From Halobacillus litoralis (lineage in GTDB: Bacteria > Bacillota > Bacilli > Bacillales > Halobacillaceae), in contig NZ_CP129017.1 of NCBI RefSeq assembly GCF_020524085.2, positions 1 through 53,464 on the forward strand: 53,464 bases of DNA, written 5' to 3'. Under the pieces are notes generated by a model, which did no database searches, was not told where the DNA came from, and was given only the letters and a program-made list of their open reading frames with translations. Numbering within the stretch: the first letter of the stretch is position 1; each line of letters opens with the position of its first letter. Made by a program: the position numbers and the translations under genes. Shown in pieces: positions 1 through 53,464 of the stretch.

Positions 1-277
1 AAACAATGTTCGAGCGCTAGGTCGTATTCGAGGACTTGATGTGTTTGTCGCTACTTCTGTACTAGACACTGAAAGTGGTGTCCAAGAGGTACTAGATGGT
101 AAGAAAACCATCCTAATGAAGCGTGGTGGTGAAACAGGTCACACAATGGTTCGTGAAAACCTACAAGTAAGGCGCTTCCCAGATGCAGGGAAACGAGCTA
201 TTCGCTTGCAGGCATTCAAGACCATGTACCCAGTGATTTACAAGCCACAGGCTATTGGTATCTTGCCACACGCATAA
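1..277 (+). CDS. Major capsid protein, C-terminal part (truncated by window start)
   Basis: This is the 3' end of an open frame whose first complete codon is at position 2; it encodes about 91 residues ending in GILPHA. It reads like the C-terminal part of an HK97-fold capsid subunit, with RIRGLDVFVATSVLD, a strand region around GKKTILMKRGGETGH, and a final RAIRLQAFKTMYPVIYKPQAIG. The gene beginning at 52885 supplies the matching N-terminal part at the other end of the window. Arginine codons here are mostly CGT/CGA/CGC, unlike the AGG/AGA-rich neighbours, as expected for a very highly expressed protein. Capsid identity is inferred from fold-like sequence and from position before the connector genes. 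Confidence 0.8.
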   Translation, partial: NNVRALGRIRGLDVFVATSVLDTESGVQEVLDGKKTILMKRGGETGHTMVRENLQVRRFPDAGKRAIRLQAFKTMYPVIYKPQAIGILPHA

Positions 278-290
278 TAGCAATTAACTA

Positions 291-335
291 GGGGGTAGAG
301 GGCTTTCTTATTGCCCCTGCCCCATTTCTATTACT
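291..335 (+). terminator. Possible weak terminator after the capsid gene
   Basis: An imperfect GC-rich hairpin, with a GGGG/CCCC outer stem (292-295 with 320-323) and GGGC/GCCC inside, is followed by a T-rich stretch. It could attenuate transcription between the abundant capsid message and the connector genes. The stem has mismatches, so this is tentative. Confidence 0.35.
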
Positions 336-353
336 TTTTAAAGGAGTTTCAGA

Positions 354-401
354 ATGATAACAATTCAGAAACCTAAACCACTAATTCCACCTATGGAATA
401 A
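354..401 (+). CDS. 15-residue peptide ORF with strong ribosome site
   Basis: The frame MITIQKPKPLIPPME follows a near-ideal AAAGGAG site at 340-346. It lies between the capsid gene and the TTG-started gene at 415, whose own ribosome site overlaps the peptide's stop region. It may be a real micro-protein or only a translational relay for the next gene. I recognise no family, and the proline-rich sequence gives no function. Confidence 0.4.
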   Translation: MITIQKPKPLIPPME

Positions 402-414
402 AGGAGAGATTGAT

Positions 415-615
415 TTGGCATACAGGGCAAAGGCAACTAAACGAATGGTACTAAAAGAGCGAACGATCCAAGCTGGTGAAACTGCTGACTTTACTGATAA
501 GGAAGCTAAGGCTTATAAATTCGCTCTCACAGATATTGAGAAGAAAGAAAATAAGAAAGGAAAAGGTAAGCAAAAAGATGCTTCACCAGAAGGTACAGAA
601 GAGACAGAAGAATAA
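415..615 (+). CDS. Small lysine/glutamate-rich protein in the head-connector operon
   Basis: 66 residues, TTG start with AAAGGAGAG at 400-408. The N-terminal half (YRAKATKRMVLKERTIQAGETADFTDKEA) looks like a compact beta domain. The C-terminal third is low-complexity and charged (KKENKKGKGK, then EGTEETEE). Genes of this size and place in Mu- and SPP1-like head operons are usually small accessory head or connector proteins. I do not recognise the family; the assignment rests on position between capsid and head-tail connector. Confidence 0.6.
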   Translation: MAYRAKATKRMVLKERTIQAGETADFTDKEAKAYKFALTDIEKKENKKGKGKQKDASPEGTEETEE

Positions 616-628
616 GGGAGTGTAACAC

Positions 629-1033
629 ATGGCATATTGCACACCACAAGATGTGAGGGTGTATATTCCACTTATTACTGAACAGGCTTTCTCAGATTCA
701 AAGGTTCAGACTTTCATTGATAAGGCTGAGGCTGTGGTGAATGGATCTCTTAGGGGACTCTATGAAGTACCCTTTGGGACTGCCCCACAGATCATCAAGG
801 ATATTACTGCTGAGTACACTGCTTATCTTGTTTACAGGACAGTGATGAGCGACAACAGCCCAAACTCTTCTGAATATGCTCAAGAGCTTAAGAAAAGCTC
901 TGAAACTAAGCTGGAAATGCTTAAGCAGGGTGAGCTTGCTATTGAGGATCAGGCAGGAGAGAACTTGGTTGGAAGTGTGAAGCAGGATAGCCCATATTTC
1001 TCTATGGATGATGTGACACCTTGGCAAACATGA
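629..1033 (+). CDS. Head-tail connector protein (DUF1320 / gp36-like)
   Basis: 134 residues with a good GGGAGTG site upstream. It opens with YCTPQDVRVYIPLITEQAFSD, then a helical segment VQTFIDKAEAVVNGSLRGLYEVPF and a further helix with the IKDITAEYTAYLVYR pattern. That is the usual architecture of DUF1320/gp6-type proteins that form the ring below the portal. It is the first of the connector set (629, 1030, 1532) in the usual Mu-like order. Its stop overlaps the next start as ATGA, indicating translational coupling. Family assignment is by recognised pattern, not by a search. Confidence 0.75.
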   Translation: MAYCTPQDVRVYIPLITEQAFSDSKVQTFIDKAEAVVNGSLRGLYEVPFGTAPQIIKDITAEYTAYLVYRTVMSDNSPNSSEYAQELKKSSETKLEMLKQGELAIEDQAGENLVGSVKQDSPYFSMDDVTPWQT

Positions 1034-1518
1034 GATTTAACTACAAAGTCAGGGGGCATAAGAGAATCCAGAAAGGAATTGACGTTCTAAGGGATGCTCT
1101 TCAAGACTTTAGAGAGCCTCTGGATGAGGCAGGAAAGTACATGCACAAGTCGATCAATGACAACTTTGAGGCTAATGGAAGACCTGTAAAGTGGAAGAAA
1201 CATGCACCACTAACCAAGAAACTGAGAGGTTCAGATGCCCAGCTATTAAGGGACAGTGGGCAACTACGAGCCAGCGTTACCAGCAAAGGTAAAGGCTCTA
1301 AGTACAAGCTAGGAAGCAATAAGCTAGTTTTAGGCTCTAATGTAAAAGCCCAAGGCTCAAGCAGGCTACTAGCTGATATACAGCAAAATGGTGCTAATAT
1401 AAAAGTCTTTGGTAAAGGTGAGGGCAGGATTCCACCAAGACCTTTCCTGATGATCCAGAGTGAAGATGAGGTTAAGATTCAGAAAATCTTTGATGATTAT
1501 GTGGACAAGAAGCTGTAG
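1030..1518 (+). CDS. Virion morphogenesis / neck protein (Mu gpG-like)
   Basis: 162 residues from ATG 1030, which overlaps the upstream stop as ATGA; a TTG at 1021 is an alternative start. It contains MHKSINDNFEANGRPVKWKK, then LLRDSGQLRASV and late RIPPRPFLMI. This run is characteristic of Mu G / Phage_tail_S proteins that act at the tail-completion interface: a short helix, a 'W..L...T...L..SG.L..S' core and a 'PPRPF' tail. It is basic, as expected for a neck component. Co-transcription with flanking connector genes supports the role. Confidence 0.8.
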   Translation: MRFNYKVRGHKRIQKGIDVLRDALQDFREPLDEAGKYMHKSINDNFEANGRPVKWKKHAPLTKKLRGSDAQLLRDSGQLRASVTSKGKGSKYKLGSNKLVLGSNVKAQGSSRLLADIQQNGANIKVFGKGEGRIPPRPFLMIQSEDEVKIQKIFDDYVDKKL

Positions 1519-1531
1519 AGGGGGTGTTTAA

Positions 1532-1948
1532 GTGTATTCAGAACAAGTAGATGCTATCAAGACACAACTTGAGAATGACAGCAACTTGAGTGATGTAATG
1601 GGAGTCTATGAAGGCGACTTTCAGAACATTCCCTTCTATCCAGCTATAACCATAGAGCTTGATGGGAGAAGTAAGCGAAAGGTTGGCATGGGTGGAATTA
1701 AAGAGACTACATGCAACTTTAATATTTGGGTTTATGTAAAAAGCCCAGATTATAGCTCTGCCCTAGATATGCTTGAGGACTTGACAGACAGGGTTGAGGG
1801 ATCGCTTGAAGCTGATATGACCTTTGGAAATGTGGTCAAGAAATCAAGTATCAATGATGATGCTGATTTTGGTGTCGCTGACAGGGGTGGAGAGTTACTT
1901 CAAACTGCTTTGATCCCATTAGTCACTACAAGTAAGCTACACAGCTAA
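1532..1948 (+). CDS. Tail terminator / neck protein
   Basis: 138 residues, GTG start with AGAGGGGGTG just upstream. It has an N-terminal helix (VDAIKTQLENDSNL), then 'PFYPAITIELDG' and a strand-rich middle, 'NFNIWVYVKSPDYSSALDMLEDLTDRV'. This resembles tail terminator proteins such as lambda U and Mu gp37-like families, which cap the tail tube before head joining. Its place right after the gpG-like gene and before the tube gene is the standard order. The exact family is uncertain. Confidence 0.65.
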   Translation: MYSEQVDAIKTQLENDSNLSDVMGVYEGDFQNIPFYPAITIELDGRSKRKVGMGGIKETTCNFNIWVYVKSPDYSSALDMLEDLTDRVEGSLEADMTFGNVVKKSSINDDADFGVADRGGELLQTALIPLVTTSKLHS

Positions 1949-1957
1949 GGGGGCAGG

Positions 1958-2146
1958 ATGATGAGACAAGTTGTTTATAATGGCTACAAGCCAGAGGTTG
2001 AGCTTTTAATGACTGGCAAGCGTTTTAGGAAAAACAAGCCAAGGAGTGTCACTGAGAAAGAATACAAGGCAGTCATTGGTAGGAAAGACTTTAAAGGCTA
2101 TCAACCTCCAAAGAAAAAGGAGAGTAAAGAGTCCAAGGACTCATAA
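1958..2146 (+). CDS. Small basic protein before the tail tube gene
   Basis: 62 residues starting at ATG 1958 or ATG 1961, behind AAGGGGGCAGG. The sequence is basic with a lysine-rich C-terminus (PPKKKESKESKDS). Similar short genes (DUF2635-like size) sit just before the tube or sheath gene in many Mu-like phages. I cannot assign a function. Confidence 0.55.
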   Translation: MMRQVVYNGYKPEVELLMTGKRFRKNKPRSVTEKEYKAVIGRKDFKGYQPPKKKESKESKDS

Positions 2147-2163
2147 GTAATCAATAAGATTAT
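2147..2163 (+). promoter_or_regulatory. Operator-like palindrome, late region copy
   Basis: GTAATCAATAAGATTAT matches the GTAATC-N5-GATTAC element with one arm mismatch. It sits between the connector genes and the tail tube gene, not near an obvious promoter. It could be a stoperator-type site or chance. Confidence 0.35.
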
Positions 2164-2193
2164 TGGATGATATTTTAACTAGGAGTGATTAAT

Positions 2194-3096
2194 GTGGCTT
2201 TTCATGGACACGACTCATATGTAACATATGGCAAAGAAACAAACTTTGGTACAAAGGCTAGTAGCCCTGACATTTGGATTGGAATTATTCAATCCTTCTC
2301 ACCAGAGGAAAGCAATAACCTACAGACTCAATATGGTCTGGGATCAAGGAACTTTATTCAATCAAGGCTAGGTGCTTCTAACTTTGGTTTCTCAGTAGAA
2401 TATCTGGTGCAAGACCTTCACATTATGGAGTATGTGCTAGGTCAGGTGACAGACAATGGGGATGGAACATTCGACTTTGCAGAGTCTAACGATCTACCTT
2501 CTGCAACATTCCAAGCTGGTGTCATTAACCCTTCTGGGGATGACTTCATTCGAGAGTATGTTGGCTCTAAGCTAGACAGCTTTACTCTTTCTGCAAGTAC
2601 AGAAGAAGCCCTGACTGCTGAGGCTGAATGGATCGCAAAAGAGCTAGATGATTCTGTAGTATCAGGATCACAGCCAGTAGCAGATACTTCTAGTTACTTC
2701 ATGTTCTATGAGGGTAACATTACGATTGATGGTGTCCAGCAAGGTCTAGTCGAAGAGTTTGAGCTTGAGGTTAGTAATGGGCTGGAAAGGAAGTATGCAA
2801 TTAATGGCGAGCGTGTACCAGCTAGAATCCTTGAGGGTAACAGGGAATATACCCTTTCTCTATCCTTCACCTTTGAAGATGAGGCACAGTGGGATTTATG
2901 GAAAGCTGGCACAGAGTTTGACACAGAACTTACTTTCACTGCCCCAGATGGTCGAACTTTCACAGTCACAGCGACAGGTGGTAAGTACGATTCAAACGAA
3001 ATCGAGCTTGGTAACGAGGACAACCTTGTGCAAGAGCTTGAAGCTAGGGTTAAATCAGTGAGCGCAACTTATGACGATGCTACAGGTGGCGCATAA
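2194..3096 (+). CDS. Major tail tube protein
   Basis: About 300 residues. I place the start at GTG 2194 because AGGAG at 2181-2185 is 8 nt upstream, whereas the earlier GTG at 2185 falls inside that ribosome site. The protein begins VAFHGHDSYVTYGKETNFGT and is rich in beta strands, with paired 'SGDDFIREYVGSKLDSFTLS' and 'NREYTLSLSFTFED' segments as in tail tube folds. It is followed by a strong terminator, as usual for the most abundant tail protein. Next come the chaperone pair and tape measure, which fixes the role by synteny. Confidence 0.8.
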   Translation: MAFHGHDSYVTYGKETNFGTKASSPDIWIGIIQSFSPEESNNLQTQYGLGSRNFIQSRLGASNFGFSVEYLVQDLHIMEYVLGQVTDNGDGTFDFAESNDLPSATFQAGVINPSGDDFIREYVGSKLDSFTLSASTEEALTAEAEWIAKELDDSVVSGSQPVADTSSYFMFYEGNITIDGVQQGLVEEFELEVSNGLERKYAINGERVPARILEGNREYTLSLSFTFEDEAQWDLWKAGTEFDTELTFTAPDGRTFTVTATGGKYDSNEIELGNEDNLVQELEARVKSVSATYDDATGGA

Positions 3097-3104
3097 GGAT
3101 AACT

Positions 3105-3132
3105 AAGAGTCTCTATTCAGAGGCTCTTTTTT
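3105..3132 (+). terminator. Rho-independent terminator after tail tube
   Basis: An AGAG-CTCT / AGAG-CTCT stem with an ATTC loop is followed by six T residues. It ends the head/connector/tube transcript. A late promoter follows within 15 nt, forming a terminator-promoter module repeated elsewhere in this genome. Confidence 0.85.
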
Positions 3133-3143
3133 ATGCCTAAAAT

Positions 3144-3163
3144 CCTACAGGAATGAACTATAG
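3144..3163 (+). promoter_or_regulatory. Late promoter motif (copy A)
   Basis: CCTAC, 5 nt, then TGAACTATAG, immediately after the terminator and upstream of the tail chaperone gene. Six other sites in the window share this exact spacing (8061, 14919, 37706, 45715, 49061, 49097). Likely read by the phage sigma factor encoded at 36942. Confidence 0.75.
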
Positions 3164-3210
3164 AAGATGGATTCAAAAGATTAAGAAAATTCAAAGGAGA
3201 GTTATAAATT

Positions 3211-3540
3211 ATGAGTATGTTCGTATCACAAGACACTAAAGAGATTCAAATTGAAGGTGAAACAGTAGAAATTAAAGAGTTGACTTATGGTGAGCAAAAC
3301 CAGATCAACAAGCAGGCTGTTTCAGTAAACCATTTCACTAAGAAGCCAGAAATGGACTTGGCACTTATGCAGGAAGAGACACTTAAGACTGCTATTGTGG
3401 GCTGGACTTTCAAAGATGCTGAGGGGAATGTTGCAGAAGTAAATCTGGACAATATTCGTGCATTGAAGCCTTCTGTGGCTAATGAAATCTACCAGACAGT
3501 AAATGGTGAGAATCAAGTTTCAGAAGACGAAAAAAAGTAA
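3211..3540 (+). CDS. Tail assembly chaperone, short form (lambda G-like)
   Basis: 109 residues with AAAGGAG upstream. It is a small acidic protein (QIEGETVEIKELTYGEQNQI) of the type that always precedes the tape measure gene and escorts it during tail assembly. It ends NQVSEDEKK at a GAA AAA AAG TAA sequence, a classic slippery site, so a fraction of ribosomes should produce the longer form listed separately. Recognition comes from size, charge, position and the frameshift arrangement. Confidence 0.8.
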   Translation: MSMFVSQDTKEIQIEGETVEIKELTYGEQNQINKQAVSVNHFTKKPEMDLALMQEETLKTAIVGWTFKDAEGNVAEVNLDNIRALKPSVANEIYQTVNGENQVSEDEKK

Positions 3541-3770
3541 TAGAGAGGGCTGTTAAGAAGATGTATAAGGGGCGCAAAGCTGATAATGCGCCCCAATGTA
3601 TTGCAGACTATCAATTTTGCGAGGACTTTAGTTGTCTTCCTACTGCAACTACTATGCATGGCGAGAAAAACAAAACAGTCCAACAGTTTCAGATCATAAA
3701 AGCGCAACTAAGTGAATTGGAGGCAAAAGAGAACAAGAAACAAAACCAAAATAAAGGCAAAAAGGGGTGA
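3211..3770 (+). CDS. Tail assembly chaperone, frameshifted long form (GT-like)
   Basis: A -1 shift at A AAA AAG (3531-3537) takes ribosomes past the TAA into an open frame reading VIERAVKKMYKGRKADN and ending at 3770, giving a fusion of about 186 residues. The second frame has its own ATG at 3561, which is in phase with the fusion. The extension ends in a lysine/asparagine-rich tail (NKKQNQNKGKKG). In lambda and many siphophages the G and GT products are both needed at a set ratio for tail length assembly. The shift is predicted from sequence only. Confidence 0.75.
3531..3537 (+). promoter_or_regulatory. Programmed -1 ribosomal frameshift site
   Basis: The heptamer A AAA AAG is in the correct phase, with GAA AAA AAG in the zero frame and the stop TAA directly after. 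The -1 frame stays open for 77 codons. It is the same slippery heptamer as in bacterial dnaX. Confidence 0.8.
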
Positions 3771-3790
3771 TTGCCCCAAGGGTGATTTAA

Positions 3791-6610
3791 ATGGCTTCAC
3801 AAAAGTCAATAGATATTATCATTGAAGCTCATAACAGGGCTTCAAAGGAATTAAGTAAACTCTATCAAGATATGAATAGAGTTGAAGAGTTTGGAAGAAC
3901 TCTACAGGATGTTTCAAAAGGATTCTTGATGTTTGGTGGCGCTGTAGCTGGTGGCGCTGGGCTTGCTACTGCTCAGTATGCAAAGCTAGAGCAGGTCTTA
4001 GCTGACACTGCTTCTATCATGGGTAGGACTAAAGGCGACTTCACAGACCTAGAGAAAACAGCTAGGGAATATGGTAATACAACCTCTTTCACTGCTGAAC
4101 AGTCTGGTCAAGCCATGAAGGTCTTGGCTCAGTATGGTTATGGTGCTAAGGATATGCAGAATCTACTTAACACTACCATTAAAACCTCAACAGCCCATCA
4201 ATATGACCTCACAAGGGCTACTGAAATTCTAGTATCTCAATTCAAGGTCTGGGAAAAGCAAGGCTACACTATAGCTGACATTTCAGACGTTATGTCCAAG
4301 GCGACCAACATTTCAAGCTCTAGTATGGAGAGATTCAGATACTCTCTGAAATACCTTTCACCTATGGCTAGTGAGTTAGGGGTATCATTCGAGGAAATGA
4401 CTGCTCAGATGGCTCTACTATCTGATGCTGGTATCAATGCTGAAACAGTAGGTACTTCACTCAGGAGTATTTATTCGAGGCTACTTGATCCATCAAAACA
4501 GGCTAAGAAGGTGCTAGAAGAATATGGCTTGACTATGGAAGAGCTTAACCCACAGACCCAAGGCTTTGCTAATGTGATTGAGACAGTTTCCAAGGCTAAC
4601 ATGAGCGCTGGTGATACCTTTGCAGTGTTTGGTCAGGAAGCATCAAGCGCTATCAATGCTTTCACAGGTCGAGGGGCAGATGCTCTAAGAGAGTACGAGA
4701 AACAGCTTAACAATGCCAGTGGAACAATGGAACAGATGTATGACACTCAAGTTGCCACACTGATTAAACAGCTACAAATTCTATGGTCTAAGATCAAGGA
4801 ATTTTCTTATGTAATTGGTAAGGTCATGATGCCATATATCAAGCAGGCTGTATCAGCCTTGCAGAGCTTCATGGACTGGCTGAATGGTTTGGATCAGAGT
4901 ACCAAGAAAACGATAGCTCAAGTAATTATCCTTACTGGGGTGGTTGCTAGTATTGCAGGGATTTTCTTGTTTGCCAGTGGAACGCTGGTTCTGATGGCTA
5001 CTGCCATGACTAAGCTGAAAGGGCAACTCTCTGCTCTAGGTGGCTACAAAGGGATTTTCAAGGTTCTATTTGCCCCATTAGGAAGAGTCTGGGGCTTGAT
5101 TATGAAAGTAGGAAGAGCTTTCTTAATTGTAGCTTCACACTTAATGAGGTTTATTAACCCAGTAACCATTGTAATCACAACAGTTATCTCACTAGCTGTA
5201 CTGCTTTACAAGGCATGGACTAATAATTGGTTTGGGATCAGAGATAAGACCAAGATAGTTATGGATGCAGTAACCTCATTCATCCAGAAGGCAACAAACT
5301 GGATCGTGATGGCATGGAACAAAACTATTAATTGGTTCAAGACCTTGCCAGCTAAGCTAAACACATGGATTGTTGGTGCTTGGCAGGGAGTAGTTACATG
5401 GGTGACTAACCTAGTAAGCTCTCTCAGAACAAGTATTTTCAACTTCTTTGTAGGTATCTTGACTGACACAGGGCAAACACAGGCTCAGGCAGTCGCTACA
5501 GTGAGACAGGCTTGGACAAACATTAAGAACTTTTTCATTCAGACGTTTAACATTCTGAAATTCTTGTTCTTTGATGTTTGGGTAACTCTATTCAACTTCC
5601 TTAAAGTGAAGTCAAACCAGATGTGGCAGTATGTTGTTCTGATCTGGAATGGGGTTTATAACTACCTTGCAACAAAACTTAACCAGATCAAGGTGTTTTT
5701 CTCTGCTGTGTGGAACGCTATTTGGACAACAATACTCAAGCCTATCCTAATGGCAATCTGGAATTTCATTAAGGTAGTCTGGACTAATATAGTCACTCAG
5801 ATTCAAATTGCAATGACGATATTGAAGGGTATCATTTCTGCTTCATGGTCATTGATCTGGGGAGTAATTAGAGGCATCCTTTCAGTAATCCTTGGATTCA
5901 TCAAGGCGAGCTGGACAACCATTACTAACTTCACTCAATGGGCTTGGCAGTCCATCAAGTCTGTAATTGATATGTTCCTACAGATCATCAAGAATATTAT
6001 TGCTTTCTGGGTAAATCTTATCGCTGGAAACTGGGATGAGGCTTGGCAGAATGTCATTAATATTTTAGAGACAGTCTGGGAAACAATCTGGGGCATTGTT
6101 GATGGTGGACTTGACACAATCATTGAGACTATCGAAGGTTGGTTCAATATAGCCAAGAACTCAGGTGAAGGCTTTATGACTGCCTTTGCAGATGGTGTAA
6201 GTGGCGCTATTGGTGCTGTCACAGGTGCTATTGATGGAGTCCTAGAGAAAGCAAGGAACTTCCTGCCATTCTCTGATGCGAAAGAAGGACCCCTCTCAGA
6301 CTTGACATTATCAGGTTATTCCATGATGACAGCCTTTGCTAAAGGTGCTACTCAGGCTAAGTCATTATTAAGTAGCAAGATTGGTAATACCCTTTCTGGT
6401 GCTATGAATGGTGGCATGAGTGGTAAATATGCAATCGAAGGAATGAGAAGCAGAGGCATGAGGGGTGGATTTAGGCAACAGCAACCTTCTGCCCCATCCA
6501 ACAATGTTGAGAAGATTGAAATTAATATCAATGGTGCTGATGAACAGGACAGAGAGGCACTTGCAGATGAGGTTATGAGGCAGATTCAAGACCAACTAGG
6601 GGAGGGCTAA
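3791..6610 (+). CDS. Tail tape measure protein
   Basis: 939 residues. Residues 1-60 are helical, followed by a hydrophobic glycine-rich stretch (FLMFGGAVAGGAGLATA). Residues 70-340 carry the conserved phage tail tape measure core (LADTASIMGRTKGDFTDLE, MASELGVSFEEMTAQMALLSDAGI, TVGTSLRSIYSRLLDPSKQ). The middle (about 370-760) has several hydrophobic segments and a W-rich pseudo-repeat with Trp about every 11-15 residues (WTNNWFG, WNKTINWF, WQGVVTWV). It sets tail length and is ejected with the DNA. It follows the chaperones by 20 nt, as expected. Confidence 0.95.
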   Translation: MASQKSIDIIIEAHNRASKELSKLYQDMNRVEEFGRTLQDVSKGFLMFGGAVAGGAGLATAQYAKLEQVLADTASIMGRTKGDFTDLEKTAREYGNTTSFTAEQSGQAMKVLAQYGYGAKDMQNLLNTTIKTSTAHQYDLTRATEILVSQFKVWEKQGYTIADISDVMSKATNISSSSMERFRYSLKYLSPMASELGVSFEEMTAQMALLSDAGINAETVGTSLRSIYSRLLDPSKQAKKVLEEYGLTMEELNPQTQGFANVIETVSKANMSAGDTFAVFGQEASSAINAFTGRGADALREYEKQLNNASGTMEQMYDTQVATLIKQLQILWSKIKEFSYVIGKVMMPYIKQAVSALQSFMDWLNGLDQSTKKTIAQVIILTGVVASIAGIFLFASGTLVLMATAMTKLKGQLSALGGYKGIFKVLFAPLGRVWGLIMKVGRAFLIVASHLMRFINPVTIVITTVISLAVLLYKAWTNNWFGIRDKTKIVMDAVTSFIQKATNWIVMAWNKTINWFKTLPAKLNTWIVGAWQGVVTWVTNLVSSLRTSIFNFFVGILTDTGQTQAQAVATVRQAWTNIKNFFIQTFNILKFLFFDVWVTLFNFLKVKSNQMWQYVVLIWNGVYNYLATKLNQIKVFFSAVWNAIWTTILKPILMAIWNFIKVVWTNIVTQIQIAMTILKGIISASWSLIWGVIRGILSVILGFIKASWTTITNFTQWAWQSIKSVIDMFLQIIKNIIAFWVNLIAGNWDEAWQNVINILETVWETIWGIVDGGLDTIIETIEGWFNIAKNSGEGFMTAFADGVSGAIGAVTGAIDGVLEKARNFLPFSDAKEGPLSDLTLSGYSMMTAFAKGATQAKSLLSSKIGNTLSGAMNGGMSGKYAIEGMRSRGMRGGFRQQQPSAPSNNVEKIEININGADEQDREALADEVMRQIQDQLGEG

Positions 6611-6642
6611 TGTCCTCTCCTTTTCATTAAGGAGGCAAAACA

Positions 6643-8040
6643 ATGGCTGTAGGAGATTGGTTACTACATGGTCATAATATTGGATTGCCACTAGAAATAG
6701 GCAATTCTTATCAAGGTGAAGTAGGGGCTACAAGGGCTAATGGCGCTAAAAATGGTGCTTATCTTAAGTCAGTAAATGCAACCCACTTCAAAGTAAAACT
6801 ATACAAGGAACACGCTGACCAAGAAGAGCAATGGCGATTCAGACAGCAACTTGAGCAACTACAGAATGGCATTGACTTCATGCCTTACTACTTGCTCACC
6901 AACAATTACGCTCAGGAGTTTCATGAGCATCTAGTGATTGTAGAGAGTATCAATATTGATCGTAAAGCTGGGATCATCCTTCATGATGAGTATGATATTA
7001 ACTTTACTGATTTAGGGCATATAGACGAGTTTAGAGGCTACACCCTCTATAACCCTCAGACACTTCCAACAAACCAAACTGAGGTTGACCCTTATATTGA
7101 TATTGCATACCCACCAAACACGAAATTCCACTCTGATGCACCTTACAATGTTGAAGGACTACCTACAGAATGGGGCAAGATGCAATATGTCACAGACCCT
7201 TCTACAAGGGCTTTGTCCTATGAAGGTGGTCTGGATGATGTTTCAAGGACAGGTATAGAAGTGATCCAAGATGGGGTGCAACTTTACAGCACCTACGAAA
7301 GAGTTGGCAAGGGCTTATCAATCTCGAATGGCTATTTCAAGATGGTCTGGGATGGTGGACAAATTTCAGAGCCTACAATGGGCTACTGGGATGAGTCGCT
7401 AGGTGACTACAGTTTCATTGAGCATGAGAGACCACCTAAAGTCTTCTGGGGTGTGATCGACCCTGACAGTGGCGAAACCTCAGTATATTATGAGCAAGAT
7501 GCTGTAGATGAGAAAATAGAAATCAAGCGACTTACCACTGAATACGCTCAAGTCGATCAGAAGTATTTATTTGGTGATGGTGTTATCTGTGTAGCCAGAT
7601 ACCACTTGAACAGGGGTAAAAATGATGTAAGGATTCAAGCTAGAGGTTGGAATGTTGACCTTGATTGGTTCTATCTCAGGTTCTACTTGAAGGATGAATA
7701 TATCGACACCTACACCTTAAATCAAAGCACTCAGAGTGTTACTGATGATGAGGTGACAGTGGAAGACCTTACTCACCCTGACTTCTTTGTTACTCTTCCT
7801 AGTGGCAAGAAATTTGGGTACACTGCCCTTGACGATATTGGAGAGGGTAAAGTCTATGACAATAGCGCTGGTGGATATACCTACTTCCAGCTAAGGCACT
7901 CATGGAACACACCTTCTAAGGCTTGGTCAGTACCACTACAATTCTATCAAGGGACAAATAGCCCAGGTGCTAAGAGAAATCAAGCAGGATACTTGATTAG
8001 GGCTGGCACTCAGGTTGTTCACAGGTCATATGTCTACTAA
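6643..8040 (+). CDS. Distal tail protein (Dit-like)
   Basis: 465 residues with AAGGAGG upstream. The N-terminus (GDWLLHGHNIGLPLEIGNSYQGEVG, then FKVKLYKEHADQEEQWRFRQQLEQL) fits the ring domain region of distal tail proteins. The remaining roughly 300 residues are beta-rich, with lectin-like segments such as FKMVWDGGQISEPTMGYWDESLG and DLDWFYLRFYLKD, suggesting an evolved Dit with an inserted carbohydrate-binding module. Placement between tape measure and hub/fibre supports the baseplate role. The carbohydrate-binding part is inference. Confidence 0.65.
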   Translation: MAVGDWLLHGHNIGLPLEIGNSYQGEVGATRANGAKNGAYLKSVNATHFKVKLYKEHADQEEQWRFRQQLEQLQNGIDFMPYYLLTNNYAQEFHEHLVIVESINIDRKAGIILHDEYDINFTDLGHIDEFRGYTLYNPQTLPTNQTEVDPYIDIAYPPNTKFHSDAPYNVEGLPTEWGKMQYVTDPSTRALSYEGGLDDVSRTGIEVIQDGVQLYSTYERVGKGLSISNGYFKMVWDGGQISEPTMGYWDESLGDYSFIEHERPPKVFWGVIDPDSGETSVYYEQDAVDEKIEIKRLTTEYAQVDQKYLFGDGVICVARYHLNRGKNDVRIQARGWNVDLDWFYLRFYLKDEYIDTYTLNQSTQSVTDDEVTVEDLTHPDFFVTLPSGKKFGYTALDDIGEGKVYDNSAGGYTYFQLRHSWNTPSKAWSVPLQFYQGTNSPGAKRNQAGYLIRAGTQVVHRSYVY

Positions 8041-8060
8041 GGCATATGGCTTTTTCTTTT

Positions 8061-8080
8061 CCTACAGTTTTGAACTATAG
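8061..8080 (+). promoter_or_regulatory. Late promoter motif (copy B)
   Basis: CCTAC AGTTT TGAACTATAG lies between the distal tail gene and the hub/fibre gene, with GGGTGAT and ATG 8098 downstream. No terminator precedes this copy, so it adds an internal start to the tail operon. Confidence 0.7.
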
Positions 8081-8097
8081 GACAGGGTGATATAGAA

Positions 8098-11000
8098 ATG
8101 GCAATCAGACCTATATATGAAGTATGGAAGATTGATGAGAATAACAATGAGATTCAAGAGTTTCCTTTTCTGAAGGTAAACTATAAAAACAAGATGATGA
8201 AAATACCTACTTTCTACTTTACGATTCCTAGAAATGCTGAAACTGAGCTTTCTGCCCCAGCTAAGGGTGACAAGATCAAGATTACTAGGAATTATAATGA
8301 TGCCTTTGCAGGTTTCATTGAGCATGTAGAAGTGAGAGAAACTACACTCTATTTCAAAGGTAGAGGGGTTTCTATGGAGTGGCAAGACTATATAAGAAGT
8401 AGCAGGCTCTCTTATTCTAATGACCAGACAAGGTCAGTCATTAATGATATGGCTTATGACATTGGTTGGAATTTGGATGGAGTTGAGCAGATAGGCTTCA
8501 ATAAATTCAAAATTGACTTCCAGAACTACCAAGACAGGCTGAAAGAGCTTGCAGTCAGGAATAATGCAGAGTTTAGGTTCAATGACTTTGACAGACTGAT
8601 CCAGTTTGGCTCTGAGGTTGGGGATGACCTACACCTTGACGTTAAATTCATGAGAGGCTACAACATGAACGATCTTTCAGTCAAAAAGGATGAGCAAGAA
8701 ACCTATGATTATGTCATTGCCCTTGGTGCTGGTGATGGAGTCAATCAGCTAGTCGCTACTGCTGGCAGTGGGAACAAGCGCAAGGTCTTTAAGAATAAGG
8801 AAATCGAAGACCAAGGCGACCTACAGAACTTTGCAGACAAGAAACTAGCAGAAGGCGACCAGCCAGCTATTGTCAGGTATAAATGTAAGATTGATAACTC
8901 TATCTTTAATTTTGATATTGGAGATACAGTGTGGGTTGAAGACGACAAGAACATGATCTCTCAAAAGATGAGGATTATGGAGTACAGCCTAACATTCGAT
9001 GAGACAGAACAGATTGAGGTATCACTGGCAAACAGAAACGAGACTCTAGTTGACTTCTTCAAGAACATGGAGAAAGGGATCGACACTCTTTCTAATGTCC
9101 ACCACTCTTCTGCTGTCCAAGTAGGAAAGATGGTCATTACAGATGAGAACAATATCCCTAACAGCCTAGAGGTTGAAGACAGTACCTTTGTAAACAAGTC
9201 CAGTGGCAAGACCATTGGTGACATTGAGGCTGATGTTGAGGCGAACAAGATTGTTAAGCAACCCCTTGCCCCATCTAACCCTAGTGATGGTCAACTTTGG
9301 CTAGATACTGACTCTACACCTAATGTTGTTTACAGGTGGGATGAAGGAAGCTCTTCATGGAAAGAGTCAAGCGCTGTGAGCGCAAGCCAGATAGGGGCAG
9401 AAAAGGCTATCTACAAGCAAGGTCATGCACCAGCAGACACAGAAGCTCTCTGGCTAGACACTGACCCCACCCCAAACGTCTTGAAGCGCTATGACGATGG
9501 ACAAGCTAACTGGGTGAAAGTTACACCTACCCAAGCTAGTGAAGTGGGTGCTTATAATACTTCTGAAATTGACAACATGCTTTCTGACTTTGTGGATGCC
9601 ACTGTTTACAGCAATAAGATCGCTGACCTTGAGGATCAAATAGATGGGAACATTACTTCTCACTTTGGCTCTGGTGTACCAACCCTCAGTAATAGCCCTG
9701 CTGTGAACTGGGACACGACAGCTAAGAAAGATGCTCACTTAGGCGACCTTTACTATGACAATGACACTGGCAGAGGCTACAGATTCCAAAACAATGGATC
9801 GTACTTCTGGAAAGAGCTTAAGGATTCAGATATTCAAAAGGCTCTATCAGATGCCTCAGATGCTCAAGACACAGCAGACAGCAAGCGAAGAGTCTTTGTG
9901 GTACAGCCTACAGTACCTTATGACAAAGGTGATTTATGGGCTGATGATTCTAGTGGCAGTGAGAAAGTCTATCGAGCTACAGTTTCTAAGTCAGATAGTG
10001 GCTCATTCTCTCAAAGCGACTGGAAGCTCATTTCAGATATTACGAATGAGAACACAGCCAATGACACTGACAATGTAAATGGTGAGTCTTCTTCAAGTGT
10101 CCAAGGGAAAGCCCAAGATGGTAAGGATGCCAAGGACAAGATAGACTCTGATGTTGGCTCAGAAACTATTGAGAACACTACAGACTCTCAGAGCAAGGCT
10201 AATGATGCAAGGGATGAGGCAATACAGCACACTGACTTTACGACAGGAAACCTAGTGAACAATGTTATGAAATCAGGTTCTACCTACAGATGGCATGTTA
10301 AATCTAGTTACACTGATGATTCTACCCTATCTGTGGCTGATGTGACATTCGACACTGAGAGCGTGAAGGGATTCGAGCTTAACGCTACCACTGACAGTAT
10401 GGTTCTATCAGACAGGATCAAGGTGGATATGTCCAAGGCTTATGAATTAAGCCTATGGATGAAAGCAGATGCAGGCGACCCAAGCGCTAAAGAATACTTT
10501 GGTATTTATGCCTTCAACTCTTCTGGAAGTAAGGTAGGAGTAAAAGAGGTTTCTATATCTGATGGATCAGTCAATGACAGCGACAACAGCAACCCTTATT
10601 TCTGGGATGGACAGACAAGCACTAACTGGGTAAGGCGAACAGCTTACTTGCTACCATTTGGCTTCAATTCTGCTGATGTAGTGAATATGGGTATCAATGT
10701 TGAAGATGCTTTCATTATGAATGGTGACATTGATGAGATTGAATTTAGGTTCTTGAATTGGTCGAACAATGGAACAGCCAGAAGCATCTATGTGACCAAT
10801 ACTAAGATGATTGAGGTATCTGGTGGCATTAAAGATATTATCGACAAGTCAAAAGAGGATGCTGAAAACTTCACTACTGGCTATGCAGAGAAAAAGGTAA
10901 CGAAAGGCACAGCCTTCCCTTCTGCCCCAGATGTGGGACAGCTTTTCATTGATGAGTCAATACAGCCTAATGTTTGGTACAAGTATGATGGCTCTGAGTG

Positions 11001-14000
11001 GGTAAACCTCACACCACAGTATGCTGATGAAATCAAGTACACTGATGGGCAAGATGTTGAGACACTACAGCCAGCCCAAGGAGGCGCTGATGTAACTGGA
11101 CAGAATACTGCTAACGATACTCAGAAAGTCAATGGTACTGCTTCTAGTACAGTTGAGAGTAACGCTTCTGCTGGTAAAGGTGCTAGTGATGATCTGACGA
11201 ATAACGCTAACTTTGACAGAGCTAATCATGTGATTGTTTATGATGATGGAACGAATGTTGACAGCCTTAAACCTGCTTCTGCTGGGGCAGATGTCACAGG
11301 GGATAACACTGCTAATGATACTTCTAATGTAAATGGAGAATCAGCTTCAAGCGTTAAGAGCAAGGCACAAAAAGGCTCTGATGCTAAGGATAAAATCACT
11401 TCTGATGTAGGAAGCAACACGATTGAGAACACCACTGATGCTCAAAGCAAAGCTAACACTGCTGAGAACAATGCTAAGTTTGATGGTGGCTGGGGCATTG
11501 CCTACAATGTCAAAGATGGTGATGGTGCATTTCTACAGCACCCTGATGGATCAGCTTTAGATGATGCTTACACTTATGAGGTCACAGCGAGGACAAAGGG
11601 AACGAGTACAGAATCGACAGCCATTGCAACATTCCAGTCTAAGGGTGATGGAAATGGATGGGATCTTATTCACATCTACAGAATGGGAACAAGCTCTAAT
11701 CATCCAAGATTCTATTTATCCAATGGCAAGCCAGCAATCAGCACATGGCACACAAGCTATTACTATGTTGAGGTTTCCCACAGCAGGAAGCGAGGCAGAA
11801 AATCAGCTTCCAAGGCTGTAGAAGACAATGCCAAGAGCTACACTGAGGGCTGGTCAGAGCAAAATGCTGATGTAACAGGCAACAATACTGCCAATGATGT
11901 TCAGACTGGTGCAGGCAAGGCAGTAGTTGAGTCTGGTGCTGACAAGACAAGCAACAATACTGCTAATGATGTTCAGACTGGTGCAGGCAAAGCTGTGGTA
12001 GAGTCTGGTGCTGACAAGACAAGCAACAATACTTCTGCTGACACTTCCAAGGTCAATGGTACTTCTGCCAGTACAGTTAAAAACAATGCTTCTGCTGGTA
12101 AGAGCGCAAGTGATGATCTGGACAGCAATGTGAACATTGACAGGGCAGGTAACAGAGTCAAATACTCTGATGGAAACGATGTAGACGATCTGCAACCCAG
12201 TGAAAGTGGCGCTACTTCTGGTGCTGACTGGGAAACCAATGTGAGCAACAAGCCTAAGACATTTAGAGTTGTGACTGTAGGTAACTCTTCTACAACCCAT
12301 CCCACTGGCGCTGGTATCTATAATGAGAGTGGCAGTAAGATTGATGCAGGTAGCAGGTCTTATAACCTCTCAGTCCTTGATAGGACAACTCAGACATGGG
12401 ATAGTCATACGACTTATGATGTTTATAGCTCTGCTTCTGAGGCAGGAAACCTAGCCACTGCCCTAAACAACCTTGGATCAGACAAGATCATTGTACTATT
12501 CACTTACGATGAGCCAAAGAAAAACAGGCTCAACAATTCATTGCCACAGGCTATCAAGAGAGCTGGTGGTAGTAGAACAATCTTTGAGTCCAGCAACTTC
12601 AAGCATAGGGGTGCTTATATCCTTATTGGTATTGGAGGCATTGGTGAAGGCAATGGACTAGAGCTTTATGCTGGTGATGTGGATAGTGACTCAGACGCTT
12701 GGGTTGAAACCAAAATAACTGTAGAGAAAGGGAACATTCAACTTGGAACGACCAAGAGCAAAATGGATGCAGACGATCTACAGGGCAAAGTAGATGGGGC
12801 AACTCAAATTAAAGATTACTCTATCACTACTAGCTTGATCGACACTCAAGGCTTAGATGCCTCAGTAGTCCTTGCAAACTATGTAGATGCTGACAATGTG
12901 GAAGTTAAATCTTCCAACAGTGACACTACGATCAATAGTAATGGGGTTACTGTCAAGGGTGGCTCATTCTATCTCAAGGATGATAACACGAATGACACCT
13001 ACTCTATTGTTCCTAAGACTAACCTGATCGCTGACCATTCCTTTGAAATGCAAGAAGGGTTTGGAACAGTTGATGGCAATGGCTATCAAGATATTGTAGA
13101 CAATGGCAATGATGAGCTAAGGAATTGGAACTTGATTGGTTCACCTAAGCTATTGAGCGCTATTGAGGCAGGCATTTATGAGGGTGGAGTTGACACCCCA
13201 TTTGGTGGTCAATCTGTGATCGTAAACCATGACCACTATGTTAGGCAAAGGGTAAATGTCAGAGCTAATGAGCAATATTCAATATCATTCCATGCCCACT
13301 ATCAGAATATTACTGCCACACAGGGGACACCTCAGTTAGTTGTCCAGTTTCTAGGTGATGGATCAGTAGTACAAACTGATTACTACAGCTTCTCTAAGCC
13401 AGATAATACTTGGGGCAAGTACGACAGGCACATTGTTGAAGGTATCTATGCACCTAACGATATGTCAAACTATGCTGATGCTCACATGAGGCTTTACTTT
13501 AGGACAGAAGGGAGTAACTATGTTGGCATTGATGGTGTCCAAGTTGTCCAAAGTCCAACAGCTACAAGCTACGATCCAGAAGACCAGATTTGGAAGCTAA
13601 GGCGAGGCATTGACAAGTACCCTCTTATAGATGCTGTAGAAGGCACAGACATTGGAGGTATAAACACTCTTGGCGCTAACACTATCAGTGGTAACGTTGT
13701 CCAAGGTGGCGCATTTAGAGGTTCTGATGTTGACCTTGATGGTGTACTAAGAATGACTGACCTTACCAATGGTTACAGGACAGTCCTTCAAAGATGGGGG
13801 AATGGAGAGTTTGGCTATCCTCTACTCTTACAAGGTGGCGACACTACGATTATTGCAGGTGGTGAAGGTGGTAACAAGCTCAAGGACAATGTGAGTGGAG
13901 AGCATCTTTATCTTGGTGCTGATGGTGATGTGATTGTTAAGACAGACCTCACCAACAAGAGCGCTTCTTCTGCCCCACACTTCAAGTTTGATAACACTGG

Positions 14001-14772
14001 ATGGTTCGACATTCCAAAAGGTATGAATATCACAGTGGGATCAGGCAATGTTGCTCAGCTTGCAACTACAGGTGACAGGATTCTTTGTACTGATGACTTC
14101 TCCATTGCAGAGAATAAAGGCTTTAAATCTGACCACAACAATGGCTATATCATGAAGGATCATGGTAATGGTAACGTTACTCTATCAGCCACAGGCAACA
14201 GGCTTTATATTGGTTACTATGCAACCAATGAGCTAAGGCTAACCTATGATACTGGCTCAGGTAAATTCATCATGTTTAATGATGATGGAACAGGTTCAGA
14301 AGGTGGCGAGCCTACCATGAAACCTAACGATCACCAGTTTGGCTATATTGGTACAAGTGGAAGGGCATTTTACCAGATGCACGCTTACCAATTCGTCAAC
14401 TCTTCCAGTGAAGAGATTAAGACAGATATTAGTGAGACAGACACCAAGGAAATGCTTGATCTTGTGAACAGTATGAGAGTCAAGAGGTATAAAGGTAAGA
14501 ACGAAGCTAAAAGGAAAGGCGAGAAAGTTGAGAAGAATGGGAAGGAAAAGGACTTTGACACATTTGGTGTAATCATTGAAGAAGTAGAAGAGCTACCAAA
14601 CGCTACTAAGATTCTTGATGATGAGCAGAAGGGTGTGAACGTCTACTCTTATGCTTCTGCCATTGGTGGCGCTGTCCAAGAGCTTTCCAAGGAAAACAAA
14701 GAACTTAGAGAAGAGCTAGAAGAGCTTAAAGGAGAGATGAGGAAATGGAACAACAAAGGAAAGTCTCAGTAG
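8098..14772 (+). CDS. Giant tail hub / receptor-binding fibre with S74 intramolecular chaperone
   Basis: 2224 residues. Residues 1-350 look like a tail-hub (Tal/gp27-like) domain (FTIPRNAETELSAPAKGDKIKITRN, FAGFIEHVEV). Residues about 390-490, 615-650 and 940-975 repeat a 'GQLW.D...PNV..R.D' module. About 710-910 is a jelly-roll-like carbohydrate-binding segment. About 1385-1535 resembles an ILEI/PANDER domain. About 1640-1820 contains a second CBM-like segment (NLIADHSFEMQEGFG). The C-terminus carries an S74 self-cleaving chaperone: SSSEEIKTDI near residue 2102, FGVIIEEVEELP, then a coiled coil (LSKENKELREELEELKGE). It probably trimerises into a host-binding fibre and releases the last 120 or so residues. 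It contains a 72-bp tandem repeat. Confidence 0.85.
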   Translation: MAIRPIYEVWKIDENNNEIQEFPFLKVNYKNKMMKIPTFYFTIPRNAETELSAPAKGDKIKITRNYNDAFAGFIEHVEVRETTLYFKGRGVSMEWQDYIRSSRLSYSNDQTRSVINDMAYDIGWNLDGVEQIGFNKFKIDFQNYQDRLKELAVRNNAEFRFNDFDRLIQFGSEVGDDLHLDVKFMRGYNMNDLSVKKDEQETYDYVIALGAGDGVNQLVATAGSGNKRKVFKNKEIEDQGDLQNFADKKLAEGDQPAIVRYKCKIDNSIFNFDIGDTVWVEDDKNMISQKMRIMEYSLTFDETEQIEVSLANRNETLVDFFKNMEKGIDTLSNVHHSSAVQVGKMVITDENNIPNSLEVEDSTFVNKSSGKTIGDIEADVEANKIVKQPLAPSNPSDGQLWLDTDSTPNVVYRWDEGSSSWKESSAVSASQIGAEKAIYKQGHAPADTEALWLDTDPTPNVLKRYDDGQANWVKVTPTQASEVGAYNTSEIDNMLSDFVDATVYSNKIADLEDQIDGNITSHFGSGVPTLSNSPAVNWDTTAKKDAHLGDLYYDNDTGRGYRFQNNGSYFWKELKDSDIQKALSDASDAQDTADSKRRVFVVQPTVPYDKGDLWADDSSGSEKVYRATVSKSDSGSFSQSDWKLISDITNENTANDTDNVNGESSSSVQGKAQDGKDAKDKIDSDVGSETIENTTDSQSKANDARDEAIQHTDFTTGNLVNNVMKSGSTYRWHVKSSYTDDSTLSVADVTFDTESVKGFELNATTDSMVLSDRIKVDMSKAYELSLWMKADAGDPSAKEYFGIYAFNSSGSKVGVKEVSISDGSVNDSDNSNPYFWDGQTSTNWVRRTAYLLPFGFNSADVVNMGINVEDAFIMNGDIDEIEFRFLNWSNNGTARSIYVTNTKMIEVSGGIKDIIDKSKEDAENFTTGYAEKKVTKGTAFPSAPDVGQLFIDESIQPNVWYKYDGSEWVNLTPQYADEIKYTDGQDVETLQPAQGGADVTGQNTANDTQKVNGTASSTVESNASAGKGASDDLTNNANFDRANHVIVYDDGTNVDSLKPASAGADVTGDNTANDTSNVNGESASSVKSKAQKGSDAKDKITSDVGSNTIENTTDAQSKANTAENNAKFDGGWGIAYNVKDGDGAFLQHPDGSALDDAYTYEVTARTKGTSTESTAIATFQSKGDGNGWDLIHIYRMGTSSNHPRFYLSNGKPAISTWHTSYYYVEVSHSRKRGRKSASKAVEDNAKSYTEGWSEQNADVTGNNTANDVQTGAGKAVVESGADKTSNNTANDVQTGAGKAVVESGADKTSNNTSADTSKVNGTSASTVKNNASAGKSASDDLDSNVNIDRAGNRVKYSDGNDVDDLQPSESGATSGADWETNVSNKPKTFRVVTVGNSSTTHPTGAGIYNESGSKIDAGSRSYNLSVLDRTTQTWDSHTTYDVYSSASEAGNLATALNNLGSDKIIVLFTYDEPKKNRLNNSLPQAIKRAGGSRTIFESSNFKHRGAYILIGIGGIGEGNGLELYAGDVDSDSDAWVETKITVEKGNIQLGTTKSKMDADDLQGKVDGATQIKDYSITTSLIDTQGLDASVVLANYVDADNVEVKSSNSDTTINSNGVTVKGGSFYLKDDNTNDTYSIVPKTNLIADHSFEMQEGFGTVDGNGYQDIVDNGNDELRNWNLIGSPKLLSAIEAGIYEGGVDTPFGGQSVIVNHDHYVRQRVNVRANEQYSISFHAHYQNITATQGTPQLVVQFLGDGSVVQTDYYSFSKPDNTWGKYDRHIVEGIYAPNDMSNYADAHMRLYFRTEGSNYVGIDGVQVVQSPTATSYDPEDQIWKLRRGIDKYPLIDAVEGTDIGGINTLGANTISGNVVQGGAFRGSDVDLDGVLRMTDLTNGYRTVLQRWGNGEFGYPLLLQGGDTTIIAGGEGGNKLKDNVSGEHLYLGADGDVIVKTDLTNKSASSAPHFKFDNTGWFDIPKGMNITVGSGNVAQLATTGDRILCTDDFSIAENKGFKSDHNNGYIMKDHGNGNVTLSATGNRLYIGYYATNELRLTYDTGSGKFIMFNDDGTGSEGGEPTMKPNDHQFGYIGTSGRAFYQMHAYQFVNSSSEEIKTDISETDTKEMLDLVNSMRVKRYKGKNEAKRKGEKVEKNGKEKDFDTFGVIIEEVEELPNATKILDDEQKGVNVYSYASAIGGAVQELSKENKELREELEELKGEMRKWNNKGKSQ
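11881..12036 (+). repeat. 72-bp in-frame tandem repeat in the fibre gene
   Basis: Two near-identical 72-bp units (11881-11952 and 11953-12024) and the start of a third encode NNTANDVQTGAGKAVVESG followed by ADKTS. The units differ at a few third positions (GGCAAGGCAGTAGTT versus GGCAAAGCTGTGGTA), so the duplication is not brand-new. Copy number here could vary between relatives and change fibre length. Confidence 0.85.
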
Positions 14773-14882
14773 ATGCAGTGATGGAAGAATTGAAGATCAT
14801 GCTATCTGACAAAGACCAAGAAATTGCAATGCTCAGGGCTAGAAATCGACAGCTTGAGTCACAGATAAATGAAGAGCAATAA
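14745..14882 (+). CDS. Small coiled-coil protein downstream of the fibre gene
   Basis: 45 residues (MEQQRKVSVDAVMEELKIML and onward to QLESQINEEQ), starting inside the last 30 bases of the fibre gene in another frame. AAAGGAGAG and GAGGAA ribosome sites lie just upstream. The sequence is almost entirely heptad-like helix. Small helical proteins at this position often accompany tail fibres or the lysis cassette. The function is unknown. It is too short for routine gene calling, but stop, overlap and ribosome site all fit. Confidence 0.65.
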   Translation: MEQQRKVSVDAVMEELKIMLSDKDQEIAMLRARNRQLESQINEEQ

Positions 14883-14888
14883 GCATTA

Positions 14889-14916
14889 GAGGGTGGACTA
14901 ACCACCCTCTTTTTTA
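14889..14916 (+). terminator. Strong terminator ending the tail operon
   Basis: A GAGGGTGG / CCACCCTC perfect 8-bp stem with an ACTAA loop is followed by seven T residues. A late promoter follows 2 nt after the T-run. Confidence 0.95.
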
Positions 14917-14918
14917 TG

Positions 14919-14938
14919 CCTACAGATATGAACTATAG
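14919..14938 (+). promoter_or_regulatory. Late promoter motif (copy C), lysis cassette
   Basis: CCTAC AGATA TGAACTATAG directly after the tail-operon terminator, about 15 nt upstream of the holin start. It shows that the lysis genes belong to the late regulon. Confidence 0.75.
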
Positions 14939-14955
14939 CAAAGGGTGATAAATTG

Positions 14956-15261
14956 ATGGCTGTTCTTGAGCAACTCAATATCCAAGAGTTACTAGATTAT
15001 GGACTGGGTACTGCCATGACAGTTGTTTTAGTTGTCGCTATGATTTACTTCATGAATAAGCTGGTCAATGGACTTGGAAGCATGGTTCGTGAGCAGGGAG
15101 TGACACTTAAAGAAGTAGCTGACACTCTTTCAAGCGTACAAGCAGAAATCAAAGAGCTTAGATCAGGGCAACAAAATCTCTGGCAGGCAGTTAGAAACCT
15201 TGAAAGTGGCAAGGGCTGGTTCAATAAAGACGAAGGAGGACAAGATAATGGGAAAGATTAA
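14956..15261 (+). CDS. Holin-like membrane protein (BhlA/UviB-type)
   Basis: 101 residues from ATG 14956 (TTG 14953 is also possible), behind AAGGGTGAT. It has one membrane segment at about residues 15-40 (YGLGTAMTVVLVVAMIYFM), then a coiled-coil region (VKEVADTLSSVQAEIKEL pattern) and a charged tail. That single-span, coiled-coil layout is typical of BhlA/UviB-like holins next to amidases in Bacillus phages. Its 3' end overlaps the amidase start by 14 nt, giving coupled translation. Whether it acts as holin or antiholin beside the second holin at 16341 cannot be told. Confidence 0.7.
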   Translation: MAVLEQLNIQELLDYGLGTAMTVVLVVAMIYFMNKLVNGLGSMVREQGVTLKEVADTLSSVQAEIKELRSGQQNLWQAVRNLESGKGWFNKDEGGQDNGKD

Positions 15262-16312
15262 GGTTGGTATCTCCATTGGTCATGGTGAAGACACTTGGGA
15301 CACAAAAGGTTCAAAAGGTATCGAGCTAGACAATGGTGGACACTGGGAAGAATTTTGGTTTAACGAGAAGGTAGGAAAGATCGTATATTATCTATTAAAA
15401 GACCATAACTTTGAGGTTATCCTGCCCCAGAAATGGGACTCTAATGAGACACCTTTAGATGAGAAGGCAGATGCCTTTAATGAGGCAGAAGTTGATCTAG
15501 TTGTGGCAATTCACGCTAATGCTGGTGCTGATGGGGCAGAAGGCGCTTGTATTTTCCACTGGACAGGATCGAACGCTGGACACTATGCAGACTTGTGGCT
15601 AGAGAACTTTGGAAGGCTATGCCCAGAGCAAGGCTTTCATGGAAATGGAAGGCATGTTGCAGACTGGGGACAATGGAATGCTTTCTATATGTTACACGCT
15701 ACTGATATGCCTACAGCGCTAATTGAGCATGGATTCTTCACGACTGATGAACAGCGTGAGCGACTACAAGACCCTGACTTTCAGGATCGTTCTGCTCAGG
15801 CTATTGTGAAGTCTATCTGTGACTATTTCACAGTTGAGTATTATGGGCATAGGCAGACTGAAACTGCATCCACTGATGACAGCCCTTCTATTGGTTTTGT
15901 TACTGTAGAAGCACAAGAGCTTTACTACTATGGCTCTGCTGACTGGCAGGACAAAGCTGGTACTGTAGAGGCTGGCGAAGTATTCACTGTTACAGATGAG
16001 CTTCATGTTGAAGGCTATAAGATGTATGAGCTAGTTTCTGGCACTTACCTTACAGCCAATGAAGACTATGTGAGCTTTGAGGCTGATGAGTCCACAGAAG
16101 ATGATTATGTTGGATTTGTCGAAGTTGAGGCAACTAAGCTATATTATTATGGTTCTGCTGACTGGACTGATAAGCGAGGAACAGTGAATAAAGGCGATAT
16201 TTTCACTATCGTGGAGACTCTTGAAGTTGGTGGAGGCACAATGTATAAACTTAAGTCAGGGACTTATGTTACTGCTAATGAAGACTATGTGACCTTTCAC
16301 GAAGAATTGTAA
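15248..16312 (+). CDS. Endolysin: N-acetylmuramoyl-L-alanine amidase with two SLAP-like repeats
   Basis: 354 residues from ATG 15248, chosen because AAGGAGGA lies at 15233-15240. Residues 1-200 form an Amidase_3 domain, with the zinc ligands suggested by VGISIGHGED, HWEEFWFNEKVG, VVAIHANAG and a catalytic Glu in PTALIEHGFFTT. Residues about 215-280 and 285-352 are two copies of a wall-binding repeat (LYYYGSADW, then KRGTVNKGDIFTI, then MYKLKSGTYVTANEDYV). These resemble SLAP (surface-layer) domains. It cleaves peptidoglycan at the end of infection; the wall repeats should give host specificity. Confidence 0.9.
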   Translation: MGKIKVGISIGHGEDTWDTKGSKGIELDNGGHWEEFWFNEKVGKIVYYLLKDHNFEVILPQKWDSNETPLDEKADAFNEAEVDLVVAIHANAGADGAEGACIFHWTGSNAGHYADLWLENFGRLCPEQGFHGNGRHVADWGQWNAFYMLHATDMPTALIEHGFFTTDEQRERLQDPDFQDRSAQAIVKSICDYFTVEYYGHRQTETASTDDSPSIGFVTVEAQELYYYGSADWQDKAGTVEAGEVFTVTDELHVEGYKMYELVSGTYLTANEDYVSFEADESTEDDYVGFVEVEATKLYYYGSADWTDKRGTVNKGDIFTIVETLEVGGGTMYKLKSGTYVTANEDYVTFHEEL

Positions 16313-16340
16313 TCAATAATATTAAAGGTGGTAATTAATA

Positions 16341-16694
16341 ATGGAAGATGTAATTTTATCTCTATCAGAGGGCTTGGTACAGCTACTATTGGTTGTTGTA
16401 TTTTCCCTAGCATCTTATGGGATCAAGAAAGCTAATGACTTCATTAAGTCTAAGCTGAATGACAGCCAGTATAAGATATTCCAGAATGTAGTTGGTGACA
16501 TTTACAACTATGTTGAGCGTGAATTTGGCATGAAGCTAGGAGAAGCTGGTGTCAAAAAGCTAAACAGGGCTATTGATGTTTATAAGGATCAGGCTGATAA
16601 GCATAACCTTCCCTACTCTGTGGAAGACTTTAAAGTACAGATCGAAAATATCAATAAAGCTGAGAAGGAAGCCAAGGCTGTCTCAGGCAAGTAA
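16341..16694 (+). CDS. Holin, LL-H family (Phage_holin_6)
   Basis: 117 residues with AAAGGTGG upstream. It has one N-terminal membrane helix (VQLLLVVVFSLASYGIKKA), then a cytoplasmic helix-rich domain (VVGDIYNYVEREFGMKLGEAG) and a lysine/glutamate tail. This matches LL-H-type holins of Gram-positive phages. It is the third lysis gene behind the BhlA-like protein and the amidase, and is closed by a terminator at 16699. A two-component holin system with the gene at 14956 is likely. Confidence 0.8.
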   Translation: MEDVILSLSEGLVQLLLVVVFSLASYGIKKANDFIKSKLNDSQYKIFQNVVGDIYNYVEREFGMKLGEAGVKKLNRAIDVYKDQADKHNLPYSVEDFKVQIENINKAEKEAKAVSGK

Positions 16695-16698
16695 TTTG

Positions 16699-16723
16699 GG
16701 TGGGGATTTTCCCCACTCTTTTT
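16699..16723 (+). terminator. Terminator ending the lysis operon
   Basis: A GTGGGG / CCCCAC stem with an ATTTT loop is followed by TC and a T-run. It separates the late lysis unit from the lysogeny genes. Confidence 0.85.
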
Positions 16724-16733
16724 ATAATACTTA

Positions 16734-16762
16734 TTGACACTATCTATAAGGCATGGTAAATT
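16734..16762 (+). promoter_or_regulatory. Sigma-A-type promoter for the recombinase operon
   Basis: TTGACA, 17 nt, TAAATT. The spacer begins CTATCTATAA, resembling the CT-NNN-TATAA pattern in the promoters at 41497, 44184 and 47942, which suggests a shared regulator binding in the spacer. Confidence 0.7.
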
Positions 16763-16799
16763 AGAGATACAATAAAGAGAGCGAAAGGAATTGATATAC

Positions 16800-17633
16800 A
16801 TGGCAGTAAATTGGAAAGAACTTAACAAGAAACAGGTTGCAGAAGACGAGCTAACTAAAGTCTGTGGCTATGTCAGGGTTTCTACATACGATCAGATTAA
16901 GGGTGTTTCTCTTGAGGATCAGGCTGAAAGCATTAGAAACTGGGCTAAGTACATGGGATATGAGCTTGTCCATATCTACAAGGATGCTGGTGAGTCTGGG
17001 GCATCCAAAGAGAGACCAGCCTTCCAACAGATGATGAAAGATGCTGAGCAAGGCATGTTCGATATGGTATGCTGTGCTAAGATTGACAGGTTCGCCAGAT
17101 CAATCAGATATGGTATTGAGTACATGTACCACTTGGAAGACTTAAATGTTTACATGAAATTCTTGAGTCCTGAGATCGACACCAGAAAGCCAGAAGGCAA
17201 AATGCTCTTTACGATGATGAGCCAATTCGCTGAAATGGAGAAAGAACAGATTCAAGAGCGCATGGATATGGGTAAATTCAATAAGCTGTCTTCTGGTAAG
17301 TTTATCAGTAAAAAGCCTTTTGGCTATGATGTTGTAGATGGCGACCTTATATTGAATGAAGAAGAGTCATTCTGGGTTGAGAAGATATTCAAGATGAGCG
17401 CTTATGGTGAAATGAGCTACAGGAAGATTGCAGAAGAGCTTAATGCCCAGTCTGCCCCACTTCCTACTGCTAGAAGTAAACAATGGACTCACAATACAGT
17501 TTACAAGATTATTAAGAACGATTTATATAAAGGCTTCTATTACTACAAGGGACAGCTAGTAGAAATGGAATTTGAGCCTATTGTAAGCAAGAGTATCTGG
17601 TCAAGAGCTAACAAGCAAAGGGAGAGAGTCTAA
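16800..17633 (+). CDS. Serine recombinase (short; resolvase or integrase type)
   Basis: 277 residues from ATG 16800, with AAAGGA 10 nt upstream; a TTG at 16791 is too close to that site. Residues 23-165 are a resolvase catalytic domain: YVRVSTYDQ contains the nucleophilic Ser, and KIDRFARS and the MSQFAEMEKEQIQER long helix are typical. Residues 185-275 are the 'recombinase' DNA-binding domain (KPFGYDVVDGDL, YRKIAEELNAQ, TVYKIIKNDLYKGF). The zinc-ribbon and coiled-coil of large serine integrases are missing, so the protein is short. In this plasmid-like setting it may resolve dimers instead of, or as well as, integrating. Confidence 0.85.
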   Translation: MAVNWKELNKKQVAEDELTKVCGYVRVSTYDQIKGVSLEDQAESIRNWAKYMGYELVHIYKDAGESGASKERPAFQQMMKDAEQGMFDMVCCAKIDRFARSIRYGIEYMYHLEDLNVYMKFLSPEIDTRKPEGKMLFTMMSQFAEMEKEQIQERMDMGKFNKLSSGKFISKKPFGYDVVDGDLILNEEESFWVEKIFKMSAYGEMSYRKIAEELNAQSAPLPTARSKQWTHNTVYKIIKNDLYKGFYYYKGQLVEMEFEPIVSKSIWSRANKQRERV

Positions 17634-18115
17634 TGATTAAACCAAACACTGAACTGATGAGACAAAGAAGAGAAATGTTCGATCTAAGCCAACAGGAGGT
17701 AGCTTTCAGATTACAAGCTCTGGGCTACCCTATTTCTGATAATCACTACAGCAGGATTGAAAGGGGCAGTAATGGATATAACAATATCCAGCTAGAGACT
17801 GCATTTGCCATAGCAAAGGTGCTAAAATATACAGTAGATGATCTGTTCATTTTTCAACCTGAGAATGAAGTTGATAGCTTCTCACCTTCTCCTGAGTATA
17901 AAGAGCGCATGGCTAACCATATGACCAAGGAAAAGAAGTTGAAAGTTGGTCAGGCAATCAGAGACTTTAGGAAGAAGAACAAGCTCTCTGCTAAGGATAT
18001 TGCAGAGAAGACAGGCATGGCTACCAGCTATGTCTATCACATTGAAAAAGGTTATGGATCAAAGAAGGCAGTCCAGCAGATAATAGATGCCTTCAATATT
18101 AAAATCAAGGTCTAA
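17633..18115 (+). CDS. Regulator with two XRE-type helix-turn-helix domains
   Basis: 160 residues; its ATG overlaps the recombinase stop (TAATG). Residues 5-75 form one XRE domain (RREMFDLSQQEVAFRLQALG, HYSRIERGSNG). Residues 105-155 form a second (VGQAIRDFRKKNKLSAKDIAEKTG, YVYHIEKG). A short acidic linker joins them. Two DNA-binding units in one chain could bind paired half-sites or bridge two operators. Co-transcription with the recombinase suggests control of recombination or lysogeny. It could also be an immunity repressor. Confidence 0.75.
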   Translation: MIKPNTELMRQRREMFDLSQQEVAFRLQALGYPISDNHYSRIERGSNGYNNIQLETAFAIAKVLKYTVDDLFIFQPENEVDSFSPSPEYKERMANHMTKEKKLKVGQAIRDFRKKNKLSAKDIAEKTGMATSYVYHIEKGYGSKKAVQQIIDAFNIKIKV

Positions 18116-18126
18116 GGGGTGTTATT

Positions 18127-18330
18127 TTGTCACTTGTAGGAGATATTCTGGGGTACTTGTTATTTTTAGTCATAGCACTATTATTCGCTATTATTGCAGG
18201 CTCTCTTGTTGTGGGAGTCTCTTTTATCATTCCAATATTCGTTCCTGTAGGGGTTGTAGTCGCTGTGGCTCTCATTGGTGCAAGTCCTTGGATGGCTTGG
18301 GTGTATTACAAGAAACATACAGGTGAATGA
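18127..18330 (+). CDS. Small two-span membrane protein
   Basis: 67 residues, TTG start behind AAGGGGTG. Two hydrophobic segments (ILGYLLFLVIALLFAIIAGSL and FIIPIFVPVGVVVAVALIGA) are followed by a short basic tail (YYKKHTGE). It sits in the lysogeny operon between the double-XRE regulator and a terminator. Such proteins in prophages are sometimes superinfection-exclusion factors, but nothing in the sequence proves that. Confidence 0.6.
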   Translation: MSLVGDILGYLLFLVIALLFAIIAGSLVVGVSFIIPIFVPVGVVVAVALIGASPWMAWVYYKKHTGE

Positions 18331-18355
18331 CAAACTGAATAATGATTACAGTTGT

Positions 18356-18387
18356 AGACTGGGGTATTACACCCTAGTCTTTTTTTG
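18356..18387 (+). terminator. Terminator after the lysogeny operon
   Basis: AGACT and GGGT pair with ACCC and AGTCT around a small loop, followed by seven T residues. It overlaps one parC-like repeat (GGTATTACACC). Confidence 0.85.
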
Positions 18388-18401
18388 TCTAATGATTACT
18401 A

Positions 18402-18430
18402 TTGTAATACAAGTGTAGTTGTCGTATAAT
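18402..18430 (+). promoter_or_regulatory. parM promoter
   Basis: TTGTAA, 17 nt, TATAAT. The -35 lies inside the TTGTAATACAA repeat, so ParR-like binding would repress it, which is the expected autoregulation. Confidence 0.7.
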
Positions 18431-18499
18431 ACTAATTAAGGGAAAAGACACCACCTGTATTACAGGTGAAATCATTTGAAATCAAAGGAGAGAATTTGA

Positions 18500-19501
18500 A
18501 TGGAAAAACAACTTCAAACTGCATATGTACTTGATCTGGGGAATGGATTTACTAAGAGGTCTATGGATAGCAAGACGATTAAGACTGAGCCTAGCATCAT
18601 TGGAAAGCACAAAGAAGGCTTCCAGATCGAAAGTGACCTAGATGTGGTAAACGTCAACAATCAAAGAGAAATCTACATAGGCAATGACGTTTGGGATGCT
18701 GATGTTCCTGCAATGGTCGCTCTTGAAGATGGCGAGATCAACAGAGTCAAAACTCAGGAGTTTTCTGAGTTGCTTCTAGGCTTTATCTCAAAGGACTTCC
18801 AGCAGAAGTCAGTGGAGAAGATTACACTGCCCCTTTTAGTCCTTGGACTTCCTAACACTGAGTATGAAGAGCATAAGGACTTCCTAGAGAAAGAGTTTAA
18901 AGGGATCTTTGGAGTCAAGATGAATGGTAGATCGAGAGCCATTGAAATCAAGGCTGTTAAAGTAATTCCACAGCCAGTAGGTACTATCCTTTATTCTATG
19001 TCTAGCAAGCTACTGAATGGCAAGACAAGCCTTATCATTGATGGTGGGTTTGGCACTATTGATCTGACAGAGCTTAATGGCAAACAGATAGGGGAATCCT
19101 ATGGGGCAGACTTGGGAATGAGGAAGCCTTTAGTACAGATTGAGAAATACATTCGCCAGAAGTACAGAAACGTTAAGAACCTCAACCCTCATATGGTGTC
19201 TGACATTCTACAGAATGGCTTAGTCCAAGCAGGAAAGACTCATTCCATCAACAATGATGATAGAGTGGTAGAAATACTCTCAGATCATTTCAGAGAGGTA
19301 TATTCCTACTTGATTGAGAGATTCGACTTTAGGGACTATGACCAAGTTATTTGGACAGGTGGAATGGCTCTGGCACACAATGAAGCTATTAAACACAAAG
19401 ATCAGTTTGGAAACTTTGTAGTCTTGGATGAGAATGGACAGGAAGCTAATGTGAGGGGCTACAGCGAGTATGGGAAGGTCGTGTTAGGAAGTGGCAAGTA
19501 A
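18500..19501 (+). CDS. parM: ParM-like actin ATPase for DNA segregation
   Basis: 333 residues behind AAAGGAGAG. Actin-fold signatures are visible: phosphate-1 loop VLDLGNGFTKRS near residue 10, phosphate-2 loop SLIIDGGFGTIDLTEL near residue 175, and an adenosine loop VIWTGGMALA near residue 290. The length is close to that of plasmid R1 ParM. The protein should polymerise and push apart plasmid or prophage copies bound through ParR to the upstream repeats. The next gene overlaps it by 11 nt and has ParR features, completing a type II partition operon. Confidence 0.9.
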   Translation: MEKQLQTAYVLDLGNGFTKRSMDSKTIKTEPSIIGKHKEGFQIESDLDVVNVNNQREIYIGNDVWDADVPAMVALEDGEINRVKTQEFSELLLGFISKDFQQKSVEKITLPLLVLGLPNTEYEEHKDFLEKEFKGIFGVKMNGRSRAIEIKAVKVIPQPVGTILYSMSSKLLNGKTSLIIDGGFGTIDLTELNGKQIGESYGADLGMRKPLVQIEKYIRQKYRNVKNLNPHMVSDILQNGLVQAGKTHSINNDDRVVEILSDHFREVYSYLIERFDFRDYDQVIWTGGMALAHNEAIKHKDQFGNFVVLDENGQEANVRGYSEYGKVVLGSGK

Positions 19502-19826
19502 CGAGCTAATACAATTCAGAGTTGGCAAAAACAATAAGCTGGTGTATGATTTGGTTAATAAACTCAAAACCTCTGGTGGGAATCAGAGGGGGTATATAAG
19601 CGACCAGCTTAGACAGCGACTAACAGTATATGAGGTACTTGCAGAAATGATGGGTGAAGACGATCCTCATAAACTATTAGCTAAGGTGTCCAGCGCTATA
19701 ATGAATAGCCATACTCAAAGTAGTAGTCATGTTGACCAGATCATAGACTCTGAGAATGAAATAGAAGAGCCAGAAGATGATGTTCAAGATGATCTAGCTT
19801 CTTTTGTGAATGGCAATAACTTATAA
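19491..19826 (+). CDS. parR: ParR-like centromere-binding protein
   Basis: 111 residues, GTG start overlapping the ParM 3' end. The N-terminal half (NELIQFRVGKNNKLVYDLVNKLK, GGNQRGYISDQLRQRL) fits a ribbon-helix-helix DNA-binding fold. The C-terminal half is acidic and probably disordered (SENEIEEPEDDVQDDLASF), the region that in ParR proteins contacts the ParM filament end. Size, order and overlap all fit ParR. Function is inferred from context more than from direct family recognition. Confidence 0.75.
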   Translation: MASNELIQFRVGKNNKLVYDLVNKLKTSGGNQRGYISDQLRQRLTVYEVLAEMMGEDDPHKLLAKVSSAIMNSHTQSSSHVDQIIDSENEIEEPEDDVQDDLASFVNGNNL

Positions 19827-19834
19827 ATTGCTTA

Positions 19835-19867
19835 GACTATCCTCTCTGATTGAGGGTAGTCTTTTTT
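19835..19867 (+). terminator. Terminator ending the partition operon
   Basis: GACTA and CCTC pair with GAGG and TAGTC around TCTGATT, with six T residues downstream. Confidence 0.9.
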
Positions 19868-19872
19868 ATGGT

Positions 19873-19901
19873 TTGACATTCGTAATCTTAAAGGTTACAA
19901 T
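19873..19901 (+). promoter_or_regulatory. Promoter of the rep gene with overlapping operator
   Basis: TTGACA, 17 nt, TACAAT. The spacer holds GTAATCTTAAAGGTTAC (19882-19898), a copy of the GTAATC-N5-GATTAC palindrome with one mismatch. The downstream leader (19902-20072, about 170 nt) contains a short CCCTTGG/CCAAGGG inverted repeat and an ACTTACTGAAAGGAT sequence also found before other early genes, but no convincing gene. Confidence 0.75.
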
Positions 19902-20072
19902 GAATAAAGAAATCGCCCTTGGGGGCGACCAAACCACCAAGGGCTAATAAACTCAAAACTCAGTAAGTAGTAACCACAAAACTTACTGAAAGGATATTCA
20001 CCTAGCGACTGGATAGGAAGCTAGGAAGATCACGCTAAACACCCAACCCTGCAAAAGAAAGGATGAAAAAGC

Positions 20073-21035
20073 ATGATAACTAAAAAATCTTTAATAGATG
20101 CTTTCATTAAACCATACATAGAACTATTTGGCAAGCAAAAACAGCACAAAAAAGAGCTTTTAGAGCAAGCAGAAGAATACATGCTAAACCATGACTTTGG
20201 AGGCTTTGACTTCTTCTCTGCTTCTGAATATTCAGTAATTGATGAGCTATTCTGGCACACTGCTGTTTGTGGAGTACAAACAATCTCAAGAGCCAAGATT
20301 GCAGAGCGTGTAAGTGTATCTGAGTCCACTGTAGATCGTGCTGTTCGCAAGATCAAGAAGACAGGACTTTTAGTATTTGGAAGATTAGGGAATAAACGTG
20401 CTGGAGTGTACGCTGTAGTCAATGTACTTCATGAGAAATTCAATATCGCAATGTCCAGCTTATTTGGTATCAATGATTGCTCAGAATTTGAGCTAAAAAT
20501 AAGCAATGAAGACTCTATTGAGGACTCTATTGACGACTCTACAAAAGCTGAAACCCCTTCTGCCCCAAGGGATGAAGAGGCAAAATCAGTTTCTACCTAT
20601 AATACCTTAAATACATTTAAAACAAGAATGAATAAACAACAGCTACAGGTAGCAGAAATCATTGGTAAGTCAGAAACATTAAAACCATTCTCTAATGAGA
20701 TTGCTTATAAGATTTTCCAGCACACTATGGAAGACTGGGAATGGAATGTGGTGGACAATGCTGTTAATCGTATTATGGACAATAACTATACACCAGATCA
20801 CAAAGTAGCTTATTTCAGAAAGACTTATACTGATGCTTACCATGATGAATTAGAAGCTAGAAATGAACTTGCTAATATTGAACCTGACTTTGATGTTGTA
20901 GAAATGAATAACAAAGAGTTTAACGAGTATAAGGTAGATGCACTAGGGGAATCTCTACTACAGTATGACTATTTCTCTAAGGATAGAACCAATGATCGTG
21001 ACTTGAGCCTATATTATAACTGGCTGGAAGAATAA
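20073..21035 (+). CDS. Plasmid-type replication initiator / winged-helix protein
   Basis: 320 residues. Residues 45-115 form a winged helix (VIDELFWHTAVCGVQTISRAKIAERVSVSESTVDRAVRKIKKTGLLVFGR). Residues 145-180 are an acidic linker. The C-terminal 130 residues (MNKQQLQVAEIIGKSETLKPF, VDNAVNRIMDNN) look like a DnaD-type helical region. The architecture matches initiator-like proteins of Bacillus plasmids and phage-plasmids. Arg codons are largely CGT/CGC, unlike the AGG-rich genes around it, which may reflect separate origin or expression before the phage tRNA is made. Initiator function is likely but unproven. Confidence 0.65.
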   Translation: MITKKSLIDAFIKPYIELFGKQKQHKKELLEQAEEYMLNHDFGGFDFFSASEYSVIDELFWHTAVCGVQTISRAKIAERVSVSESTVDRAVRKIKKTGLLVFGRLGNKRAGVYAVVNVLHEKFNIAMSSLFGINDCSEFELKISNEDSIEDSIDDSTKAETPSAPRDEEAKSVSTYNTLNTFKTRMNKQQLQVAEIIGKSETLKPFSNEIAYKIFQHTMEDWEWNVVDNAVNRIMDNNYTPDHKVAYFRKTYTDAYHDELEARNELANIEPDFDVVEMNNKEFNEYKVDALGESLLQYDYFSKDRTNDRDLSLYYNWLEE

Positions 21036-21126
21036 TGGGGCAGGGGGAAGAATACCCTCCTGATCCAGTGAAACTACAAATTTGTAATATTTCTGGTAAA
21101 ACTTAGTTTAATTCGTAATCTTTATG

Positions 21127-21155
21127 TTGACACTCTAGGTGTAATGTATTACTCT
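21127..21155 (+). promoter_or_regulatory. Upstream repressor promoter
   Basis: TTGACA, 17 nt, TACTCT. The spacer starts CTCTAGGTGTAA, so TTGACAC-N-CTAG-GTGT forms an imperfect palindrome shared with the promoter at 21194. Downstream, CTCTTAATAGTAAGAGA is a second palindrome that recurs 75 nt later. Confidence 0.65.
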
Positions 21156-21193
21156 TAATAGTAAGAGATAACCTACCACATACATAAAGATCA

Positions 21194-21221
21194 TTGACAC
21201 GCTAGATGTGTCATTTACAAT
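21194..21221 (+). promoter_or_regulatory. Downstream repressor promoter with operator
   Basis: TTGACA, 16 nt, TACAAT. TGACAC-GCTAGAT-GTGTCA covers the -35 and spacer as an inverted repeat, and TTCTTAATAAGAGA follows the -10. Tandem promoters with matching operators before a repressor gene are typical of autoregulation. Confidence 0.65.
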
Positions 21222-21291
21222 ATATATTTGTTCTTAATAAGAGACTAATACTTGGTGGGATTCTTACTAAACAAGAAAAGAGGGTCTAACA

Positions 21292-21705
21292 ATGGATGTA
21301 GGAAAAAAGAAAACTTCTCTGTCCCCTAAAGAGAGGGCAAGCGCTATTAATAGATGGGCAGAGGCAGGTCAGTTTGTAAGAGATAGCAGAGAGAAATATG
21401 GAATAAGCGCCAGAGGACTTGGTGCTGAAATAGATGTATCAGGTAACTATATTAGTGAAATAGAAAGAGGAATTAAACCAGCTAGTGATCCAGTCATTAG
21501 GGAAATAGCACAAATACTAAAATTTGATGAAGCTGATCTGTTCAAATTATATGGAAAGCCCACACTTAGAGCGCAAGAAGAATTAGAGGGATCAGATAAA
21601 CTTAATGATATATTAGAAAGTATAAGTAAGAATGTAGATAGTAAAGATATTAAAGATGATATATACGAAGAATTTGCAAAGATAGCAGACAAATATATTA
21701 AATAA
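21292..21705 (+). CDS. XRE-family repressor (candidate immunity repressor)
   Basis: 137 residues. Residues 25-85 form an XRE domain (FVRDSREKYGISARGLGAEIDVSGNYISEIERG, then VIREIAQILKFDEADLFKLYG). The C-terminal 45 residues are an acidic, helical oligomerisation-like segment (LNDILESISKNVDSKDIKDD). It is expressed from two operator-flanked promoters and closed by a terminator at 21732. It stands between the lysogeny/plasmid module and the replication genes, the normal place for a CI-like repressor. No peptidase domain is present. Confidence 0.75.
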   Translation: MDVGKKKTSLSPKERASAINRWAEAGQFVRDSREKYGISARGLGAEIDVSGNYISEIERGIKPASDPVIREIAQILKFDEADLFKLYGKPTLRAQEELEGSDKLNDILESISKNVDSKDIKDDIYEEFAKIADKYIK

Positions 21706-21731
21706 TTACATTTTAAATACTAAATTAAACA

Positions 21732-21772
21732 AAGCTCACTCATTGATTATAAAATGGGTGGGCTTTTATTAT
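21732..21772 (+). terminator. Terminator after the repressor gene
   Basis: AGCTCAC and CAT pair with ATG and GTG-GGCT around a TGATTATAAA loop, followed by TTTTATTATTTCTTT. The remainder of 21706-22040 holds no gene I can support; it carries the promoter at 21956. Confidence 0.75.
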
Positions 21773-21955
21773 TTCTTTGTGTTTGGAAGCATTTTCATAC
21801 TTAACATTTTTCTTCCCTTGGTATAAAATTCTGAATGATTACGTTTTTATTGCAATTCTGTGTCGTTTTGTTATTCTGATACTAGGCGTTCAAAAGCAAA
21901 CAGATGTTCGCATACTTTAGTCTTAAATTTTCTTAAAAAAAAGAACAATTCACTC

Positions 21956-21984
21956 TTGAAATCTTTAAGATTACAATGTAGAAT
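21956..21984 (+). promoter_or_regulatory. Early promoter with operator, start of the replication operon
   Basis: TTGAAA, 17 nt, TAGAAT. GAAATCTTTAAGATTAC (21958-21974) overlaps it and matches the genome's GTAATC-N5-GATTAC palindrome except for one arm base. It is the natural early promoter held by a repressor in lysogeny. Confidence 0.7.
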
Positions 21985-22040
21985 AGGGTTTGTGGTTGAA
22001 ACAGCCACCTATTTTACATTAATCGAAAGGATGAGAAGAG

Positions 22041-22760
22041 TTGAGTAAAGTCGAGCAGAGAACAGGAACAGATAAGGTAGTTAAGCTACAGGGCAAAGAA
22101 TATGTCTTGTTTGAAGGACTACTAGAGGTATCACACAAAGATTATGGAATGACTGGATCAAAGACAGAAATTGTCCAGCTTCCTACAGAAGAGAACGAGC
22201 AAACAGCAGTCATGATCTCTACAGTGTTTGCAGGTGAGAAATCATACACAGCTATAGGGGATGCAAGCCCTAAATCTGTAAACAAGATGATTAAGCCACA
22301 CATCATTAGAATGGCAGAAACCAGAGCGCTTGGTCGTGCAATGAGGTTAATGACAGGCTATGGTACTGTATTTGAAGAATTAGGCGACGTTGACTTTAAT
22401 GAGGACAGCAACAAGAACACAAAACAAACCAAGAGCAATAAGTCTAGTGGGGCAGGTAAAAAGCCAGCCAAGAAGAAAGAACAGCAAGAGAATACCCCAA
22501 AGAAGGCTACAAAAGCTCAAGTAACGAAAATCCAGAAAGACGCTAAAGCTCTAGGGCTTTCAGCACAAGTGGTCTATGACACTCTAGCCATTGAACCATT
22601 AGACGATCAGGGCAATCTTGAGAAGTCAGATGCTTCTAAGGCTATTAAATTCCTTAAATCAGACGAAGCCCAGTCTTTGGCTGACAATGGCAAGGAAGAG
22701 TCAGGAGAAGCTACAGAAAATGAAGTACCTGACGTTTCCAATGAAGAAGACCCATTTTAA
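22041..22760 (+). CDS. Single-strand DNA-annealing / binding protein (Rad52/Sak3-like) with SSB-type tail
   Basis: 239 residues, TTG start. Residues 1-125 form a compact domain ending KPHIIRMAETRALGRAMRLMTGYGTVFEEL. The '(M/L)AETRALGRA...G.G' motif is typical of phage Rad52/Sak3-like annealases. A lysine-rich linker follows (about 130-160), then a small helical segment. The last residues, VPDVSNEEDPF, mimic the acidic SSB tail that recruits replication partners. As first gene of the replication operon it probably coats or anneals single-stranded DNA. It could be a pure SSB substitute, since no other SSB is present. Confidence 0.65.
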   Translation: MSKVEQRTGTDKVVKLQGKEYVLFEGLLEVSHKDYGMTGSKTEIVQLPTEENEQTAVMISTVFAGEKSYTAIGDASPKSVNKMIKPHIIRMAETRALGRAMRLMTGYGTVFEELGDVDFNEDSNKNTKQTKSNKSSGAGKKPAKKKEQQENTPKKATKAQVTKIQKDAKALGLSAQVVYDTLAIEPLDDQGNLEKSDASKAIKFLKSDEAQSLADNGKEESGEATENEVPDVSNEEDPF

Positions 22761-22794
22761 AATTTACCATTGAATACGAGAGAGGGGTATCAAA

Positions 22795-22986
22795 TTGACG
22801 ATCAGCTTTGACAGCGTAGAGGGCAAGCAAACAACCATCCACTTTGATCCAGAAAACAATGAGGCAACCCTAAAGACGTTCGACACAGAAGGACTCTGTA
22901 GCGAAAAGCAAACTCTCAACTATAAAGAGTTTTCATCTATCAAACCTACCTTGGAGGCATTAGATGAGCAAACAAAATCCAGTTAA
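22795..22986 (+). CDS. Small hypothetical protein in the replication operon
   Basis: 63 residues, TTG start behind GAGAGGGG. Acidic beta-rich sequence (TISFDSVEGKQTTIHFDPENN) with a helical C-terminus that overlaps the next gene's start by 23 nt. I recognise no family. Confidence 0.6.
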   Translation: MTISFDSVEGKQTTIHFDPENNEATLKTFDTEGLCSEKQTLNYKEFSSIKPTLEALDEQTKSS

Positions 22987-23254
22987 TGAATTAGCTGATA
23001 AATGGTTTCAAGTGGAAGGTATCAGTTTCCACAGATCACAGTTTGGTTTCATTGGTAAGCTCTACAAGCAATATGGTAGAGAGACAGTTTTAAAAGCAAT
23101 CAATAAAGTACGAGCAAGGGACTCTCAGGCTACAGACCTGAGAAGTCCTAACTTGTATTTGAGAGGAATTTGCAGACAGCTTGGTGCTTCTGGTGAAGCA
23201 GTAAATCATGAAGGAAGAGCCAAACTGGAAGCAATGTTCAAAGGCATTAAATAA
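22964..23254 (+). CDS. Small protein preceding DnaB; possible helicase-loading factor
   Basis: 96 residues. It reads NELADKWFQVEGISFHRSQFGFIGKLYKQYGRETVLKAINKV, then LRSPNLYLRGICRQLG. This compact helical domain resembles the C-terminal region of DnaD/phage helicase-loader proteins (YGxxxVxxAIxxxxxR...PxxYLxxIxxxx). It lies 12 nt before the helicase gene, which makes a loader or primosome adaptor role plausible. The assignment is inference from motif and position. Confidence 0.55.
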   Translation: MSKQNPVNELADKWFQVEGISFHRSQFGFIGKLYKQYGRETVLKAINKVRARDSQATDLRSPNLYLRGICRQLGASGEAVNHEGRAKLEAMFKGIK

Positions 23255-23265
23255 GGGGTGATTAC

Positions 23266-24594
23266 TTGCAACTAGATAAATCCACCCTGCCCCATTCAAT
23301 AGAGAGTGAAAAAGCCAGTCTAGGCTCAATGCTTCTTAATAGTGAAGCTGTAGCATATGCTGTAGATAAGGTGAACTCACAGGACTATCATGAAGTCAAA
23401 AACAGGCATGTATTTGATGCAATCAAGGAAGCCTACAATGCAGACAGAAATGTTGATGTGGTCACAGTCAGTGAATATATGCAACATGATAATGCAGAAG
23501 ACTACTTGAATGAATTGGTGGCAAGCACACCAAGTCCATCAACCTACAGCGACTATATAAGTATTGTCCAAGACAAGGCACAACTCAGAGACTTAATCAA
23601 GACAGGCGACAAGCTACAAGAGCTTGGCTACACCAGCCAAGACACTGAGACAGCCATTGACCAAGCAGAAAGCATGGTCTTCCAGATGAGCCAAGTTAAG
23701 AGCGCTGATCGCATTGTTAAAATCTCTGATAAGATTGAAGGGTACAAGGACAAGCTAAGAGAGCGAGCTAGAAATCCAGACAGGATCACAGGGCTTGCTA
23801 CACATTATCGTGACTTAGATATGATTTTAGGGGGTTTTCAAGACTCAGACTTAATCATACAAGCTGGTAGACCTTCAATGGGTAAGACAGCCCTTGCATT
23901 GAATTGCGCTAACAATATATGCAAAGACGTTCATGAAGATGGATCGAAAAAGAAAGTGACGATCTTTTCTCTTGAAATGAGTACAGAACAGCTTATTGAA
24001 AGGCTGGTATGTGCTGAGGCTAATATATCTGCTGAGAAAATGAGAGCAGGGCAATTAGATCGTGATGAATGGAAGAAGGTTGGAGTAGCACTTGATGAGG
24101 TTAAAAGCTGGGACTTGGAGATAGATGATACACCTAACTTGACTGTAGGTGAAATCAGAGCGAAGTTGAGAAGGTCACATGCAGAAAAACCTATCGACTT
24201 TGTTATTATCGACTATCTGGGACTCATTGGTGATGGAAATACCACAGGTGGAGAGAACAGATCAACAGTAGTGGGGCAGAAGACAAAAGCCCTCAAAGGT
24301 ATGGCTAGGGAACTTGATACACCTATCCTTCTCCTATCACAGTTAAATAGGGGAGTGGAACAGCGTGAAGACAAGCGACCTATGATGAGTGACTTAAGAG
24401 AATCAGGTGCTATCGAGCAGGATGCTGATGTGGTAATCATGCTCTACAGGGATGAATACTACAATGCAGACAGCCCAGCTAAGAATATCGCTGAGGTCAT
24501 TATCAATAAGCATAGGAAAGGTAGCAATGGCACAATCGAGCTTGCTTTCCTTAAAGAATATACTAAATTTGTCAACCTAGATTATAGGAGGTAG
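23266..24594 (+). CDS. dnaB: Replicative DNA helicase, DnaB family
   Basis: 442 residues, TTG start behind GGGGTGAT. N-terminal domain (PHSIESEKASLGSMLLNSEA, then DYLNELVASTPSPSTYSDY) and RecA-like C-terminal domain. The Walker A is AGRPSMGKTALAL near residue 205, the H1a/Walker B strand is PIDFVIIDYLGLI near 310, then LLLSQLNRGVEQR and DLRESGAIEQDADVVIMLYRD. Length and order are standard for DnaB. It unwinds DNA ahead of the phage DnaE polymerase. No primase gene is obvious, so host DnaG is probably used. Confidence 0.95.
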   Translation: MQLDKSTLPHSIESEKASLGSMLLNSEAVAYAVDKVNSQDYHEVKNRHVFDAIKEAYNADRNVDVVTVSEYMQHDNAEDYLNELVASTPSPSTYSDYISIVQDKAQLRDLIKTGDKLQELGYTSQDTETAIDQAESMVFQMSQVKSADRIVKISDKIEGYKDKLRERARNPDRITGLATHYRDLDMILGGFQDSDLIIQAGRPSMGKTALALNCANNICKDVHEDGSKKKVTIFSLEMSTEQLIERLVCAEANISAEKMRAGQLDRDEWKKVGVALDEVKSWDLEIDDTPNLTVGEIRAKLRRSHAEKPIDFVIIDYLGLIGDGNTTGGENRSTVVGQKTKALKGMARELDTPILLLSQLNRGVEQREDKRPMMSDLRESGAIEQDADVVIMLYRDEYYNADSPAKNIAEVIINKHRKGSNGTIELAFLKEYTKFVNLDYRR

Positions 24595-24598
24595 AAAC

Positions 24599-24682
24599 AT
24601 GAGTGAAGATGGCATTGGTGCAATCGCATTATTGATCTGCTTTACAGCAATCATTATCACTGGAATTATCGTATTTGGATAA
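24599..24682 (+). CDS. 27-residue single-span membrane peptide
   Basis: MSEDGIGAIALLICFTAIII followed by TGIIVFG, behind AGGAGGTAG at the dnaB stop. Nearly the whole peptide is a transmembrane helix. It is one of several micro membrane proteins in the early region (also 28450, 35656, 35718, 42157). The function is unknown. Confidence 0.6.
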   Translation: MSEDGIGAIALLICFTAIIITGIIVFG

Positions 24683-24702
24683 GTCTTTTTTTTAACCCAA
24701 GT

Positions 24703-24719
24703 GTAATCATTAAGATTAC
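24703..24719 (+). promoter_or_regulatory. Operator palindrome GTAATC-N5-GATTAC
   Basis: GTAATCATTAAGATTAC has perfect 6-bp arms. It lies between the membrane peptide gene and the nucleotide-metabolism genes; a T-run precedes it. No clear -10 follows, so it could act as an intra-operon stoperator. Confidence 0.65.
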
Positions 24720-24738
24720 AGATGGAAGGTGAGCAGAG

Positions 24739-24987
24739 TTGAGACCTCTTAGAGAGTATATGATCGAAGAGCTAGACAGACGAGCAGACGAAGAGAAGAA
24801 GAAGAGGCAAGAGAAAGAGCTTGAAGCAGAAGAGCTAAGGGATGAGGTTCAGACACTTCACCAATACACTCTCAAGGCTCTCAGGCATCTTGAGAACAAC
24901 AGTGGACAGCTAGGGGCTGACAATGCTACAGCCCTGCTAGACCACATTGTAAATGACTTTGAATACAGAGGACTAGAGAAAGGATGA
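24739..24987 (+). CDS. Coiled-coil hypothetical protein
   Basis: 82 residues, TTG start. Charged N-terminal helix (IEELDRRADEEKKKRQEKELEAEELRDEV), then a second helix and a short C-terminal motif NDFEYRGLEKG. It lies directly before ThyX, with 6 nt between. No family recognised. Confidence 0.6.
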   Translation: MRPLREYMIEELDRRADEEKKKRQEKELEAEELRDEVQTLHQYTLKALRHLENNSGQLGADNATALLDHIVNDFEYRGLEKG

Positions 24988-24993
24988 GCTTAG

Positions 24994-25725
24994 TTGAGAA
25001 AAGTATTAGATAAAGGTTATGTCCACTTAGAAGACAAGATGGGTGAAGACTTAAGCCCAGTAAATGATGCAAGGGTTTCATATGACAAAAAGCGCAATGA
25101 ATGGTCAGACAAAGAGAAAGGGCTTCTAAACTTCTTAGGCAAGCATGACCACACAAGCCCATTCAGAGGCTCTATTGTGAAGCTAGAAATGTATGCCCCT
25201 CTAATGATCGCAAGGCAAGCCTTCAAGTATATGGTTGGCTCAGATCATGCAGAAGCACCTACAAGGAACATGGACACCTTCACACAATGGAACGAAACTT
25301 CAAGGCGCTACATTTCTGATGCAGTGGAGTTTTACCTGCCCCAGCAAGACGAGTGGAGAAGCAAGCCAGAGAACAGCAAGCAGGGATCAGGAGAGCCATT
25401 CGATGAAGCGAGTGGGGCTTTCTTGCAGGAAAAGCTAGAAGACTACCAAGAGCTAGGCTTAGAGCTATATGAACGATCAATAGAAAAGGGAGTAGCCCCT
25501 GAGTTGGCTAGACTCTTCCTGCCAGCTTATGGCTTATACATTCGCTGGCGCTGGACAATGAGCTTGCAGACAGTAGCACATGTACTAAATCAAAGGCTTC
25601 CAAAAGACTCACAGAAAGAGTTTCAAGACTTTGCAAAGGCTATTTACCATGAGGTTAAGCCACAATTCCCAGTAGCTCTTGATGCTCTACTGAGTGACGA
25701 AGCTAAGGCTAGGGTGAGTGAATGA
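24994..25725 (+). CDS. thyX: Flavin-dependent thymidylate synthase ThyX (divergent motif)
   Basis: 243 residues, TTG start. It makes dTMP from dUMP using FAD and methylene-tetrahydrofolate. The N-terminal part reads DARVSYDKKRNEWSDKEKGLLNFLGKHDHTSPFRG, a ThyX hallmark. The signature is unusual: ARQAFKYMVG, then about 16 inserted residues (SDHAEAPTRNMDTFTQ), then WNETSRRY, where most enzymes have RHRxxS running straight into NExSxRY. The C-terminal region (ELARLFLPAYGLYIRWRWTMSLQTVAHVLNQR) carries the conserved R-rich helix. It overlaps thymidine kinase by 4 nt, forming a dTTP supply unit. Confidence 0.85.
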   Translation: MRKVLDKGYVHLEDKMGEDLSPVNDARVSYDKKRNEWSDKEKGLLNFLGKHDHTSPFRGSIVKLEMYAPLMIARQAFKYMVGSDHAEAPTRNMDTFTQWNETSRRYISDAVEFYLPQQDEWRSKPENSKQGSGEPFDEASGAFLQEKLEDYQELGLELYERSIEKGVAPELARLFLPAYGLYIRWRWTMSLQTVAHVLNQRLPKDSQKEFQDFAKAIYHEVKPQFPVALDALLSDEAKARVSE

Positions 25726-26306
25726 GCATTAAAGTAGGTAACACTGAGGTCATTCTAGGGACTATGTTCTCTGGAAAGACCTCTTTATTGTTGAAGAAAT
25801 TCAAGGAAAACAGCAGGGTAGAACGTTTTGTGAACATGGCTTTCAAGCCAAGGAAAGACACTAGGGATGGTCAAACTGAGATTAAATCACATGATGGATT
25901 CTCTATTGATGCAAGCCCAGTAGGTAGCCCTCTTGAGATTCTAAAAGAGGTCGATGATATGAAGAGCTTTGTTGCTTCATTCGAGCATATCATTGTCTAC
26001 ATTGACGAGGTTCAATTCATGGATGATGTAATCATTTCAGTCATTCAAAACCTCAACTCACAAGGGATTGATGTGATCTGCTGTGGCTTAAACATGGACA
26101 GGTTTGGCAAGCCATTTGGTGCTATGCCTAACATTATGGCTATAGCTGATGAAAGGACTCAAATTAAAACCAAGTGTAGGTGTGGGGCAGAGGCATATGT
26201 CTCATTTGGTAACTACATTAACAAAGATTCTCAGGTAGCCATAGGCGCTGATGAGTACGAGCCAGTATGTAAGAAATGTTTTTATGTTAGGAGGTTAGAA
26301 GATTAA
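25722..26306 (+). CDS. tdk: Thymidine kinase (type II)
   Basis: 194 residues. P-loop LGTMFSGKTSLLLKKF at residue 12, Walker B-like VYIDEVQFMDDV near 90, and a zinc-binding lasso with CRCGAEA and CKKCFY near the C-terminus. This is the cellular/poxvirus TK1-like fold. It phosphorylates thymidine to dTMP. It overlaps ThyX upstream and the reductase downstream (TAATG), so the three are co-translated. Confidence 0.93.
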   Translation: MSIKVGNTEVILGTMFSGKTSLLLKKFKENSRVERFVNMAFKPRKDTRDGQTEIKSHDGFSIDASPVGSPLEILKEVDDMKSFVASFEHIIVYIDEVQFMDDVIISVIQNLNSQGIDVICCGLNMDRFGKPFGAMPNIMAIADERTQIKTKCRCGAEAYVSFGNYINKDSQVAIGADEYEPVCKKCFYVRRLED

Positions 26307-28462
26307 TGACAACAACACTCACAGGATTCCAGCGAAAAATCCACCACACAAGGTATGCAAGGAAAGCCTTGGACAAAGAACAGCACATGAAGACAGGACA
26401 GCCAGTAGTAACGCTGACCAAAGATGGTAAATACCCTACAAGAGAGCTGGGAACAGTAGCTCTTTATGATCCAGAGAAACAGATCGTAACTGTGAGGCTT
26501 GAGACAGGAGACTATCAAGACACTTTCCCAGAACAGCTATTTGACCAAGACTTGCACAATGTTGATGTGCTACTAGAAACTGAATGGCAAGACACAGCAG
26601 ACAGGGTAGCATGGGCAGTAGCTCAGCCAGATCATGAGTATCAAAACCTGCCAGTCTCTCATCATGACTTCTTAGAAGCCATTGAAAACTTCAACCTAGT
26701 CCCAGCAGGGCGCATCTTGACTGGTGCTGGTGATGATGCAAAGGTTACTCTATTTAATTGCTATGTCATTGATGTAGAGAAGCCACCACACAATCCAGAG
26801 GCAGGAGTGGACAGCAGGCAAGCAATCTTTCACCACCAAGGAAGAGTAGCAGAAATCATGGCAAGGGGTGGTGGAGTTGGCACATGCTTATCAGTATTCA
26901 GACCAGCTTATGCCCCATTGAAACAGACCAAGGGAAGGGCTACAGGCTCAGTATTCATTGGTAACTTGCTTAGTGGCTTAACTGAGTTTGTCGAGCAGGC
27001 GAACAGAAGGGGCGCTCAGATGCTTACACAGCACGTTTGGCATCCTGACGTTTACCACAGCAGGGATAGTCAAGATGACTTCATTGGTGCTAAACAGAAA
27101 GAAGGATTCATGGAAGGCAATAACTCTTCTGTCTTGGTCACAGATGACTTCATGAAAGCCCTCTACAATGATGAGGACTGGGATCTTATTTTCCCTGACA
27201 CTGAACACCCAGCATATAATGAGGACTGGGATGGTGACATTAATAAATGGATTGATGAGCATGGAAAGGCTTCTGTTAAGGTTTACAAGACTGTTCCAGC
27301 TAGGGACATTTGGGATAAGATTATAGAAGCTAACTGGGCAAGCGCTGAGCTAGGTGTCATTTATATTGATCGTTACAATCAGATGCACAATGGATGGTAT
27401 CTAGGCACTATCATGGCTACTAATCCTTGTGGCGAGCAAGGACTACTAGGCAATTCCACTTGTAACCTATCAGCAGTCAACTTTGGTCGAATGATTAAAG
27501 TAGTAGGGAAAGACTCTGAGGGTATTATCTATGACATTGACTGGGACAAGCTAGAGCAGACTGTAGAAACAGGGGTACGATTCCTAGACAATATCATTGA
27601 TACTACAGAATACTTTGACTCTGATATGGAGAAGCAACAGAAAGGCGAGAGAAGGCTAGGACTTGGCTATCTTGGTGTCCATGACCTATTAATCGCATTG
27701 AGGCTAAAATATGGCTCAGAAGAAGCTGAGAACGTCTTAGACGATGTATTCTCATTCTTTAGGGACACAGCCTATAATGCTTCCATTGATCTTGCCATTG
27801 AAAAGGGCGCTTTCCCATTATATGATGATCGCTACCTTGAGAGTGGCTTTGTTAAAACACTGCCCCAAGAAATCCAAGATCGAATCAAGCTACATGGTAT
27901 CAGGAACTTGACCATCCTAACTGTAGCACCTACAGGAACAACAGGCTCAATGACACCAAGCCTATTGAGTCCAGAGGATTCAGTCTCTACAGGTGTAGAG
28001 CCACACTTTGCAATGAAGTACGAGCGCATGAGTCGAATTGGAACTACTACTCAGTACGCTGGGGTTGCTAAGGCTTGGAAGGATGAACACCCTGACCAAG
28101 AGCTACCAGAGTATTTCATTGGTGCAATGGAGTTAAGCCCAGAAGCTCATGTGGCTATGCAGGCAGTAGCTCAGAGATATGTTGACTCTTCTATATCCAA
28201 GACAGTCAATGCACCTAAAGACCACTCACAAGATCAAGTAGATACTCTCTACAGGTTGGCATATGAGAAAGGCTTAAAAGGTGTAACCTACTATCGTGAT
28301 GGATCGAGGTATGAACAGATTCTCTCAGTAGGAGAAGAAGATGGGGCAGAAGAAGAGACAGAAGAGCAGTGGGAATGTGGCTCATGTGGCAGTAAGAAGT
28401 TTCACATGGTCGAAAACTGCAAGCAATGTGCTGAATGTGGGATGCAAGCATGTTCATTATAA
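26306..28462 (+). CDS. nrdJ: Adenosylcobalamin-dependent (class II) ribonucleotide reductase
   Basis: 718 residues. Substrate-site cysteine region LFNCYVIDVEKPP near 150, MARGGGVGTCLSVFRP near 185, and the active-site loop ATNPCGEQGLLGNSTCNLSAVN near 370. Late TVAPTGTTGSMTPSLLSPEDSVS is the phosphate-binding loop region. The tail carries a Cys cluster (WECGSCGSK, CKQCAECGMQACSL) for redox relay. The lack of a small subunit gene and these motifs indicate the B12-dependent class. It converts ribonucleotides to deoxyribonucleotides. Host cobalamin would be needed. Confidence 0.9.
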   Translation: MTTTLTGFQRKIHHTRYARKALDKEQHMKTGQPVVTLTKDGKYPTRELGTVALYDPEKQIVTVRLETGDYQDTFPEQLFDQDLHNVDVLLETEWQDTADRVAWAVAQPDHEYQNLPVSHHDFLEAIENFNLVPAGRILTGAGDDAKVTLFNCYVIDVEKPPHNPEAGVDSRQAIFHHQGRVAEIMARGGGVGTCLSVFRPAYAPLKQTKGRATGSVFIGNLLSGLTEFVEQANRRGAQMLTQHVWHPDVYHSRDSQDDFIGAKQKEGFMEGNNSSVLVTDDFMKALYNDEDWDLIFPDTEHPAYNEDWDGDINKWIDEHGKASVKVYKTVPARDIWDKIIEANWASAELGVIYIDRYNQMHNGWYLGTIMATNPCGEQGLLGNSTCNLSAVNFGRMIKVVGKDSEGIIYDIDWDKLEQTVETGVRFLDNIIDTTEYFDSDMEKQQKGERRLGLGYLGVHDLLIALRLKYGSEEAENVLDDVFSFFRDTAYNASIDLAIEKGAFPLYDDRYLESGFVKTLPQEIQDRIKLHGIRNLTILTVAPTGTTGSMTPSLLSPEDSVSTGVEPHFAMKYERMSRIGTTTQYAGVAKAWKDEHPDQELPEYFIGAMELSPEAHVAMQAVAQRYVDSSISKTVNAPKDHSQDQVDTLYRLAYEKGLKGVTYYRDGSRYEQILSVGEEDGAEEETEEQWECGSCGSKKFHMVENCKQCAECGMQACSL

Positions 28463-28590
28463 TTACAACTATGATCCTGTTTCTTTTAGGTTTCTATATG
28501 GGTTTCAATGCAGGAGAAAAGCATGGATTCAACAAGGGTGAAAGGACTATGTACGAGAAAGTAAAGAAAAATCTAATTAAAGGCTTGTAA
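28450..28590 (+). CDS. 46-residue membrane peptide overlapping nrdJ end
   Basis: Begins MFIIITTMILFLLGFYMGFN and ends KKNLIKGL. One N-terminal membrane helix and a basic cytoplasmic tail (EKHGFNKGERTMYEKVKKN). It starts 13 nt inside nrdJ in another frame and its stop lies inside the operator at 28587. The function is unknown; phage small membrane proteins of this form often alter host envelope or exclusion. Confidence 0.6.
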   Translation: MFIIITTMILFLLGFYMGFNAGEKHGFNKGERTMYEKVKKNLIKGL

Positions 28591-28613
28591 TCTTTAAGAT
28601 TACATGATACAGT
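28585..28613 (+). promoter_or_regulatory. Early promoter with full operator palindrome
   Basis: TTGTAA, 17 nt, TACAGT. GTAATCTTTAAGATTAC (28587-28603) overlaps the -35 and spacer. The same arrangement recurs at 33311, strongly suggesting co-regulation. Confidence 0.75.
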
Positions 28614-28645
28614 ATTTATAGAGTTGAACGAAGGGGGAGAACAGC

Positions 28646-28834
28646 ATGGCAGAGCAGAGCAAGGCAATCTCAGAGAAACAGCAAGACTTCATGGCTACTC
28701 TTGAAGAAGAGCGAGGCGTTGAAATTGAAGAGCTTGGCTGGGATCGAGAGCTACTTGAAGATGAACAGTTTGGTCAAGGTCGAGCAAGCCTAGTAATCAA
28801 AGAGCTACTATCACTACCAAAAGAAGAAGGCTAA
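28646..28834 (+). CDS. Small acidic hypothetical protein
   Basis: 62 residues with GGGGGAGA upstream. KAISEKQQDFMATLEEERGVEIEELGWDRELL suggests a short UBA-like or helical adaptor. It is the first gene after the operator-promoter at 28585 and lies upstream of the tRNA. I do not recognise the family. Confidence 0.55.
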   Translation: MAEQSKAISEKQQDFMATLEEERGVEIEELGWDRELLEDEQFGQGRASLVIKELLSLPKEEG

Positions 28835-28838
28835 TTAT

Positions 28839-28855
28839 GAGGGGCTTTGCCCCTC
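28839..28855 (+). terminator. Hairpin between 28646 gene and tRNA
   Basis: GAGGGGC TTT GCCCCTC, a perfect 7-bp stem with a 3-nt loop, but no good T-run follows. It could be an attenuator or processing signal 7 nt before the tRNA. Confidence 0.5.
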
Positions 28856-28862
28856 TTCATAT

Positions 28863-28935
28863 GCCCTCATAGCTCAGTGGATAGAGCAACAGCCTCCTAA
28901 GCTGTGGGTCGAAGGTTCGAGTCCTTCTGAGGGCG
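28863..28935 (+). tRNA. tRNA-Arg (anticodon CCU)
   Basis: 73 nt cloverleaf. Acceptor GCCCTCA/TGAGGGC, D arm GCTC/GAGC, anticodon stem ACAGC/GCTGT with loop CTCCTAA (anticodon CCT), T arm GAAGG/CCTTC with TTCGAGT, discriminator G, no encoded CCA. It reads AGG, an arginine codon used heavily in this genome (for example throughout 1030-1518 and the fibre gene), so it should raise decoding capacity for phage messages. Confidence 0.95.
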
Positions 28936-28937
28936 CT

Positions 28938-28988
28938 TAATCTCTTTGGCAGACTTTTTACACCTCCTTTTAACTGCCCCAGAGATTT
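28938..28988 (+). ncRNA. Hairpin with anti-Shine-Dalgarno-like loop (putative small RNA)
   Basis: A stem of AATCTCT/AGAGATT (7 bp), a TT/CC internal loop, and GGCAG/CTGCC (5 bp) encloses a 21-nt loop containing CACCTCCTTTT. That loop is nearly identical to the 3' tail of 16S rRNA, so a transcript would expose a sequence complementary to Shine-Dalgarno sites. It starts 3 nt after the tRNA and is followed by a terminator at 28999. The non-coding RNA role is an inference. The complement contains AAAAGGAGGTG, but no start codon follows on that strand. Confidence 0.45.
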
Positions 28989-28998
28989 ACTTACAAGT

Positions 28999-29025
28999 GG
29001 ACAGTCATTTAATGGCTGTCCTTTT
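28999..29025 (+). terminator. Terminator after tRNA/hairpin unit
   Basis: GGACAG and CAT pair with ATG and CTGTCC, then TTTT. It closes the transcript carrying the tRNA and the hairpin at 28938. Confidence 0.8.
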
Positions 29026-29075
29026 CTATTCCATAAAGGGAGAGAGCAGAGACTAGCAGAGGAAGGATGAGAAAC

Positions 29076-30821
29076 ATGCCAAAGGTTGAATTACACCAGC
29101 ATGGACAGAAAAGCTCACTAGATGGGATCGCTACAGTACAGGAGATTGTAGCCAGAGCCAAAGACCTTGGACAGCCAGCAGTGGCTTTGACAGATCATGG
29201 ACACATGCAGGACTTTTATGATTTTTACCAAGAGTGTAAGAAAGAAGGTATCAAGCCCATCATTGGAAATGAGGCTTACTTTACTGAGGATCGTTTTGTG
29301 AAAGAGAAAGGGACTAAACACTATCACTTAGTCCTATTAGCAAAGAACACCACAGGTCTTAGAAACCTGTTCAAGATTACTTCCAAGTCTCACCTTGAAG
29401 GCTTCTATGGCAAGCCAAGAGTTGACTGGGACTTACTAGATGAATATGGAGAGGGAATTATTGTACTCTCTGGCTGTCTTGCAGGCTACCCACAGCAGAT
29501 GATTGCAGAAGGTAACTACCTCAAGGCTAAGAAGGTTATTAAGAAATTCAAGAAAATGTTTGGTGAGGACTTCTACCTTGAAATCCAGCCCAATGAGCAT
29601 GGACTACAGAAGGATGTAAATAAATGCTTTACTGAGTGGAATGAAGGTATGGGCATTGATCTGGTGGCTACCACTGATGCTCACTACATGGAGTCAGGCG
29701 AAGGAAGGCTCACTCACATGGTTTACACCCAGATAGCTGACTTCAATGGTGAAGAGATTTACAAGCACAACTACAATATGGGTGCTAATGAGACTTACCA
29801 CAATCTCATCAATCTCACTGGGATCTCTAAAGAGAAGGCTTATGAGGCTGTAGATAACACTGAGAAGGTAGCTGACAAGGTTGAAGAGTATGAGATAGAC
29901 GATTCATTGAAACTACCTCACTTCCCACTTCCTGATGAATATAAGGCAATGGAGAATGGGGCAGATGAATACTTGAAGCAACTTTGTAGGGATGGCTGGA
30001 AATACAGAGGCATCAATGCCCTTTCTGATGAACAGCAACAGATTTACAAAGACAGGATCATGGAAGAGTTTGAAGTAATCATGGGTAAAGGATTCTCTGA
30101 ATACTTCCTTATCGTTCAAGACTTCATTTGGTGGTCAAGAAATAACAATATCATTGTAGGATATGGGCGAGGCTCAGCAGGTGGCTCATTAGTCGCTTAC
30201 CTGATGGGAATTGTAGAGCTTGACCCTATAGAATACGATCTCCTATTCGAGCGTTTCTTAAATCCAGATCGTAACGAGCTACCAGATATTGATGTGGACT
30301 TTGCAGACAGGGAAGCAGTAGTAAATTATGTGAAGGACACTTATGGACACGACAAGGTTTGCTCAGTAATCACATTTGGAACGTTTGGTGCTAAGGGAGT
30401 TGTTCGTGATGTTGCCAAGGCTCTTCATGGTAAGAAGCAAGGTCACATGATGGGCGACAAACTTAGTGGTCTGATCCCAGAGACACCAAGCATTACTCTG
30501 AAAGATGCAATGCAGGAAGTACCAGAGCTTGAAGAGCTTCTGGACAGTGACCACAAGTACCAGCAGGTTAAGAAGTACGCTCTGGAATTTGAAGGGCGAG
30601 TGAGACAGACTTCTACCCATGCTTGTGCCATTATCATTTCAGATCGTGACCTGACAGATGTGATCCCACTTCAAAGGGACTCAGAAGATGAGCCAATGGC
30701 TATGGTGGATATGGACACCTGTGAAGCACTAGGGCTAGTCAAATTTGACTTCCTTGGATTGAAGACACTTTCAGTAATCAATAATACAAGCGACCTTATC
30801 AATGAAAGCGAGGCATCATAA
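29076..30821 (+). CDS. DNA polymerase III alpha (DnaE), N-terminal fragment: PHP plus palm
   Basis: 581 residues from ATG 29076; GAGGAAGG is 9 nt upstream, whereas ATG 29067 abuts it. Residues 1-280 are the PHP domain (ELHQHGQKSSLDG, AVALTDHGHMQDF, GIKPIIGNEAYF, TTDAHYM). Residues 290-580 are the palm, with YGRGSAGGSLVAYLMGI, the catalytic acidic motif ELPDIDVDFAD and the third Asp in KFDFLGLKTLSVIN. It stops just after that helix, where full-length DnaE would continue into the fingers. The rest is encoded at 31225. All catalytic carboxylates lie in this chain. Confidence 0.92.
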   Translation: MPKVELHQHGQKSSLDGIATVQEIVARAKDLGQPAVALTDHGHMQDFYDFYQECKKEGIKPIIGNEAYFTEDRFVKEKGTKHYHLVLLAKNTTGLRNLFKITSKSHLEGFYGKPRVDWDLLDEYGEGIIVLSGCLAGYPQQMIAEGNYLKAKKVIKKFKKMFGEDFYLEIQPNEHGLQKDVNKCFTEWNEGMGIDLVATTDAHYMESGEGRLTHMVYTQIADFNGEEIYKHNYNMGANETYHNLINLTGISKEKAYEAVDNTEKVADKVEEYEIDDSLKLPHFPLPDEYKAMENGADEYLKQLCRDGWKYRGINALSDEQQQIYKDRIMEEFEVIMGKGFSEYFLIVQDFIWWSRNNNIIVGYGRGSAGGSLVAYLMGIVELDPIEYDLLFERFLNPDRNELPDIDVDFADREAVVNYVKDTYGHDKVCSVITFGTFGAKGVVRDVAKALHGKKQGHMMGDKLSGLIPETPSITLKDAMQEVPELEELLDSDHKYQQVKKYALEFEGRVRQTSTHACAIIISDRDLTDVIPLQRDSEDEPMAMVDMDTCEALGLVKFDFLGLKTLSVINNTSDLINESEAS

Positions 30822-31225
30822 TGTTTGAAACTTACAAGATCACTCACATGCTACCAACAGATATAAAGCCATTTGGCTATAACAAGAACAGCTATGAAGA
30901 TATGTTTGCACCTATTGACTACACTGTTATGGAAGAGGTCATTCACTACACCAGCGAGGCAGACAGGATAGTGACAAGGATTGTAGATGCTTACCATGAG
31001 CGAGTAATGAAATATAACAGCAGGGCAGAGCGAGTCATTCTAGGTGCTGAGGCATACAAGAAAATAATTGCTCATGCCTCTAAGATCAATGGTGGCTTTG
31101 TTCAACCTACAGAGCTTGCAGGTCTTAAGCTCACAGTTGCAGGAAATGGAGAGGGCTTTCTTCTAACCTCTGATAAACCAGATGAAGAGTTGACAATTTC
31201 ATTCAGAGAAAAGAGGGGTAAATAA
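30821..31225 (+). CDS. Unknown protein encoded between the two DnaE halves
   Basis: 134 residues; both ends overlap the flanking genes as TAATG. N-terminal half is helical (MEEVIHYTSEADRIVTRIVDAYHERVMKYN). The C-terminal half (ERVILGAEAYKKIIAHAS, AGLKLTVAGNGEGFLLTS) resembles a small alpha/beta domain common in phage accessory proteins. It has no LAGLIDADG, HNH or GIY-YIG motif and no Cys/Asn intein splice residues at the borders, so it is neither an intein nor a recognisable homing nuclease. It could be a free-standing insert or a subunit bridging the split polymerase. Confidence 0.75.
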   Translation: MFETYKITHMLPTDIKPFGYNKNSYEDMFAPIDYTVMEEVIHYTSEADRIVTRIVDAYHERVMKYNSRAERVILGAEAYKKIIAHASKINGGFVQPTELAGLKLTVAGNGEGFLLTSDKPDEELTISFREKRGK

Positions 31226-32682
31226 TGACTACACCACAAACAATCATGACCCACAAGGGAGAATTTGATGTACTGGATATTCCACTAGATGATGAAAAGA
31301 CACTGGACTTGCTCAGAAATGGGCATACCTCTGGTGTCTTCCAGCTTGAGTCTGATGGAATGAAGCAACTACTCAGACAGCTACAGCCAAAGAGCTTCAA
31401 GAAAATCATTGACGTTCTGGCACTCTACAGACCTGCCCCACTTTCCATCAAGGGTGACGATGGCTTGACGATGGTTGAGCGTTATATCAAGGTCGAGCAT
31501 GGAGAGATTGAGCCAGAATATATCCATGAAGATTTAAGACCTATCCTTGAGAAGACGAATGGACAGCTACTCTATCAGGAACAGATGATGCAGATTAGTA
31601 GGAAGTTTGGTGGCTTCTCTCAAGGTCGAGCAGACACGCTCAGGAAGGCAATGGGTAAGAAGAAAGAAGACCTGATGGCAGAGCTTAAAGATGAATTTAT
31701 TGAAGGCTGTACTGACCAATACAATGCAGACTTAGCAAAAGAGCTATGGCAGTGGATCGAAAAAGGGGCAGGGTATTTGTTCAATAAATCCCACTCAGCA
31801 GACTATGGCTTGATTAGCTGGCAGACAGCTTACTTGAAGGCACATGAGCCTATTAAATTCATGGCTTCTATTATGTCCTCTGAATTGCAGGATGAGAGCC
31901 ATTCTGACAAAGGGAAATCTAAGAAGAAGACCAAGAGTAAGAAGCTAGAAAAGATCGCTTTCTATGTGGATGAGGCGAAGCAACAGGGGATCGAGGTTAA
32001 GCCACCACTTATTAATCAATCACAGCATAGGTTTGTTGAGGATGATGGGCGCATTATTTTCTCTCTCAATGCAATCAAGGGAGTAGGTAGCCCAGCCATT
32101 GCTCAGGTGATCGAGAATAAGCCATACGCTAACTTTGATGACTTCCTAGACTGCAATGTATTCAAAGGCTCTGAGGTCAAGAAAGGTGCTATTGTTGGAC
32201 TTATCAAAGCTGGTGCATTCGATGAGACAGACCCAGACAGGGTTGATCTCTTGAAGAAGTACATGGAAACAAGACCTAAGAAAGAACGAGAGCCAGAGAA
32301 GCACCCTGTTTCCTTTGATGATGAAATCAATCCTAACTCAACAATGCTCAGGTGGGAGAAGGAAGTAACAGGATTGTATATGTCAGGGCATCCACTAGAT
32401 AAATACAGCTTCATTCCATTTGATGATGTGAGGACAGGCTATAAAGCTACCATTGGTGGAGAGCTTAGCAAGGTTAAGCAGATCAGGACTAAGAAAGGTA
32501 AGGATATGGCTTTCTTAGATATTGATACACCAGAAGGCAAGCGTGACTGTGTACTATTCCCTCATCAATTCAATAAGTACAAAGGCAAGTTGACAGAAGG
32601 CGAAATGGTCATAATCGAAGGCGAGAAAGAAGAGAGAAATGGAGAGTTTCAAGTAATAGTCGATAAAATTCAAAAGGTGTGA
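31225..32682 (+). CDS. DNA polymerase III alpha (DnaE), C-terminal fragment: fingers, HhH, OB
   Basis: 485 residues. It resumes exactly where full-length DnaE continues: FDVLDIPLDDEKTLDLLRNGHTSGVFQLESDGMKQLLRQLQP, then the fingers (ALYRPAPLSIKGDDGLTMVERYI, LLYQEQMMQISRKFGGFSQGRADTLRKAMGKK, FNKSHSADYGLISWQTAYLKAH). A helix-hairpin-helix (LNAIKGVGSPAIAQVIENK) follows, then a C-terminal OB fold (KDMAFLDIDTPEGKRDCVLFP). With the N-terminal fragment it totals about 1066 residues, a normal DnaE length, so nothing substantial seems lost. Confidence 0.92.
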   Translation: MTTPQTIMTHKGEFDVLDIPLDDEKTLDLLRNGHTSGVFQLESDGMKQLLRQLQPKSFKKIIDVLALYRPAPLSIKGDDGLTMVERYIKVEHGEIEPEYIHEDLRPILEKTNGQLLYQEQMMQISRKFGGFSQGRADTLRKAMGKKKEDLMAELKDEFIEGCTDQYNADLAKELWQWIEKGAGYLFNKSHSADYGLISWQTAYLKAHEPIKFMASIMSSELQDESHSDKGKSKKKTKSKKLEKIAFYVDEAKQQGIEVKPPLINQSQHRFVEDDGRIIFSLNAIKGVGSPAIAQVIENKPYANFDDFLDCNVFKGSEVKKGAIVGLIKAGAFDETDPDRVDLLKKYMETRPKKEREPEKHPVSFDDEINPNSTMLRWEKEVTGLYMSGHPLDKYSFIPFDDVRTGYKATIGGELSKVKQIRTKKGKDMAFLDIDTPEGKRDCVLFPHQFNKYKGKLTEGEMVIIEGEKEERNGEFQVIVDKIQKV

Positions 32683-32686
32683 GGGG

Positions 32687-33316
32687 ATGGATAAAGTGAT
32701 TACAATATCAGGAATGATAGGTACAGGGAAAAGCTCTCTGGCAGAACTACTAGCAGAACGCTTAGGATCAGAAGCATTTTATGAGAGTGTAGGAGATAAC
32801 CCTGTTCTTGATAAGTTTTATGAAGACAAGGAGAGCTGGGCTTTCCACCTACAGGTACACTTCTTAAATGAACGATTCAAGAGTATCAAGAAAGCTCTGA
32901 CTCATAGAGACAATGTGCTGGATCGAAGCATATATGAAGATGCTCTGTTTACCAAGATCAACTATGAAATGGGCAACATGGATGAGGTTTCTTATAATCT
33001 CTATCTGGACTTACTAGACAATATGATGCAAGAGCTTGAAGAGCTACCAAAGAAAAGCCCAGACTTGATGATTTACCTATATGGCTCATTCGATGAGGTA
33101 CTAAGGCGCATCAATAAGAGAGGTAGGGACTTTGAGAACACAGAAGACAACCCAGAGCTTTATGAGTATTTCAAGACTCTTCACGCTAACTACAATGACT
33201 GGGCAAGAGATTATAGACACTCTGATATAGTATGGGTGAATATAGATCAGTTTGATTTTGTGGAGAATGAAGAGGATAAAGAAATCGTCTTGAAATCTAT
33301 TACAGACCTATTGTAA
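32687..33316 (+). CDS. Deoxynucleoside kinase (dGK/dAK type)
   Basis: 209 residues. P-loop ISGMIGTGKSSLAELLAERLG at residue 8, then the ESVGDNPVLDKFYED substrate loop, the DRSIYEDALF ERS/DRS-type motif near 80, and a LID region (RINKRGRDFENTEDN) near 140. This pattern belongs to the deoxyadenosine/deoxyguanosine kinase family. With thymidine kinase, ThyX and NrdJ it completes a dNTP supply set. It follows the polymerase by 4 nt. Confidence 0.88.
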   Translation: MDKVITISGMIGTGKSSLAELLAERLGSEAFYESVGDNPVLDKFYEDKESWAFHLQVHFLNERFKSIKKALTHRDNVLDRSIYEDALFTKINYEMGNMDEVSYNLYLDLLDNMMQELEELPKKSPDLMIYLYGSFDEVLRRINKRGRDFENTEDNPELYEYFKTLHANYNDWARDYRHSDIVWVNIDQFDFVENEEDKEIVLKSITDLL

Positions 33317-33339
33317 TCTTTAAGATTACATGATACACT
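33311..33339 (+). promoter_or_regulatory. Early promoter with full operator palindrome
   Basis: TTGTAA, 17 nt, TACACT. GTAATCTTTAAGATTAC (33313-33329) is identical to the 28587 copy and overlaps the upstream stop codon. Confidence 0.75.
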
Positions 33340-33406
33340 ATAGTAAGAAAGTTAGGGCAGGGGCTAGAAATCCTGCCCCATTTCATTGTTTAGAAAGGGT
33401 GTCAAT

Positions 33407-33613
33407 ATGAGTGTCAATACTACTGAATTTGTAGAAATTAACAAGAAAGAAGGCAACCTCCAAGTAAGGGAAATGGGCGACCAGATGCTCATTACTATTC
33501 TTTCCAAGAATGGTCTTAAAGCAGAAGTGAATTTCTTTATGAGTAAGCAAGAGTGGGCAACATTTGCAGGTCGCTCACTACGAATGACAAGAGAAAGGAA
33601 TGAAGCAAAATGA
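33407..33613 (+). CDS. Small hypothetical protein
   Basis: 68 residues from ATG 33407, with AGAAAGGGTG upstream. Beta-rich (NLQVREMGDQMLITILSKNG) with a short helical C-terminus (SKQEWATFAGRSLRMTRERNE). Its stop overlaps the next start. First gene of the middle operon running to 36867. No family recognised. Confidence 0.6.
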   Translation: MSVNTTEFVEINKKEGNLQVREMGDQMLITILSKNGLKAEVNFFMSKQEWATFAGRSLRMTRERNEAK

Positions 33614-33864
33614 GTCAGATGATCTTACAAACGAGTAACTATGATATTCCAGTAAGCAGTGTATTGGCAGAAAATGAAGAGGGAAGAAAGATCGCTGAAA
33701 TGGCTATCAATGAAATCCTTGAAAACACTGACCTTGATAATGAAACAAAGCTAAGCGCCATGTTCTTCATGAAAGCTGGTTCTGAGAAAGTATTTGAAGA
33801 AATCGCTGAAAGGCATGGAGTACAGCAGGAAAGTGGGGCAGATGAAAATGATAGAACAGATTGA
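33610..33864 (+). CDS. Small acidic hypothetical protein
   Basis: 84 residues, start overlapping the previous stop (AATGA). Helical and acidic (ENEEGRKIAEMAINEILENTDLDNETKLSAMFFMKAG pattern), with a C-terminal tail rich in Glu/Asp. It overlaps the next gene by 23 nt. I cannot assign a role. Confidence 0.6.
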   Translation: MSQMILQTSNYDIPVSSVLAENEEGRKIAEMAINEILENTDLDNETKLSAMFFMKAGSEKVFEEIAERHGVQQESGADENDRTD

Positions 33865-34135
33865 AGGACAAACTGATATTTTTGAAATGATGATCGAGCG
33901 ACCAGAGAAGAAATTCAAGCGCTGGGATGAGGTTAAGGTTGCAAAGGTTGAGTCCCTATCTTACCAACCTACTGTAGAGGATGAGCATTACATCAAGAGC
34001 CTAGAAGGTCAGAAAGGGACAGTCCAGAATGTTACCCAGACGAAGGCAGGCACTTACATTTACGAAGTTTTGTTTGACAACAAGTCAAAGGGTGCTGGCA
34101 TTTTTTATGGCGAGGATTTAACCCTCAATGATTAA
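33842..34135 (+). CDS. Small hypothetical protein with SH3/KOW-like segment
   Basis: 97 residues from ATG 33842 (ATG 33848 possible). After an acidic start it reads FKRWDEVKVAKVESLSYQPTVEDEHYIKSLEGQKGTVQNVTQTKAGTYIYEVLF. The 'G..G.V..V' beta pattern suggests a small KOW/SH3-like barrel. It overlaps the nuclease gene by 8 nt. The function is unknown. Confidence 0.6.
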   Translation: MKMIEQIEGQTDIFEMMIERPEKKFKRWDEVKVAKVESLSYQPTVEDEHYIKSLEGQKGTVQNVTQTKAGTYIYEVLFDNKSKGAGIFYGEDLTLND

Positions 34136-34889
34136 AGAACTATTTGAAAGAGAAATGATGAAGAAGAGTCTGGAAAGTAGCGCTGAACGTTCCACAGATC
34201 ACAACCATCCCAGTGAAATGACTCAGTGTGCTAGGCAATTTTGGTACAACATTAATGGCTACGATTATTCAGACCTTCCTTCTCTTTCTATGGTTAGTAT
34301 TTGGGAACAGGGACACGCTCTTCATGAGTTTCTTGGAGAAGTAACTGAGAGGATTGAAGAGTTTAAAGAGGCTCACATTGAAAAGGTAGTAAGAGAAGAA
34401 GAATTTAACACTGGGGGACACAGTGACCTAGTTGTTACAATGCAAGATGGCACACCCTATGTTATTGACTTCAAGACCACAGGTGCTAGTAAGTTTAAGC
34501 AGGTCAAGAAACATGGTCTTCCAGATGATTATATATGGCAGACTAATCTTTACATGTATATGCTCAAGCAGATGCACCCAAGGAAGTACAAGGACTTAGA
34601 CACAGCGTATGTCCTTTTTATAAATAAATCTCCTATCCCTTCTGAGATATTCGAGGCACAAGGCAAGCCACATTTGAAAGACAATACTTCACCACTATAT
34701 GAGGTAAAGGTTGAGTATGATGAGGACTTAGTTGAAACTGAGATACTGCCCCAAGCTGAATATTTAGAAGAGGTCAGGACTTATGAAGATCCACCTGAGA
34801 GAGAGCTTTCTGACACTTGCAAGTTTTGTCCTTTCAGATCGCTTTGCTTAGGTGATGAGAAAGACGAGATATTGAAGGAGTTGGGCTGA
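34128..34889 (+). CDS. Cas4/RecB-like PD-(D/E)XK nuclease with Fe-S cysteines
   Basis: 253 residues. Nuclease core: a His-containing helix (HALHEFLGEV), GHSDLVV with the metal-binding Asp, YVIDFKTTG with the D-x-K pair, and the QTNLYMYML helix. One Cys near residue 31 (MTQCARQFWY) and a C-terminal CKFCPFRSLC give four Cys as in Cas4/AddB-type [4Fe-4S] nucleases. There is no CRISPR array or cas gene nearby, so it most likely processes DNA ends during phage recombination, paired with the annealase-like protein at 22041. Confidence 0.85.
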   Translation: MIKELFEREMMKKSLESSAERSTDHNHPSEMTQCARQFWYNINGYDYSDLPSLSMVSIWEQGHALHEFLGEVTERIEEFKEAHIEKVVREEEFNTGGHSDLVVTMQDGTPYVIDFKTTGASKFKQVKKHGLPDDYIWQTNLYMYMLKQMHPRKYKDLDTAYVLFINKSPIPSEIFEAQGKPHLKDNTSPLYEVKVEYDEDLVETEILPQAEYLEEVRTYEDPPERELSDTCKFCPFRSLCLGDEKDEILKELG

Positions 34890-35077
34890 TGAAGCTGAAA
34901 GTAGGAATTATGGGAGTCATCCCACAGACTCAGGAAGACAAGGACTATTGGTATTCCATGACACCAGAAGAGCAAGACAAGCGCATCAAACAGATGGAAG
35001 CTGACACCAAGCTAGGCATGATTGAAGATGGCATGGAGAAAGAATCAATTCAAGTTAAAGTGGAGGTTGTAGAATAG
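34889..35077 (+). CDS. Small hypothetical protein
   Basis: 62 residues, ATG overlapping the nuclease stop (TGATG). GVIPQTQEDKDYWYSMTPEEQDKRIKQMEADTKLG is a helical, charged core, with a short beta tail VKVEVVE. No family recognised. Confidence 0.6.
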   Translation: MKLKVGIMGVIPQTQEDKDYWYSMTPEEQDKRIKQMEADTKLGMIEDGMEKESIQVKVEVVE

Positions 35078-35078
35078 A

Positions 35079-35345
35079 ATGTTAAAACGAGCAGAGCAGA
35101 GAGTAGAGAAGGCACTTAGCTTCTTCACAAAGGCTAAGCAGGAAGTAGAGAAAGCGAACGCTGAATTGAACAATGATATGACTAAGGGCTACCAAGACTT
35201 AGACAAGATCAACAAGAACATTCAGAAGCTAGAAGCACAATATGAAGAAGAGCTATCTTATCAATCTGAAAGAGAGTTTGCTATCGAAGAAAACCATGAG
35301 CTTATTAAAGAGCTTGATAAGTTTAGTCCAGAGCGAGGCAAGTAA
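35079..35345 (+). CDS. Coiled-coil protein
   Basis: 88 residues, almost wholly coiled coil (KRAEQRVEKALSFFTKAKQEVEKANAEL, then INKNIQKLEAQYEEELSYQ). Its stop overlaps the MazG-like start. It is probably an adaptor or oligomerisation factor; the role is unknown. Confidence 0.6.
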   Translation: MLKRAEQRVEKALSFFTKAKQEVEKANAELNNDMTKGYQDLDKINKNIQKLEAQYEEELSYQSEREFAIEENHELIKELDKFSPERGK

Positions 35346-35656
35346 TGGATATTAAAGACTTACAACAAGACGTTACTGATCTGTTAAAACAGAAAGGCTT
35401 TGGTACAGGCGACTTCTGGAAGAAGACAGCCCTTGTTCATACTGAGGTTTCAGAGCTTGCAGATGTGGTCAAGAAACAAGGCTTTGAGAACAAAGAAGCA
35501 ATCGCTGATGAGGTAGCTGACATTATCATTCGTACCATGAATTATGGTGCAATGTTCGATATTGATATTGATAAGGCTGTAGCTGGTAAGATGGCAGAAA
35601 ACTGGGGCAGAGGCTATCAATACAACACTATTGAAGGTGGAGGCGCTGATAACTAA
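35345..35656 (+). CDS. MazG-like nucleotide pyrophosphohydrolase
   Basis: 103 residues. Helix pair with the E-x-x-E metal motif (LVHTEVSELADVVKKQG) and the E-x-x-D motif (AIADEVADIIIRTMNYGAM), as in all-alpha NTP pyrophosphatases. It would hydrolyse unwanted NTPs or lower alarmone signalling during infection. Its stop overlaps the first of two micro membrane proteins. Confidence 0.85.
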   Translation: MDIKDLQQDVTDLLKQKGFGTGDFWKKTALVHTEVSELADVVKKQGFENKEAIADEVADIIIRTMNYGAMFDIDIDKAVAGKMAENWGRGYQYNTIEGGGADN

Positions 35657-35718
35657 TGGAATTTGTAGCATTACTACCATTTCTGATTATTATTATTGCA
35701 ATGGCAGTGAACAGCTAA
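35656..35718 (+). CDS. 20-residue membrane micro-protein
   Basis: MEFVALLPFLIIIIAMAVNS, start overlapping the MazG-like stop (TAATG). Entirely a membrane helix. It is the first of a tandem pair with 35718, linked by another TAATG overlap. Confidence 0.55.
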   Translation: MEFVALLPFLIIIIAMAVNS

Positions 35719-35777
35719 TGACTGTTTGGATTTTAGTTGCATTAATCGCCCTTTATTTTGTGGCATTTGGAGAGTGA
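35718..35777 (+). CDS. 19-residue membrane micro-protein
   Basis: MTVWILVALIALYFVAFGE, start overlapping the preceding stop (TAATG). A second helix-only peptide. Its end contains the GGAGAG ribosome site used by the next gene, so it could be translationally required even if the product is dispensable. Confidence 0.5.
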   Translation: MTVWILVALIALYFVAFGE

Positions 35778-35781
35778 GATT

Positions 35782-36207
35782 TTGAGCTTAGACAGGCACT
35801 TAGAAGAGATTAGCAGAGAATTAGTTGAGACAATCCAGAAGAAGAATCATGATTATGGAAATAGCTTTGAGAAGTTATTTGATCGCATTGGTCTTGATTA
35901 TGCTGTCATTCGACAGATGGAAAAGACAGATCGCTTGGAGAGCTTGGTTATCAATAACCTTGCCCCACAAGTGGATGATGAGAGTACAGAAGATACTTTC
36001 AAAGATATTGCAGGGTACGCTCTCTTGACTTTAGCAGTGTTAAGAAAGCGTGGTATGAAGGATACAGAACTAGAAGCACCAGAAAAAATAACTGTCAAGG
36101 ATGGACAGATTACAGCACCAAACTTCACTGTCCCATCAAACCCTAATTACTACCCACAATTTGATCCACAGTTAAGCCAATTCTTTGGTGGAAAGGAAAA
36201 TGGGTAA
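35782..36207 (+). CDS. DUF1599-family protein (nucleotide modification-associated domain 1)
   Basis: 141 residues from TTG 35782, with GGAGAG 8 nt upstream. The core HLEEISRELVETIQKKNHDYGNSF, then IRQMEKTDRLESL and ESTEDTFKDIAGYALLTLAVL matches DUF1599, a helical domain seen in phages beside nucleotide-modification and MazG-type genes. The last 45 residues are proline-rich. The family's biochemical role is not settled. Here it sits beside a MazG-like gene, and a DndC-like enzyme lies 2 kb away. Confidence 0.75.
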   Translation: MSLDRHLEEISRELVETIQKKNHDYGNSFEKLFDRIGLDYAVIRQMEKTDRLESLVINNLAPQVDDESTEDTFKDIAGYALLTLAVLRKRGMKDTELEAPEKITVKDGQITAPNFTVPSNPNYYPQFDPQLSQFFGGKENG

Positions 36208-36544
36208 GGGCAATAGGAATTACAAGCGAGGCTATCAGACAGAATACAGATGTGTTAAATCATTTGATGAAATAGACCCTAGCTGGGCTACCAGAAGCCC
36301 ATCATCCAAGGGTATGTTTGATGTAACAGCAGTGACTAGAGAAGGAACGTTCTTGATCCAGTTAAAAAGGACAAAGCGAAAGGCTTATTATTCTGCTTAC
36401 AGGCATGAGATTGAAGGCATCCAAGAATGGCTCAAGAAATGGGGCAGGAAACCAAGTTGGCTACACTGTCAATTCTGGGTATGGACTGATCGCAAAGGCT
36501 GGACAAAATACAACATTACTAAAACAAAGGTGGAAGAGATATAA
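36200..36544 (+). CDS. Holliday-junction resolvase-like nuclease (Hjc fold)
   Basis: 114 residues from ATG 36200 behind GGAAAGGA, overlapping the previous gene by 8 nt. It reads KRGYQTEYRCVKSFDEI, RSPSSKGMFDVTAV, and TFLIQLKRTKRKAYYSA. This is the E...S..D...(Q/E)xK pattern of archaeal-type Holliday junction resolvases, with Q in place of the usual E in the last motif. It probably resolves branched DNA before packaging. Small restriction-like nucleases share the fold. Confidence 0.75.
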   Translation: MGKGNRNYKRGYQTEYRCVKSFDEIDPSWATRSPSSKGMFDVTAVTREGTFLIQLKRTKRKAYYSAYRHEIEGIQEWLKKWGRKPSWLHCQFWVWTDRKGWTKYNITKTKVEEI

Positions 36545-36867
36545 TGACTAACGACACTCTAAAGAAACTACAGCTATCCCAAAAGATGAAAGATGTTCAG
36601 AGCTTGGATGAATTTCAAGCAGTATGCAAGGAAATTGAGCAAACAATGAGGGCAGAGCGTGATGAGAAGATTGACCAGATCACGAAGATGCAGGAAGAAG
36701 CCAATGAGCTTACTGAGCAGTTAGCTGAGACAGTACACTTGCAGGCAGAGCTTGAGGAAGATATTGAAAACCACCCAGAGGTTAAACCTGTACTTGACTT
36801 GCTATTCTCTACTGTAGGTACAGATGGCATTGCAGAGTTTGGTAATATCCTTGGTGCTAACAAGTAA
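36544..36867 (+). CDS. Coiled-coil protein ahead of the sigma gene
   Basis: 107 residues, start overlapping the resolvase stop (TAATG). Long helices (AVCKEIEQTMRAERDEKIDQITKMQEEANELTEQL) end in a short globular tail (VKPVLDLLFSTVGTDGIAEF). Last gene of the middle operon. The function is unknown. Confidence 0.6.
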   Translation: MTNDTLKKLQLSQKMKDVQSLDEFQAVCKEIEQTMRAERDEKIDQITKMQEEANELTEQLAETVHLQAELEEDIENHPEVKPVLDLLFSTVGTDGIAEFGNILGANK

Positions 36868-36894
36868 TATTTTTTTATCCCACTGTAATCTAAA

Positions 36895-36911
36895 AGATTA
36901 CAAGTGACAGC
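36895..36911 (+). promoter_or_regulatory. Operator palindrome upstream of the sigma gene
   Basis: GTAATCTAAAAGATTAC has perfect arms, 30 nt before the sigma start. It suggests that the late sigma factor is under the same regulator as the early genes, which would make late expression dependent on lifting repression. Confidence 0.65.
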
Positions 36912-36941
36912 AAGACAGATTTACAGGAGAGTAGAGCATAG

Positions 36942-37694
36942 ATGAGCAGAGAGAGGCGAGGTCAGAAAGATGGTGACATTTCACCACAGGAGGCTCATGG
37001 GTTGGCTGTTCAAGCAGTCAATCTCATGCAGTCTGATGATCCAGACGAGCAGTTAGAAGGATGGGAAAAAGCAGACGAGCTTTACAACAAGCATGAGGCA
37101 TTCATTAAATCTACTATCTTAAACCCTAAGAAAATCAAAGTTGATTTAGGTGTATGGGATTCCACTGTAGATAAAGTGGGCTGGGATGAGCTAGAAGGTG
37201 AGGCTAGGGTGCAATTCTTTGAGGCTTTGCATAAGTTTGATCCTGACAATGGCACATACTTCCCACACTTCATCAAGAGCAAGCTACAGTATGGCATCTT
37301 TAATTATTTGAGAGACAATTCAAAGTTTGATGATGCAATTAAAGCCACTGAGAGCTTTGAGGACTTGCTAGATGAGAATAGGGATGAACATGGTGGGGCA
37401 ATTTCAAAGGCTCTATACACTGATGTGATGGCAGAAGGTCAACAGTTTCAGAAAGATATTGACTCTAAGCTATTAGAAGAAGCCAAGACTAGCTCTAATA
37501 AAGAGCTTGCAGTAAGAGTGGCATGGAATAGCCTTTCAGACAAGCACAAAAATGTTCTTGAAATGATAGTGAATAAAGAATACACCTTGCGAGAAGCTGG
37601 CAAAGAATTAGGGGTGCATTTCACCACTGTCAGGGACATTAAAAACACAGCCCTTAAAAAGATGGAGAAATTAGTGAAAAAATTTGCTTCATAG
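36942..37694 (+). CDS. Phage RNA polymerase sigma factor (late regulator)
   Basis: 250 residues. Residues 80-135 resemble sigma region 2 (FFEALHKFDPDNGTYFPHFIKSKLQYGIFNYLRDN). Residues 185-245 form region 4 with its helix-turn-helix (AWNSLSDKHKNVLEMIVNKEYTLREAGKELGVHFTTVRDIKNTAL). The acidic N-terminus may restrain activity. It should direct host RNA polymerase to the CCTAC-N5-TGAACTATAG sites, one of which lies 12 nt after its stop. Pairing of this sigma with that motif is inferred from their co-occurrence. Confidence 0.88.
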   Translation: MSRERRGQKDGDISPQEAHGLAVQAVNLMQSDDPDEQLEGWEKADELYNKHEAFIKSTILNPKKIKVDLGVWDSTVDKVGWDELEGEARVQFFEALHKFDPDNGTYFPHFIKSKLQYGIFNYLRDNSKFDDAIKATESFEDLLDENRDEHGGAISKALYTDVMAEGQQFQKDIDSKLLEEAKTSSNKELAVRVAWNSLSDKHKNVLEMIVNKEYTLREAGKELGVHFTTVRDIKNTALKKMEKLVKKFAS

Positions 37695-37705
37695 CCCCTA
37701 TTTTC

Positions 37706-37725
37706 CCTACACCCTTGAACTATAG
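37706..37725 (+). promoter_or_regulatory. Late promoter motif (copy D), DndC-like operon
   Basis: CCTAC ACCCT TGAACTATAG immediately after the sigma gene. Its target is the unit carrying the lysine-rich peptide and the DndC-like gene, placing that enzyme in the late regulon. Confidence 0.75.
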
Positions 37726-37732
37726 AGGATGA

Positions 37733-37919
37733 GAGCATAAAAAGAGGCTTTCAAAAGGGGTTGAGCTAACTATTTAAGGTTCAGTAAAACCCTACCATGT
37801 GAGTCAGATGTAATGGGGCAGGACATACGCTGGCATGGAACAAAGACTAAGGGCTATTTTCACAGCTATTAATTGGCTAGTGAAGGTAGTCCTTCTTTGT
37901 GTATAAGGGGGGTTTTATT
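37733..37919 (+). other. Non-coding leader or small RNA behind late promoter D
   Basis: About 190 nt without a credible ORF lie between the promoter and the gene at 37920, far longer than the leaders of the other late promoters. It contains a GGGGCAG site at 37817 and a GAAGG TAGT CCTTC hairpin followed by TTTGTG near 37882-37897, which could end a short transcript. A regulatory RNA is possible; nothing more can be concluded. Confidence 0.35.
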
Positions 37920-38027
37920 ATGAAGCGACCTTTTAAAAAGAAAAAGAAGAAACAGCAGAAACGAGTTGATGAGTCAGAGCAGATCAAACAGAGCTTAATG
38001 AAATTATTAAATAATAGGAGAGATTAG
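37920..38027 (+). CDS. 35-residue lysine-rich peptide
   Basis: MKRPFKKKKKKQQKR followed by a helical tail (QIKQSLMKLLNNRRD), behind AAGGGGGG. Its stop is directly followed by the ATG of the DndC-like gene, so the two are coupled. The polybasic start would favour nucleic-acid binding. No family recognised. Confidence 0.6.
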   Translation: MKRPFKKKKKKQQKRVDESEQIKQSLMKLLNNRRD

Positions 38028-39320
38028 ATGAGCTTAGTTGAGGAAAAGAAAGACTGGAAGGTGCTTAAGGCAGAGGCTATGGCACACTTGCACAGGCTTT
38101 ATTTTGATGAGACAGATGATAGACCTTGGGCAGTTGCTTGGTCAGGAGGTAAGGACAGCACCACAGTATTAGGGCTGATCGTTGAATTTCTTGAGAGCTT
38201 GCCACCAGAAAGAAGGCACAGGGAAGTCTATGCTGTCATGAGTGACACTAAGATGGAAAACCCAAACCTTGAAGCATATATGCACAATCAGGTTTCTCTC
38301 TTGAATGACTATGCAGAGAAGAAAGAGCTTCCTATCCAAGCTGATCTAGTGTTTAGGAAGGAAGAACACGACTTCTTTTATCTTGTAATGGGTAGAGGTT
38401 ACTTCCTGCCCCAGCGCATAGGTAGGGGTAGATGGTGTACCCAGCGACTTAAGCTATTCCCACAGAATGAAAGGCTTAAAGAAATCCAGCCTTCTCATAT
38501 GCTAGTAGGTACAAGACTTGATGAGTCCCAGACCAGAAGAGAGTCTATGGAAAAATGGTCTGCTGATGATGAGTTTAACGCTAGGATGGGTGAACACGCT
38601 CAGATAAGCACGATCACAACATTCATGCCTATAGCGAATTGGAGTGTGGAAGATGTTTGGGCATACCTTACACTCAATGGACTTGGATGGTCTAGCTCAG
38701 TTGAAGTCAGGACTTTATACAAGGATGCTACAGGTGAATGTGGATTCTCCAACCCTAAAGGGGTAGAGAAAAACACAGTTGAAGCATGTGGGGCAAGGTT
38801 TGGATGCTGGACTTGTCCAGTTGTCATGAAAGACCAGTCCACTGAGAAAATGAGTGAGACTTATGAGTGGATGCAACCCCTAGCTGAGTGGAGAAAGCTA
38901 CAGCTTATGGTCTTTGGTGATTATATCCCTAAACGACCAGAGGGAATGACCAAGAAAGAGCGAGGCACACAGCTTAGGAAGTGGGAAGCAATCATGGCTG
39001 ATGTTAAGCTCATTACTAAGTCTGGTCACAAGCGTAATGGCAACATTATGAAGGACAAGCACACAGGAGAGCATAGACTAGATCAAGGAACGATCACAGT
39101 TGAAGCTAGGAAATATTTATTCGACAAGCTCATGGAAACTGAGCAATTAGTGAACAGGATGAGGGAACTTGAAAACCTACCACCACTTGAGCTAGTGAGG
39201 GAAGAAACCAAAGAGCTAATCAAGGAACAGTGGGAACATGATGAGAAAGAAGCACCTTGGCTAGTGAGCAATGAGTCAGGTCGAAGCATCAAAGAGCTTG
39301 ATGAAATATTAGACATGTAG
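38028..39320 (+). CDS. DndC-like sulfurtransferase / PAPS reductase-family enzyme
   Basis: 430 residues. PP-loop VAWSGGKDSTTVLGLIVEFL at residue 36, then VYAVMSDTKMENP, FYLVMGRGYFLPQ and RWCTQRLKLFP near 137, LVGTRLDESQTRRESMEK near 160, ANWSVEDVWAYL near 205, and cysteines in GECG (237) and CGARFGCWTC (253-263). This motif run, including the four-Cys [Fe-S] set, is that of DndC, the ATP pyrophosphatase of DNA phosphorothioation. No dndA/B/D/E genes are in the window. The substrate is unknown: DNA backbone, tRNA or another sulfur acceptor. Confidence 0.85.
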   Translation: MSLVEEKKDWKVLKAEAMAHLHRLYFDETDDRPWAVAWSGGKDSTTVLGLIVEFLESLPPERRHREVYAVMSDTKMENPNLEAYMHNQVSLLNDYAEKKELPIQADLVFRKEEHDFFYLVMGRGYFLPQRIGRGRWCTQRLKLFPQNERLKEIQPSHMLVGTRLDESQTRRESMEKWSADDEFNARMGEHAQISTITTFMPIANWSVEDVWAYLTLNGLGWSSSVEVRTLYKDATGECGFSNPKGVEKNTVEACGARFGCWTCPVVMKDQSTEKMSETYEWMQPLAEWRKLQLMVFGDYIPKRPEGMTKKERGTQLRKWEAIMADVKLITKSGHKRNGNIMKDKHTGEHRLDQGTITVEARKYLFDKLMETEQLVNRMRELENLPPLELVREETKELIKEQWEHDEKEAPWLVSNESGRSIKELDEILDM

Positions 39321-39342
39321 GGCTATTTTTTTTAGTCCTCCT

Positions 39343-39359
39343 GTCATCTTTAAGATTAC
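39343..39359 (+). promoter_or_regulatory. Operator-like palindrome
   Basis: GTCATCTTTAAGATTAC matches the consensus with one arm mismatch. It lies between the DndC-like gene and 39379, near ACACAGGAGAGG. Confidence 0.5.
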
Positions 39360-39378
39360 ACAACACAGGAGAGGTAGG

Positions 39379-40026
39379 ATGAGCTTAGACACGAAGAGTA
39401 TAGAAAACCAGATCATGCACTATTCCTTAAAGAATATTAGCTTTTCTTTTCCACCCACTGAGTTTGGGAAAGGAGTATCAAGAGGCATAAGCGCATATGG
39501 AGAGTTGAGAGAAGAGAATCCCTATAGCATACCAACAGAAGAGCAATTCACTGATCTGTTCGTACAAAAGACCTTGCCCTTATTCGAGGTTAGCAAGGTG
39601 GGCATGGACTATCAGAGGTATAAGGTAGGGCTACAAGCCAGAGCAAAGAGAGCTTATAAATCTATGGTGAGAGAAGAACATTGCATCAAGAGGATGGAAG
39701 AGCTTTATGAGCCTTATGGATTCTCAGTATTATATGATGATGAGACAGACTGGCGAAAAGGTGTAGATGCTACAGTACAGGATCATGAGACTGGCTTAGA
39801 GTTTTATGTTCATATCTTTATCGACACCAAGAAATCACGACAGCACAGAGAAAGTAAAGCCACAAGAGGTAAGGGTAGAGACTTCACTGGACACCTTGAT
39901 CTGCCCCTTGATATGGGGAACGCTAAGAAATGTGGTGACTTTCTATTATATCCTGACCCTCAGCTAATGAAATTCATGTACGCTATGAGATCAGAGCATA
40001 GGGATAAAGGAACTAAGATAGGCTGA
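39379..40026 (+). CDS. Unknown protein, possible PD-(D/E)XK-like nuclease fold
   Basis: 215 residues behind AGGAGAGG. The middle reads RAKRAYKSMVREEHCIKRMEELYEPYGFSVLYDDET, a long helix and strand, then WRKGVDATVQD, and FYVHIFIDTKKSRQHRESK, with PLDMGNAKKCGDFLLY near the end. The helix / D-containing strand / charged 'IDTKKSR' strand order is reminiscent of restriction-endonuclease folds, but a canonical E/D-x-K is not clean. It follows the DndC-like gene and ends in a terminator. The function is not established. Confidence 0.65.
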   Translation: MSLDTKSIENQIMHYSLKNISFSFPPTEFGKGVSRGISAYGELREENPYSIPTEEQFTDLFVQKTLPLFEVSKVGMDYQRYKVGLQARAKRAYKSMVREEHCIKRMEELYEPYGFSVLYDDETDWRKGVDATVQDHETGLEFYVHIFIDTKKSRQHRESKATRGKGRDFTGHLDLPLDMGNAKKCGDFLLYPDPQLMKFMYAMRSEHRDKGTKIG

Positions 40027-40031
40027 CCCTT

Positions 40032-40062
40032 AGAGAGTAGGTGCTAACCCTGCTCTCTTTTT
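40032..40062 (+). terminator. Terminator closing the DndC-like region
   Basis: AGAGAG-AGG pairs with CCT-CTCTCT around GTGCTAA, followed by a T-run. It starts the long non-coding stretch to 41159. Confidence 0.85.
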
Positions 40063-40067
40063 ATATG

Positions 40068-40131
40068 CCTACCCTAGCTCACCCTATGGCTCACCCTTCT
40101 GCATACCCTAGCCTACCCTTAAGCCCACCCT
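40068..40131 (+). repeat. Six ACCCT iterons at helical spacing
   Basis: CCTACCCT, CTCACCCT, CTCACCCT, CATACCCT, CCTACCCT and CCCACCCT begin at 40068, 40078, 40090, 40102, 40112 and 40124, spaced 10-12 bp. All copies present on the same helix face, as for cooperative protein binding. They lead directly into the phased T-tract array. Confidence 0.75.
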
Positions 40132-40151
40132 TTCATGAGTATTTGGCAGGA

Positions 40152-40417
40152 TTTTAACGAGTTTTTCATACAGTTTTCTACAGGTTTTTGTAGAGATTTT
40201 GATGAGATTTTACTGAGTTTTCTACATAGGATTTTATAGGATTTTCTGCTGAGTTTTAGCTGAGTTTTCTACAGAAATTCAGTGTGATCCTGTCTAAAAA
40301 TGCTCTAGGATTTTCACCTGATTTTCTCTAGGATTCTACAGGGATTTTCTACTGATTTTCTTGTGGGATCATGCAGAGATTCTATAGAAAAATGGGGCAG
40401 AAGGTTAAATGGATTTT
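40152..40417 (+). repeat. Phased TTTT-tract array (intrinsically curved DNA)
   Basis: Degenerate units of the form G-A/G-TTTT-CTACAGG carry T4-5 tracts starting at 40152, 40162, 40174, 40185, 40197, 40208, 40218, 40232, 40242, 40254 and 40265. The array resumes at 40311, 40322, 40345, 40356 and 40414. Spacing is about 11 bp, one helical turn, the classic recipe for sequence-directed bending. No gene is present on either strand. Candidates are a replication origin, a packaging (pac) site or a nucleoprotein centre. Confidence 0.8.
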
Positions 40418-40580
40418 CTACAGGTTTGATCTGGGGAACATAAAAAAGACCACCCAGAAAACTGAGTGGCAAAAATAGAGGGATATAGACCATATTATAT
40501 TCCATATTCGATCAGGAATATATACAAGAATAGCCTAGCTTTCTCTCTGGATCATTCCAGAAAAACTCTGCATCAAACTT

Positions 40581-40635
40581 CAAAAAATGTGAGAGCATTT
40601 CAAAAAATGTGAGAGATTTTCAAAAAATGTGAGAG
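40581..40635 (+). repeat. Three 20-bp iterons CAAAAAATGTGAGAG
   Basis: The 15-mer CAAAAAATGTGAGAG starts at 40581, 40601 and 40621, exactly 20 bp apart (two helical turns), with variable 5-nt gaps. A degenerate fourth (AATGCGTGAG) follows at 40646. AT-rich DNA without a gene continues to 41030. The iteron-plus-AT-rich layout is typical of plasmid origins. It is not CRISPR: the gaps are only 5 nt. Confidence 0.8.
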
Positions 40636-41036
40636 CAAGCCTATAATGCGTGAGCATCCTAGCTGTCAAGCAAATCATCTAGTCTGAATTATATGAATTG
40701 TCTGAATATTATGAAATTCAGAATTGTGTCCAGAATATACACAATTAAATTCGATATTGACTAAGTCCAGACCTGTGTGATATTTAGGATCGCTGGCTTG
40801 TTCGCTGTAATCCTAGTATCACATATGATTTAATTTTTCAAAGTAACATTTGGATAAAATTTAAAATGAGACCATTTTCCTATTAGCTTTCAAAACTGGG
40901 GTGTTTTTCTTGCCAGTTAAAAAATAAGCGTTTTTCAAAATGAGGATCGAAATACAATAATCAGGATTTTTTAAAGTCCCTTATATGGAAGAAACTCGAC
41001 ACAGCCCAAAAAATCATTATAAATTTATATATTTTG

Positions 41037-41066
41037 TTGACACTAGATATAAAAAGGGTTTATAGT
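41037..41066 (+). promoter_or_regulatory. Promoter of the 41160 gene
   Basis: TTGACA, 18 nt, TATAGT, with a CTAGATATAA spacer start. Downstream, CAGTCCTCAAGGGGAC begins a leader resembling those at 41531, 44217 and 45314. Confidence 0.7.
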
Positions 41067-41159
41067 GGAGTCAGTCCTCAAGGGGACAGCCCATCAAGGG
41101 GCTTGAGTTGGGAATGGACTAGAAAGCCCAGCCAATACAATTTAAAAGGAGTTTTGAGC

Positions 41160-41492
41160 ATGGCAGTAGAAAGCCAAGTTCTCGACCTAGAGAACAAGCA
41201 TATTTTCATTGGAGAACAAGAAGGCTCTGAATTGATGAGGGTTTCGATCTTCAACTATGACAGAGAGTTCTACTATGTAAGCACCAGAGACCCACAGCAG
41301 GCACTTGATGAGGTAGTGGACTACCTTGAAGCCAGAGAAGAAACTGGACACTTCTACAGCATGGAAGAAGCTGAACAGCTAGAAAAAGAAGATGGGATGG
41401 AGTTTTTAACTGCTGGTAATCACTGCTGGCAACTCGATCCAGAACATACTCAAGTAGAAGAATGGATGAGAAAGTTAGAATTTTTTATATAA
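41160..41492 (+). CDS. Small acidic protein, candidate anti-defence factor
   Basis: 110 residues from ATG 41160 behind AAAAGGAG. Strongly acidic, with a beta-rich start (VLDLENKHIFIGEQEG) and helical end (MEEAEQLEKEDGMEF, VEEWMRKLEFF). It has its own promoter, is expressed separately from and just before ArdA, and shares the leader type with it. Small acidic neighbours of ArdA are often inhibitors of host immunity, but there is no direct evidence for this one. Confidence 0.6.
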   Translation: MAVESQVLDLENKHIFIGEQEGSELMRVSIFNYDREFYYVSTRDPQQALDEVVDYLEAREETGHFYSMEEAEQLEKEDGMEFLTAGNHCWQLDPEHTQVEEWMRKLEFFI

Positions 41493-41496
41493 ATCA

Positions 41497-41526
41497 TTGA
41501 CACTGAATATAAAGCCATGATAAATT
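41497..41526 (+). promoter_or_regulatory. ardA promoter
   Basis: TTGACA, 18 nt, TAAATT, spacer start CTGAATATAA. The following leader has TTAGTCCTCAAGAGAG and, before ATG 41646, GAAAGGATGTTCACAGT. Confidence 0.75.
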
Positions 41527-41645
41527 GGGTTTAGTCCTCAAGAGAGAGGGCAGAAACATTGACCAGACAAAGAAACCTGAGCAGGTTCGGTAAAAGGCTC
41601 AAGACCAAAAAAACCACAAAATCAAGGTGAAAGGATGTTCACAGT

Positions 41646-42176
41646 ATGACAACAGCAACAGCAGAAAACATGGTATGGATAGGCAACTTAGGCAAGTATA
41701 ACGAGGGCGAGCTTGTAGGGGAATGGTTTGACTTTCCACTAAGTATGGATATTATCGCTCAAGAAATTGGCTTAGATGCAGAGTACGAAGAGTTTTTCAT
41801 TGGCGACTATGAGGGACTTTTGGCAGACTTCAATTTTGGAGAGTATGCCAGCATTGAAGAATTGAATGAGGTTGTAGAACAGCTAGACAGCTTGGATGAG
41901 ATTCAAGCAGAGGCAGTGACAGAGATTATGAGCTTGGGGATCGCTCAAGAAATAGAAGAAGCTGTAAACATTGCAGAAGATGACTTGATAGTTTATCACG
42001 ATTGCAAAGATATGGGCGATGTAGCACACCAATACATGGAAGAGACTGGACAACTTGACGAAATGGGCGAGCTTGCCAGCAGATACTTTAATTTCGATGC
42101 GCTGGGCAGAGATATGGACATTGAAGGCACTTTCTTTGAATTGGAGGGCGAAGTTTATGTTCAGGTACTTTGCTAG
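41646..42176 (+). CDS. ardA: Antirestriction protein ArdA
   Basis: 176 residues, very acidic. Family motifs: VWIGNLGKYNEGELVGEWFDFP near residue 10, EFFIGDYEG near 50, and FNFDALGRDMDIEGTFFELEG near the C-terminus. ArdA dimers mimic bent B-form DNA and occupy type I restriction enzymes (and some modification complexes). Early expression from its own promoter would protect incoming phage DNA, notable in a genome that also shuns certain short words. Confidence 0.93.
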   Translation: MTTATAENMVWIGNLGKYNEGELVGEWFDFPLSMDIIAQEIGLDAEYEEFFIGDYEGLLADFNFGEYASIEELNEVVEQLDSLDEIQAEAVTEIMSLGIAQEIEEAVNIAEDDLIVYHDCKDMGDVAHQYMEETGQLDEMGELASRYFNFDALGRDMDIEGTFFELEGEVYVQVLC

Positions 42177-42258
42177 TCTTGACAAGTTAGACTGGGCTTA
42201 TATCGCTCTGTTCGCTGGGGCGCTAGTCTTCCTATATCATTCCATGATTACAGCATAA
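42157..42258 (+). CDS. 33-residue membrane peptide overlapping ardA
   Basis: MFRYFASLDKLDWAYIALF followed by AGALVFLYHSMITA, behind GGAGGGCG inside the ardA 3' end. One membrane helix at the C-terminal half. Another micro membrane protein of unknown function. Confidence 0.55.
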   Translation: MFRYFASLDKLDWAYIALFAGALVFLYHSMITA

Positions 42259-42266
42259 AAAGGCAT

Positions 42267-42288
42267 GGGGCTGGCTTACAGCCCCTTT
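42267..42288 (+). terminator. Terminator after ardA unit
   Basis: GGGGCT GGCTTAC AGCCCC TTT, a 6-bp GC stem with a short T-run. Confidence 0.6.
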
Positions 42289-42317
42289 ACATACTAAATT
42301 AAAAGGAGTTTTTATAT

Positions 42318-42725
42318 ATGTTTACGATCAGAGAGGGCAAGAGCTTGCAACAAGGGGAAAGAGTAGAGGTTTATTACAATCTGCATAAAGGTGGCTTCTC
42401 CATCAAGTCACTGGACAAGAACAGCCCAGATAAAGGCAAGGTAGTGGCTTACAGTTCAGAGGTCAAACTTGAGGGCGCTTCTTTCCATGTGAATGAGAAC
42501 GCTTTGAGCAAAATTCTAGCAGAGAATAGAAAGCGTGTTTATGCAGTGGTCAGGGGCTATTATATGGGCAACTCAGTACAGGCAGAGCTTGACGAACATA
42601 CACCAGTAAAGATTAACCCATACACCTGCCCCAAATTCACCTGCAAAGAGACTGGCAACATTATGGACAAGGCAGACAGCGTTATATTTCATGGTAGGGG
42701 GTGTGGTTATGTCATTGAGGAATAA
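42318..42725 (+). CDS. Hypothetical protein of the ardA island
   Basis: 135 residues behind AAAAGGAG. Beta-rich N-terminal half (EGKSLQQGERVEVYYNLHKGGFSIKSLD), a central VYAVVRGYYMGNSVQ, and a C-terminal Cys pair (YTCPKFTCKETG). It resembles small proteins that travel with ArdA on Gram-positive mobile elements; I cannot name the family. It overlaps the next gene by 17 nt. Confidence 0.65.
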   Translation: MFTIREGKSLQQGERVEVYYNLHKGGFSIKSLDKNSPDKGKVVAYSSEVKLEGASFHVNENALSKILAENRKRVYAVVRGYYMGNSVQAELDEHTPVKINPYTCPKFTCKETGNIMDKADSVIFHGRGCGYVIEE

Positions 42726-42903
42726 AATAGAAGAGCTTCTCTTGTACCCTGGTCTCATGTCATTCTCATTGCAGTCTAAGCTCTCTCATCTTTTGGAGGT
42801 CTTGGACTGGATTGAAGAGGCAGAGCGCTACAGCCCAGAAGAGGTTGCAGAGCTTGAAGAGTTGAGAGCCAAGCTACTGGATGAATTAAAGGGGGTGCTT
42901 TGA
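42709..42903 (+). CDS. Small helical acidic protein
   Basis: 64 residues from ATG 42709 behind GGTAGGGGG. Helices rich in Leu/Glu (VAELEELRAKLLDELKGVL). Its TGA stop (42901-42903) overlaps the next ATG by one base. The function is unknown. Confidence 0.6.
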   Translation: MSLRNKIEELLLYPGLMSFSLQSKLSHLLEVLDWIEEAERYSPEEVAELEELRAKLLDELKGVL

Positions 42904-43139
42904 TGTTCCTGCAATGGATCGACACAGACACCCATGAGCGCCAATACTGTCTGAGTCCTGCTGATGGCTCAGACTTTTTACATTATGCCAAGCGCCATCT
43001 GTTCACTGGCAAGTATATAAAGCTCAAGAGAGAGCGACCCAGAAAAGCGACTTTCCAAGCCAGCCCATACATACTAGAAATGTATGAGCAGGGTTATAGA
43101 TCGTATAAGAGCTACATTCTAAGCCAAGAGCCTGATTAG
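42903..43139 (+). CDS. Small basic hypothetical protein
   Basis: 78 residues from ATG 42903 (TTG 42900 possible) behind AAAGGGGGTG. It reads FLQWIDTDTHERQYCLSPADGSDFLHYAKRHLFTGKYIKL with a basic middle. The terminator at 43131 overlaps its stop. No family recognised. Confidence 0.6.
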   Translation: MFLQWIDTDTHERQYCLSPADGSDFLHYAKRHLFTGKYIKLKRERPRKATFQASPYILEMYEQGYRSYKSYILSQEPD

Positions 43140-43165
43140 TGTAAAAGCTAGTCAGGTTCTTTTTT
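43131..43165 (+). terminator. Terminator overlapping the 42903 gene stop
   Basis: CCTGA-TAG pairs with CTA-TCAGG, then TTCTTTTTT. It begins the second long non-coding stretch (43140-44262), which holds the TATATA/GGG array, some AT-rich palindromes (CCAATATTGG near 43888; TTTACT/AGTAAA near 43778-43796) and the promoter at 44184. Confidence 0.85.
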
Positions 43166-43497
43166 GTGTCCAGTGATCTGGCGAAATATCCATTTTTTAA
43201 ATTGTCAGAAAATTCAGAAAACGATTTTTGACCAGATCAACCAGCCAGCCAAGCTAGAGCGATCCATATAAGCCAGCCAGTAGAATCCAGACCCATGAGA
43301 GCCACAGGAGAGCGCCAGAGCGTACCCAGCCCACTGGGTTGCAGGTTTACCCCTTGCCAGTTGAACCCCTGCCCCAGACACTTGCCCTATTATCCTTTAT
43401 GCCTACCCAGAGGGCAAGACTTTGCCCAGCCCATCTAGGGCTGTGCCATGTTTACCTCATACAGAAGGACAGGGAAGGGCTTCTCAGTAGAGAAGGG

Positions 43498-43621
43498 TAT
43501 ATATAGGGGCTTTATATAGGGTAGCCATATAGAAGGCTCTCAGAGGGCTTATATGTAGCCCTGTATATGAGGGTGCTTATATAAGGGGGTTATATATGGG
43601 GGTTATATATGGGACTTATAT
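43498..43621 (+). repeat. TATATA/GGGG alternating repeat array
   Basis: TATATA or TTATAT blocks at 43498, 43513, 43527, 43549, 43564, 43579, 43590, 43604 and 43617 alternate with GGG-GGGGG runs, about every 11-15 bp (22 at one gap). The best units read TTATATATGGGGG. No ORF fits. Alternating flexible TATA steps and G-runs are unlike the rest of the genome. The role is unknown: protein array, origin element or packaging signal. Confidence 0.7.
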
Positions 43622-44183
43622 GAGACTTCACACAGACACCAGAACAGAGCAATCAATAATATCATAATCAAAGCTCATGAAGATCGTACTGGACAGACTG
43701 GCACAATATTAGCAGGAATATATCACAATATTAGATAGAGTATTGATATATAAATGACTAGAATAATTGTTTGTTTATTTACTGTGGAGATAGTAAACAA
43801 AATACTGTTTTCTCATATCATATAAGTCTGGACTGAGTCAATGGGGTTTCTACAGATAATAATATTCAGAAAATTCCCAATATTGGCGCTATCCTTAATA
43901 TTATTAATAGTCAGACAATTGGCTATGGCTGTCCCTCATCTTTCATTTTTGAGATTTTCCAACCCCTTCTTTACCCTGCTAAAGTGACACCCTACTTGAT
44001 CTGCTAAGTCGATCCTAGAATGTAACCCCTATCTCGATTTTTTTATTTTATCATTTTTCAACCCTAATTGGTTATAAGTCATGACACAGCTTTATAAGCT
44101 GGCTTACTGCCTCCATATAGATAGGAAGACACAAGGGCAAAGGGGGCAGGCAGGGTTAAACAAATAATCATTAAGATTAAATG

Positions 44184-44212
44184 TTGACATTCAGTATAAG
44201 AGACTGTATAGT
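44184..44212 (+). promoter_or_regulatory. Promoter of the 44263 gene with upstream half operator
   Basis: TTGACA, 17 nt, TATAGT; spacer start TTCAGTATAA. Just upstream, ATAATCATTAAGATTAA (44164-44180) is a weakened copy of the genome palindrome. The leader TTAGTCCTTGAGAGAGG follows. Confidence 0.7.
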
Positions 44213-44262
44213 TGAGTTAGTCCTTGAGAGAGGGCAAACAACTTACTGAAAGGATGGTTACT

Positions 44263-44586
44263 GTGAAAGTAATCGAGATCAGACCACTGCATCAAGGGAT
44301 GGATGCAATTAGTGTAGTAGAATTGGATGGTAGCTTGGAGAGCTTACAGGAGGCTGTTGGTGGACTCATCGAGCTTGCCCCTGCCCCAGCTAGTGATTTT
44401 CCTTACCTCATGCTTACAGATGAAGAAGGAATGTTGAAAGGCAAGGATATTAATTCCTTTGGTCATGCTGGCATTACATTGCTACTTAAGAATGATGAAG
44501 ATGATCCAACAGAAATGAGAGGGCTAACTGACAAAGAGATAGACTTCTTCTATAATGTATTTAGCATAGCTGTAGGAGAGCAGTAA
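44263..44586 (+). CDS. DUF3846-like protein
   Basis: 107 residues from GTG 44263. I chose this start because the GAAAGGAT site at 44248-44255 has the same spacing to its start as in ardA and the 48102 gene; ATG 44254 falls inside that site. The sequence KVIEIRPLHQGMDAISVVELDGSLESLQEAVGGLIELAP, then LTDEEGMLKGKDIN, matches the DUF3846 pattern common on Gram-positive plasmids and phages, often near ArdA. Molecular role unknown. Confidence 0.7.
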   Translation: MKVIEIRPLHQGMDAISVVELDGSLESLQEAVGGLIELAPAPASDFPYLMLTDEEGMLKGKDINSFGHAGITLLLKNDEDDPTEMRGLTDKEIDFFYNVFSIAVGEQ

Positions 44587-44598
44587 GACATAAAAATA

Positions 44599-44676
44599 GG
44601 GAAGGCGCAATGCCTTCCCAGTAATATAAAACAAGTGTAGTGATTACACAGCCTTTACAGGCTGGGCTAACGCCCA
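44599..44676 (+). other. Four consecutive hairpins in non-coding DNA
   Basis: GGGAAGGC/GCCTTCCC (44599-44619) is followed by GTGTA/TACAC (44635-44649), CAGCC/GGCTG (44649-44664) and TGGGC/GCCCA (44663-44676). AAGTAATAAGTAAGTAATAAG follows as a direct repeat. The first may end the 44263 transcript, read better on the opposite strand where T residues follow. Together they may form a structured RNA; 44620-44828 has no gene. Confidence 0.5.
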
Positions 44677-44828
44677 AGTAATAAGTAAGTAATAAGTCAA
44701 AATCTTTTAACCCCTTTATGGAAAGAAAAAATCTAAAAAAAGAAAGCAATTTTCCCCTACCCACTACTATAGTTTAATCTTGTAGGGATGAAAGTGTAAT
44801 ATTGCACCTTAAAAGGAGAGAAAATATA

Positions 44829-45176
44829 ATGGAAATTAAAAAAGGATTCAAATACACGATTGTTGCAGACTGTGACATTAATATCTTCGCCACAGGCATC
44901 CTGACACTCACTAACTTCAAGAATACACATGGGGCAGTAGTCAAGGATTTCAGAACATTCATGGGGACTGATATGGTAAGTGTGGTCACTTCTATAGAGT
45001 TTGGGGATGAACTTCTTAGAATGTTTGGTGGAAGAATCAAGGCACAATATGAGGTCAACATTGCAGAGATTGACCAGAACGATCTATCAGATGAGGCTAT
45101 CGACCAGATCAATGCGCTTGAGAATGAGTTGGACTTTGGTGAGACTGACTACAAGCTGATTTTCAAAGAAGATTAA
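44829..45176 (+). CDS. Hypothetical protein of the accessory region
   Basis: 115 residues from ATG 44829 behind AAAAGGAGAG. Beta-rich N-terminus (FKYTIVADCDINIFATGILTLTNF) and acidic helical C-terminus (DLSDEAIDQINALENELDFGE). No family recognised. The upstream sequence holds CCTAC and ACTATAG, but at non-consensus spacing. Confidence 0.6.
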   Translation: MEIKKGFKYTIVADCDINIFATGILTLTNFKNTHGAVVKDFRTFMGTDMVSVVTSIEFGDELLRMFGGRIKAQYEVNIAEIDQNDLSDEAIDQINALENELDFGETDYKLIFKED

Positions 45177-45211
45177 CCCCCTGCCCCAACTTTTATGTAT
45201 AAATTGTAGCA

Positions 45212-45249
45212 AAGGCTGGCTCTTATGCTGATGTGTACTTGCCAGCCTT
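45212..45249 (+). other. Long-loop hairpin after the 44829 gene
   Basis: AAGGCTGGC and GCCAGCCTT form a perfect 9-bp stem with a 20-nt loop. No T-run follows. TTCGGTAAA at 45261 and a leader-like TTAGTCCTATCAAGGGC at 45314 follow, with an AGGGCTATAGCCCT palindrome near 45326. Confidence 0.5.
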
Positions 45250-45380
45250 AGCAAAGTGTATTCGGTAAACTTTAAATTTATGACAGAGCTAAATAGAGCC
45301 ATTCTGAGAGGTCTTAGTCCTATCAAGGGCTATAGCCCTCAGAGGCTCTTAAAAATAAATACAATGGAGTGTGAGAGACT

Positions 45381-45671
45381 GTGAGCTTTAAGATTTCAAG
45401 TGGTTTTAACAGTTATACTTGCGAGGTTGATTTCTTTTATGATTCTGTGAGCAATACCCTGCATATTTTGGACTTGGATGGTGATGTTTCCCTGACAAAC
45501 TGTGTGGAGAATGTTGTTGAGAATCTAAGAGAGAGAGCAGACTTCAAGCCAAACAGCTACATTTTCTTGTATGATACTTATGGGGATATTGCACAATTCG
45601 ATGGTGGATTCAAACACATTTCACCAGATCACAAAGATGTTTACCCAGTATTCAGAGACTATTGGAAATAA
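45381..45671 (+). CDS. Small hypothetical protein
   Basis: 96 residues, GTG start behind GGAGTGTGAG. Beta-rich acidic sequence (SYTCEVDFFYDSVSNTLHILDLDGD). It is the last gene before the terminase operon and is closed by the terminator at 45676. The size, charge and leader type match the other accessory genes here. The function is unknown. Confidence 0.6.
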   Translation: MSFKISSGFNSYTCEVDFFYDSVSNTLHILDLDGDVSLTNCVENVVENLRERADFKPNSYIFLYDTYGDIAQFDGGFKHISPDHKDVYPVFRDYWK

Positions 45672-45675
45672 GACT

Positions 45676-45703
45676 GAGCTTCCCTTATGGGAGGCTCTTT
45701 TTT
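45676..45703 (+). terminator. Terminator before the terminase operon
   Basis: GAGC-TCCC pairs with GGGA-GCTC around TTAT, followed by six T residues and then TATGCC, as in the other terminator-late promoter modules. Confidence 0.9.
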
Positions 45704-45714
45704 ATGCCTTCTTA

Positions 45715-45734
45715 CCTACTGTACTGAACTATAG
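45715..45734 (+). promoter_or_regulatory. Late promoter motif (copy E), terminase
   Basis: CCTAC TGTAC TGAACTATAG, 15 nt before the ATG of the small terminase gene. Confidence 0.75.
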
Positions 45735-45748
45735 ATGAGGGTGTCTAA

Positions 45749-46306
45749 ATGGACAAAAGTACAGATGCAGTAGAAAAATTTCAGCCTAAGATCGTGAAAG
45801 CCAAGAATGGAAACCAGCAGTGTACTGCCAAGTCAAAACAGACAGGTGAACAGTGTAAAAACTGGGCTGTCAGTGGCAATACAAAGTGTCGTTTTCATGG
45901 TGGTAAATCCACAGGGGCTAAGACGAATGAAGGCAAGGAGAAGGTTAGTATGAATGCTTTAAAACATGGTCTATATGCTAAGAGATTCATGGATGAAGAA
46001 GAAATGGAATGGTACGAGAAGACAATGGAATATTACACTGAAAAGCATGATCTTGACCTTGAAGATCAATACATGCTGGATCGTGCCTTGAGAAACTATA
46101 TTAAGTCAATGCGAAAAGAGAAATACGAGTACGAAAATGGAAGTGTGGGTGATGAAAAGGGTGTCATGATCGACCATGACCAGAAATTCCTCAAATTCAT
46201 GCAGGAGTTAGGTCTAACAAGGAAATTCAAGATGCAACAGAAGAGTCAGGAGGAAACCAAGCAAGACCTTGCACAATTACTTTCTGGTCTTATGGGTGAC
46301 AACTAA
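45749..46306 (+). CDS. terS: Terminase small subunit
   Basis: 185 residues. N-terminal zinc-binding module with QQCTAKSKQTGEQCKNW and TKCRFHGGKSTG, as in many Gram-positive terS proteins. A helical middle (MDEEEMEWYEKTMEYYTEKHDL) drives oligomerisation, and a charged C-terminus (KSQEETKQDLAQLLSGLM) would contact TerL. It recognises the packaging site. It directly precedes terL with no gap. Confidence 0.85.
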   Translation: MDKSTDAVEKFQPKIVKAKNGNQQCTAKSKQTGEQCKNWAVSGNTKCRFHGGKSTGAKTNEGKEKVSMNALKHGLYAKRFMDEEEMEWYEKTMEYYTEKHDLDLEDQYMLDRALRNYIKSMRKEKYEYENGSVGDEKGVMIDHDQKFLKFMQELGLTRKFKMQQKSQEETKQDLAQLLSGLMGDN

Positions 46307-47905
46307 TTGGAATTTAATAAAGAGCAAGTTGAAGTCCTTAAAGACCCAGTAAACTTTACTGAAACCTTTGGTACAGTTAAAGGTAAAGACTTCAAATTCT
46401 ATGATCCTGACGATCCCAAAGAGGACAGAAGGCATCTTGAAGATATTTATCGTGACCCACACCCACGAAAAATCATTCTCTCTTCCAGACAGGTTGAGAA
46501 AACAGAAACAGTAGTAAGGAATATGCTTCACAAGGCTTTCACTGTTCCTCATGTTACTCAGGTTTATGCCAGCCCAAGGTTAGACCAAACCTACAGGTTC
46601 TCGAATGACAGGTTGAGAGCTGGACTGAAACAATCCAAGGGTAATGGAGTCCTCATGAACAGCTTGGACAAGGACAGTACCAAGCACATGACCTTCCATA
46701 ACCACCACCAGATGTACTTTGGCTCTACCTATGGCGAGGCTGACAGCTTGAGGGGTATTACAGCAGACTACCTTTACTTTGACGAGTTTCAAGATATGGA
46801 AGAGGAAGGAATAGCGACTCTTTTAGAGACTCTATCCCACTCAGAGATCACTACTGATGTAGAGATTAATGGAGAGATTACGACACTTAGGGGAAAGGTT
46901 CTAATCACAGGGACACCTAAGAATACTGGCTCTCTATATGAGCAATACTGGGAACTTTCAGATCAAAGGTACTGGGACACTGAGAAGAAAGAATGGATTC
47001 CACAGAAAGATCCATCTAAGTGTCTTTTCAGAGGCTATCATATGTCACAAGAAATGATGCCTTGGATCACTGACCAAGAAATTGAGTACAAGAGACAGAC
47101 TTATTCTGAGCAGAAGTTTATTAACGAGGTTAAGGGTGAATTTTACTCAGGACTAGCCAAGCCTCTGCAATGGTCAGACATTGAGCCAAACTTGAAATAT
47201 GCTACCAGCCTTTATAGAAAACTTCCTATCACTAGGGAAGCCTATATGGGGATTGACTGGGGTGGTGGTCAGTCTGCATTTACTGTAGTGACTATACTTG
47301 CCCCAAACCCAGAGACAGATAAGCTAGAAATGGTTTATGTAGAGAAGTTTGAAGAGAAGCATATCCCTGACCAGATCAGGAAGATAAATCAGCTTATGGA
47401 AGACTTCAATGTGACTGGGGTTGTAGCTGACTTAGGTTTTGGACAGGCTCAAATTCAGATGCTACAAGAGAAGTGGGGAAACATGGTGCAATCCTGTTAC
47501 TACACAGCAGGCTCTAAGAATCCAGAAGATATAAATGAGTCTGAGGATGGAATGAAGCTCACAGTTGATAGGTCAAACCAGCTTTTCAAAGTCTTTGATC
47601 TGTTCAAAGGTGAAGAGATAGAAATACCTTATTCCAACCCTGATGCGCTCAAAGAGATTTTTCAGCACTATACTTGTGTAGAAGCTGAGCCAGTAGCCCC
47701 TAGCTCTGGTCGAACAGGTTACACCAAAGTAATCAAGCCTAACTCTAAAAATGATGATGCCCTTCACAGCCTAAACTATGCTCACATTGCATATCAGATA
47801 GGCTCTCAGAAAGTGGACTACACTGAGGGTGAAACTAGAGAATTTACCCCAGAGAATGACTTGCTAGGCATGATGGGCTTAGGTGGATTTGGCAACAGCT
47901 TTTAA
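46307..47905 (+). CDS. terL: Terminase large subunit
   Basis: 532 residues, TTG start just after the terS stop. ATPase: Walker A-like IILSSRQVEKTETVVRN (Glu where Gly is usual), Walker B YLYFDEFQDMEEE, coupling motif LITGTPKNTGS. RNase H-fold nuclease: MGIDWGGGQSAFTVV, VVADLGFGQAQ and KNDDALHSLNYA give the acidic metal ligands. It cuts and pumps concatemeric DNA into the prohead. It ends in a strong terminator. Confidence 0.95.
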   Translation: MEFNKEQVEVLKDPVNFTETFGTVKGKDFKFYDPDDPKEDRRHLEDIYRDPHPRKIILSSRQVEKTETVVRNMLHKAFTVPHVTQVYASPRLDQTYRFSNDRLRAGLKQSKGNGVLMNSLDKDSTKHMTFHNHHQMYFGSTYGEADSLRGITADYLYFDEFQDMEEEGIATLLETLSHSEITTDVEINGEITTLRGKVLITGTPKNTGSLYEQYWELSDQRYWDTEKKEWIPQKDPSKCLFRGYHMSQEMMPWITDQEIEYKRQTYSEQKFINEVKGEFYSGLAKPLQWSDIEPNLKYATSLYRKLPITREAYMGIDWGGGQSAFTVVTILAPNPETDKLEMVYVEKFEEKHIPDQIRKINQLMEDFNVTGVVADLGFGQAQIQMLQEKWGNMVQSCYYTAGSKNPEDINESEDGMKLTVDRSNQLFKVFDLFKGEEIEIPYSNPDALKEIFQHYTCVEAEPVAPSSGRTGYTKVIKPNSKNDDALHSLNYAHIAYQIGSQKVDYTEGETREFTPENDLLGMMGLGGFGNSF

Positions 47906-47907
47906 TT

Positions 47908-47932
47908 GAGTGGATTTTTCCACTCTTTTTTT
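47908..47932 (+). terminator. Terminator ending the terminase operon
   Basis: GAGTGGA TTTT TCCACTC, then seven T residues. Confidence 0.93.
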
Positions 47933-47941
47933 ATTCTATTG

Positions 47942-47970
47942 TTGACACTGAGTATAAGATAGTTTAGAGT
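47942..47970 (+). promoter_or_regulatory. Promoter of the 48102 gene
   Basis: TTGACA, 17 nt, TAGAGT; spacer start CTGAGTATAA, matching 41497 and 44184. An early-type promoter is thus embedded between two late operons. Confidence 0.65.
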
Positions 47971-48101
47971 AGGAAGTACCTTAAAAGAAAGGGGATTCAA
48001 GCGACTGGAAAGAGTTTTCATTGCACTCTATTATTAGAAACCTTAACATTGAGTCAATGAGGACTTTGGCACTAAATAAAAACTGAAAGGATGTTGACCA
48101 G

Positions 48102-48581
48102 ATGGCTACTGCAACAGGAACGATCTTAAAGACTTTTCAAGAGTTTCAAGAGCTTCCAGAAATCGAGCAGAAGCAAACAATGAAAGACTACAGAAAGTTA
48201 TTTACTGCAAAGGAAGTCCAAGAGGCTTGGGAAATTGATACTTATAAGTATTACAAGTTGCTAGATCAACTAGGGATCAAAACTCAGAACAGAAAGCCTA
48301 GAAGCGACAAGAAAGAAACAAGCAAAGAGGTATCTATTAAGACTCAGGCTGGGAAGAGTCAACTTGATGCCCCTGCTATTAACAGAGGTATTAACCCAGA
48401 GTATTTACATGAAGCGAAAATAGCCCCTGCCCCAGAGCCAAAGGGTATGCACTTTGGGATCAATGATAAATATACAGGCAAAGAGATTGCAGAAGAGCTA
48501 GAGAAGTTTGGTTTTCTCTTGGGCGATTCTGAAAGGCAATTCGAGGTCAAGCTAAGCATTCAAGAGGTGAAGAAGAAATGA
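48102..48581 (+). CDS. Putative DNA-binding regulator
   Basis: 159 residues; leader ends ACTGAAAGGATGTTGACC as for ardA. Residues 10-65 look like a small helix-turn-helix (FQELPEIEQKQTMKDYRKLFTAKEVQEAWEID, YKYYKLLDQLGIK). The middle is basic and disordered, and the C-terminus has a short ordered segment (YTGKEIAEELEKFGFLLGD). Separate early-type expression amid late genes suggests a regulatory or packaging-control role, which is not demonstrable. Confidence 0.6.
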   Translation: MATATGTILKTFQEFQELPEIEQKQTMKDYRKLFTAKEVQEAWEIDTYKYYKLLDQLGIKTQNRKPRSDKKETSKEVSIKTQAGKSQLDAPAINRGINPEYLHEAKIAPAPEPKGMHFGINDKYTGKEIAEELEKFGFLLGDSERQFEVKLSIQEVKKK

Positions 48582-48682
48582 AGCTGATCGACCCAGAAGA
48601 GTGTATTGACTGTGGAGAGCCAGCAGATGAATGTGTATGTCATGAGAACATAATTGATGACGAAAACTTAGTTGAATGGTAA
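48578..48682 (+). CDS. 34-residue zinc-ribbon-like peptide
   Basis: MKLIDPEECIDCGEPADECV followed by CHENIIDDENLVEW. Four Cys and one His (CIDC, CVCH) suggest a minimal zinc knuckle. It overlaps the previous gene's stop (ATGA) and is acidic otherwise. Too short for routine gene calling. Confidence 0.6.
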   Translation: MKLIDPEECIDCGEPADECVCHENIIDDENLVEW

Positions 48683-48696
48683 GGGGTAGATAATAA

Positions 48697-49020
48697 ATGA
48701 TAAAAATGACAGCAGAGCTACTAGAAATAAACTCTCAAATGGATCACCTACAGGTAACAGATCGTGAAAGAGACTTCATCCTAGCTTGCCTAGAAATGGA
48801 CAAGGTGCTAGATAAGAAGAGAAAACAGGTTAAGAAGTTAGGAATGGACTTTGATATGTTCTTTGATGATGTACTACCATTCAACCATATCATTGACATT
48901 TTGGACTTAGGAGATAAAGAGGATATGGTGATAGATGCAATCACATCTTATAACGATGGATTCATGGGTGAAGTATCCTTCTTCTTAGAGCTAGACAGGG
49001 CAATGGGTATAGATGAATAA
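48697..49020 (+). CDS. Hypothetical protein before the portal gene
   Basis: 107 residues behind AAGGGGTAG. Helical (LLEINSQMDHLQVTDRERDFILACLEMDKVLDKKR) and acidic. It closes the small early-type unit 48102-49020, followed by a terminator. No family recognised. Confidence 0.6.
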   Translation: MIKMTAELLEINSQMDHLQVTDRERDFILACLEMDKVLDKKRKQVKKLGMDFDMFFDDVLPFNHIIDILDLGDKEDMVIDAITSYNDGFMGEVSFFLELDRAMGIDE

Positions 49021-49025
49021 GTAGC

Positions 49026-49053
49026 AGAGAGCCTTAACTGGCTCTCTTTTTTT
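49026..49053 (+). terminator. Terminator before the head operon
   Basis: GAGAGCC TTAACT GGCTCTC, followed by seven T residues and TATGC. Confidence 0.93.
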
Positions 49054-49060
49054 ATGCGCT

Positions 49061-49080
49061 CATACATACATGAACTATAG
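49061..49080 (+). promoter_or_regulatory. Late promoter motif (copy F)
   Basis: CATAC ATACA TGAACTATAG: the -35-like half deviates by one base, the downstream half is perfect. First of two tandem late promoters before the head genes. Confidence 0.65.
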
Positions 49081-49096
49081 TTGTTAGCTTCCTGCC

Positions 49097-49116
49097 CCTA
49101 CTATGCTGAACTATAG
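49097..49116 (+). promoter_or_regulatory. Late promoter motif (copy G), head operon
   Basis: CCTAC TATGC TGAACTATAG, with GAGGGTGAT and ATG 49133 downstream. Tandem with copy F, 36 bp apart, so head genes have a doubled late start. Confidence 0.75.
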
Positions 49117-49132
49117 CAGAGGGTGATAATAA

Positions 49133-50581
49133 ATGGGAGTCGTGAATTATTTTAAAGAAAGAATAAATGGAAAACAGCCCAAAGAATTAAATGAAGACGA
49201 ATTGATGGGCGAACTGAGCCTCTATAAGCTCAATGCTTGGGAAGACTATGCCAATGGTACAGACACTAACCCAGATATGATAGGCATTGAGACATACAAT
49301 AAGATGCGCTCTACTGACAGTACAGTGAAAGCAGGTATTGAGTCCTTGAAGCTACCTATCCTTGCTAAAGGATATGATTTTAAATTCGAGGACAGAGAAA
49401 TGGAACGAAAAGAAGAGAATAAAGAGAAGGTCGATTTTCTTATTGAAGTATTCAATAACATGGATCACCACTTAGACAAGACCCTAGAAGAAATGCTCAC
49501 AGCTATCTGGGCTGGCTTTAGTGTAACTGAGCCAGTTTATCAGAGAATCAAAGAGGGTGAGTTTAAAGGAAAACTAGGTCTTAAGAAAATGAAAGTCATT
49601 AACCCAGCTAATATCAGCTTTGAGGTCAATGATTATGGTGATGTAATCAACATTGTCCAAGAGATAGGCGACAGAAAGATTAAGATTCCAAAGGAAAAGG
49701 CTATTCACTATGTTCACAGTGGAGAGTTTCAGAATCCTTATGGCAACTCTGATCTACAGGCTGTCTATAAGCATTGGTTTATTAAAGATAAGGTCATTAA
49801 ATTCTCTAATATCGCTCTTGAGCGAGTAGGGACACCCTTGATCTATGGAAAAGCCAAGAACTCAAATGAGGTAGGAAAGCTACAGAATATCCTAGACCAA
49901 GTTATGAGCAGGAACAGCCTAGCAATCTCTGGGGCAGATGAAATAGGGGTACTTGATAGCTCTAGGACAATGCCATTCCTAGATTATATCAATCACCACA
50001 ATAAGATGATGCTAAGAGGTCTGATGATCCCATCATTGCTACTGGGCAATGACTCTGGACAGGCAGGCTCTTATAGTCTCTCAGAACAGCACTTCAATAT
50101 TTTCTTGTTTAGGTTGCAGTCGATCCAAACAGACCTAGAAAATGCAATCAATGAGAAAGTAGTTAAGAGGCTGATTGACTTAAACTTTGGCAAACAAGCT
50201 GTCTATCCAAAAATCAAATTCAGACCTCTAATGGAGAAAGATAAGAATACACTATCTGATATATTCTTTAAGCTAGTCAATGCTCAGATTTTAGACCCAG
50301 AATTAGACTCTGACTGGATTCGTGACGAGCTAGGGCTACCACAAGCCAGCCAAGAACTTAAGGACTATGTCAAAGAAGAGAAAGACATTGAGCTTGAGCA
50401 GAAGAAGGTGGCACTTGATAGCGCTAAGAAGAGCAATGAGAAGCTAGATCAGGAAGAGGAAGAATCAGAGGAAGACGATAAAGAAGGCAAGGGCAACCCT
50501 ACTTCTAATGGCACTACTGACTCAGGCTCACACCCTTACAACAGCAGTGGCAGGGGCAAACCTGATGATAAGGAAAAGTAG
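49133..50581 (+). CDS. Portal protein, DUF935 (Mu gp29-like)
   Basis: 482 residues. MGELSLYKLNAWEDYANGTDTNPDMIGI and MRSTDSTVKAGIESLKLPI, the wing region TEPVYQRIKEG, and LIYGKAKNSNEV, then MLRGLMIPSLLLGNDSGQAGSYSLSEQHFNIF match DUF935 portals. The last 70 residues are acidic and disordered (DQEEEESEEDDKEGKG). Twelve copies form the DNA gate at the capsid vertex. Mu F, Mu I-like and capsid genes follow in order. Confidence 0.92.
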   Translation: MGVVNYFKERINGKQPKELNEDELMGELSLYKLNAWEDYANGTDTNPDMIGIETYNKMRSTDSTVKAGIESLKLPILAKGYDFKFEDREMERKEENKEKVDFLIEVFNNMDHHLDKTLEEMLTAIWAGFSVTEPVYQRIKEGEFKGKLGLKKMKVINPANISFEVNDYGDVINIVQEIGDRKIKIPKEKAIHYVHSGEFQNPYGNSDLQAVYKHWFIKDKVIKFSNIALERVGTPLIYGKAKNSNEVGKLQNILDQVMSRNSLAISGADEIGVLDSSRTMPFLDYINHHNKMMLRGLMIPSLLLGNDSGQAGSYSLSEQHFNIFLFRLQSIQTDLENAINEKVVKRLIDLNFGKQAVYPKIKFRPLMEKDKNTLSDIFFKLVNAQILDPELDSDWIRDELGLPQASQELKDYVKEEKDIELEQKKVALDSAKKSNEKLDQEEEESEEDDKEGKGNPTSNGTTDSGSHPYNSSGRGKPDDKEK

Positions 50582-50658
50582 GAAGCCATTCAGAGAGCCA
50601 GAGTGACAAATTAAGATTCAGAGAGGGCTTTGTTGATGTCAACAAGGCTCTCACTACT

Positions 50659-51444
50659 TTGGATGGCAATGAGAATGAGTTTGTCGATCTAATGCTAAGG
50701 CATGTTTTGGATCCAAATTATCTGAATAATCTGATAAATTCCCCTACAGACAAGAACTATAGGAAATGGAACGAAAACACTAAGAAAATATTTGAATACT
50801 TCTTTTACAAAACATTCCTAGCTGGAATGAACGATGCAGGAGAAGAGATTCAGAAACAGGCTAGTTTCTTTGAAGGATATGCAGAAGATGATCCACAAAT
50901 TGAAGTTTCATCTATTGAAGAGCAGATTCCAGAAGAAGCATTATCTTGGTATGAGAGCTATGCAATCTATTTAACTATGGTATTCGAGCAAGACGTTCTG
51001 AATGAAGTCCAAGGCAAGGTCAGAGAGTACCTTGAGAAAGGTATTAATGTCAGAGATATTCCTAAGCTACTAGCTGAGAGTGAAAAGCTAGAGAAGTTTA
51101 CTAAGAATAGACTCAACACGATTGCTAGGACAGAAAGCACTAAGGCTTACAACTCAGGAAGAGTCGCTGAATATCACAATAGCAGGATTGTTGAGGCTGT
51201 CCAGTACAGCGCAATTCTGGACAATAGAACAACTACTTTCTGTAGAGGTTTGAATGGCAAGATCATGGAGAAATCAAGTTACTTGGTCGCTCTTTATCAG
51301 CCACCTAATCATTTTAATTGTAGGTCGCTTTTAGTCCCTATAACTAAATATGATGAATGGGAAGAATCAGACTTCACAGGAGTTGAAAAGCCTCAAGATG
51401 GATTCGATAACCCAGCATGGAAACCACTTAAACCATTGAATTAA
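50659..51444 (+). CDS. Minor head protein, Mu F / SPP1 gp7-like
   Basis: 261 residues from TTG 50659, the only standard start in the frame. The core KNRLNTIARTESTKAYNSGRVAEYHNS, then YSAILDNRTTTFCRGLNGK and YQPPNHFNCRSLLVPIT is the Mu F/gp7 signature. The frame stays open 87 nt further upstream (after a TAA at 50569), giving protein-like sequence SDKLRFREGFVDVNKALTTL but no start codon, and TTG 50659 has a poor ribosome site. The true N-terminus may arise by frameshift from the portal gene or by a non-standard start. Confidence 0.82.
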   Translation: MDGNENEFVDLMLRHVLDPNYLNNLINSPTDKNYRKWNENTKKIFEYFFYKTFLAGMNDAGEEIQKQASFFEGYAEDDPQIEVSSIEEQIPEEALSWYESYAIYLTMVFEQDVLNEVQGKVREYLEKGINVRDIPKLLAESEKLEKFTKNRLNTIARTESTKAYNSGRVAEYHNSRIVEAVQYSAILDNRTTTFCRGLNGKIMEKSSYLVALYQPPNHFNCRSLLVPITKYDEWEESDFTGVEKPQDGFDNPAWKPLKPLN

Positions 51445-51452
51445 ATATGTTC

Positions 51453-51479
51453 CTGCCCCATTAAGTTGGGGTGGGATTT
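51453..51479 (+). terminator. Weak hairpin between Mu F-like gene and protease gene
   Basis: CCTGCCCCA and TGGGGTGGG pair around TTAAGT, followed by ATTTTA. Its left arm is a copy of the over-represented octamer. It may tune downstream expression rather than stop it. Confidence 0.4.
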
Positions 51480-51495
51480 TATCAAGTGGTAGGGG

Positions 51496-52431
51496 GTGAA
51501 AAAGATTAAAACAGAATTATTTATCTCGAATATTCCTAAGATGCAGTTTACTGAAACTGATGAGGGCTATTTGATTGAAGGCATTGAAGCCTTTAAAGCA
51601 GGTAACTGGAAAGGTACTGACTACTCAGTTGAGAGATTGAGTGAAATGGTCAATAACTTCCAGAAATTCAGTGAAGAAGGTTCACTAGAGCCACCTTTCA
51701 AAGTTGACCATAGCGAGTCTGCTAGGGATCAGGTTGGCTGGATCAAGAATGTGTACCTAGAAGGCGACACTTTATTTGCAGATGCGCTTGTTACTGAGCC
51801 AGATGCAGTTGCCAAAATCCAGAGGGGAACTTGGAAGAAAGTTTCTGCTGAAATCTACAAAAACTATGTAGAGGATAACACCAAAGAGCAACATGGAATG
51901 ACCTTTAGGGCGCTTTCCATTGTTTCTATACCTCACCTTAAAGGGCTTGAGGGAATTGCTATTAATTCAGAAGAATTAGAGGGGGAGAATGAATTGACTA
52001 AAGAAGAACTACAGGCTATTTTAGATCAGAAATTTTCTGAGCTAAATACAGGCGACAATAAAGCTGACTTTTCTGAGGTTAAAACAGAGATTCAAAATAT
52101 GTTCTCTGACTATGAAAACTTGAGGGCTAAGGCTGATGAGGCTGACACTTACAAGGAAGACAAAGAGAAGTTAGAAAAACAGATTAAAGCTCAAGAGATT
52201 AAAGGCAAAATCGCTGGGTTCTCTGAGGCTGGCAAAGTCGTACCAGCACAAGAGAAAGCATTGACTGAGCTATTAGCTTCCTTCACAGAAGAGCAAGAAG
52301 CTAAGTTTAATGAGTTTATGGAAAACGCTGAGAAGACAGTTGTTGCTGATGAGCAATCCAATTACTCAGAAGACGATGGAAGTAAGTCTCCAGAAGAGCT
52401 TGCAAGGGAAATCTTTGGTGACAGCTACTAA
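51496..52431 (+). CDS. Prohead protease / scaffold fusion (Mu I-like)
   Basis: 311 residues, GTG start forced by an in-frame TAG just upstream. Residues 1-155: YLIEGIEAFKAGNWKGTDYSVERLSEMVNNF, PPFKVDHSESARDQVGWI and RALSIVSIPHLKGLEG, the Mu gpI protease layout with a likely catalytic His/Ser pair in KVDHS and SIVSIP. Residues 160-311 are an acidic coiled coil (YKEDKEKLEKQIKAQEIKGK) acting as scaffold. It should cleave itself out of the prohead. Confidence 0.8.
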   Translation: MKKIKTELFISNIPKMQFTETDEGYLIEGIEAFKAGNWKGTDYSVERLSEMVNNFQKFSEEGSLEPPFKVDHSESARDQVGWIKNVYLEGDTLFADALVTEPDAVAKIQRGTWKKVSAEIYKNYVEDNTKEQHGMTFRALSIVSIPHLKGLEGIAINSEELEGENELTKEELQAILDQKFSELNTGDNKADFSEVKTEIQNMFSDYENLRAKADEADTYKEDKEKLEKQIKAQEIKGKIAGFSEAGKVVPAQEKALTELLASFTEEQEAKFNEFMENAEKTVVADEQSNYSEDDGSKSPEELAREIFGDSY

Positions 52432-52481
52432 GCTATCACTAGAGTTTTCAGAATATTAAGATAATTAGGGGGAGAAAATAG

Positions 52482-52844
52482 ATGGCTGTTATTAAGGCAC
52501 TACCAGCACAAACAATGACATTTACAGACAATGGCACTGCTCTAGTCGAGGGTGATGTTGTTGAAGTAACAGGAGATATGCAGGCTGAAAAAGTAGCTGA
52601 TGGCACAGTAGAGCCAGATGGTGTAGTAGTTGTTGGGTCAGATGAATTTGGCTATGCAACAGTATTACTCAATCGCCCAGTCTTAGAAATGACTGCTGGT
52701 TCAGGTGGTATCACTGCTGGTGATGAGGTTAAAGCTGACACAGGTGGTCAGAAAGTTGTGGATCATGGTGGAACAGGAGTTGCACTAGGCACAGCAATCA
52801 AAGGCGCTTCTGCTGACAAGAAAGGTCTTGTCGCTGTTAAGTAA
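52482..52844 (+). CDS. DUF2190-like capsid decoration / stabilising protein
   Basis: 120 residues behind GGGGGAG. Beta-rich, low-complexity: MTFTDNGTALVEGDVVEVTG, then GITAGDEVKADTGGQKVV and GVALGTAIKGASADKKGLVAV. This pattern is that of DUF2190 and head-fibre-like proteins located just before the capsid gene. It probably coats or trimer-locks the capsid. Confidence 0.75.
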   Translation: MAVIKALPAQTMTFTDNGTALVEGDVVEVTGDMQAEKVADGTVEPDGVVVVGSDEFGYATVLLNRPVLEMTAGSGGITAGDEVKADTGGQKVVDHGGTGVALGTAIKGASADKKGLVAVK

Positions 52845-52857
52845 TCATTAAGATTTT
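52841..52857 (+). promoter_or_regulatory. Operator-like half palindrome before the capsid gene
   Basis: GTAATCATTAAGATTTT: one good arm, one degraded arm, overlapping the stop of the 52482 gene. A second GTTTAC follows. Confidence 0.35.
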
Positions 52858-52884
52858 AAGTTTACAATCGAGGGGGAACGATAA

Positions 52885-53464
52885 ATGATTAACTCATTGA
52901 ATAATCCAATTTTGTCTGAAAAGGCAATGCTTGGATTCGTCAAAGACAAAGAGCAAGGTCGCTTATTTGGTACACAATTACTACCAGAGCGAAAAACAAA
53001 TTCTAGGGCAGTAAAATGGAACATTGTTAAGAACACTAGGGACACAGCAGATGTTGTTCGTGAAGGTGCAGAAGAGACACTAACTGACATTAGTTACGAT
53101 GAACAAACTGCTTCTGTACTAGAGGTTCGTGAAGGTGCAATGATTACTGAGCAGGCTATCCAAGAGTCTGACTTGAGGGACTTGGTTTCTGACCATCTAA
53201 CTCACCTTACAGATCGAAACGTACTCAAGCAAGAGCAGATCATCTTCAATCAGATTGTTGCTAATGCTGGTACTACTTTCTCACAAGTTGACTGGTCTGA
53301 TCCTTCAACAGCTAAGCCACTAGATGACATTCTGGATGCTGTAGCTTCTGCTAGGACTAATGACTTCATCAACTATGACACTATGGTGATCTCACCAGAT
53401 CGTGAAATGGAACTTCTTAAGAATGATGAAGTTAAGGACATTCTGAAAGAGTCCATGCCTAAAG
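52885..53464 (+). CDS. Major capsid protein, N-terminal part (truncated by window end)
   Basis: 193 complete codons and one base, behind GAGGGGGAACG. It begins INSLNNPILSEKAMLGFVKDKEQGRLFGTQLLPERK, then REGAEETLTDISYDEQTASVLEVREGAMITEQAI and LKQEQIIFNQIVAN. These are typical of the N-arm, E-loop and spine helix of HK97-fold (major capsid E-like) subunits. The last codons read ILKESMPK. The rest of the gene is at 1-277. The final base is a codon first position while base 1 is a third position, so 3n+1 bases are missing between them. Confidence 0.85.
   Translation, partial: MINSLNNPILSEKAMLGFVKDKEQGRLFGTQLLPERKTNSRAVKWNIVKNTRDTADVVREGAEETLTDISYDEQTASVLEVREGAMITEQAIQESDLRDLVSDHLTHLTDRNVLKQEQIIFNQIVANAGTTFSQVDWSDPSTAKPLDDILDAVASARTNDFINYDTMVISPDREMELLKNDEVKDILKESMPK

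Follow-up and report, generated by a model that had tools for sequence, protein, structure and literature searches.

Each DNA strand of a phage-plasmid and its relatives carries its own ruler of a short word, with about one site per 2 kb, in the four genomes where the word was found: the window (the whole analysed stretch of 53,464 bp, which is an entire 53-kb phage-plasmid) and three relatives. The word is an exact heptamer, CTGCCCC, with a preferred eighth base. As a tentative best explanation, CTGCCCC followed by A or T may be a Chi-class signal that serves the processing of DNA ends or forks, direction-dependent and owned by the phage-plasmid family, not by the host.

Abundance of the word in the 53-kb element

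The window possesses 40 exact copies of CTGCCCCA, 24 on the plus and 16 on the minus strand (Table 1), vs. a mean of 1.68 and a maximum of 5 in 100 dinucleotide shuffles, which agrees with the original prediction of about 40 copies, far above chance. The enrichment ranking proposed there places CTGCCCCA first among the octamers of the window (40 vs. 1.47 under a first-order model). Seven of its eight coordinates are exact, while 23285 is off by two (23287 being correct), and the announced spacing of about 1.3 kb was measured at 1.31 kb for both strands together. Flank preferences are weak, with a pyrimidine before the word and T/C after it.

Intergenic DNA, which accounts for 11% of the sequence, does hold copies as predicted (8/40), the other 32 lying inside ORFs. 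Only four of the latter lie outside three main frame/strand classes (of six), which together account for 28, and "all frames" was therefore too strong a statement. The peptide types are SAP/TAP/PAP (11), xGAx (10) and LP[QH] (7). The enrichment survives a codon-shuffle control (500 trials; mean 2.29, maximum 7), in which synonymous codons were permuted within ORFs (a mechanical set of 73, plus strand) and bases within intergenic stretches, and the view that protein sequence does not explain it was therefore upheld. That the word is a compositional or coding by-product, with no role as a DNA word, would fit the three easy peptide types of most genic copies, but is hardly conceivable in view of the 40 copies seen vs. 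2.3 after codon shuffling, the same enrichment in diverged relatives and the lack of per-strand avoidance in one-mismatch words. A codon or composition artefact was rejected.

Table 1. Copies of the word in the window and proteins considered as readers or partners
Feature	Position	Strand	Remarks
CTGCCCCA	317..324	+	exact copy; intergenic
CTGCCCCA	780..787	+	exact copy
CTGCCCCC	1949..1956	-	minor last base
CTGCCCCA	2939..2946	+	exact copy
CTGCCCCT	4672..4679	-	minor last base
CTGCCCCA	6489..6496	+	exact copy
CTGCCCCA	8252..8259	+	exact copy; co-located with phiT1 site
CTGCCCCT	9393..9400	-	minor last base
CTGCCCCA	10922..10929	+	exact copy
CTGCCCCA	11283..11290	-	exact copy
CTGCCCCA	13970..13977	+	exact copy
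CTGCCCCA	15422..15429	+	exact copy
CTGCCCCA	15532..15539	-	exact copy
CTGCCCCA	17452..17459	+	exact copy
CTGCCCCT	17762..17769	-	minor last base
CTGCCCCT	18827..18834	+	minor last base
CTGCCCCA	19102..19109	-	exact copy
CTGCCCCA	20560..20567	+	exact copy
CTGCCCCA	21036..21043	-	exact copy; intergenic
CTGCCCCA	22448..22455	-	exact copy
CTGCCCCA	23287..23294	+	exact copy
CTGCCCCA	24272..24279	-	exact copy
CTGCCCCA	25336..25343	+	exact copy
CTGCCCCA	26183..26190	-	exact copy
CTGCCCCA	27860..27867	+	exact copy
CTGCCCCA	28342..28349	-	exact copy
CTGCCCCA	28974..28981	+	exact copy; intergenic
CTGCCCCA	29957..29964	-	exact copy
CTGCCCCA	31433..31440	+	exact copy; co-located with phiT1 and p_ACL01CRY2 sites; PAP peptide conserved
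CTGCCCCT	31764..31771	-	minor last base
CTGCCCCA	33373..33380	+	exact copy; intergenic
CTGCCCCA	33834..33841	-	exact copy
CTGCCCCA	34746..34753	+	exact copy
CTGCCCCA	35603..35610	-	exact copy
CTGCCCCA	36440..36447	-	exact copy
CTGCCCCA	37814..37821	-	exact copy; intergenic
CTGCCCCA	38406..38413	+	exact copy
CTGCCCCT	39901..39908	+	minor last base
CTGCCCCA	40393..40400	-	exact copy; intergenic
CTGCCCCA	42626..42633	+	exact copy
CTGCCCCA	43369..43376	+	exact copy
CTGCCCCC	44142..44149	-	minor last base
CTGCCCCA	44381..44388	+	exact copy
CTGCCCCA	44930..44937	-	exact copy
CTGCCCCA	45181..45188	+	exact copy; intergenic
CTGCCCCA	48427..48434	+	exact copy
CTGCCCCT	49092..49099	+	minor last base
CTGCCCCA	49930..49937	-	exact copy
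CTGCCCCA	51453..51460	+	exact copy; intergenic
Tandem helix-turn-helix (HTH) protein, 160 aa	17633..18115	+	candidate reader; two HTH_3 stretches by Pfam
Cas4-like/RecB-family nuclease	34128..34889	+	possible partner; PF12705 1e-13, phrog_1706 3.4e-30; four genomes
Hjc-like Holliday junction resolvase	36185..36544	+	possible partner; PF01870 8.2e-5; four genomes
215-aa protein, predicted PD-(D/E)XK nuclease-like fold	39379..40026	+	weaker candidate reader

Host chromosome and related elements

The 3.9-Mb host chromosome is not enriched, with 78 copies of CTGCCCCA (as control, the reversed word has 54, counted over the whole genome), and CTGCCCCT has 124 copies in the host vs. 111 for its control. 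"Genome-wide" is thus true for the 53-kb element and false for the chromosome, and the suggested check on the host genome and its Chi showed no shared enrichment. Since over-representation is absent from the chromosome, the host's own Chi (AddAB) was rejected; of the Chi-like site offered originally, there stays a phage-owned, direction-dependent signal, which fits the spacing.

Haemophilus and Neisseria have uptake sequences (USS/DUS) at a density of about one per kb, which are likewise exact short words without orientation bias. Their enrichment, however, is in the genome of the bacterium itself, and they are functional both ways round, whereas here the chromosome is not enriched and the spacing is strand-specific. 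The Haemophilus sequences are described as functional in either orientation, and some authors call the USS/DUS spacing even (PMC1939737). Given this description and the unenriched chromosome, where a competent bacterium's genome would carry the enrichment, the suggested uptake mark is unlikely.

Three collinear relatives of the window, an IMG/VR phage, phiT1 and p_ACL01CRY2, stem from other sources (one was isolated on Rossellomorea), and their protein identity to the window is mostly 40-60%. The heptamer has an equal density in all four; its last base is mostly A in the window and the IMG/VR phage, and mostly T in phiT1 and p_ACL01CRY2. Conservation of each copy's position, suggested as a check, gave a mixed answer: a few sites co-locate with those of the window (2/20 mapped in phiT1 and 1/17 in p_ACL01CRY2, for 0.1 expected each; 1/7 and 1/6 in two partly overlapping IMG/VR pieces), and most places differ. 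The places of the word therefore mostly turn over while its density stays, and positions kept as regulatory sites were mostly not found. No significant protein cost was detected at the sites: in 59 comparisons, residue identity is 0.44 there and 0.49 in the flanks (P 0.58 for 25 sites).

Outside the family, all 31 distant loci of at least 10 kb recovered with polymerase or portal profiles hold at most two copies of either octamer. Scans of genome contigs provided no further relatives, or portal relatives at 25-28% only, and among 44 genomes of the host's family the portal profile matched the window's own genome only. Neither the word nor its spacing pattern is described among the literature matches listed, and the papers listed for CTGCCCCA itself deal with other topics.

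Strand-specific spacing

Per strand, the sites are about 2.1 kb apart, with most gaps of 1-2.5 kb and a CV of 0.48-0.65. Over the four genomes, 32 same-strand pairs closer than 1 kb were seen vs. 86 expected, while opposite-strand pairs amount to 94 vs. 89. When strand labels were permuted with positions fixed, 62.1 same-strand pairs were expected, and 32 was reached in 0/20,000 trials; each genome alone is also low (P 0.001-0.005). By contrast, the 16 one-mismatch heptamers that occur have, summed, 317 canonical same-strand neighbours within 1 kb vs. 330 expected. For per-strand evenness, CTGCCCC ranks first of 303 tested heptamers in the window, 416 in phiT1 and 498 in p_ACL01CRY2. In this last genome, the heptamer with all last bases is even (z -3.5) and the octamer CTGCCCCT alone is not (z -1.0). 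Minor-base sites, taken as a group, likewise avoid same-strand sites. In two outgroup phages, Blastoid and 056SW001B, no evenly spaced word as extreme as this one was seen in a test of 6- to 8-mers.

Orientation relative to genes is balanced over the four genomes (101 sense, 106 antisense), and in each of them sense sites appear more regular than antisense ones (CV 0.40-0.57 vs. 0.52-0.78). A per-strand ruler restricted to the exact word indicates polarity and, most likely, a reader encoded by the phage; avoidance limited to the same strand points indirectly to action in one direction only. Orientation-blind binding, as for compaction or roadblock sites, is disfavoured because opposite-strand pairs below 1 kb are at chance overall, even though no CTGCCCC[A/T] pair of any orientation lies within 100 bp (16.6 expected). 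Possibly, if doubtfully, the word is a phage-owned, strand-resolved ruler in its own right, with polar words about 2 kb apart per strand, set by selection on interval length, and a phage protein as reader that would divide replication or repair into unit lengths on each strand. None of the systems compared here works in this manner, and no other is known to us that does.

The per-strand spacing also falls in the range of Okazaki fragments, and the word may, with rather low probability, mark the starts of new strands, each template strand having its own phage sites for priming or primosome loading. The element encodes a DnaB helicase of its own along with a split DNA polymerase III alpha but, among the 30 window proteins scanned with Pfam, no primase, whereas the two outgroup phages are annotated with one. 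Against this reading, no primase-like protein was detected in that set (host primase could serve), and a ruler present on both strands everywhere would imply discontinuous copying of either strand in every region. An 8-nt site, TTTGGTTA, is used by the primase of phage NrS-1, a PrimPol that reads it on a template strand, but a 3-4 nt site is reported for NrS-1 as well (PMC8718748), and here neither PrimPol nor primase was detected among the 30 proteins.

Candidate readers

The tandem-HTH protein is the best placed candidate reader. Its gene occurs in all four word-bearing genomes; by tblastn and IMG/VR scans, the only matches were three of these four, and a profile run on 397 genomes of the host's order gave a full-length match in the own genome only, with three further partial matches (about 3e-9). 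In the first HTH, which is nearly invariant, DNHYSRIERG is at least 90% conserved across an alignment of 22 sequences; the second HTH is not the same in A-type genomes as in T-type ones. Homologues of the protein are also encoded by other contigs about 50 kb long, some of them from Priestia.

Such a protein recalls the stoperators of Cluster A mycobacteriophages, in a two-strand version of which it would bind the sites, block RNA polymerase in a polar manner and silence both directions in lysogeny. Besides the restriction of the gene to word-bearing genomes in the tblastn and IMG/VR scans and its variable second HTH, this version, which we consider unlikely, is favoured by the more even sense sites and by Cluster A repressors, reported to be monomers that recognise an asymmetric site with two domains (PMC9283540). 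Stoperators (L5, Bxb1, D29) also resemble the word in being asymmetric, dispersed across genomes some 50 kb long and similarly numerous per strand (25 in D29); their sequence likewise shifts from one relative to another, and their reader possesses two DNA-binding domains, as predicted for the candidate here. However, as described in PMC6550527 and PMC9283540, they track gene direction and occupy short intergenic gaps, whereas here both directions are equally used and most sites lie in ORFs, so that half of them would block antisense transcription only. In a D29 control based on an L5-type consensus, 15/15 exact and 24/25 one-mismatch sites point the same way relative to the genes, and their spacing is not even (CV about 1.2).

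The PD-(D/E)XK-like protein also occurs in the four genomes, and its predicted structure has the nucleases BsaWI, MunI and PspGI and a VRR_NUC domain among its neighbours. The word as a strand-specific site for a phage nuclease such as this one, with one strand nicked per site, is improbable; the missing pairs within 100 bp would look as if close opposite nicks were harmful, but a homologue in a contig without word enrichment weakens this protein as sole reader. As to the original proposal that a phage protein, either DNA-modifying or DNA-binding, recognises the word, a phage-owned polar signal fits the spacing; a modification site is conceivable but unsupported, since no methyltransferase was found among the 30 proteins scanned with Pfam.

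Comparison with Chi

Bacteria are known to use polar octamers that steer DNA repair, and phages to carry or avoid those of their host; in E. coli, Chi is GCTGGTGG, read by RecBCD. Like Chi, the present word is non-palindromic, dispersed and direction-dependent, and Chi reaches very high copy numbers in some phage-plasmids (50 in P1, vs. only 8 in T5). It differs from Chi by its lack of host-chromosome enrichment, its evenness per strand and its presence in relatives from other sources. Chi-enriched phages are documented (PMC3784561), P1-like ones being among the strongest. The P1 sites are clustered (per-strand CV 1.34), a pattern that the window word does not share, so that phage Chi sites are not evenly spaced as a rule.

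For the Chi-class signal favoured here, a phage-encoded factor would read the word on one strand during the passage of a machine, and the distance from one site to the next in the same direction would matter. The most likely machine, in our judgement, would be a processor of DNA ends or broken forks: a break anywhere would meet a correctly oriented site within about 2 kb on either side, at which resection may stop or switch to recombination. The equal use of both directions is expected for ends processed from either side, the enrichment is phage-owned, and the element carries the Cas4-like nuclease and the Hjc-like resolvase. On the other side, the 30 scanned proteins include no enzyme resembling AddAB or RecBCD, and the best candidate reader is of the DNA-binding and not of the helicase-nuclease kind. 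The regularity gap between sense and antisense sites is not predicted by a strand-symmetric process, and the P1 clustering, the low T5 count and the uneven CTGCCCCT octamer of p_ACL01CRY2 also speak against a Chi-class signal. The host chromosome has two large adjoining PF12705 frames of 1178 and 1253 aa, presumably AddB and AddA.

A phage family with diverged genomes appears to own a polar word whose last base switches between lineages, so that a comparison of relatives should lead to the reader protein. Any proposed mechanism has to account for the strand-resolved spacing, a quantitative fingerprint for which other genomes can be screened.

The element and its relatives

The 53,464 bases of the window make up the entire second contig of a two-contig genome of 3.95 Mb and are, as the ORFs and their relatives show, a tailed phage maintained as a plasmid. 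The genes recognised this way are those for terminase, portal, tape measure and amidase, ParM/ParR-type partition genes plus a serine recombinase, genes for DnaB helicase, a DNA polymerase III alpha in split form, ThyX thymidylate synthase and ribonucleotide reductase, a tRNA-Arg gene and one for a sigma factor.

Using the window terminase in tblastn, two collinear relatives were found, Rossellomorea phage phiT1 (PV767480) and plasmid p_ACL01CRY2 (LC810155), while a third (IMGVR_UViG_3300018891_000003, hereafter the IMG/VR phage) came from IMG/VR. phiT1 and p_ACL01CRY2 are the nearest pair, with ca. 80% identity in many proteins, followed by the IMG/VR phage and finally the window (mostly 40–60%, lower for some genes). 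The DNA polymerase III alpha of phiT1 is split likewise, but its small ORF differs. The ribonucleotide reductase has 59% identity to that of the IMG/VR phage and only 23%, partial, to that of phiT1, which suggests an exchange of this gene. As for the PAPS-reductase-family protein, of a kind to which DndC-like proteins belong, no homologue was found in the three relatives.

Coordinates of selected features of the window
Feature	Positions	Remark
Tandem-HTH gene	17633–18115	Candidate reader of the word
Ribonucleotide reductase	26306–28462	
DNA polymerase III alpha	29067–32682	Split in two by a 134-aa ORF of unknown function
PAPS-reductase-family protein	38028–39320	PF01507
Phage_L5_gp82 match	42318–42725	Pfam, mycobacteriophage L5 family, 8.2e-30

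CpG loss is extreme in the family: the window has 638 CpG, phiT1 145, p_ACL01CRY2 19 and the IMG/VR phage (48 kb) only 4; the observed/expected ratio of the host chromosome is 1.00 (eight pieces). All CpG contexts are present in the window save CCG/CGG (2 of 638), and those of phiT1 are almost exclusively CCGG and CCGA (129 of 145). The two sets are nearly complementary, as though each phage avoided a different CpG-reading enzyme. No GGCC occurs in the window, in the IMG/VR phage or in the 50-kb pieces of the outgroup phages Blastoid and 056SW001B; the IMG/VR phage also lacks GATC.

Abundance of the word

The octamer CTGCCCCA ranks first for over-representation in the window, with 40 copies vs. 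1.68 expected from dinucleotide shuffles. The original prediction that protein sequence does not explain this excess was borne out by synonymous-codon shuffles (mean 2.29, maximum 7 in 500 trials). Its top one-mismatch neighbours are TTGCCCCA (10 copies) and CTGCCCCT (7), each with 1.6 expected; the remaining ones are mostly near background.

CTGCCCCT and CTGCCCCA have respectively 47 and 2 copies in phiT1, 40 and 10 in p_ACL01CRY2, and 8 and 39 in the IMG/VR phage, where the reversed pattern had no match. In the 50-kb main pieces, 43 copies were seen vs. 3.2 expected from codon shuffles (phiT1) and 40 vs. 2.5 (p_ACL01CRY2). Neither octamer occurs in the first 50 kb of Blastoid or 056SW001B, and in none of 31 more distant loci (10 kb or longer) does either exceed two copies. 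The host chromosome (3.9 Mb) has 78 copies of CTGCCCCA (the genome total of 118 minus 40) and 124 of CTGCCCCT, the reversed-word controls, counted across the whole host genome, being 54 and 111, respectively. The lack of enrichment on the host chromosome makes a phage-encoded reader of the word most likely.

Other words were also enriched: TGCAACCTAA in p_ACL01CRY2 (13 copies vs. 0.25 expected) and GGCGGCA in Blastoid and 056SW001B (17 copies each, with ca. 1 expected from trinucleotides and ca. 3 from codon shuffling), the latter not being among the evenly spaced words listed.

Strand-specific spacing

Over the four word-bearing genomes, same-strand pairs are depleted below 500 bp (14 vs. 43.2 expected) and at 500–1000 bp (18 vs. 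43.0), while opposite-strand pairs number 44 vs. 44.5 and 50 vs. 44.1. With strand labels permuted and positions fixed, 62.1 same-strand pairs under 1 kb were expected vs. 32 seen, a count reached in none of 20,000 trials. The deficit holds in every single genome (P 0.0014, 0.004, 0.005 and 0.002), and whichever genome is omitted, same-strand pairs stay at about half of expectation. On each of the eight strands the sites are 1.9–2.4 kb apart on average, and the frequency of gaps declines beyond 2.5 kb.

Of the heptamers that occur 16 times or more, with seven or more copies on each strand, CTGCCCC is the most even per strand in the three genomes ranked: first of 303 in the window, of 416 in phiT1 and of 498 in p_ACL01CRY2. 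In the latter, CTGCCCCT by itself is second of 16 (z −1.0), and therefore the A and C variants must be counted as sites there. In the IMG/VR phage, evenness is significant per strand (P 0.0005) but not for all sites pooled (P 0.13). No two CTGCCCC[A/T] sites lie within 100 bp in any orientation (16.6 expected). Convergent pairs at 300–500 bp are in excess (20 vs. ca. 9 under the null), a post hoc count uncorrected for many looks.

For the 16 one-mismatch heptamers present, canonical same-strand neighbours are not clearly avoided (317 vs. 330 expected in total): TTGCCCC has 62 vs. 64.4, CTGCCCT 40 vs. 39.4, ATGCCCC 28 vs. 31.4 and CTGCTCC, the lowest, 7 vs. 11.6. Avoidance is seen, by contrast, for CTGCCCC sites followed by a minority eighth base (19 vs. 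40.8). Therefore, all seven bases of CTGCCCC are needed, and the base that follows is preferred rather than required, the preference varying by lineage.

Turnover of positions

When window sites were mapped by protein alignment, 2 of 20 lay no more than 4 nt from a site in phiT1 (0.11 expected), 1 of 17 was co-located in p_ACL01CRY2 (0.12 expected), and 1 of 7 and 1 of 6 in two IMG/VR pieces. Places are therefore mostly unshared, yet sharing is above chance, the shared ones falling in peptides able to host the word, e.g. PAP. CTGCCCC[A/T] numbers 47, 49, 50 and 47 copies per genome: the density of the word is conserved rather than its places.

Reading direction and possible function

A dispersed site active in either orientation would be evenly spaced irrespective of strand. 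Here the strands are spaced separately, and the word is therefore read directionally. It does not track transcription, since copies are equally sense and antisense to most genes (101 and 106). In all four genomes, however, the spacing of sense copies is a little more even (CV 0.46, 0.40, 0.49 and 0.57) than that of antisense ones (0.52, 0.64, 0.62 and 0.78).

The ruler, i.e. about one site per 2 kb on each strand independently, is found neither for the Chi octamers of phage P1 (50 in 94.8 kb, clustered, per-strand CV 1.34) nor for the stoperators of mycobacteriophage D29; phage T5 has 8 Chi octamers. With an assumed L5-type consensus, the stoperator sites of D29 share one orientation relative to genes in 15 of 15 exact, 24 of 25 one-mismatch (CV ca. 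1.2) and 25 of 30 two-mismatch cases; an assumed Bxb1 consensus gave zero matches. A stoperator acting on two strands, for which the tandem-HTH gene speaks, is ranked third as a reading of the word, behind a priming signal, which the site interval fits. DNA-end or fork processing (Chi-class) is ranked first, because both directions are equally used and such a process needs a nearby, correctly oriented site. Whichever machine reads it, the word is very probably a polar signal owned by the phage and kept at a given density.
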